Origin: a virus
DNA: 28,946 bases
IMG/VR virus record: IMGVR_UViG_3300020171_000101
Span: 1-28,946 of that record
Strand: one strand, 5' to 3'
Part shown: one piece after another, positions 1 to 28,946 of the stretch
How positions within the stretch are numbered: position 1 is the stretch's first letter
Layout: every line of letters starts with the position of its first letter
Translations under genes and position numbers: made by a program
Notes under the pieces: model-generated
Database searches by the model: none
Told to the model about the DNA's origin: nothing
Seen by the model: the letters and a program-made list of their open reading frames with translations, nothing else

Positions 1-100
1 CATACTCTTCCGTAGTTTTAAATTCAAATCCGTAGTTTTCGTATTTTTCTGAGTCTTCTTTTGACACAAAAGGCACTGACAATGTTAATGTAAAAATCAT
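1..100 (-). CDS. partial small protein, 5' end only
   Basis: Reading leftward from an ATG at 100, 33 codons are open before the window edge, beginning MIFTLTLSVPFVSKED. The start is supported by a strong Shine-Dalgarno, AAAGGAGG, about 6 nt upstream. The visible part is hydrophobic for about 12 residues and then charged and aromatic. I do not recognise the family. It is the last visible gene of the short operon that starts at the promoter near 1000, and it lies 40 nt downstream of a solitary CRISPR repeat. Confidence 0.6.
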   Translation of the reverse strand, partial: MIFTLTLSVPFVSKEDSEKYENYGFEFKTTEEY

Positions 101-140
101 TTTATTCCTCCTTTCTCAAGTCATTCTTTACCATTATAAT

Positions 141-172
141 GTTTCAATCCACGCACCCGCACGGGGTGCGAC
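141..172 (-). CRISPR. solitary type I-C-like CRISPR repeat
   Basis: This 32-bp unit is identical to the two repeats at 22832-22926. Read on the minus strand it starts GTCGCACCCC and ends GTGGATTGAAAC. An internal 7-bp hairpin pairs CGCACCC with GGGTGCG, and the 3' ATTGAAAC is the usual crRNA handle of type I repeats. No second repeat lies nearby and no cas gene is in the window. It sits between the 47-aa Cys-rich gene (stop at 208) and the gene starting at 100, so operon transcription would include it in the orientation that gives a crRNA handle. A TATAAT-like hexamer lies just downstream at 133-138, but no matching -35 is visible. Confidence 0.9.
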
Positions 173-207
173 GTGTTATTTAATACACCGCGACACAACC
201 AACTGAT

Positions 208-351
208 TCATCTTCCCCCCCGTCTCGCTCGTTCGCGTTGAAGCAGCGTCCATTCTTTACACTTCCGATTGTAACAACATCCCCACTTTATTCCGCAGTG
301 AAAATAACGTTTTTTTTCCTTCAGCGTTTTCCCGCACGATTTGCATTTCAT
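208..351 (-). CDS. 47-aa Cys-rich, zinc-ribbon-like protein
   Basis: A short gene whose ATG overlaps the stop of the 63-aa gene upstream (ATGA), which implies translational coupling. It starts MKCKSCGKTLKEKKRYFHCG and has a CxxC pair (Cys3, Cys6), further cysteines at 19, 25, 26 and 31, and a strongly basic tail rich in Arg. The pattern suits a small zinc-binding nucleic-acid or protein adaptor. It is too short to assign to a named family. It precedes the solitary CRISPR repeat by 35 nt. Confidence 0.6.
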   Translation of the reverse strand: MKCKSCGKTLKEKKRYFHCGIKWGCCYNRKCKEWTLLQRERARRGGR

Positions 352-539
352 TTTATCACCATCTTTTCTGCCAATACGGCAAATGGAATATACGGTGTAA
401 CATGTATATTCTTTTTCTGACGTACCTTTTTTTGTTTATTTTTCTGACAATCCAAACACGGTAAATCATATTTAATTTGCTCGGATGATAAAATATTATT
501 TTTACATATCCAACATTTACGAAGTAGGATTTTTGTCAT
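348..539 (-). CDS. 63-aa small protein with two CxxC pairs
   Basis: The protein has CWIC (about residues 9-12) and CLDC (about 28-31), separated by a short linker and followed by a Lys-rich segment. This is a typical treble-clef or zinc-ribbon spacing. Its ATG overlaps the stop of the 65-aa gene upstream, and its stop overlaps the start of the 47-aa gene downstream, giving a coupled three-gene run. The function is unknown. Its place directly behind a regulator and a strong promoter suggests expression separate from, and possibly earlier than, the structural genes; that is an inference. Confidence 0.65.
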   Translation of the reverse strand: MTKILLRKCWICKNNILSSEQIKYDLPCLDCQKNKQKKVRQKKNIHVTPYIPFAVLAEKMVIK

Positions 540-733
540 TTATCCTCCCGTTCTTTAATAATCTTCTGTAATTGTTCCGTTGTTAACTTAATTGTAAGTT
601 CAAAAAATGTTTTCTGCTTTTGCGCGTCTTTGTGGTTCTCGAATTTATCGAGGTATTCTGCGGTGATTGTTTCCCCTTGTTGTTTAATCCAGATAAGTAG
701 AAACTGGTTATCGAATTTTACTATTTTCAACAT
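536..733 (-). CDS. 65-aa small phage protein, unknown
   Basis: The start MLKIVKFDNQ is preceded by ATAGGAGGGAATAG, a good Shine-Dalgarno 6 nt from the ATG. The protein is charged and probably helical in its second half (Lys, Glu and Gln rich, ending KEREDK). There are no cysteines, membrane segments or recognisable motif. It is the first gene after the structured RNA element at 753-825, so its translation start is the one most likely to be affected by that element. Confidence 0.65.
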   Translation of the reverse strand: MLKIVKFDNQFLLIWIKQQGETITAEYLDKFENHKDAQKQKTFFELTIKLTTEQLQKIIKEREDK

Positions 734-752
734 CTATTCCCTCCTATAAATA

Positions 753-825
753 AGCTCAACGTAAACAGACCGGGCGGTCGCCGTTCATAGACAGCAGGAT
801 AGGAAAACCTTGCTTACGTTGAGCT
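753..825 (-). promoter_or_regulatory. structured leader element between RHH gene and 65-aa gene
   Basis: A 14-nt arm at 753-766 pairs with 812-825 (13 of 14 matches, AGCTCAACGTAA core). It encloses a GACC/GGTC hairpin (768-779) and a second hairpin (about 794-813, AGG-AAAA-CCT), so the RNA would fold as a closed multi-branch structure. The outer stem begins 4 nt after the upstream gene's stop. It ends about 7 nt before the AGGAGG of the 65-aa gene. No U-tract follows, so it does not look like a terminator. It resembles no riboswitch class I can name. Confidence 0.55.
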
Positions 826-828
826 AAA

Positions 829-990
829 TTATTTTGTTTTGATTGGTTGTACATTTATTCCGCCCGGAATTTGTAAAGCGTACGTTGCAACTGCTAATGT
901 TAAAATCTGTGTTAATGTCCGCATTTCTTTTTTTGCTATCTTCTTAATTAATTTATGTGTTCCGTCTGTAATCCTTATTGTTTTACGCAT
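829..990 (-). CDS. ribbon-helix-helix (Arc/MetJ-like) regulator, 53 aa
   Basis: It starts MRKTIRITDGTHKLIKKIAK. A short beta strand (KTIRIT) is followed by two predicted helices, about residues 11-23 and 25-39, which is the order and size of an RHH DNA-binding dimer. Family knowledge suggests it binds operator DNA as a dimer of dimers. The ATG lies only 6 nt after a TATAAT box, so the mRNA is probably leaderless and no Shine-Dalgarno is present. It heads the operon with the small Cys-rich genes and the solitary CRISPR repeat. It may regulate its own promoter or the late genes; that is an inference. Confidence 0.65.
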   Translation of the reverse strand: MRKTIRITDGTHKLIKKIAKKEMRTLTQILTLAVATYALQIPGGINVQPIKTK

Positions 991-996
991 AATGCA

Positions 997-1024
997 ATTA
1001 TAATACAAAAGTATTATTTGTCAA
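997..1024 (-). promoter_or_regulatory. near-consensus sigma70 promoter
   Basis: On the minus strand TTGACA (1019-1024) is separated by 16 bp from TATAAT (997-1002). Both hexamers match consensus perfectly. Transcription would start at or a base or two from the ATG at 990, giving a leaderless transcript for the RHH gene. Confidence 0.75.
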
Positions 1025-1068
1025 CATATATTTTCAATATTTTATAATTTCCATAACATCGTCGAGAA

Positions 1069-1123
1069 ACCATATTTCCCAAAAGGTGAATATGGTCTAA
1101 AATATCCACAAATAATTTTGTGG
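1069..1123 (-). terminator. two hairpins downstream of the late operon, possible terminator
   Basis: After the VRR-NUC stop at 1152, the minus-strand RNA would form CCACAAA-atta-TTTGTGG (1106-1123), followed by ATATTTTAG. A second stem, ACCATATT/AATATGGT, follows with a 12-nt loop (1069-1096). The U-tract is weak. The position, between the end of the late gene block and the strong promoter at 997-1024, supports a transcription boundary. Confidence 0.45.
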
Positions 1124-1151
1124 CTCAAAAATAGGGGGAAAAGAGACAGAA

Positions 1152-1502
1152 TTATTTTACTGCGGCTAAAACTGTTTCTACATCCCTGGCTAGGATATAG
1201 GGTACACCTGCGGCCTCACAGCGGGCTTGAAATTGGGCTTGTTCCGGGGTTTGGATATTCTTACCTGACTTAACCTCAATAAACCGTAAGGCAGGGCTAA
1301 AAACAATCAAATCAGGGCAACCTACGGACTGATAGGGGTCAAATATGAACCTTCCTTTATATGATGAGCCTTTGGTCTTGATTTTGGCACAATAATGGCC
1401 CCGGGCCCGGAGGCTCTTGATAATCTGTAATTGCAGAACGCCTTCAGGGTTTCCTCGTTTGCGTGGTCTTTGTTTAGTCAGAAATGACGGGTTAAAGCCC
1501 AT
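1152..1502 (-). CDS. VRR-NUC domain endonuclease
   Basis: A compact 116-aa PD-(D/E)xK nuclease of the VRR-NUC type, as in phage Holliday-junction-resolvase-like and replication nucleases. Visible motifs are a helix with Glu20 (NPEGVLQLQIIKSLRARG), CPDLIVF with Asp64, FIEVKSG giving the ExK pair Glu76-Lys78, and the Gln-rich helix TPEQAQFQARCEAAG that closes the fold. The full domain fills the protein. Its ATG overlaps the stop of the 1677-aa protein (TAATG), so it is the last gene of the late operon. It probably acts on branched or damaged DNA; the exact substrate cannot be told from sequence. Confidence 0.88.
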   Translation of the reverse strand: MGFNPSFLTKQRPRKRGNPEGVLQLQIIKSLRARGHYCAKIKTKGSSYKGRFIFDPYQSVGCPDLIVFSPALRFIEVKSGKNIQTPEQAQFQARCEAAGVPYILARDVETVLAAVK

Positions 1503-4500
1503 TAGTACCTGCTTTTATATTTAGACGGATATTTGTTTTTATATTTAGACGGATATTTATTTGTTTCTGTAGTTTTTGTTTCATCTGGATTAGGTGGTAA
1601 CACCTTGCCATTAAAAAGTCTGTTTATCTGTGTCCCCATAGGAATAAAACTTGATATTACCCGGCTAGCAGCTCTTTGTCTTGTTTCCGGTTGCTTACCC
1701 TTAAATGCAGTTACGATATTTTGCCCTACCCTGAACAGAGGCGGAACAGTCCCACCAATCCCCGGAATCCTCGGTATACCACTTTCTGGTTGATACGGTT
1801 CGCGCAACCCTGCTTTTTTATACGCTAAATTCAGTAACATTGATATTGCTATAAGCCTGAATATAACCGCCCATTTTACAGGCTTTTTAGTCTTACCTGT
1901 GAATTTACTTGTTACATTCCGGGGGATATTCGCCACGCCTATATCATATAAAATATGGTTCATCATAGCGAAAGTCCACGTCTGAAACTGGCTTATTAAC
2001 ATTCCTGTATTTGACCGCATCCACGCATTAAGTTCGTATTTCTTATACCCCACCTGTGTCCGACGCGCTATGGAATCAGCATACTTAATTGACTTTGCCT
2101 GTGAATACCCTAAATCTATACCTTTAAAATACGCGCCTATAAAAGTAGAACCGACGTTATTATATTCTAAAAGATTGGTTATATACCCAGTAATTTCTTC
2201 AATTTTCTTAAACGCCCTAGGGTCAATGTCCGGGTCAACTGTTCTGCCTTTCATCATATTCGAATGTTTAAACGCAAACGTGCGCCATTCTTTAGTGCCT
2301 AAAAATTTAGCAATACCTTTATTCATATAATTGCCTAGTTCACCATAAGATATAGCGAAGTTCGACGAGTTCATTAACCAGAAATTTAAGTTACCTAACA
2401 AAGCACTTTTCGCTAACAAAGAGCGCATCTTCTTTATAGCAGGATGACTGGCAAATGCTCCTATCCCTACATTGTCTATCGCTGTTGTCTTGCCCTTTAA
2501 ATCATTAGCTAGCCTATCTAACGACTTATAAGCGTTAGGCTGCCTGATAAGCGCATAATCAATAAACTTCCTTACGTGCGTGATCGCCGGGGTATAATAA
2601 ATTTCTTTTAATATCGTCCTTAAATAAATCTCATAATTCCCTATCGCGTCATATTTAGTCTTTGGGCCGGTGCGTTGTAACGCAAACTTATTAAACGGCA
2701 TATTCCCTTTTGTATAATCACCTTTTCGGATAGCATCAAGTTGCGCGGGAGAGATATCCTTCATCCGGTCGTAATCACCTTTAAAGAAATCCGCTAAAAT
2801 GTTTTGTTCCCTGATATGCGTTCTATATTTCTGGCGATATGGTATTAATTTTTTACCTAATCTCATTCGCATATCATTCGCTTCAGCTATCAATAGGTCA
2901 TCTTTCTTATGAATATACTCATCTACCTCTTTTTCTTTTTGAGTTAACACTTCTCCCATTTCCACTTTTCGGCTTAGTTCAGAAGATTCTTTACTTCCTT
3001 TACTTATTTTCTGTCTGTTTGCGTCAAGTTCGTTTAACTCTCTAACGAGTCTATCATAATAGGCCTCATCAGCCGCAGAAAAAACAAAAACCGTGTTATC
3101 AGCCAAAATATTATCTTCCCATCCATTTTGTCCAGTAACTTTCTCAATAATGCGGAACGCGTCTAATGAAATATCTCTTTCAATTTTATTTATATCTTCC
3201 CAATTACCGGAAACCTTGTTAATAAGTTTTATTACTTCGGTATCTTTATTTATATCCCCAAACAATTTAAGCAACTTCGGCGGGTTTTCCGGTGTGCCTG
3301 TCAATTCAGAGATATAATCCCTTAACTGGTCAAATGACGCGCTGCGATAAAATTTAAGTAACCCTGCCAACTTATCGTGTTTCAGTCCTGTCCAGTCGGT
3401 ATAATAAAGCCCTTTATCCTTTGCCATAAGGTATAACTTTGAGCGTTCCTTTTTACTTATTTGCTGTCCGAAATACGCGACTTTTCTTTCTTCCGCGCTG
3501 GCGACTTTACCTTCTCTAAACGCTTTTTTAGATATCTGTTCCTCTTTTTTCAACACTTCCCGCAATGCGATATCTTCCCGGATTAAATCCCCTATTTTAA
3601 TTTGTCCGGTAACTTTCCGGATTTGTTCTTTTACTTTTGACGGTTTTAATGGTTGAGGTTCAAAAACACTAATAGTTTTTTTCGGTTCTTCCGGCTGTGG
3701 TTGCCCTGCGACTAATGTTTTAGGCGGTTCAATAGGAGGTTGTATCGCCTTTCCCATAAACACTTCCGGCAGGTAATAACTTACTTCTGTTTCTTCCGGC
3801 CCAACTCGAATAATTTGGGCTTGACCGCCTTTACTTTCTATATCGGTAATATATTTATGAGCTTCTTGGGGGGTAGCAAATATCTTTATTCCGTTAATTT
3901 CTCCAGTTTCTTTATCACTAAGTGCTTGCGCTTCGCCAATTCTATCAGCTTCGTCAACTTCGGATTGCGTAGCACCTTGAGCGATAACTCGTGCTTCTTC
4001 ATTTGCTTGCTCCTTCCTGCTTTGGATAAGATCATCAATAAGCGCCCGCTGTTTCTCCGTCAGAGGTTCTTTTGATTCTATCTTATTTATTATTTTAAGT
4101 GTATTCTTTTTTGTATACCCTTTTCTTTGGAAATAAGGCGGGTATGTTGACGGCTCAATTCCTACCGTTCGCTTACCTGGAGCATAAGAATCTGACGGGC
4201 CCACCCACTTATGGCCCGGCTGACCGGCTTCAATCTCTTTCTTTATTTCGCCAATAACCTGCAAATCTTCGGGGGAATAAACTTTGACTGGTTCAACCTG
4301 CGGTTTCTGCGCATTAGCCTTGTTCCAGATGTCGGTGAGTTGGATGTCGGTGAGTTGGGATTCTGGGTAATAACCAATATAACCAATAACCTGTGCATTA
4401 CCTAACACAAATTCTCCCAAGTCATTAAATATTTCGTCCTTTAAATATTTTCCTTTTATAATCGCAATTTTGCCAGTATCGCCATATTTCTCAACCATAT

Positions 4501-6535
4501 CCAATGCTTTTCGCAATCCTTTCCATAAATCGTTATTATCTGCATTATCCCAATCAGAAACCACTCCGACAACAGAGGTCCCCCCTAATTTTTGTTCAGT
4601 CATGTTCCCATCTTCCCAAGTAAAGGATGGCGGTAACTTCTTTTTCCCAATTTCATTTTTATAAAGTCCACGTAACCCGATTGCAAAATATTCTCCTTTT
4701 CTTTTTGATTTTTCTATATCGTCTACTAATTTTTGTTGACTAACGCTATCGTCTAAATCATATATATTTATTTCCCCTTCTCTTTGTTGTTTAGAATTTA
4801 CAAATTCCTCCGCACTCTTATACTTCTTCGCTTCTTCAATAAGATTCCCCTCACCTGCGGGTTCTATCCCTGGTGTTATTACTTTCCCCGTAAATACCGG
4901 CGGTTTCTGTCCTGTGGGGGTGGAGAGTTTGGAGGATTGATATTGGAATGCTCCCCATTTATTAAGAGAAGGCAAGTCTTTAAATCCTTCAAGTGTTTTC
5001 GGGTAGAATAACTCTTTTGCTTTTACAGTATGAGTATAAACCTTTCCACCATTTTGTTTTCTAATATCATTAGCATAATCTTTATTAATAGTTACCCAAT
5101 CCCCACTATTTAGCTCATTCTTTGGCGATGCCCTATAAATTGTAATATCTGCATCTGGATTAGACATAATAGATTTTAATTTATTCACTTCTTTGGATTT
5201 TAGTGCAGGATAACCATACTGGTTCTTAAACTCAGTTATAAAACTATTTATATTTTCTTCGTTTATTTGAGTTATCGGTGAGGCAGTCTTTGCATCAATC
5301 TGATGTGTTGACCTATATTCCACCTTCCCCTCACCTGTGGTTATGGCTTCTCTATCCACAACCTCCGCTCCTGGGGCTTCCTGGAAGGCTAAAACGGGCG
5401 GTTTTGGGGCTTCTGCCGCACCTTCCAACGCTTCCCTGTAAAACTGCGCTTCTACCGCTTTATTCATTCCCTGCTGTAACTGTTCATCGGTAAGGTTATC
5501 TTGTGCTTTTATCTGCTCTATCTCCGCAAGAGTGTTATCTCTGGACACTTGCAATGCCTGTAAAACAGCGGGATTATCTTTGTTTTGTTTGCCAAAAGTA
5601 ATGGCTTCCTCTGTGCTTTGGAATTGGGGAATAACAGGCGGCGCTACGGGTTGTTTCGGGGCTTCTGCTGCCTTCCCCGTAAATACAGGCGCTTGCGGCA
5701 CAATAGGAGCTGCAGCAGGCACTACAGGCTTAATTATAGGCATTTCTGGGGCTTTTGGCGTAAGTGCCGGCTGCCCTGGGATAGTAAGGGCTTTGCCTGG
5801 CTCTATGGGCTTGCCGGTGAAAGGTGTGGGTTTAACTGGTGTTTCAACTATTTGCAATGGAACTTCTGCTCGTGTTTTTGGTATTGCGACTTCTTGTCCT
5901 TTTGCTAATGTTCTCACAATATCTTTATTTATAGCAAATTTCTGTTCTGGTGTTAATCCTTTTAAAGATGGTTGTAATTCAGACAATGCTTTTTTCTGTG
6001 CTTCCATAACTACTGGAGCGTAAGACTTGCCTAAACTTTTCATATATTCTTTACCTTGTTTCAATGCTTGATAAGTCTTTAATGCTCCACCTAAAGATGA
6101 TACTACTCCATACCCTGTAAAGCCAATATCTAACGGCGATGGTGCAACGGGAGTTGTTTCTATATTTTTGAATTGTCCTGTAAATAAAGGTTTGATATTG
6201 CGCGGAGTTAATACCGGCATTTGAAATTCACCTATTGGAGTAACTGCCTTTTCGGCTAAATACGGCAAAGTTTCTGTAGCGAGTTTTGATTCTGCCGGTT
6301 TAACTAACTGCGTAGGTAAATCAAGAAAACTTTTACCAATATCAACTGCGGTCTGTTTCAATCCTTCGGCTACCCAGTTCTTAGGTTTGCCATTGAATTG
6401 AGATGTAGTAATTGCAGGTTTTACAACAGGCGCGACAACCGGCGGTTTAGGTTCAGTAAATAAGTTACTGAATTTTCCTTTACCGGTAGAAGCCGGCACT
6501 TCTTGCGGCGGGAATAACGTAGAAAATCTACCCAT
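1502..6535 (-). CDS. 1677-aa polyvalent / internal virion protein
   Basis: A giant protein of the kind packaged in phage heads and injected with the DNA. The N-terminal 300 residues are Pro/Ala-rich low-complexity linker. About 464-510 (ITIYRASPKNEL, then GDWVTINKDYA and GGKVYTHTVKAKELF) resembles the ADP-ribosyltransferase domain of polyvalent proteins (ART-PolyVal). About 570-740 is a second globular domain I cannot name. About 785-850 (PPYFQRKGYTKKNTLKII, PLTEKQRALIDDLI) recalls linker modules seen in polyvalent proteins. The last 600 residues are mostly helical, with a hydrophobic stretch (IFRLIAISMLLNLAYKKAG) that could insert in a membrane. A short motif, [VPL]F[TM]G[KQ] or QFNGK, recurs six times (residues about 46, 116, 238, 284, 547, 925), mainly in linkers. 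The tail ends in a repeated KYPSKYK. Only a weak ribosome-binding site is seen. Confidence 0.75.
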   Translation of the reverse strand: MGRFSTLFPPQEVPASTGKGKFSNLFTEPKPPVVAPVVKPAITTSQFNGKPKNWVAEGLKQTAVDIGKSFLDLPTQLVKPAESKLATETLPYLAEKAVTPIGEFQMPVLTPRNIKPLFTGQFKNIETTPVAPSPLDIGFTGYGVVSSLGGALKTYQALKQGKEYMKSLGKSYAPVVMEAQKKALSELQPSLKGLTPEQKFAINKDIVRTLAKGQEVAIPKTRAEVPLQIVETPVKPTPFTGKPIEPGKALTIPGQPALTPKAPEMPIIKPVVPAAAPIVPQAPVFTGKAAEAPKQPVAPPVIPQFQSTEEAITFGKQNKDNPAVLQALQVSRDNTLAEIEQIKAQDNLTDEQLQQGMNKAVEAQFYREALEGAAEAPKPPVLAFQEAPGAEVVDREAITTGEGKVEYRSTHQIDAKTASPITQINEENINSFITEFKNQYGYPALKSKEVNKLKSIMSNPDADITIYRASPKNELNSGDWVTINKDYANDIRKQNGGKVYTHTVKAKELFYPKTLEGFKDLPSLNKWGAFQYQSSKLSTPTGQKPPVFTGKVITPGIEPAGEGNLIEEAKKYKSAEEFVNSKQQREGEINIYDLDDSVSQQKLVDDIEKSKRKGEYFAIGLRGLYKNEIGKKKLPPSFTWEDGNMTEQKLGGTSVVGVVSDWDNADNNDLWKGLRKALDMVEKYGDTGKIAIIKGKYLKDEIFNDLGEFVLGNAQVIGYIGYYPESQLTDIQLTDIWNKANAQKPQVEPVKVYSPEDLQVIGEIKKEIEAGQPGHKWVGPSDSYAPGKRTVGIEPSTYPPYFQRKGYTKKNTLKIINKIESKEPLTEKQRALIDDLIQSRKEQANEEARVIAQGATQSEVDEADRIGEAQALSDKETGEINGIKIFATPQEAHKYITDIESKGGQAQIIRVGPEETEVSYYLPEVFMGKAIQPPIEPPKTLVAGQPQPEEPKKTISVFEPQPLKPSKVKEQIRKVTGQIKIGDLIREDIALREVLKKEEQISKKAFREGKVASAEERKVAYFGQQISKKERSKLYLMAKDKGLYYTDWTGLKHDKLAGLLKFYRSASFDQLRDYISELTGTPENPPKLLKLFGDINKDTEVIKLINKVSGNWEDINKIERDISLDAFRIIEKVTGQNGWEDNILADNTVFVFSAADEAYYDRLVRELNELDANRQKISKGSKESSELSRKVEMGEVLTQKEKEVDEYIHKKDDLLIAEANDMRMRLGKKLIPYRQKYRTHIREQNILADFFKGDYDRMKDISPAQLDAIRKGDYTKGNMPFNKFALQRTGPKTKYDAIGNYEIYLRTILKEIYYTPAITHVRKFIDYALIRQPNAYKSLDRLANDLKGKTTAIDNVGIGAFASHPAIKKMRSLLAKSALLGNLNFWLMNSSNFAISYGELGNYMNKGIAKFLGTKEWRTFAFKHSNMMKGRTVDPDIDPRAFKKIEEITGYITNLLEYNNVGSTFIGAYFKGIDLGYSQAKSIKYADSIARRTQVGYKKYELNAWMRSNTGMLISQFQTWTFAMMNHILYDIGVANIPRNVTSKFTGKTKKPVKWAVIFRLIAISMLLNLAYKKAGLREPYQPESGIPRIPGIGGTVPPLFRVGQNIVTAFKGKQPETRQRAASRVISSFIPMGTQINRLFNGKVLPPNPDETKTTETNKYPSKYKNKYPSKYKSRY
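1513..1558. repeat. 24-bp-period tandem repeat at the 3' end of the polyvalent gene
   Basis: Two copies of a 22-nt unit starting TTTTATATTTAGACGG lie at 1513-1534 and 1537-1558. The period is 24 bp, so the repeat is in frame and encodes a duplicated, very basic NKYPSKYK tail. It may bind nucleic acid or simply be a recent slippage duplication. Confidence 0.85.
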
Positions 6536-6536
6536 A

Positions 6537-7202
6537 TTATTTTAAGTATCCTTGTTGAGTTAATGCCGCTATAACTTCTTCTCTGGTCTTATCAGGATTA
6601 TCTGTCATTGCTTCACTTATAAGTTGCTCGTTTTCTGTGGATGTGTTTAATACCTGCCCTGTTGTATCTATCACATCACCTTTATAACTAACGTGTTTAG
6701 TTGTTTTATATGGATTACCTAGGATGGTTTCCGCTTCTGCTTTCTCTTGTTGCGCTTCCGGTGATACTTGCCATTTTGAACCAAACCCCCACCCCGTCGG
6801 AATACCTAAAATATTACCCCCTACCTTCGTTGCTCTTCCAGCTTTCCCATGCTCTGCCGGAGTGCGTGAAGCGATTTGTCTTGCCTTTATCATTTCAGTA
6901 TAAGGACGCTCAGATATACTTATTGATGTCGTCGGAGTTACAGGCTTCCGTTCAAAATTACTCGGTATCTGCCCCAATATTCCGCCTATTCCTTTTGTCG
7001 TGTCCATCCCGGACAGGTTCGCTCCTTTTTTTAATTGCATATCTTTCAAGCTGGCTTCTAGCAACATCTTTTGAATAGCTTCTTGCATTTGTTTATCCTG
7101 TTGTTTTTTCTGAACCACCATTCCTAGCGCTTGTTGCGAACTACCGCCTAAATTTTCCCATAAGGAATTTCTAAACGCGGCTTTTGTTTTATACTGTGGC
7201 AT
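6537..7202 (-). CDS. 221-aa putative ejection/internal virion protein
   Basis: The start MPQYKTKAAFRN follows a strong AAGGAGAAGAGAT. Residues 25-60 are Gln/Lys/Met-rich and probably form an amphipathic helix. The middle is Gly/Ser/Pro-rich, and the C-terminus (residues about 195-220, NPDKTREEVIAALTQQGYLK) looks like a small UBA-like or helix-turn-helix end. It lies between the S74-tailed protein and the giant polyvalent protein, the position where podoviruses keep DNA-ejection proteins. The assignment is by context and composition; no catalytic motif is visible. Confidence 0.55.
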   Translation of the reverse strand: MPQYKTKAAFRNSLWENLGGSSQQALGMVVQKKQQDKQMQEAIQKMLLEASLKDMQLKKGANLSGMDTTKGIGGILGQIPSNFERKPVTPTTSISISERPYTEMIKARQIASRTPAEHGKAGRATKVGGNILGIPTGWGFGSKWQVSPEAQQEKAEAETILGNPYKTTKHVSYKGDVIDTTGQVLNTSTENEQLISEAMTDNPDKTREEVIAALTQQGYLK

Positions 7203-7213
7203 ATCTCTTCTCC

Positions 7214-8215
7214 TTATATCATACTATAATTAATACTCAAATATCCGTCTGGCGTAACCTTAATCGCTTCCGGCTTGACTTTCTGAACCTCTTGCGCGAT
7301 AAACCCTATCGTCGGATTTTTCTTGATTGTATCACTAACCCATTTTTTCCAATTCCAGGTATATATCTTTAACCCTTTATATCTCTTGCCAGTATCGGTG
7401 ATATTATCTTTTAACCGCATATCACTTAACATTGATGTCGTAGCCGCACCCGCTACTTGCGGCGCAACTTTCGACACTAACCCCATTAACTGCTCTAAGA
7501 AACTCGGATTATACGTTTGTTCCGGCGGTGTTTGTCCTAATATACTTGCCGCTTGCGCGCCATAACCCATCTTTTCAGCTAATTGCCTTTGTATATCCTG
7601 CATAGACATACCTTGTGAATATTGCTGTCCTGCGCGTTGTGTCTGCCCTAAATTACCTGCTTGCCCTAATATACTATTTAATTCATTGACGTCAAGCCCT
7701 TGCGCGGATAACTCTCTATCTAAATTCTTATACATCAAATCCGCGTCCATTGTGTTTTCCGCAATACGCTGTGATTCGTTTACATCACCAATAGCCGACA
7801 ATCCAGGCGTAGACGATACTAACCCAAGACGGTTATACATATCGTTAGTTGACACACGCTCTCTATCATAACTTTCCTGCATACTGGCTTTTGCGGCATC
7901 TGAATACTGTTTTGTTGCCGCAGAATAATCTTTAACATTTCCACCTGGACTATTTAATTTTCCTAGTATTGTGCTTTCTGCCGCTTTCTCTACTCCTGGT
8001 TGCTGAATATTAAACGCCGGATTCTGGCTGTATGAAGTAGACTTACCTAATCCTTCCATAGTTGTATCTTGCCATTTCTTGCGTAAGTCGGCGTAAGGGT
8101 CATATACGTCTGTCGAGCCTTTATCTTTCGCAAGTTTACTCCCTAATACCGTTCCCGCTACCGCTCCCCAAAATCCCCTCTGGTCTTTCAATATCTCCCA
8201 CAATAGTTTAAACAT
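7214..8215 (-). CDS. ejection/tail protein with prepilin-like leader and S74-type C-terminus
   Basis: The 333-aa protein starts after AAAGGAGAAAGATT. Residues 1-14, MFKLLWEILKDQRG, closely resemble an Flp/type IVb prepilin leader, and are followed by a hydrophobic Gly-rich stretch (FWGAVAGTVLG). The centre is Gln/Ser/Ala-rich and helical, as in podovirus DNA-ejection proteins. The C-terminal 65 residues (SDMRLKDNITDTGK, GLKIYTWNW, IGFIAQEVQKVKPEAI) match the peptidase S74 intramolecular chaperone, which normally self-cleaves after helping a trimer fold. The 100-nt gap upstream (8216-8316) holds only unconvincing short ORFs. Confidence 0.78.
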   Translation of the reverse strand: MFKLLWEILKDQRGFWGAVAGTVLGSKLAKDKGSTDVYDPYADLRKKWQDTTMEGLGKSTSYSQNPAFNIQQPGVEKAAESTILGKLNSPGGNVKDYSAATKQYSDAAKASMQESYDRERVSTNDMYNRLGLVSSTPGLSAIGDVNESQRIAENTMDADLMYKNLDRELSAQGLDVNELNSILGQAGNLGQTQRAGQQYSQGMSMQDIQRQLAEKMGYGAQAASILGQTPPEQTYNPSFLEQLMGLVSKVAPQVAGAATTSMLSDMRLKDNITDTGKRYKGLKIYTWNWKKWVSDTIKKNPTIGFIAQEVQKVKPEAIKVTPDGYLSINYSMI

Positions 8216-8316
8216 AATCTTTCTCCTTTATTAAATTTCGCCATCCTCGTTTTCTCTGATTCCCCTCGGATACGGAAACATAAATATCGCCCAGCATAAA
8301 TAGATAAAATAACATT

Positions 8317-9639
8317 TTAGTTTTTTAATGCTAATATTTCCTCGTCGGATAATCCCAATGCTTTTAATTTATTTTTAGCTGATAGAATATCCTGTTCTTT
8401 TTTAATTTTTTCCTGTTCAATCTGTTGTTGTTTTGTTTGTTGTTTTTGCAATTTATCATTTTTTTCTACCTGCGATAATTTTACTAACGTTCTAACTTTT
8501 ATATAATCAGGTATTGTTTCTACCATTTGTTTTATATGGTTCCCGCCGTCGTCTATAAACTTACCACTATGCAACGGTTGATAAATTTCTTCTTTAGACA
8601 TATCAGGTTTATATTCTTCATTAACTAAAGTAAGGATTGATTCTCCTGTGTCTTTACTCTCTTGTTTCAATGCCAAACAGGTTTCTTTATCAAGTAAAAC
8701 TATTTCTTGTTTGGTTTCATCATAAGAACCGAATGGATGTGGTAACTTATCAAAATCCCCACCATTCCCATACGCGGGATGATCAGGGGCTTGATATGCT
8801 CCAATTATCTCTTTTGTAGTTTTATCAATAAGCAGGAATATCCACATATCATCACCTGAAGCGGTTACATAGCGTTGTTGAGCATAAGAAGTTGCTGACC
8901 CTGCAGTTTTAGTAAAACTTATAGTAGTTAAATACCCGGCGCTTGCAGAACCATAAGCAATCTGGGCATTTGTTGAATCGCCAAGTGGAAGTTTAACTTG
9001 GGGATAAAATCCAAATTCTCCACCAGGTAACGCTATGGTGGCAGGAAAAGATGATGAACTTACCTCTCCCGCCGTTGTTTTGAGGGCAGTAGTATTTACT
9101 AAACCTGTCATCATAGTAGAAGTAATAAGTCCAGAAGCATTTAATACCACCACTCCATTGGCCGCATTGGCCGCCGCTGTTGCTCCTGTGCCGCCATTTC
9201 CGACTGGTAACGTTCCTGTAACCTTCGCTGTCAAGTCTATTGAACCAGCAAGCATAGCATTTGTTATACCCAATGCTTTAACATTCAATCCTCCTGCCGC
9301 GCGCTCTATTGAACTATTGTCTACTTTTACCCTTAATCCACCGTCAGTTATTTCTAAAGCAGGGGTAGTGTCGGAAACGTCCACATAAAGGCTTCCGTCG
9401 GTATGCTGAACTAAACCGTAGCTTGTCCGTACCACATCAGAAGAAATTTTCGCGGCGGTTACCGCATCGTCGGCAATATTCGTGGATTCGATTGCGCCAT
9501 TTAATACAGCCTCGATTTCGGTTGCTCTATTATTTGTAGCGCTGGCCGTTATCAGAGTATTCGCAGTTACTCTCGTAATAGCGAGTGTGCCGCCCTTTTC
9601 GTCTAAAAATATTGCCGTAAACAATTTTAAGAAATTCAT
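8317..9639 (-). CDS. tail fibre protein with prepilin-like leader
   Basis: The preferred start, at 9639, gives MNFLKLFTAIFLDEKG and has AGGAGG 5 nt upstream. The frame is open 22 codons further, to an ATG at 9705 that overlaps the previous stop (TAATG) but has only a weak ribosome-binding site. The N-terminus resembles a prepilin leader ending DEKG. Next come fibre-like repeats (NIADDAVTAAKIS, GGLRVKVDNSSI, TGTLPVGNGGTGATAAANA), typical of trimeric phage fibres. A globular region follows (DMWIFLLIDKTTKEIIGAY), then a long Gln/Lys/Glu coiled coil at the C-terminus. It is about 440 aa and probably a side or central fibre. Receptor specificity cannot be read from it. Confidence 0.72.
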   Translation of the reverse strand: MNFLKLFTAIFLDEKGGTLAITRVTANTLITASATNNRATEIEAVLNGAIESTNIADDAVTAAKISSDVVRTSYGLVQHTDGSLYVDVSDTTPALEITDGGLRVKVDNSSIERAAGGLNVKALGITNAMLAGSIDLTAKVTGTLPVGNGGTGATAAANAANGVVVLNASGLITSTMMTGLVNTTALKTTAGEVSSSSFPATIALPGGEFGFYPQVKLPLGDSTNAQIAYGSASAGYLTTISFTKTAGSATSYAQQRYVTASGDDMWIFLLIDKTTKEIIGAYQAPDHPAYGNGGDFDKLPHPFGSYDETKQEIVLLDKETCLALKQESKDTGESILTLVNEEYKPDMSKEEIYQPLHSGKFIDDGGNHIKQMVETIPDYIKVRTLVKLSQVEKNDKLQKQQTKQQQIEQEKIKKEQDILSAKNKLKALGLSDEEILALKN

Positions 9640-9704
9640 ACCGCCTCCTATTTTTCCATATCGTGGCACATAAGGTCTTTTTCCGTTTATATCAAATAAT
9701 TCCA

Positions 9705-10169
9705 TTAAGAACTCTTTTCATAAAAGAACTGTCCTCTTGCATATTTAGTTCCTGAATTTGTCCACGCTGTCGGAGATAGTTGTTTAGTATCTCGGTAAAC
9801 AGTTACTGTAGACGAAGAAGCAGGTAACCAAGCCATTCCGATTACCCCTTCAACGCCGTTGTCAACCACATCGCAAAGATTCAATGTTGCTACGATTGTT
9901 CCTGCATTTGCATAAGGAAGAGTGAATGTAGTGATAGTCGCATTGCTCGTCCCGTCAAGCCAAAAAGCAACGAATACTGTCTTTCCTATTTTTTTAATAT
10001 AAATTTCTTTTATGCTAAAACTTGCCCAACCTACTATAGTTGATTGAGCAGAATAATCCGTCCATACTCCTTCAATATCTAAAACATCCGCTATCTCAGA
10101 GATAGTAGATTGAAGTTTTAAAATATCATTAGGAGTTTTTAAATCTCTTAAATTTAAGGTAATCTGCAT
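9705..10169 (-). CDS. 154-aa fibre/receptor-binding-like beta protein
   Basis: The N-terminus has a short helix (PNDILKLQSTISEIADVLDIEG). It is followed by a beta-rich domain: WTDYSAQSTIVGWASFS, YIKKIGKTVFVAFWLDGTSN and TITTFTLPYANAG. The alternating hydrophobic-polar strands with GKTVFV..F.L.G resemble the tip domains of phage tail fibres and baseplate proteins. It lies between the Zn-ribbon protein and the larger fibre, and its stop overlaps a possible fibre start, which supports co-assembly. No enzyme motif is present. Confidence 0.6.
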   Translation of the reverse strand: MQITLNLRDLKTPNDILKLQSTISEIADVLDIEGVWTDYSAQSTIVGWASFSIKEIYIKKIGKTVFVAFWLDGTSNATITTFTLPYANAGTIVATLNLCDVVDNGVEGVIGMAWLPASSSTVTVYRDTKQLSPTAWTNSGTKYARGQFFYEKSS

Positions 10170-10478
10170 TTATTCTAACCCCTCTTTAGTATTAGAATGT
10201 TTAACTATCTTTAAATGAGACGCTGTTTTTACAAACCAATTTAAAGTTGCCTGAATTTCCAAGCCCCAATTATTCTTCTGCCGTTCCATAATATCATCAA
10301 GCTGTTCTTGCGTAATTGTAGCAAGACAATCTGAACATATTGCAAATTGCGCCCGGCTTCCATCAGAAAACTTCACCCAAAACTCTAACCCATTATTTAT
10401 AAAAGATGTTTTTTTATCGTCCATTATTTTCTTATTACAAACAGGGCAAATCCCTCTAACTAATATTTCGTTTGTCAT
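10170..10478 (-). CDS. 102-aa zinc-ribbon-like phage protein
   Basis: CPVCNKK near the N-terminus (CxxC at about residues 11-14) pairs with a second CSDC (about 48-51), giving a four-cysteine zinc site. The strand-rich part between them (FWVKFSDGSRAQFAIC) recalls small cargo proteins found in phage tail modules. The C-terminal half is helical and Gln/Asn-rich. The gene nearly abuts both neighbours, one coding the nozzle-like protein and the other a fibre-like protein. The function is unknown. Confidence 0.65.
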   Translation of the reverse strand: MTNEILVRGICPVCNKKIMDDKKTSFINNGLEFWVKFSDGSRAQFAICSDCLATITQEQLDDIMERQKNNWGLEIQATLNWFVKTASHLKIVKHSNTKEGLE

Positions 10479-10479
10479 A

Positions 10480-12024
10480 TTATTCCTTTACCCTAATTCC
10501 TTGCTGCAACGCCTTACTGAGCAAAGAATAATTATATAATAACCAGCTCTTATCTAACCCCGTAGTCCCCATTCTGACCTGTATAGTTTTTCCCATTCTG
10601 CGTATTTCTCTTGTTGTGTCCATATCTGATTCAGAAGAAAAATAATCTTCATCAAACTTCGCCACATCAAACAACGATTGATACCCTAACCCTGCAAGTA
10701 AATTCTGGCTAATGTTTTTTTCTGTGCCGCTGTTTCCATCACAAACTATCTGAATGTTTAAATTCCAATCACCTGTTCTTGATAAGTTTAAATTTATGTT
10801 TTCATACTTTTTTTCTATTGTAGGCACTCCGTGAGAAATCCTTTTGGATACATAAGTCGGGCTGGATGCTGCGCCATCATCATTTGTGCCGGTATCGTTT
10901 TTATACACTTTGCCTGTATACCCGCCATGATAAAGCCACGCTTTCCCGGATACGTTCATTTCTGAAAAACAGTTTGCGCCGATTGAATAAATAAACCAGG
11001 GATATTGCGGCTTCCCCCATTTATCGGCATACGGTCTTGACCAGTCCATTACAAGCGTTCTGTCGTTAGTTGTAGCGCCGGTGGTATGGCTAAAACTGCA
11101 CCAATACTGGTTTCTGCCGTGTAATAAGCCTGATACCGCGTATTTAAGCCTTGAATTTACCCCTTCTTTAACGTAATTCTTGATATTATCTCCACACGGC
11201 GCAACATTATCGCCATTAACCATATAGAAATTAAAGTCTGGAGCTAAGAATATTACCCTGCCGTCAGGAGTTTCTTTCATTACCTGAAAGTTTACCGGCC
11301 CAATCTTTGAGGGTATCCGATATTTTTTGTATAAAGGAGTTGTTCCCCTATACTGCAGCCTAAACAACGCCCATTCTTTGCCAACAATCATATCATCGCC
11401 TTGTTTACACGCGCCGGTAAGTTTGCCCATATCTTCATCGAAGTTGATAAACGATACATACGAACTGTCAATATCGCCTAATGTCGTGCAATAATACAAT
11501 AGACGTGGGTCAACAACCGAATGTAACCAACCATACCTTTGCCATTCCAAACCCCAATCCGCGGTTACAGAAGTCGCAAAAGTCGTAGCTGAACCTGAAC
11601 CAGCCCACGTTCTGGGCAAGTCGTCATCACAAGTTATCATCACGGTTTCATCAAGAGTAAAGAATGTAAACCGTTTGTTTATTCCTTTAGTGGTAGTTAA
11701 TCCTGTAAGAATATTCTGATAAGCGTTTCCAGTATAATTATAAAGTTTTCCATCAGAACCACCGCCGATATAGTAAGAAGCGGCTGAACCTAACGCTAAC
11801 TTATCGTATTGATAAAACCCACACCACGCCGTAGCTGAACCTATGGAAGCGGTAGTTAATGCGGTAAATCCGGGACGAGATGAAATTGCGCCTTGGGGAT
11901 CAGAAAAGATATCTAAACTGGCAGCGTCCCATTCTCCATTATTTATGTTCTCGGAGGAATCTTTCGCATTGACTCCTAAAAAGTTGTCCGCCAGGAGTAG
12001 AGGTTCATATTCTCTAGTTATCAT
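10480..12024 (-). CDS. tail nozzle/stabilisation-like beta-propeller protein
   Basis: This 514-aa protein has repeated blade-like segments with W/Y-rich strands: SSRPGFTALT, YYIGGGSDGKLYNYTGNAYQNI, FTLDETVMITCDDDLPRTW, GRVIFLAPDFNFYMVNGDNVAP and ASPTYVSKRISHG. This is the character of the podovirus tail nozzle or tube proteins (P22 gp10, T7 gp12 type). The start has GAGGT about 10 nt upstream. It follows the 237-aa adaptor-like gene directly, matching the usual adaptor-then-nozzle order. I infer a role in closing the connector and extending the tail; no catalytic residues are visible. Confidence 0.7.
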   Translation of the reverse strand: MITREYEPLLLADNFLGVNAKDSSENINNGEWDAASLDIFSDPQGAISSRPGFTALTTASIGSATAWCGFYQYDKLALGSAASYYIGGGSDGKLYNYTGNAYQNILTGLTTTKGINKRFTFFTLDETVMITCDDDLPRTWAGSGSATTFATSVTADWGLEWQRYGWLHSVVDPRLLYYCTTLGDIDSSYVSFINFDEDMGKLTGACKQGDDMIVGKEWALFRLQYRGTTPLYKKYRIPSKIGPVNFQVMKETPDGRVIFLAPDFNFYMVNGDNVAPCGDNIKNYVKEGVNSRLKYAVSGLLHGRNQYWCSFSHTTGATTNDRTLVMDWSRPYADKWGKPQYPWFIYSIGANCFSEMNVSGKAWLYHGGYTGKVYKNDTGTNDDGAASSPTYVSKRISHGVPTIEKKYENINLNLSRTGDWNLNIQIVCDGNSGTEKNISQNLLAGLGYQSLFDVAKFDEDYFSSESDMDTTREIRRMGKTIQVRMGTTGLDKSWLLYNYSLLSKALQQGIRVKE

Positions 12025-12030
12025 ATTTTT

Positions 12031-12744
12031 TTACCTCGAATAATCATTCCGTTTTGGACTAATGCCTAAATAAGCAGGGTCAATAACAACCCGTTTTTTC
12101 TGTAATGGTTTCTTTAATGCTGCCAAGATTATCCCTAGAATTGAACCTTTAGGGTCGTTAGAGTTCCACCAATCAGTTTTGGCTATCATATAATTGCCGG
12201 TATCTCCTTGCTGAATGAACCGCGCCATACTCACAAAATGAGTAAATGCTGGATAATATTCTTTAGTTATTACAGTTTCACTACTTGCGCTAGTCAAGTC
12301 TACCCACTGCGTTTCAATTTCCATTTCTATTGTGTAAGTGTTATCTGGTAAACAGTTAAACGCTACTTCCCAATACCCTGATTCAATGCGCGTAACGCAA
12401 AACTCGTAAGGTCTGCCGGTATTATCTTCTGGATTTACCCATTCTTTAGATTCACCTATACTAACTTCGTTTAAAGGATACCTATTTGTCCCGTCCACAA
12501 GGCACGCTGCCACAACTTTTTTATATGTTGCCGGTAGATAAGCAGCCCCTGAATACTTATACGCGCTTGCGGTAATGCTGAATGATATATCACTACGTAA
12601 GAACGGCCAGGGAGCTAACATACAAAACTGCGGGCCTTGCTCGTTGATTAAACGATTTACTTTAATTGCCGCGTCTGAAGATTCATCCCCTGTTTTTTCT
12701 ACCACAGATGAGCAAAGTGATGCCCTAGTAATTCCTAATCCCAT
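12031..12744 (-). CDS. tail adaptor-like protein (237 aa)
   Basis: It starts MGLGITRASLCSSVVEKTGD after AAGGGGTGAAAT. A helical N-terminus (SDAAIKVNRLINEQGPQFCM) is followed by a mixed region with LPATYKKVVAACLVDGTNRYPL, and a helical C-terminal segment (YYPAFTHFVSMARFIQQ). This layout and length are typical of podovirus head-tail adaptor or tail tubular A proteins, which sit between the portal and nozzle. The neighbouring nozzle-like gene supports the call. I do not see a sequence signature that proves the family. Confidence 0.6.
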   Translation of the reverse strand: MGLGITRASLCSSVVEKTGDESSDAAIKVNRLINEQGPQFCMLAPWPFLRSDISFSITASAYKYSGAAYLPATYKKVVAACLVDGTNRYPLNEVSIGESKEWVNPEDNTGRPYEFCVTRIESGYWEVAFNCLPDNTYTIEMEIETQWVDLTSASSETVITKEYYPAFTHFVSMARFIQQGDTGNYMIAKTDWWNSNDPKGSILGIILAALKKPLQKKRVVIDPAYLGISPKRNDYSR

Positions 12745-12747
12745 ATT

Positions 12748-13128
12748 TCACCCCTTAATTTTCTGAACAGCTAACTCTAACGCTACATTTATCAAACTAT
12801 CCCCGGCTTCAATCCCTTTTTTAAACGCATAATCCTTAATCTCTGCAAACGCTTGTTTACGTTTATCCTCGTTTTTTAAATCGGTATTCTGCGCTTTAGT
12901 TACTGCAGCAAGCGCAATTTCCTTTAAAGCGCCTATGATAATCTGTTTAGCAATAGGCAGCGCCTCCGCTAAAAAAGACTTAAACACCGCTACAAATTTA
13001 TTGAACAACCCTTGAAAAAATGTTTTTATACTCATATTATTATTATCCTCTCTATTTTTGCCTTCCGGCCAGGGAATTGTTACCTTGAAACTTATCCCCT
13101 TTTTCCAATACTCTTTCCACAAATTCAT
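12748..13128 (-). CDS. 126-aa amphipathic/membrane-active small protein
   Basis: Two starts are plausible. An ATG at 13128 overlaps the upstream stop (TTATGA). An ATG at 13035 (MSIKTFFQGLFNKFVAVFKS) has GAGAGGAT upstream. The shorter form begins with a hydrophobic/basic helix (FVAVFKSFLAEALPIAKQIIIGALKEIALAAV), followed by a charged helix and a final hydrophobic one (DSLINVALELAVQKIKG). Such proteins often act at membranes. Its place beside two other small membrane proteins suggests a lysis or ejection role. The evidence is compositional only. Confidence 0.5.
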   Translation of the reverse strand: MNLWKEYWKKGISFKVTIPWPEGKNREDNNNMSIKTFFQGLFNKFVAVFKSFLAEALPIAKQIIIGALKEIALAAVTKAQNTDLKNEDKRKQAFAEIKDYAFKKGIEAGDSLINVALELAVQKIKG

Positions 13129-13448
13129 AACTTTGCTGTTGCTTTATTTACAATAAACGTTGTATCTTTCGCAACCTTGAAATCAGGCAACTTCTGCGCT
13201 ATTTTATCCGCTACAATACTTACAATCCAACGGGTAAGAAAATTAAGTTTAATCCTGTTCTGTAACTCTAAAATATGGATTGCCTTCATTAAAATAGCTT
13301 TCCTGTCAGATTTGTCTATAAGGTTATCTTTTGCTCTAGCCTCAATCTCTACCACAAGAGGCTCAATGATTTTAGAAAAACCATCAATCCATTTCTTAAC
13401 TAACCACCACGCCGCAAGAACAGCCGGTATTATCGTTTCATATTTCAT
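13125..13448 (-). CDS. 107-aa small membrane protein, holin-like
   Basis: The start follows GGAGGAATT. An N-terminal hydrophobic segment (IIPAVLAAWWLVKKWIDGF) forms one likely membrane helix. The rest is charged and helical (IIEPLVVEIEARAKDNLIDKSDRKAIL). Size and topology fit a phage holin or accessory lysis protein, but no family signature is seen and no endolysin is obvious nearby. The 96-nt gap upstream (13449-13544) has a short open frame, possibly from a GTG, encoding KLTVWGIWRRLITTLYDL, which I do not annotate separately. Confidence 0.5.
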   Translation of the reverse strand: MKYETIIPAVLAAWWLVKKWIDGFSKIIEPLVVEIEARAKDNLIDKSDRKAILMKAIHILELQNRIKLNFLTRWIVSIVADKIAQKLPDFKVAKDTTFIVNKATAKL

Positions 13449-13544
13449 AATTCCTCCGTCAAGTCATACAAAGTAGTTATTAACCTGCGCCAAATACCCC
13501 AAACAGTTAATTTCACCTGCCCGAAGAAATCTTTGTAACCGTAT

Positions 13545-13772
13545 TTATATATTCAGTTTTACCATTTGTGGAAACTGTTTAGCGTGTTCTTTAAGATCTT
13601 GGTTAATACACCATAACACCTCTTTCTCGGCCTGTAGCCAATCTGATAAATGGTCTCCAGGGATATTCCACTGCATCCGAGCTTCGTACATATCCTGCGC
13701 CCGCTCTCGTATTTCCTGTCTTATTTCTTCAGTGATTTCCATTAACATTATATTTGTATTATTTATACCCAT
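13545..13772 (-). CDS. DUF2934-like small protein (75 aa)
   Basis: The core ITEEIRQEIRERAQDMYEAR followed by GDHLSDWLQAEKEVL matches the DUF2934 pattern (I..RAY.ly...G...dHW.qAe.el) found in many bacteria and phages. The function of that family is not established. The ATG at 13772 has AAGGATTA just upstream and overlaps the 3' end of the remnant gene copy by 14 nt. This implies it was originally overlapped with the 108-aa membrane gene before the HNH insertion. Confidence 0.6.
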   Translation of the reverse strand: MGINNTNIMLMEITEEIRQEIRERAQDMYEARMQWNIPGDHLSDWLQAEKEVLWCINQDLKEHAKQFPQMVKLNI

Positions 13773-13866
13773 TAATCCTTAACAATACTTGTCCTTGTTC
13801 TGTTAAATTTTCTATCATTTTTGCGTGTTCAGAACGGACAAAGATTGACATTTGTTCTTCTCTATG
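13759..13866 (-). pseudogene. duplicated 3' end of the 108-aa membrane/coiled-coil gene
   Basis: Read on the minus strand this stretch encodes REEQMSIFVRSEHAKMIENL then TEQGQVLLRINGYK and a stop. The intact neighbour ends IREEHEKMMNCLDEQ then TRVLVQINGYKA. The two align without gaps over about 33 residues, with the identical INGYK end, but differ at about half the positions. The copy has no N-terminal part; a TAA interrupts the frame at 13875. It lies on the far side of the HNH gene from the intact copy, so it looks like the original gene end displaced by the insertion. Confidence 0.75.
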
Positions 13867-13873
13867 ATATACT
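13845..13873 (+). promoter_or_regulatory. sigma70-type promoter of the HNH gene
   Basis: TTGACA (13845-13850), 17-bp spacer, TATACT (13868-13873). The start would be near 13880, just before AAAGGAGAT and the ATG at 13895. It overlaps the displaced gene end, so the HNH gene can be expressed against the surrounding minus-strand transcription. Confidence 0.65.
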
Positions 13874-13894
13874 TAAAACAAAAGGAGATATAAA

Positions 13895-14422
13895 ATGATT
13901 AAAAAATGTCTCATCTGCAAAAAAAGTTTTTATATTAGACCTTGTTATATTAGATATAATAGGGGCAAATTTTGTTCTCGAAAATGTTTCGGGAAATCTG
14001 GAAATTCTCATTGGGAAAAAAATCTTATCCTTTATAAAAAAGGTCATCTTCCATGGAATACTGATAAAAAAGTTAAACAAACTTCTGGCGAAAAACATTG
14101 GAACTGGAATGGGGGAAAATATATATCTACATCTGGTTATGTTTATATCCTTAAACCTAATCATCCTTTTGCCAAAAAGAATGGTTATATTGCTGAACAT
14201 CGTCTTGTTGTGGAAAAGAGGATTGGCCGTTATCTTCAACCAACCGAACGAGTCCATCATATTAATGGCATTAAGGATGATAATAAGTCGCAAAATCTTA
14301 AATTGTTTCCTAATGATGGCGCTCATTATAAATTTCATCATCCTAAACCTCCCCTTAATACTGGAAGAACTCGTTTTAAAAAAGGGCAAATACCTTGGAA
14401 TAAAAATCTTCATGCTTTATAA
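13895..14422 (+). CDS. HNH homing endonuclease with NUMOD3-like motifs
   Basis: This is the only plus-strand gene in the window. Residues 5-31 hold four cysteines (C5, C8, C27, C31) forming a zinc finger. The HNH core is at about 98-150: GYIAEHRLVVEKRIGRYL, then ERVHHINGIKDDNKSQNLKL and AHYKFHH, with His121-His122, Asn130, Asn134 and a C-terminal His. Two NUMOD3-like DNA-binding motifs flank it (YKKGHLPWN at about 47-55 and FKKGQIPWNK at about 161-170). It has a good Shine-Dalgarno (AAAGGAGAT). Its 3' end overlaps tail-to-tail with the 108-aa gene by 13 nt. Homologues cut phage DNA at or near their own insertion site and spread by repair of the break. Confidence 0.9.
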   Translation: MIKKCLICKKSFYIRPCYIRYNRGKFCSRKCFGKSGNSHWEKNLILYKKGHLPWNTDKKVKQTSGEKHWNWNGGKYISTSGYVYILKPNHPFAKKNGYIAEHRLVVEKRIGRYLQPTERVHHINGIKDDNKSQNLKLFPNDGAHYKFHHPKPPLNTGRTRFKKGQIPWNKNLHAL

Positions 14423-14736
14423 CCGTTAATCTGAACAAGAACCCTGGTCTGTTCATCTAAGCAATTCATCATTTTTTCGTGCTCCTCTCTTATATGCTGG
14501 CCGCGTTCATCCGCTTTCTCATCGTGCTTCTCTATGCTGTTGGATATTTTGATAAGGGTATCACTTTGAGTTTTTAACGTGCATAACCAAACGGTTCTTT
14601 CTTCACTCTGTTGTTTTTGGATATCTTTAACAAATGACATTACCCAAATTAATATTTTCCATAGGAGAAAAAACAATATCCCAATGACTAAACCTATTAT
14701 TCCGTACTCGCCGAATTTATTAATAAAAGTGTCCAT
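14410..14736 (-). CDS. 108-aa single-TM, coiled-coil protein (holin/spanin-like)
   Basis: Residues about 10-38 (YGIIGLVIGILFFLLWKILI) form one membrane helix, with a short N-terminus outside. The rest is a charged helix likely to coil (QSDTLIKISNSIEKHDEKAD, EEHEKMMNCLDEQ). The topology recalls BhlA-type holins or inner-membrane spanins, but this is not proven. Its last ~33 residues are matched by a diverged copy beyond the HNH gene. I infer that the present 3' end arrived with the HNH gene by homologous repair. No clear Shine-Dalgarno is seen. Confidence 0.6.
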   Translation of the reverse strand: MDTFINKFGEYGIIGLVIGILFFLLWKILIWVMSFVKDIQKQQSEERTVWLCTLKTQSDTLIKISNSIEKHDEKADERGQHIREEHEKMMNCLDEQTRVLVQINGYKA

Positions 14737-14738
14737 AG

Positions 14739-14943
14739 TTAATTTATAAGAAACATTCTTCTTCTAGTTTCTTCTCCTGCCGCTTTAAACAAATCATATA
14801 TTGACGGCATTTTAATCATCTGATACGGTGCTATATACAGAGATTGGATTTCAGAGGGGGAAACTGCCTGTTTGAATGTCTGTCTGTTCTCATATATTAT
14901 TCTCCGTCAGTAAATCACTAAAATTCTTTTTCTTGGTGTCCAT
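14739..14943 (-). pseudogene. small gene apparently split by a frameshift
   Basis: An ATG at 14943 opens MDTKKKNFSDLLTENNI and stops at TGA (14890). The +1 frame is open across that point and continues protein-like: YENRQTFKQAVSPSEIQS, LYIAPYQMIKMPSIYDLF, KAAGEETRRRMFLIN, stop at 14739. That second frame has no good start until an internal ATG. A single-base indel, or a +1 shift at AAT-ATA-TGA, would join them into one protein of about 67 aa. No strong ribosome-binding site is seen. It could also be non-coding. Confidence 0.35.
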
Positions 14944-14955
14944 TTAGTTTAATTC

Positions 14956-16950
14956 TTATCTATCTATTACATACCAGGGACAATCTATTCCTGTTGTGTC
15001 AAATGTAGCCGTTGAACCGTTAATCGTCTGAGCGACCTCGGTTGAAACTGAACCCTTGTTGTCGAGTCGATATACTTTTTGACCAGCGGCATACGGAATT
15101 GAGAACGACGTTCCAACCCTCTGAAGTTGCGATGGAACTGTACCCCAATGGAAATGACCAGCTACTCCGACGTATCCCACGTCCCAATAAGCTCCAGTAT
15201 TTTTCCACTTTGCAACGGTAAGAACAACCAGCTTATCGGAAGCCGCAAACGACTGATTGGTAGCTGAATATATTGCCACAACTCCATCAACCGCTGGCGT
15301 CATCGTATACCCATTTAAAGTGATTGCTCTACCGGCTATTGAACCTAAAGCGCAACACACCTGATCAGAAGTAAAAACCAAGTACGTGCCATAATTAGTA
15401 ACCGTATAATTAGTAGCTTTTTGGAATATGTACGCACCCAAACCGGATAGCAACATCTGTTGCGGATTATTCGCTATGTCAAAGTAATTAGAAATTGAAG
15501 TTGACGAAGCTGTGCCAAAATTATATAACCATATTCCATCCCAATCGTATTCTAGGCCATATATAGCCATCATCAAATTACCCTCATATTGGTAATCACT
15601 AGGATAAACGTGGCCATATTCAGTTACAGTAAATGGTTTTGTTTTTGTAGCTTCTTCCTTAGTATTATGTACATTAACCATCCCTAGATTAGCGTCCGTC
15701 AACATACGAGCATTGGTTTTTGAAAAATTCGAATAGCTCCAAGATACACCTGGCGGATCAAAATAAGTATGACAATCATGGACATCGGAATAAGCCTCTG
15801 ATTCAGTTTCCGTAAAGTATGATTGACCACCGCCAACGGTAAGAATTAACGAATCTACTCCAAGGGTGCTTGTCAGATATGTTTTCATGGTGTCGCAATA
15901 ATCCGTGACTTTATTGTGCATAAAGGCAGTTATGTCGGCGACTTGTTGAGCGGGATAATATGCTAAAACTTTTCCGTAGGGTCTATGGAAGGTGAATGTT
16001 GTTAAGTCTTTTTCTGCTTTAATGTAGTAATAATCATCCCCTGGTTCATACGATAATCCAGTCAATCCCCATGCTGTTATGACATCAGACGGAGCAGTAT
16101 AATGTGCCGCAAGCCAAGTGTTCCATAAATCATCTAATTCATCTAAATAAAATTCAGGTGCAGGAGTATTAGTATAAAGAGTACTTGCCCTATCCCAAAC
16201 ACCAGTATCCCACCAGTCGGTTATCCATCTATCTTCATTGTTGATTTCTACCATAGCCACAATAGGGTCATCTTTGTAGGCGATACTTGTATAATCGTTG
16301 GTATGACCTAATAATTTATTGGCGTAGTCTTTTTGTAGCGCAATAAGTCGTGCATCGAATATATCGTAACCTCTGCCAAACAAACCACCTGGTATTTGAG
16401 AATAACTTGTTACCGAATCGCCTACTTCCTTGAATGGACGTGATACCTTAAGTCCTAAATCTAAATATATCCCCTTTGCTTTCAGTTTTGACACAAGATA
16501 ATCAAGGTTGTCCATTCCGGTCGTGCTCATGGTTTGGGATGTTCCGTCATTCTCCAATACGCCTAAAGGATAAAAATTGTCCATGTGATGAAATCTCATG
16601 GCGTTAAATCCAAAGAAGGCAAGATAATCTACCCCATAGTCAGAGTAGGCGTGGGAAGGGACATTGTCAGCGTAGGAATAGTTTGACCCAAAGAATTTAT
16701 ATCGTGAACCGTTGCGGATGAATTGCGTTCCTGATTTTGTGATGGCGTAAGCGTTACCGTCTAAAAGAAAACTGCCCACATTAGCCGGAGATGTAGCATC
16801 CATGTGGGCGTAGTCAAGGGAGAAGTCGTAGAAATCATCACTGGAAACATTTATGCCCGTGCTGGAAACTTTTGAAAAAGTAACACTACCCGAACATAAA
16901 TTAAATGCCAAGAAAAAGGTTATAACAGTTCCAAGCATAATTCTTCTCAT
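14956..16950 (-). CDS. exported clan-A glycoside hydrolase (putative depolymerase)
   Basis: The frame is open upstream to 17028, but the ATG at 16950 gives a signal peptide (MRRIMLGTVITFFLAFNLCSG) and avoids overlap with the upstream gene. Numbering from there, residues about 45-460 look like a TIM barrel of the GH-A clan. FFGFNAMRFHHMD matches the substrate-binding strand, MVEINNE gives the acid/base Glu239, and FTVTEYGH gives the nucleophile Glu444. The C-terminal 190 residues are beta-rich (LNGYTMTPAVDGVVAIYS, YAAGQKVYRLDNKG), as in accessory beta domains. It is too divergent by eye to assign a GH number. It probably hydrolyses a host surface glycan. A cleavable signal on a phage depolymerase is unusual. 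Confidence 0.7.
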   Translation of the reverse strand: MRRIMLGTVITFFLAFNLCSGSVTFSKVSSTGINVSSDDFYDFSLDYAHMDATSPANVGSFLLDGNAYAITKSGTQFIRNGSRYKFFGSNYSYADNVPSHAYSDYGVDYLAFFGFNAMRFHHMDNFYPLGVLENDGTSQTMSTTGMDNLDYLVSKLKAKGIYLDLGLKVSRPFKEVGDSVTSYSQIPGGLFGRGYDIFDARLIALQKDYANKLLGHTNDYTSIAYKDDPIVAMVEINNEDRWITDWWDTGVWDRASTLYTNTPAPEFYLDELDDLWNTWLAAHYTAPSDVITAWGLTGLSYEPGDDYYYIKAEKDLTTFTFHRPYGKVLAYYPAQQVADITAFMHNKVTDYCDTMKTYLTSTLGVDSLILTVGGGQSYFTETESEAYSDVHDCHTYFDPPGVSWSYSNFSKTNARMLTDANLGMVNVHNTKEEATKTKPFTVTEYGHVYPSDYQYEGNLMMAIYGLEYDWDGIWLYNFGTASSTSISNYFDIANNPQQMLLSGLGAYIFQKATNYTVTNYGTYLVFTSDQVCCALGSIAGRAITLNGYTMTPAVDGVVAIYSATNQSFAASDKLVVLTVAKWKNTGAYWDVGYVGVAGHFHWGTVPSQLQRVGTSFSIPYAAGQKVYRLDNKGSVSTEVAQTINGSTATFDTTGIDCPWYVIDR

Positions 16951-16969
16951 GCAAGACCCGAATTTTTGT

Positions 16970-18094
16970 TTATGCGGCATTTGAAATAATCGCATAGTTA
17001 TAAGTTGATGTATCCCCTGCTGTACCAATAACAGAAAATCCCGTTGCTGCTGTTATTGTAACAATATGAGGTTGAACACCGACCGTACCACCAACGGTAT
17101 TTAAAGAAATTATAATTACATCTGTAACAGCTATACTAGTGTTACTAATATCAACAGCTGTTGCCCCATTAAGAACAAAAGTTCCACATTTACCGTTCGC
17201 CCCTTGTTTCAAGACAATTCCCTTTGCAACGGTATTCATTACCAAATTACCTGTAGTTATAGTTACGTCAGTAGCAGGTTTTAGATTTATTTTCCCCAAT
17301 CCTGTCTGTATATTTCCATCAGTATTATCGTGAGAAAAATCAATCCAAGGTGTTGCAATACTTGCGTCTGCTGAGTAGATTCTAAAAACAGGATTTACAG
17401 AAGTCGCAGCAGGGGAACGGTTAGCATTTGCACCATCACCTGTTTCCATAAGTGAAAAATACCCACTTCCTGAAGCATGGTTACAAGGTATACTAAGTTG
17501 TAAATTATCATTTCCTATAGAAGTCATGCCAAAATTAATTTGATATGTCCCTTTGTTCATACTTAAATACTTGTCTATACCTCCTATATATGTTGTGTTT
17601 GTAAAAGAAACTGTTGCATTGGTAGTAGAACTTATCCCAATCGTATTTGATGAGGTTTCAAAATCGAAAGTTACATTTTCATTAACACCGCCACCCTTTA
17701 ACCCCTGTAATGTCACGATACCATTAGCGGCAGTTAACGATGCTCCCGTAGAAGAACCCAAATTTATAGTGGGTATGGTTGCTAATCCGGCTGAACTTAA
17801 AGAATAGACATTCGTACTATCGGAATCTAAAATATTCAGCATATTCGTTGTTGAACCGTCGATTTTCATAGTTCCTGAAAAACCTAACTGACTCCCCGTT
17901 CCTCCAATGGTTAAAACTTTCGTTGTCTTATTGAAAGTTAAATCAGAAGTCCCGCCAAAAGAACCGCCATCATTAAATTGGACTTGAGTGTCGGAACCGC
18001 CGGGGGTGACATCACTCCCCGCCCATCCTCCCTGCATAGCAAAACCAGTTCTTAACACCAACATCATTCCAATCAGTAAAAATAGTTTTTTCAT
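16970..18094 (-). CDS. tail fibre-like protein with signal peptide
   Basis: It starts after AGGGGGATTTAAT. Residues 1-19 (MKKLFLLIGMMLVLRTGFA) are a textbook Sec signal with an A-x-A-like end. They are followed by GGSDTQVQFNDGGSFGGTSD and LTFNKTTKVLTIGG, a motif of phage fibres and virion beta-structure proteins. Further Thr/Ser/Gly-rich strands fill the 374-aa chain, with no C-terminal chaperone visible. It is immediately upstream of the glycoside hydrolase, which suggests a fibre-enzyme pair on the host surface or virion. Confidence 0.65.
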   Translation of the reverse strand: MKKLFLLIGMMLVLRTGFAMQGGWAGSDVTPGGSDTQVQFNDGGSFGGTSDLTFNKTTKVLTIGGTGSQLGFSGTMKIDGSTTNMLNILDSDSTNVYSLSSAGLATIPTINLGSSTGASLTAANGIVTLQGLKGGGVNENVTFDFETSSNTIGISSTTNATVSFTNTTYIGGIDKYLSMNKGTYQINFGMTSIGNDNLQLSIPCNHASGSGYFSLMETGDGANANRSPAATSVNPVFRIYSADASIATPWIDFSHDNTDGNIQTGLGKINLKPATDVTITTGNLVMNTVAKGIVLKQGANGKCGTFVLNGATAVDISNTSIAVTDVIIISLNTVGGTVGVQPHIVTITAATGFSVIGTAGDTSTYNYAIISNAA

Positions 18095-18112
18095 ATTAAA
18101 TCCCCCTATTCC

Positions 18113-18616
18113 TTATAGATTTTTCTGTTGTGATATCTTCATATTAACTATAGTATCAGCGTTATTCGCTCCTGTCCCCGTGATTTTGAATCTTCCATAA
18201 GGAAGAACAACAGGAGATATTGCGACGTGAGACCAAATACCTTCTGTGGTTAGCGTAGTAACTATATCCGACATATTTACTGGCTCTGTATATGTAGCAT
18301 CGGCAACCCCTTCTGTAGTAGGAGACTGGAAACTCTGTTCCAACTCTATTGTCAAGCTGATAGTCCCCGCGCTTGATACGGCATAATACGAAGTTTCAAA
18401 GTATTCCCCTCTATTCAGTTTGAATGAATTTGTGTAAACTGTTCCTGTAGTTGCTACAGCGATATCTACACTCCCATTAGAAGCCTGGGTAACATTAGCC
18501 ACTGTAATATCACGAACATTTTCCGAAACATTACGCCCGCTGTGATCTAATCCAGCAAACACAATATTTGTTATTAATAAAAACCCTAGAACAAGAACTA
18601 AAACTTTACTTTTCAT
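18113..18616 (-). CDS. exported beta-sandwich protein, decoration-like
   Basis: The ATG overlaps the upstream stop (ATGA) and has GAGGGGGAAAAG before it. Residues 1-21 (MKSKVLVLVLGFLLITNIVFA) form a clear signal peptide. The mature part (about 146 aa) is beta-rich: DITVANVTQASNGSVDIAVA, GEYFETSYYAVSSAGTISLT and PYGRFKITGTGANNADTIV. It resembles small capsid-decoration or fibre-attachment domains. No cysteines or catalytic motif are seen. Whether it is on the virion or in the periplasm cannot be decided here. Confidence 0.55.
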   Translation of the reverse strand: MKSKVLVLVLGFLLITNIVFAGLDHSGRNVSENVRDITVANVTQASNGSVDIAVATTGTVYTNSFKLNRGEYFETSYYAVSSAGTISLTIELEQSFQSPTTEGVADATYTEPVNMSDIVTTLTTEGIWSHVAISPVVLPYGRFKITGTGANNADTIVNMKISQQKNL

Positions 18617-18885
18617 CTTTTCCCCCTCTTTTTATCAATCTTTATTTTATTAACAACAACTTTACTTATCCTATCAGTAATCGTCTGCGGCTTCTTTTCT
18701 TTCTCCACTTCAACAATAAGAAGCTGATAAATAACAATTTCTTCCGCGCTGATATGCCCGGATAAAATTATATTGTTATACACTTTTGGTTCAATCTCTA
18801 CCGGCACGTTTTTCCTGAAACAAAACTTTTTGCCATTATACTCTGTCAATATTAAAGGGTCGTGGCTAAGGTTAACAACTAACAT
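18613..18885 (-). CDS. 90-aa basic small protein, unknown
   Basis: The start at 18885 (MLVVNLSHDPLILTEYNGKK) has GGAGGAAAAATC just upstream, which is better than the ATG at 18939. It overlaps the end of the O-antigen-like gene by 7 nt. The first half is strand-rich (FCFRKNVPVEIEPKVYNNII) and the C-terminus is a Lys/Arg tail (NKIKIDKKRGKR). It is similar in character to small virion-associated proteins in tail modules. No function can be assigned. Confidence 0.6.
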   Translation of the reverse strand: MLVVNLSHDPLILTEYNGKKFCFRKNVPVEIEPKVYNNIILSGHISAEEIVIYQLLIVEVEKEKKPQTITDRISKVVVNKIKIDKKRGKR

Positions 18886-19895
18886 GATTTTTCCTCCTGC
18901 GTAATAAAACTTGAGATTATAAACATTAACGTAAACCATAAGCGCGGTATCTCAATTACGTAATCAAACATAGACACCACTAATACCGACACCATTGACA
19001 TCGTAGCTACATTAATTTTAAATAGTTTTCTTGCTTTCCATATCGCGTACCCTAACGCAAACATCCCAATCACACCTAAATCATAACCGAGTAATAAGAA
19101 TAAGTTGAACGAATCCGCGCCCAATGTATGGTAATACGCGCCTAACCCGTGTCCGATAAAAGGTATTTGCCCTATTCCTATAATCACCTGCGGGAATATA
19201 TCGTGTATCCTTACCCTGAACGCTTCAAATATATGTTTATGGAATAAAACTAATAACGCCACACTCCCGACGATAAATACTATTTTTCTGCTTAAAGTTT
19301 TAGCCATTGATAATAAATATAAACCTGTAGTTACTACCGGCGCGAACTGTTTGCCTATTATTGACAGGATAGGTATTATAAAAAATAACGGGCTGATTGA
19401 CAATAGTATCGGTGTAATAATTGCTAAATAATTAAATAGTCTGGGAGTTGTGCCAAATATGCCTCCGCTTAATGCCAGAGAATCTCCTGCTGGGACACCA
19501 AACGGAATAAAGTTTATACAATACCTTTGTACTAGCCATACCGCGCAGTTTATACCAGCAGCCCAAGCTATATATTTATAAAACTGGTTTACCTCACCCA
19601 TATAATTACAAACTAAATTCAATCCTATAAAAAAGAAAAAGACGTTTATTAAAACTCCTAGTGATTGTGTTTGGAATGAATGGATTGCTACACTTAACAC
19701 GCATAATGCGAACATCAAAACTATCCCTTTAGGGATAACTAATCCTATTTTTCTAGGCATAGATAATAACGACGCGATAAACAAAACCATTATCCCGATA
19801 TGAAAGAACATCAACTCGAATTTCTCAGGTTTTATCCCTATCGTATACGCTATTGGAGAGATTAGAAGCAGTAATTTTAATACTTTATCAAACAT
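18879..19895 (-). CDS. Wzy/O-antigen-ligase-like polytopic membrane protein
   Basis: The 338-aa protein has about ten hydrophobic segments, e.g. LMFFHIGIMVLFIASLL, IVLMFALCVLSVAI, FLLLGYDLGVIGMFALGYA and LWFTLMFIISSFI. A large loop carries RVRIHDIFPQVIIGIGQIPF, then GHGLGAYYHTLGADSFNLFL. This matches the Wzy_C/O-antigen ligase arrangement: loop Arg, a GxGxG turn, and the His/Asn region before a G-x-x-G membrane helix. Family members polymerise or ligate lipid-linked glycans at the inner membrane. Phage versions (D3 Wzy-beta type) change host O-antigen. It sits inside the capsid/tail gene block rather than with early genes. No Shine-Dalgarno is free: the purine run is inside a hairpin 8 nt upstream. 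Confidence 0.7.
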   Translation of the reverse strand: MFDKVLKLLLLISPIAYTIGIKPEKFELMFFHIGIMVLFIASLLSMPRKIGLVIPKGIVLMFALCVLSVAIHSFQTQSLGVLINVFFFFIGLNLVCNYMGEVNQFYKYIAWAAGINCAVWLVQRYCINFIPFGVPAGDSLALSGGIFGTTPRLFNYLAIITPILLSISPLFFIIPILSIIGKQFAPVVTTGLYLLSMAKTLSRKIVFIVGSVALLVLFHKHIFEAFRVRIHDIFPQVIIGIGQIPFIGHGLGAYYHTLGADSFNLFLLLGYDLGVIGMFALGYAIWKARKLFKINVATMSMVSVLVVSMFDYVIEIPRLWFTLMFIISSFITQEEKSC

Positions 19896-19903
19896 AGTTT
19901 GTT

Positions 19904-19933
19904 GAAGGGCGAAGGTTTTACCCCTCGCCCCTC
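19904..19933 (-). promoter_or_regulatory. 12-bp hairpin before the O-antigen-like gene
   Basis: On the minus strand GAGGGGCGAGGG (19933-19922) pairs with CCTTCGCCCTTC across a 6-nt GTAAAA loop. Ten pairs are Watson-Crick and two are G-U. The stem ends 8 nt before the ATG at 19895 and contains the only purine-rich (GAGGGG) sequence near that start. No U-tract follows. It may lower translation of the membrane protein or protect the upstream capsid mRNA. Confidence 0.5.
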
Positions 19934-19945
19934 AATCCTTATTTG

Positions 19946-20395
19946 TTAATAATCGTATACAACAGTTACAACCCCTGTCCCGTTTACAGCACTCGTATCG
20001 GCATAGATGCCAGTTGCGAATGGAGCGCCACCCAAAGGAAGCACTATTGTGTTTGAAGCTGTACCCATTTTAATATCAAACTTTGGTGTTCCTGTTGCAG
20101 TCAACGCATCGTAAACCTGAACATAATCCGCCTCAGTTACCCCGCTAAAAACCAATGTCTGAATATTGCAAGCGCCGGTATAAATTAACCCATCGCCAGT
20201 TTGTAAAGTAACAGCTTTAGACTTACCAACTGTATTTACCGCACCGCTTGAGCTGACCTCTGCTGCTGTTCCAGATGAAGCATCAGTAATTGAAACATAC
20301 TGCTCTGTTCCACCCCCGATAGACCTAGAGGAATCAGCAAAACTTACTCCCGCTAATCCCATAACCAAGAGGGCAATAAGAAATAACCTTTTCAT
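19946..20395 (-). CDS. exported capsid-associated/decoration-like protein
   Basis: The start at 20395 has GGAGGATAAT before it and gives a signal peptide (MKRLFLIALLVMGLAGVSFA) cut before DSSRS. The mature part (about 129 aa) is beta-rich: EQYVSITDASSGTAAEVS, IYTGACNIQTLVFSGVTEA and DYVQVYDALTATGTPKFDI. This style resembles virion-surface proteins located next to capsid genes. It directly follows the major capsid gene (14-nt gap), the usual place of a decoration protein. A Sec signal on such a protein is unexpected. Confidence 0.6.
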   Translation of the reverse strand: MKRLFLIALLVMGLAGVSFADSSRSIGGGTEQYVSITDASSGTAAEVSSSGAVNTVGKSKAVTLQTGDGLIYTGACNIQTLVFSGVTEADYVQVYDALTATGTPKFDIKMGTASNTIVLPLGGAPFATGIYADTSAVNGTGVVTVVYDY

Positions 20396-20409
20396 ATTAT
20401 CCTCCATGA

Positions 20410-21732
20410 TTATATTGTTCCTGGGTTAGGTGAAATACATTTGCAGATAACTAAGCTTGCGCCCTTGCCTCTGCGTTTATCAATCCTGACTTTGTGTCCG
20501 TAATACGCTTCAACGCCAAGCCCTATTTGTGCGCCATAATCATCTTTATCGCCAATAGGTGTTACATTCTCCGGCATAGCGCGGAAAACTGCTTGTGCTC
20601 CAAACCCGATTACGTTTGCTACATCCCTCTGTGTAACCAATGCGCCTGCTGAATGCTGTGCATCAGTCGTTCCAGAAGCGCCTCTTGTCACTGTGGTAAA
20701 CGTGCTGACTGTCTTACCGGTATAAGTCATTATTTCACTGCCAATCTGTAAAGAACCAGTTGACGAGAAAAATAATGTGTAATTTGCTTTGGTATTAGTA
20801 TCAGCAGCCACACCAACATAAACAGTTGACGCGGACGTTACTAATGTTGCCGATAAGGTTGTTTCCGGCCTTAATGCTGTACCTTGAGGAATCGGGAGTA
20901 ATGAGTATCTAGGATACAACACCATGTTGCGATAGATACCAGCTGCTCCTTCAAACAACGGATGCATCTGTCCTGAACCTTTAAATCTTTCCCAAGCTTC
21001 TTTAACAGTATTAACAAAAGAAGTGTTTTGGTTGAGATAATACTCTTCCATTTCTCCGTAACAAATACCGAAGATAGGAATTGTCCTGCCATTTGTTTTT
21101 GTTACGCGTAAAGGAATTGCGCCTTGACGAATCAGAGCCATACGGATCATGTTAATTTCAGTAGGCCCGAAATAATCGCTGTCAGTTGAGTTCAAAGAAG
21201 CTAATGCTGTTTTGCCATTTGCGTAGATTGTATCAACTTTAGCACTATCCAAAATAGCGATATCCGTATCATTATCAAACTTCCTGCTGAACCAATCTTT
21301 TAAGAGAGTTCCTGCTTGCTGAACCATCTCGAAATTGGCTTGCTTTGTAGCTTTCTTGGTAACTGCAACGGCATGACGAACATAATCTGCGGTAACTGTA
21401 AACGAACCAATCCCGAGTTTTTCTTCATTGCCCTTTAATACACTTTCCCCTGTAACGCCAGTACCCATTAATTGCTCAATGGTATTGAACGTAATCATAT
21501 CGCCATTGGCTCTCAACTGTCCTGTTTTGTCTATGATGGGCATAAACGACCCTTCTTTCCCTGACAACGAACCCCAGAACGATTCTCTATTGCCATCTGC
21601 TACAACGCCAGGGGCAAAAAATTCGGGAATCGCCGCATCAATCTCTGCAATGCCGGTAACGGTCATTTCAGTCGTCCATCCGCGGATATCGAGAAGCAAG
21701 GAAAGAAATAATAAACGTAGTTTCTTTAACAT
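20410..21732 (-). CDS. major capsid protein, N4-gp56 family, with leader and inserted domain
   Basis: The start at 21732 has AAGGAAATAAT before it. Residues 1-18, MLKKLRLLFLSLLLDIRG, look like a prepilin leader with Glu at +4 after the Gly. From residue 55 the N4-gp56 pattern is clear: NGDMITFNTIEQLMGTGVTG, then KGNEEKLGIGSFTVTADYVR and TKKATKQANFEMVQQAGTLL, with KDWFSRKFDNDTDIAIL after it. Near residues 290-368 a separate module is inserted (SLQIGSEIMTYTGK, TRGASGTTDAQHSAGALV), of a type that recurs in many phage virion proteins. The C-terminus resumes the capsid fold (GFGAQAVFRAMPENV, YYGHKVRIDKRRGKG). The scaffold-like gene lies immediately upstream. Confidence 0.85.
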   Translation of the reverse strand: MLKKLRLLFLSLLLDIRGWTTEMTVTGIAEIDAAIPEFFAPGVVADGNRESFWGSLSGKEGSFMPIIDKTGQLRANGDMITFNTIEQLMGTGVTGESVLKGNEEKLGIGSFTVTADYVRHAVAVTKKATKQANFEMVQQAGTLLKDWFSRKFDNDTDIAILDSAKVDTIYANGKTALASLNSTDSDYFGPTEINMIRMALIRQGAIPLRVTKTNGRTIPIFGICYGEMEEYYLNQNTSFVNTVKEAWERFKGSGQMHPLFEGAAGIYRNMVLYPRYSLLPIPQGTALRPETTLSATLVTSASTVYVGVAADTNTKANYTLFFSSTGSLQIGSEIMTYTGKTVSTFTTVTRGASGTTDAQHSAGALVTQRDVANVIGFGAQAVFRAMPENVTPIGDKDDYGAQIGLGVEAYYGHKVRIDKRRGKGASLVICKCISPNPGTI

Positions 21733-21749
21733 ATTATTTCCTTTCATTT

Positions 21750-22694
21750 TTATTGATTAACACTTTTTTGGTCATACTCTGCTCTTTTTTCACTAGGCAA
21801 AGCAAAATACTCTGCCTGACTTAACTTCCGAAAACCACCACTCCCACCTGCCGGAGCGCCTGCGCCTCCAACCGGAGCTAATATTCTTTTATTAGCTTTC
21901 CCGATTTCAACACCTTCTTTTTTCGCGGCTTGAATCATACCAGGAAACACACTTAGTTCTCTTGCAGCTTTACGCGTAGCGGAATACTGTTTCAACGGAT
22001 TCTTGTTATACTCGGTTTCCCAAATCTCGGTTGCCCTGTCGTATAACGCCTTATTGAAATTGGGATTAGTAGGTTTACCGTCTTTAAACTTCGGGTTAAT
22101 CATCGGGTAATCTTCCTCTAAATCGTTTTCAACTTGGGTCTTTTCCGCTATAAACTGCTGCATTTTACTATGTTCTTCCTTAGTCATTTTTTCTCTGCCG
22201 TCATACTGCTCATCAAAGATGTCTTGCACAAGTAACCGCATACTCTCAAGCACTTTAGGTTCAAACAATCCCTTATGCTCATCCGTAAACCGTGATTTCC
22301 TTGTTTCTTTTTGAAGTGCCTCTAACCTAATCTGTCCGTCCTCTGTCTCAACGGCTCTGATTCCAGAACCTTCAAGCGCCTTGCGTATGGAACCAAGATT
22401 CCTCTCGGTTAATCCTGCTTTGGTCTTGAAATTCCCGTATTCACTCTGTGTTCTCTGATACACTTCAAGAAGTTTTGTTGCTGCCTCTTCCGGGTTATCG
22501 CCAAACTCTCCGAATCGGGGTGTTACTTCGGCTGCTGCTGCGGAGCCGTCCCCGGCTTGTCCTGCATCACCCGAACCATTATCTAAAACGATGGCATTAG
22601 CATTACCTGTTCCCGCGCCTGCGGGGGCTGCTGCTCCTGCATCTCCCTCTTCACCTCGTTGGTCTAACCACAATTTCCGTAGAAACTTTAACAT
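21750..22694 (-). CDS. scaffold-like protein with prepilin-like leader
   Basis: The start at 22694 has AAGGAG 9 nt upstream; the frame extends 14 codons further but without a ribosome-binding site. Residues 1-14, MLKFLRKLWLDQRG, are leader-like. A Gly/Ala-rich acidic segment follows, then helical, highly charged sequence (NPEEAATKLLEVYQRTQSEY, DEQYDGREKMTKEEHSKMQQ). The C-terminus has a Gly-rich linker and a terminal helix (FRKLSQAEYFALPSEKRAEY). Acidic helical composition and the position just before the capsid gene are typical of scaffolding proteins. No protease motif is visible. Confidence 0.7.
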   Translation of the reverse strand: MLKFLRKLWLDQRGEEGDAGAAAPAGAGTGNANAIVLDNGSGDAGQAGDGSAAAAEVTPRFGEFGDNPEEAATKLLEVYQRTQSEYGNFKTKAGLTERNLGSIRKALEGSGIRAVETEDGQIRLEALQKETRKSRFTDEHKGLFEPKVLESMRLLVQDIFDEQYDGREKMTKEEHSKMQQFIAEKTQVENDLEEDYPMINPKFKDGKPTNPNFNKALYDRATEIWETEYNKNPLKQYSATRKAARELSVFPGMIQAAKKEGVEIGKANKRILAPVGGAGAPAGGSGGFRKLSQAEYFALPSEKRAEYDQKSVNQ

Positions 22695-22771
22695 TTTACT
22701 ACTCCTTATTTTTAGGGGTGCGTTTGTAAATACCATTATTTACTTGCGCCTATTCCCTGGGGTTACATTAA

Positions 22772-22808
22772 TAAAAAAGACGATAATCCCGATTTCTCGG
22801 AACTATCG
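22772..22808 (-). terminator. intrinsic terminator after the CRISPR mini-array
   Basis: On the minus strand CGATAGTTCCGA-GAAA-TCGGGATTATCG forms a 12-bp stem (22781-22808; two G-U pairs) with a GAAA tetraloop, followed at once by TCTTTTTTAT. It lies 23 nt past the last CRISPR repeat. It would end the transcript that carries the mini-array before the scaffold gene. Confidence 0.85.
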
Positions 22809-22831
22809 CCCATTGGAATATCAGTGGTGGC

Positions 22832-22926
22832 GTTTCAATCCACGCACCCGCACGGGGTGCGACATTTCACTTTTCTTTTCTTCCTATCTTTAAAGTTTCA
22901 ATCCACGCACCCGCACGGGGTGCGAC
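22832..22926 (-). CRISPR. type I-C-like CRISPR mini-array: two repeats, one spacer
   Basis: Two identical 32-bp repeats (22832-22863 and 22895-22926) flank one 31-bp purine-rich spacer (22864-22894). The repeat is the same as the solitary copy at 141-172. In minus orientation it begins GTCGCACCCC, carries a 7-bp internal hairpin and ends ATTGAAAC, the hallmark of type I-C repeats. There are no cas genes in the window. The transcript would come from the small genes to the right and stop at the terminator at 22772-22808. The spacer is low complexity (mostly A and G on the minus strand) and I see no match to it elsewhere in the window. Confidence 0.9.
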
Positions 22927-23066
22927 TGCTTAGGCATATACCTTATAGTATGTGCCTTGAGTTTCGCTTCATTAATTTTACAACTTTCTTCGTGTTGTAT
23001 CCCAAACCCCCTTACATCATCAGAAATACGCCCAAAGTATGATTTTTTATACACTTTTCTTTTCAT
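22890..23066 (-). CDS. 58-aa small protein whose 3' end runs through a CRISPR repeat
   Basis: The start at 23066 follows AAAGGAGAAAGATTAT. The chain begins MKRKVYKKSYFGRISDDVRG and continues FGIQHEESCKINEAKLKAHT. The last 11 codons (SHPVRVRGLKL) are encoded by the CRISPR repeat at 22895-22926 plus the first spacer bases, which supply the stop. The N-terminal 45 residues look like an ordinary small phage protein with no recognisable family. The repeat probably inserted into, or replaced, the original 3' end. Confidence 0.6.
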   Translation of the reverse strand: MKRKVYKKSYFGRISDDVRGFGIQHEESCKINEAKLKAHTIRYMPKQSHPVRVRGLKL

Positions 23067-23087
23067 ATAATCTTTCTCCTTTATCTT

Positions 23088-23258
23088 TCATTCTATTTTA
23101 ACACTTTCTATATTGTCTATAATGTTAGTAATATCTAATCTGAAAATTTTGTTAGTCTTTGTATTTTTAAACTCTAACCCATATCTTTTTTTACCGCGAT
23201 AATCATCGTTTGAAACTTCTACCTTAATTAGTGTATCGGGAATTTTATTTTCAACCAT
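23088..23258 (-). CDS. 56-aa small protein, unknown
   Basis: The start at 23258 has GGAGG about 4 nt upstream. The protein begins MVENKIPDTLIKVEVSNDDY, has a basic turn (RGKKRYG) and ends with an Ile-rich segment (LDITNIIDNIESVKIE). It is probably a small beta-alpha fold; no family is recognised. It is the second of three short genes between the prepilin peptidase and the CRISPR mini-array. Confidence 0.6.
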   Translation of the reverse strand: MVENKIPDTLIKVEVSNDDYRGKKRYGLEFKNTKTNKIFRLDITNIIDNIESVKIE

Positions 23259-23284
23259 TTTCCTCCGTCCTTTTGGGTGGTGAG

Positions 23285-23470
23285 TTATTCTAATTTTAAA
23301 CTTTCCTTCTTCTCAATCTTCTCTGATAAATTGCCTTTATGGAAATTTAAACGTATCTGTCCGGTAAAACAATTTAGTCCAATTTCAGAAACCAGATTGC
23401 TTAATAATTTAATATCGTTGACTAAATTCGACGCACTCGCGCCTCTTGTAATCCCTGTTATCTTATCCAT
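23285..23470 (-). CDS. 61-aa small protein overlapping the prepilin peptidase end
   Basis: The frame is open further upstream (to 23725), but that part is an out-of-frame shadow of the peptidase gene. I therefore use the ATG at 23470 (MDKITGITRGASASNLVNDI), which overlaps the peptidase end by 13 nt. The chain is mostly helical (KLLSNLVSEIGLN) and ends in a charged tail (SEKIEKKESLKLE). The ribosome-binding site is weak, so translation may depend on coupling. The function is unknown; it may be a partner of the peptidase, given the overlap. Confidence 0.5.
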   Translation of the reverse strand: MDKITGITRGASASNLVNDIKLLSNLVSEIGLNCFTGQIRLNFHKGNLSEKIEKKESLKLE

Positions 23471-23823
23471 ATAAACGGTATACTTACCAATCCTAAAAAA
23501 GGTGTGTACGGTAAAATCCCAAACTCTATTTTTATCCGTCGATAAACTGCAATACATATTCCTGTCAATACAAATATCGGCAGTACCCACCAACCTAAGA
23601 ACGCTCCAACCATTGCCAATAACTTTACATCGCCGCCGCATATTGTTTTTCTCTGATAGAATATTACAGCAATACCAAATATAACTAATGCCGGTAACCA
23701 ATGCCGCGTTAATATCAATCCCCACGCAATCGCCGGTATCACTATGACGTTAGGAATTACTAACCATTTAATATCGGTTATACATAACACAAGCATAAAA
23801 ATTATAAACAAAAGGTATGTCAT
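23458..23823 (-). CDS. prepilin peptidase-like protein (A24 / CpaA-TadV type)
   Basis: A 121-aa integral membrane aspartic peptidase homologue. Asp17 sits in CITDIKWLVIPN, matching the first catalytic Asp (D-x6-IPN). Asp65 sits in ICGGDVKLLAMVGAFLG, matching the GGGDxK second motif. LPYTPFLGL near residue 104 matches the conserved P[FY]xP. Five hydrophobic segments are seen. The length suits the short CpaA/TadV forms that lack the N-methyltransferase domain of PilD. These enzymes cut short basic leaders from prepilins at the cytoplasmic face. No pilin or Tad genes are visible here. The gene overlaps its neighbours on both sides, so it belongs to the phage packaging/capsid operon. Confidence 0.82.
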   Translation of the reverse strand: MTYLLFIIFMLVLCITDIKWLVIPNVIVIPAIAWGLILTRHWLPALVIFGIAVIFYQRKTICGGDVKLLAMVGAFLGWWVLPIFVLTGICIAVYRRIKIEFGILPYTPFLGLVSIPFIWIR

Positions 23824-24062
23824 TTCTTTTTTTCATCCTCGATAACTTCATCTTTTTGATTACGTGCCATAACTTCCTGTTCATCTAATTTTGCTCTTTC
23901 TTCCTGCGGTTTAGCAAGATATCTCTTTTGCTTTTCTATCGGATTAACTTCTTCCCCGCCCATCATCTCAGACATTTTAGCTTGCATATTATCCATCATT
24001 TCCTGCATCTGGCTCATCATATCAGCCATTTCCTGCATCATTGCTTGCATATTCTCATCCAT
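23820..24062 (-). CDS. 80-aa protein with a methionine-rich helix
   Basis: The start at 24062 lies just after the upstream stop and is preferred over an upstream in-frame ATG inside the preceding gene. Residues 1-36 (MDENMQAMMQEMADMM, then SQMQEMMDNMQAKMSEMM) hold 14 methionines and form a likely amphipathic helix or coiled coil. The rest is charged (EKQKRYLAKPQEERAKLDEQ) and ends in a Lys run. Its stop overlaps the start of the prepilin peptidase gene (ATGA). It could be a scaffold-type or metal-binding helix; no family is recognised. Confidence 0.6.
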   Translation of the reverse strand: MDENMQAMMQEMADMMSQMQEMMDNMQAKMSEMMGGEEVNPIEKQKRYLAKPQEERAKLDEQEVMARNQKDEVIEDEKKK

Positions 24063-24063
24063 T

Positions 24064-24402
24064 TTAGTTCTTCTTCTTAATTTCCGCGTCAATCTTGCCA
24101 ATAAACTGTTCCGGTATCCTTAACACCCAAGACAAAATATATATTTCGTGGTCTAATAATTTAAGCTGAAATATATCCGCGTCCGTTGCCCTGTCTAATG
24201 CTGTAATTGCCTTACGTTTCTTTGCTTTATCTATATAATCCTCAACTAATAAACAAAATTCTTTCCAGCCGAACGTATCAGACTTGATAAGCTTTTCAAG
24301 AGATTGCGACTTAACCAACATTTCAGTAAGCCATTTTTCTCTATCTAATCTTACCTGCTCATCTGTTTTGACTTCTTTTTTCTTAAAGAGATTCCCCAAC
24401 AT
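24064..24402 (-). CDS. 112-aa helical phage protein after portal
   Basis: It starts MLGNLFKKKEVKTDEQVRLD and overlaps the portal stop by 20 nt. The chain is helical and charged, with WLTEMLVKSQSLEKLIKSD, FCLLVEDYIDKAKKR and HEIYILSWVLRIPEQFIGKI. Small helical proteins behind the portal gene often serve as assembly factors or accessory packaging proteins. There are no motifs beyond this, so it is named by context only. Confidence 0.6.
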   Translation of the reverse strand: MLGNLFKKKEVKTDEQVRLDREKWLTEMLVKSQSLEKLIKSDTFGWKEFCLLVEDYIDKAKKRKAITALDRATDADIFQLKLLDHEIYILSWVLRIPEQFIGKIDAEIKKKN

Positions 24403-26431
24403 CTGCCGGCACTCCTTGTCCTTGCGCTAACTTCTGCTTTAACGCTTCCAACGCCTGCCCTGCGCCTTGCCCTAAGACGTTGTTATCTTGTCCGGGCATA
24501 CCACTCGGCGCGGCTAACTTCGCCCTGGCTTCCATCTGTAACCTCTGCATTTCTGCCACTATCGCTTGTTTAGGCGGTAATATCTTCTGCCAATCCTTAA
24601 TCCCACGCGCTGTTAACCCGTCTTTAAGAATATTCCATACCGCTAACATATTCCCGCTTATCATTGGCACAGGTAAATACCTGTCTTGCAAATCATTAGC
24701 CACTAAAATATTCCATTGCTGGTCAGAGTTTTGGCTAGTCCCGTTCCACGTATAATCAAACTGCCCGGCTATATCGTCTTTACTCCACGTTGGATTAACT
24801 CCTTGCTTCACGTACTCCGGCATATTACCTTGTGTCGGGAATATCGGTTCGCCTGTATCTCCTACAATCCTGCGTTCCATTCCTTCCGGCATACGGTCAA
24901 AATAATAGTCGTAGTTCCATTGACATATTTTCTTTAGGATTAAATAACATCTTTGTAGCAAAGGTTCACGCCCGATGTTTCCTTCCTGGATAATCCCTGA
25001 AAACTGGGTAGCAGTAGTCTTACCTTGCGGCGCATCTGGCTGCGCGCCTACATTCCAACTCGATATATTGCTTATCCGTTCAGCAAAGTTTAATAACTGC
25101 TGTTCCATCTCAATCCCGATTGCCTTGACATCGCCTACTTCCAGCACTCTAACATCGCCCGGCTGGTCTTCCTCCCATATCGCCCCGGGATAAATTAACG
25201 GTTTCTCCCACTCCTCACCTGTCAACGTGCGCCGTTTAACGAATATCTTTTGCATCGCAAGCCAGGCATTATCCATTATAGTCTTATGCAAATCGTTAAG
25301 CTCACCTTGTGTCTTAAACAGCTTCTCCGTCATTGACCTGCCTTCAAATTCTTCTGTTTCCTCGAATTCTCCTCGGATATATACTCTATCTGGAAACGGT
25401 TTACGCCTGTAATACCAATGATTGATTTCGAGCAACTCCTCTTCTTTTAACGACACATCACACACAACTTCCTGCTCAATCGCTTCCGGGTCTTGCAAAT
25501 CTATCTCGTTATTTTTATTAAACGGCAACCTGCCGTACCAATGGAAACATTCAATCATCGTTTCTCTATCAGCGACAACAGCGTCAACGCCTGTCTTATT
25601 CCCGTCTTTACGCCCTAACCTAATCTTATCTACGCTATCTTTAATATATCGTTCCTGCTGCGATTTTAACATCATTTCGTTGATTGTTAAATAAAATCTA
25701 TCACCTTCCCAGAATAAACGCTGTCCTCTTTTAGCCGACGAAGAATAAACATAATCCTGAAACCGGATATATTTTAACTGCGGCGCGTTGATTAATTCTT
25801 CATCTTTCGCAACCCAAACTTCTTGCGGCGGGCCCGGCTGGTATCCGTTCATCATAAACTCTGCTTGCTTAACCTGAATATCCGGATCATCAGGCAGTAT
25901 CATTTCTTGCTGCCCAGTTGCAGGGTTAACAAACGTCATCGCTTCTTCTTTGATAATCATAGAGTCAAATTCCTGTACCCAACAAAACTTTAAGACGGCA
26001 AATGGAAGCTTAATCATCTGCTTAAAGAAATAACTACTGTTTTCATACAGCCGGACTTTTTCCCTCAACGTCATATCTGTAAAATCAGTTACCGCGTCTT
26101 GCTTGGATACATCAGACGATTCAACTCCCTTAGCTTTCATAAACGGCTGCTGGCTAAATAGAATATTCATCAACCTCGCCCAGATAGCGTCAACTATCCA
26201 TTCGGTTAATGCAACAAAATAGTTGGACGCACCGTCCCAAGGCACATTACACTCTTTACCAGCTAAATCCCATTTGGTCTGTTGGTTATACTGCGCCTCA
26301 CACCGCGCGGCTAACCTATACCGCTTATCATTACCAGCCAAAGAATCCTTAATTTCCTTGCAGATAATCTGCGCTAGTTGTTTAGCTTGAGTAGTATCAA
26401 CTTGAATTTTCGGGTCTGTTAAAGCTTCCAT
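24383..26431 (-). CDS. portal protein
   Basis: A 682-aa portal of the large podovirus type. Evidence includes the N-terminal region YRLAARCEAQYNQQTKWD then GKECNVPWDGASNYFVALTE, a membrane-unlike helical core, and YSSSAKRGQRLFWEGDRFYL. The crown/stem region (KLFKTQGELNDLHKTIMDNA, QLLNFAERISNISSWNVG, TTATQFSGIIQEGNIGREPL) is typical of portals that form the dodecameric DNA gate. The gene follows terL with an 11-nt gap and has GAGGTAAAAAATT before its ATG. The Gln/Gly-rich C-terminus is probably exposed inside the head. Confidence 0.82.
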   Translation of the reverse strand: MEALTDPKIQVDTTQAKQLAQIICKEIKDSLAGNDKRYRLAARCEAQYNQQTKWDLAGKECNVPWDGASNYFVALTEWIVDAIWARLMNILFSQQPFMKAKGVESSDVSKQDAVTDFTDMTLREKVRLYENSSYFFKQMIKLPFAVLKFCWVQEFDSMIIKEEAMTFVNPATGQQEMILPDDPDIQVKQAEFMMNGYQPGPPQEVWVAKDEELINAPQLKYIRFQDYVYSSSAKRGQRLFWEGDRFYLTINEMMLKSQQERYIKDSVDKIRLGRKDGNKTGVDAVVADRETMIECFHWYGRLPFNKNNEIDLQDPEAIEQEVVCDVSLKEEELLEINHWYYRRKPFPDRVYIRGEFEETEEFEGRSMTEKLFKTQGELNDLHKTIMDNAWLAMQKIFVKRRTLTGEEWEKPLIYPGAIWEEDQPGDVRVLEVGDVKAIGIEMEQQLLNFAERISNISSWNVGAQPDAPQGKTTATQFSGIIQEGNIGREPLLQRCYLILKKICQWNYDYYFDRMPEGMERRIVGDTGEPIFPTQGNMPEYVKQGVNPTWSKDDIAGQFDYTWNGTSQNSDQQWNILVANDLQDRYLPVPMISGNMLAVWNILKDGLTARGIKDWQKILPPKQAIVAEMQRLQMEARAKLAAPSGMPGQDNNVLGQGAGQALEALKQKLAQGQGVPADVGESL

Positions 26432-26442
26432 AATTTTTTACC

Positions 26443-27765
26443 TCACATACTGGAGATTGCTGGTCGTTTAGGTTGTGTAGTCTTTTTGTTTTGTATATCT
26501 ATTGGAGCGAATATTTGTACTGCAATATATTGTAATGCTTCCTGCAAATGGTCATAAAAACCATCTTTCCAGGGCAAGTCTTTTTTAATTCCTGATTCTT
26601 GCCCCTCTTTTAATGTCGGATATCTATAACCTCCAAGAAATCCATCATTGATAATCCTGCAAGAATTATCAATTTGTAAACACGGAAGTCCATCTATAAT
26701 TGTATTTATCTTTTTTTCGATTATTTGTTTGCGTAAAGAATATTCACTATGTTTGATACTCAACTGTATTTTTTTTGACTGTAATATTTGATACGACGTA
26801 AAATCAGACTTATCATTTCCCATCATAAATTCCGGTCCGCCATAATGAATACAATTCGCTCCAACAAATTTAGTATTCAGTAACGGTATAACTTGCGTAT
26901 CCACAAATTGTTCTATCCCAATATTACTACCCAATATTTCAGCTAATACTTTAAAATACTTCCCGTCCCATTGTGTCGCCACAAATGCCGGATGCCTACG
27001 CCCGCTATCCCATCCGCAACGCAATGGCAATTGGTTATTAAACTGTAATGATTTCTTATGCAATAATTCCAAATAACCCTGGAAATAAGGCGTACCGTCA
27101 GGAGTAAAACCATACTGCCCTTCAAGATATTTCTTTCTCCACGAAGGAGGAAGTTTCTCTAAGTCGGCAATATATCCTTGCGGCAAATGTTCTTTATTCT
27201 CATACGTTGAAGCGTGAATTGTATAATAATCAGAATCAGGATTAATTTCAAACTGTTTAAATAACCAATGATTTTCATTCGGCGGATTCGACGTTAACCA
27301 CCCTTGCGTTTTGCCAACATCTCTTAATGATAATCTCCCTTTTAATCTTTCGAATATTCCTTCTTCACCCTCTTCCGCCTCATCTATATAAAACCAACCC
27401 AAATTAAACGAACCTAAACCCACACCGTCTTTTAATTCTCTAAAATAAATCTCTGAACCGTTAACGAACACAATGTGATGTTCAGTTTTGTTATATGATT
27501 TAATAAAATCAGATGGACATACTTCAAGAAAAGTTTTTAATGTCGTATCTCTTAAATCAGTAAAATCTTTTCTTCCTATCAATCCACAATTCCCAGGATA
27601 AAGAATAGATTTCTTTAAAGCTTCTTGACATCCAGCAAACGTCTTTCCTGCACGCCACGCCCCAATATATAACCGATACTTAGCTTCGCTGGTATGAAAC
27701 GAGGCCTGCTTCGGTTGGGGACAATAGTCCAGGTTTATCTCCAATACGGACGATGATCGTTGCAT
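26443..27765 (-). CDS. terL: terminase large subunit
   Basis: A 440-aa ATPase-nuclease that drives DNA packaging. Walker A is GAWRAGKT (residues 35-42). Walker B with the catalytic Glu is WFYIDEAEE (124-132), and TSNPPNENHWLF (about 158-169) is the coupling motif. The nuclease domain opens with LRCGWDSGRRHPAF, giving the first acidic residue Asp253, and closes near WKDGFYDHLQEALQYIA with a late Asp. The start MQRSSSVLEI overlaps the terS end by 86 nt, an unusually long overlap. An AGGA lies 5 nt upstream. Confidence 0.92.
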   Translation of the reverse strand: MQRSSSVLEINLDYCPQPKQASFHTSEAKYRLYIGAWRAGKTFAGCQEALKKSILYPGNCGLIGRKDFTDLRDTTLKTFLEVCPSDFIKSYNKTEHHIVFVNGSEIYFRELKDGVGLGSFNLGWFYIDEAEEGEEGIFERLKGRLSLRDVGKTQGWLTSNPPNENHWLFKQFEINPDSDYYTIHASTYENKEHLPQGYIADLEKLPPSWRKKYLEGQYGFTPDGTPYFQGYLELLHKKSLQFNNQLPLRCGWDSGRRHPAFVATQWDGKYFKVLAEILGSNIGIEQFVDTQVIPLLNTKFVGANCIHYGGPEFMMGNDKSDFTSYQILQSKKIQLSIKHSEYSLRKQIIEKKINTIIDGLPCLQIDNSCRIINDGFLGGYRYPTLKEGQESGIKKDLPWKDGFYDHLQEALQYIAVQIFAPIDIQNKKTTQPKRPAISSM

Positions 27766-28180
27766 TTATTCCTACTCCGTTTTTATGAGGTTCCATCTCC
27801 TCTTTAGCGGCTTTTAATGATTCGACGGCTGCGCCTAACTTTAACTCATAAATATCCCCAAATATCCCTCTGCTTTTTAAACTTTCGGTCATTGCTTCGT
27901 TGTATATTTTCTCTTGCCTGAGCAACCTGATTTTTTTATTTGCAATTGGAATCTCAGCTAAATTATTCAGAAACTTCTTATGCAAAGACGCTATTAATTT
28001 TTTGCCTCGTTTACCAACAGCAAAGGCATAGACATTCTCGCGAGTTTCTCTAATTTTAAACTCTTCTGTGATAATATTAGCTACCTCTTGCGAGCTTCTC
28101 ATTTCCGCACACAAAACAGCCATCCGTGCTTGCCTATCCCTTAAATTCACGTCTTTCGATTTTAGGTTTTTTCTCTGCAT
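27680..28180 (-). CDS. terS: terminase small subunit-like (DUF2280 type)
   Basis: Residues about 20-95 follow the DUF2280 pattern: AVLCAEMRSSQEVANIITEE, FKIRETRENVYAFAVGKRGK, and LHKKFLNNLAEIPIANKKIR. The first half is probably an HTH that recognises DNA and the second an oligomerisation helix. The start is uncertain: the first ATG (28180) overlaps the previous gene by 47 nt, and a GTG at 28150 or ATG at 28123 are alternatives. Position immediately before terL supports the small-subunit role; DUF2280 proteins often hold this position. Confidence 0.7.
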   Translation of the reverse strand: MQRKNLKSKDVNLRDRQARMAVLCAEMRSSQEVANIITEEFKIRETRENVYAFAVGKRGKKLIASLHKKFLNNLAEIPIANKKIRLLRQEKIYNEAMTESLKSRGIFGDIYELKLGAAVESLKAAKEEMEPHKNGVGINATIIVRIGDKPGLLSPTEAGLVSYQRS

Positions 28181-28382
28181 TGCTTAATATTCGTTTAGCT
28201 TCTGTAATTCTTAATTCCAATAGAATAGGCAGGTGATTGTTTAAATCCCTGCCCATTAACTCCAACTTAGCAATCTTAACAGCGTCGAGCGCTGATAACT
28301 CAAATGTAATATGCTTACTTCCATCTTTATCGAGATATGATTTTTCCAAATATCCTTGCGCTTTAAACTCTATTTTTGGCAT
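28134..28382 (-). CDS. 82-aa small protein, unknown
   Basis: It starts MPKIEFKAQGYLEKSYLDKD with strands followed by a helix (ELSALDAVKIAKLELMGRDL) and a charged tail (KRILSNAEKKPKIERREFKG). There is no Shine-Dalgarno. A TATAAT lies only 1 nt before the ATG, so the start is either leaderless or misplaced. It is the first gene after the inverted-repeat region at 28391-28444 and overlaps terS by 47 nt. No family is recognised. Confidence 0.6.
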   Translation of the reverse strand: MPKIEFKAQGYLEKSYLDKDGSKHITFELSALDAVKIAKLELMGRDLNNHLPILLELRITEAKRILSNAEKKPKIERREFKG

Positions 28383-28390
28383 ATTATATC

Positions 28391-28444
28391 GAGGCGGTCA
28401 GATTATATTTAAAAGATATTATATTATCGTATCCTGCCGCCTCT
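28391..28444. promoter_or_regulatory. inverted repeat with AT-rich centre (operator/promoter candidate)
   Basis: GAGGCGG-TCAG at 28391-28401 pairs with CTG-CCGCCTC at about 28434-28443, with one bulged base, across a 32-nt AT-rich centre. The centre holds minus-strand TATAAT hexamers at 28402-28407 and 28418-28423. No good -35 is seen. The region lies between the terminator at 28463-28492 and the packaging genes, where a late promoter or operator is expected. Confidence 0.45.
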
Positions 28445-28462
28445 AAGGTTATCAAATAAAAA

Positions 28463-28492
28463 AGGTGTCCTTGCTCGTGCACAAGAACACCT
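28463..28492 (-). terminator. intrinsic terminator upstream of the packaging operon
   Basis: On the minus strand AGGTGTTCTTG-tgcacgag-CAAGGACACCT gives an 11-bp stem (one G-U) followed directly by TTTTTTATTT. A second hairpin, TAAGAGG/CCTCTTA (28502-28520), lies just before it. Together they end the transcript of the small genes at 28582-28946 and isolate the packaging operon. Confidence 0.85.
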
Positions 28493-28581
28493 AGAAATTT
28501 ATAAGAGGAGCGACCTCTTAACTTAATCTATAACATACATGTTTAAATAAGTCAACATAATATTACAAGTATCTTGTAAAT

Positions 28582-28770
28582 TTATTTCCTCCTCCTGCTA
28601 TTATAAATCTTCCCTCTTTTCTTCCAGTTCTGCCGTTGAGATTCTCTATGTTTAGCTTCCTTATCCTCAAATTGTTTTAGTCTAATTTGTAGTTGTCTTA
28701 AATTTTCACACTCCTGACAATCCTTAATCGTTTTACACTTCCCCTGCCCTGGTTCAACGGTTAATAGCAT
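28582..28770 (-). CDS. 62-aa basic protein with three cysteines
   Basis: The start at 28770 (MLLTVEPGQGKCKTIKDCQE) has AAAGGAGGT about 5 nt before it; the longer frame to 28833 overlaps the previous gene and lacks such a site. Cys12, Cys18 and Cys21 lie in the first third, and a Gln/Lys/Arg-rich helix and basic tail follow (RQNWKKRGKIYNSRRRK). It is probably nucleic-acid-binding. No family is recognised. The terminator at 28463-28492 ends this transcript. Confidence 0.6.
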   Translation of the reverse strand: MLLTVEPGQGKCKTIKDCQECENLRQLQIRLKQFEDKEAKHRESQRQNWKKRGKIYNSRRRK

Positions 28771-28786
28771 TAAGTACCTCCTTTCT

Positions 28787-28946
28787 TTAATGAAATACGC
28801 TCCACATAAGCACAATAAGCACAATAAGAACACCTAATAACAGCATAAACCTTATAAATTCTCCTGCACTTGCACTATCTCTCATTTTTTTTATCCTCTC
28901 TAATTCTTTTAATTTATACAACGCTTCCGGTAATTTTCTACCTACG
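28787..28946 (-). CDS. small membrane protein, possibly partial
   Basis: The frame is open from the window edge (VGRKLPEALYKLKELERIKK) and continues MRDSASAGEFIRFMLLLGVL then IVLIVLMWSVFH, stop at 28787. A 32-aa version would start at the ATG at 28885, with GAGAGGAT about 8 nt upstream. The hydrophobic C-terminal 18 residues form one membrane helix. Whether the real start lies outside the window cannot be told. It may be a small membrane-anchored accessory protein. Confidence 0.5.
   Translation of the reverse strand, partial: VGRKLPEALYKLKELERIKKMRDSASAGEFIRFMLLLGVLIVLIVLMWSVFH

Follow-up and report, generated by a model that had tools for sequence, protein, structure and literature searches.

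Flp-prepilin-like leaders on several virion proteins of tailed phages that encode an A24 peptidase

Phage head maturation proteases remove N-terminal propeptides from several virion proteins, as in the case of the T4 capsid-targeting sequence, and the enzyme that cuts is encoded by the phage. In archaea, the A24 peptidase PibD also acts on proteins other than pilins, namely sugar-binding proteins with class III signal peptides. In the Flp/Tad pilus system, TadV removes the leader of the Flp pilin at the motif GXXXXEY (PMC10934763). The leader of a class III signal peptide is 6-26 residues long and ends in Gly; known prepilin leaders are hydrophilic, and their processing depends critically on Gly at position -1, with Glu5 being dispensable (PMC4471445). 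The Flp pilins that we fetched for comparison bear leaders such as MERIKKFFKDESG, with VTAIEY directly after the cut.

The window, that is, the whole stretch of DNA analyzed here, is a 28,946-base virus record from IMG/VR and probably represents part of a tailed phage genome. All genes under discussion lie on its minus strand. The genes for the terminase large subunit (26443..27765; PF04466, E 9.3e-18) and the portal protein (24383..26431; PF23899 SU10_portal, E 5e-12) stand at one end, and an A24 peptidase gene of the prepilin/CpaA-TadV type (23458..23823, 121 aa) is flanked by the portal gene and the gene of a scaffold-like protein (body 21750..22652). The major capsid protein (MCP) comes next (body 20410..21678) and matches Phage_capsid_3 (PF13252, E 4.7e-13) and the major head protein family phrog_334 (E 5.8e-21). 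The remaining genes of interest encode an adaptor-type tail protein (12031..12744), a fibre-like virion protein (body 8317..9591) and an S74-domain virion protein of the ejection type (body 7214..8173; PF13884, E 3.5e-11; phrog_6121 and phrog_4287, DNA ejection). The portal family, the MCP family and the gene order place the window among the SU10/Pam5-like podoviruses. The scaffold, fibre and adaptor roles are inferred from gene position; the scaffold-like gene, for instance, has the portal and peptidase genes on one side and the MCP gene on the other, as in Pam5. Our searches returned no match to Pfam or PHROGs for the scaffold-like and fibre-like proteins, and a structure model of the protein after the MCP was of middling quality and had no clear structural match.

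The first-pass annotation had pointed out that four virion-type proteins, otherwise unrelated, begin with a leader ending in D-x-[RK]-G, and that a prepilin-type peptidase is encoded in the same operon. These observations hold. The leaders are MLKKLRLLFLSLLLDIRG on the MCP (21679..21732; predicted cut before Trp), MLKFLRKLWLDQRG on the scaffold-like protein (22653..22694; before Glu), MFKLLWEILKDQRG on the S74 protein (8174..8215; before Phe) and MNFLKLFTAIFLDEKG on the fibre-like protein (9592..9639; before Gly). Stripped of these segments, the four proteins have no match to one another (best blastp E 0.17), and the peptidase matches PF01478 at 53 bits, above the curated cut-off of 26.5. A Shine-Dalgarno-like stretch lies directly upstream of each of the four start Met residues. 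The longest open reading frames of the MCP, scaffold and fibre genes begin upstream of the leader; since the leader Met is conserved and has its own Shine-Dalgarno sequence, it is likelier to be the true start.

The motif is short and was spotted by eye, so that the leaders might be hydrophobic starts that contain D-x-R-G by chance or composition. However, 4 of the 31 window genes show the strict pattern, a hydrophobic or basic stretch followed by D-x-[RK]-G; among 896 control genes a single one does, and shuffled sequences give an expectation of 0.05 occurrences per window. A leader matrix trained without the window ranks these four proteins first, at 19.5-32 bits, with the next protein at 9.0. 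When trained on MCP and scaffold leaders only, the matrix recovers the leaders of the S74, fibre, adaptor and a sixth protein in the larger genomes and finds no further protein start of 10 bits or more in them; the control DNA, bacterial and outgroup, 855 kb in all, holds a single such start (11.9 bits). By these gene counts and matrix controls, and by the retention of the leader in divergent relatives, the chance reading is already refuted, and we give it practically no credence. A hit at the start of the nozzle protein (ENFLG) was rejected as a leader on its misfit to the matrix. A matrix built from Flp leaders alone ranks the phage leaders high, with no clean separation.

Alignments of the capsid, portal, peptidase and nozzle proteins, used to scan viral contigs, led to about 30 related IMG/VR contigs, all metagenomic and uncultured, among them five records of 41-42 kb (G006, G007, G010, G020 and G049). 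A wider capsid scan returned only contigs that had been found before. Capsid identity to the window ranges from 87 to about 55%, and wherever the N-terminus of the capsid protein is readable (19 of 19, the window included), it bears a leader ending in Gly. The leader is likewise kept on the scaffold-like protein of the relatives, in 8 of 8 S74 orthologues and in 8 of 9 fibre-like orthologues; on the S74, scaffold and MCP proteins it is always present where read. Up to six proteins per genome carry one (six in G020, five each in G006 and G007). The capsid gene of L005 is interrupted by an intron-like insert, and its leader lies in the first exon.

The first-pass annotation had called for an alignment of these N-termini across related phages, and the result is unequivocal at one position. 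The window and its relatives hold 58 leader copies, 53 of them distinct, and Gly is at -1 in all 58. It is encoded by GGA in 26, GGT in 16, GGC in 10 and GGG in 6 copies; since all four codons are used, the residue is conserved at the protein level. Upstream of it, Asp is found at -4 in 49 leaders, Glu or Gln at -3 in 48 and Arg or Lys at -2 in 37. A concerted change at -4, suggested by Asn in both leaders of L005, was dropped, as other genomes mix Asp, Asn and Cys. The leaders are 12-21 residues long and strongly amphipathic, with a moment of 0.51 versus 0.33 +/- 0.02 after shuffling. In outline, the leader is an amphipathic, mostly basic helix that ends, as a rule, in D-[EQ]-x-Gly.

Natural experiments are provided by orthologues that lack the leader. 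In G006, G007, G020 and L135 the adaptor protein bears a leader; in the window, G010, L137, L138, L143 and G049 it bears none. Where present, the leader ends in sequences such as DEFG and is followed by GLGITRAS or similar; the leaderless adaptors begin with Met followed by GLGITRAS (as in the window), GLGLIRGS, SLFITRAS or GLYINLAS, or with MLGITQAS. Similarly, the fibre-like protein of G010 is leaderless and begins with Met followed by AALSMTR, where elsewhere DEEG is followed by GTLAITR. The leaderless adaptor and fibre orthologues therefore start exactly at the predicted cut, and the mature N-termini align without gaps (x-[TA]-L-[AS]-[IM]-T-R in the fibre-like proteins). Methionine aminopeptidase removes Met before Gly, Ser and Ala and leaves it before Leu. 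By this rule, the leader-bearing and leaderless forms would yield N-termini of equal length. In a tree built from the nozzle and adaptor proteins, parsimony gives three changes in the adaptor leader, at least two of them forced by well supported branches. This repeated gain or loss, together with starts that coincide with the cut, indicates that the leader behaves as an add-on ending at the predicted cut site. That the leader is optional on the adaptor and fibre proteins is in itself a point against the explanation that we favor below.

The peptidase belongs to the A24 family by several measures. All 15 aligned relatives match PF01478, and Asp17 and the Gly63-Gly64-Asp65 motif are invariant among them, so that both catalytic Asp of a GxGD protease are present; at the first position of GxGD other residues, mostly Cys, stand in for Gly. 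The AF2 model (pLDDT 93) has FlaK (3s0x) as its best structural match, with Z 10.4 and rmsd 2.9 over 118 of 121 residues, and the next match is at Z 5.1; a Z of such size can be reached in helical bundles through shape alone, and this match should be read with care. Foldseek alone gave no significant match, and against BFVD it returned two viral proteins of ~140 aa at TM 0.68-0.78 and E 0.05-0.2. No solved structure is related to the enzyme by sequence, and PHROGs gave no clear match. Judged from the model, the enzyme would have the GxGD membrane protease fold, and it is predicted to be a polytopic membrane protein. The CpaA/TadV subtype is distinguished by D-x5-I-P-N and by the lack of a methyltransferase domain. 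I[PSH]N is present in 15 of 15 phage enzymes, IPN or VPN in 17 of 17 enzymes adjoining flp genes and IPD in 72 of 80 cellular GGDVKL frames, those read being PilD-sized. In a tree with the cellular enzymes sampled, those of the phages group into a single clade of their own (100/99), with long branches. In a scan of a collection of 84,980 genomes, the nearest cellular peptidases were mostly PilD-sized proteins of Omnitrophota and Deltaproteobacteria with ~30% identity, which names no host. A scan of the same genomes found no relative of the capsid protein and likewise indicates no host.

The peptidase gene and the leaders go together throughout the family, as the first-pass annotation had proposed to check. 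The gene lies between the portal and scaffold genes in every record that spans the site. A peptidase match was obtained in 17 of 19 records, in 4 of 4 and in the 41-kb G049; the records with no such match miss the site, L010 stopping before it and L020 beginning after it. Leaders with no peptidase, which would have spoken against a role for the enzyme, were sought in the related records, and no such record covering the site was found. Four outgroup phages with distantly related MCPs (KLEP18-1, Pam5, POI1126 and RHph_Y1_10) show no leaders on those genes that were read, and their head regions contain no gene annotated as a peptidase. A scan of viral contigs with the window peptidase alone gave no match, and a scan with the alignment gave 20, all of them family contigs or contigs with the same gene neighborhood. 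A tblastn search of 50,697 phage records with two phage peptidases and one CpaA found nothing; a PilD query found 18 matches in the phage records, many resembling bacterial sequence.

Leaders, their terminal Gly, the enzyme gene, its co-occurrence with the leaders and orthologues that miss exactly the leader are directly visible in these genomes. We consider it likely that the phage A24 peptidase cuts Flp-prepilin-like leaders off several virion precursors, giving the mature N-termini for assembly. The precursors would be the MCP, scaffold, S74/ejection and fibre-like proteins and, in some members, the adaptor and one more protein, each with a leader of 12-21 residues. The enzyme, of the CpaA/TadV type without a methyltransferase domain, would act on the cytoplasmic side of the inner membrane, cutting after Gly and leaving the N-terminus required for assembly. 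We infer cleavage after Gly strongly, with the phage's own enzyme as the probable agent. Four findings at the level of sequence support the proposal of a Flp/Tad-like leader processed by a CpaA/TadV-type enzyme: leader and enzyme co-occur, Gly never varies, the enzyme keeps its catalytic Asp residues, and orthologues without a leader start at the predicted cut. Two points speak against it: the A24 substrates known so far carry a hydrophobic tract behind Gly, which the phage proteins lack, and known leaders are hydrophilic, whereas those of the phages are more hydrophobic. If the leader is the membrane-binding part itself, both the missing transmembrane tract and the greater hydrophobicity of the leader are explained, and recruitment of precursors to the inner membrane with release by the cut would follow. 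Membrane targeting, one of two functions suggested in the first-pass annotation, is plausible in that the leaders are amphipathic and more hydrophobic than Flp leaders and the enzyme is predicted to lie in the membrane. That the leader gathers the precursors there for assembly is a weaker proposal: assembly would start at the membrane, and cleavage would release the subunits. The fullest form, in which capsid, scaffold, ejection and tail precursors, anchored by their leaders, are built into a particle on the inner membrane and the phage prepilin peptidase frees and activates them, is tentative, and we put it somewhat short of an even chance. We know of no precedent for virion maturation coupled to the membrane by a prepilin peptidase, and our literature search found no report of such an enzyme acting on phage capsid proteins.

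The strong amphipathicity of the leaders, and their hydrophobicity relative to Flp leaders, would also suit a leader that is never cut and remains in the virion proteins as a membrane anchor or assembly hook, with the peptidase serving another substrate. Such an anchor leaves unexplained the invariant terminal Gly and the orthologues that miss exactly the residues through Gly. In addition, the predicted mature MCP has 86 residues to the end of its conserved GNEE motif versus 79-80 in three leaderless outgroups. The larger genomes examined yielded a canonical prepilin-like frame in just one case, so that no other conserved substrate is apparent. We regard the uncleaved anchor as unlikely, though it is the alternative that we take most seriously. 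The other function suggested in the first-pass annotation, a tag that takes proteins into or onto the prohead in the manner of T4 and is removed at maturation, agrees with the constant presence of the leader, where read, on the scaffold, MCP and S74/ejection proteins, which are head or internal proteins. It is weakened by the leaders on the fibre-like and, in some phages, adaptor proteins, which extend the set beyond the inside of the head if the roles assigned by position are right, and by the nature of the candidate protease: it is predicted to be polytopic in the membrane, in contrast to proteases that are packed inside the prohead. This makes the prohead tag improbable.

Cleavage by a host prepilin peptidase, with the phage enzyme supplementing it or altering host pili, seems to us slightly more improbable still. 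Prepilin peptidases are often promiscuous (PMC4471445), which leaves room for such a partner. The phage gene, however, never changes its position within the head operon among the records covering it, and the well supported clade of phage enzymes stands apart from the cellular enzymes sampled. Both points argue against a host enzyme. If our preferred reading is true, a pilus-maturation system of leader and prepilin peptidase has been taken over to build tailed-phage particles, a membrane aspartyl enzyme joins the proteases that mature them, and the substrates of A24 enzymes come to include proteins that have no transmembrane tract. It would also open phage assembly at the inner membrane to direct tests, and the leader matrix and the peptidase gene would be simple signatures with which to find more such phages.

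The closest known counterpart is the Flp/Tad (type IVc) system with its TadV, CpaA and FppA enzymes. Leader length is alike, the leader ends are similar (KDESG, EDESG and KDEEG in Flp; KDESG, FDEEG and KDERG in the phages), and both systems have Gly at -1 and a small A24 enzyme with an I-x-N motif and no methyltransferase domain. In contrast, the phage substrates are virion proteins with neither GXXXXE(Y/F) nor a transmembrane tract after Gly, their leaders are more hydrophobic (mean 0.36 versus -0.24, P 3e-7) and the enzyme is mostly 120-140 aa versus 172-237 aa beside flp genes. No pilus machinery genes were noticed in the phage genomes read. By length (12-21 residues) and terminal Gly (58 of 58), the phage leaders resemble those of class III signal peptides; the tract of ~21 hydrophobic residues with Glu5 that follows Gly in that class is missing from the MCP, scaffold, fibre and adaptor proteins, the S74 proteins are only partly hydrophobic there, and the leader is not hydrophilic. 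Judged by sequence, they are not canonical class III signal peptides, because neither a transmembrane tract nor Glu5 follows Gly and the leaders are more hydrophobic. PibD offers the parallel of an A24 enzyme with non-pilin substrates, but these keep the hydrophobic tract of the class III plan, whereas the proteins here are cytoplasmic phage virion proteins. Pam5 and KLEP18-1 share the order terminase-portal-scaffold-MCP and a distant MCP (about 25% identity), but their head regions have no peptidase gene in the annotation, and those of their proteins that were read bear no leaders. Like the head maturation systems, T4 included, these phages have propeptides common to several virion proteins and a phage enzyme gene near the portal and scaffold genes. 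They differ in that the candidate enzyme is a membrane aspartyl peptidase rather than a protease packed in the prohead, that the predicted cut follows Gly and that, unlike with the T4 capsid-targeting sequence, fibre and adaptor proteins are tagged too.

Among the larger genomes, the sole clear canonical prepilin-like sequence noticed is that of an 84-aa protein in the related phage record G020 (pieces L042-L044, reverse-strand coordinates 16445-16699), where KRKVG precedes the predicted cut and FTLPEIMLVIILIGFLSSMFIP follows it. The protein following the S74-domain virion protein in another relative, G010, starts with MWWLGSILGNSKDRG, then NEVRTG after the candidate cut, and has a Shine-Dalgarno sequence upstream (G010:27172, corresponding to L031:7172). 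This start was not picked up by the leader matrix, trained on capsid and scaffold leaders only, and MWWLGSILGNSKDRG is a possible additional leader.

In the related contig L005, the capsid gene is split by an intron-like insert (3623-4415) that lies immediately 3' of the leader exon and contains a homing-endonuclease-like ORF. The terminase ORF of L004 (831-3149) carries an intein-like insert and encodes 772 aa, versus 449 aa in L002. In the window, a small plus-strand ORF at 22824-23042 repeats the peptide FQSTHPHGVR and looks like a short-repeat array.

Four genes downstream of the capsid gene start with Sec-type signal peptides (window 19946-20407, 18113-18616, 16970-18094 and 14956-17028), and G006, G007, G010, G020 and G049 likewise have signal-peptide genes. 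Periplasmic export of virion or late proteins would be odd. A protein with multiple membrane spans (window 18879-19895) keeps its position in the relatives read; one orthologue gave a weak, below-cut-off match to the O-antigen ligase family Wzy_C (E 9e-5). A fold search with a middling-quality model of the 19946-20407 protein returned no clear match, and its gene occupies the position of the cement gene in the podovirus Pam5.
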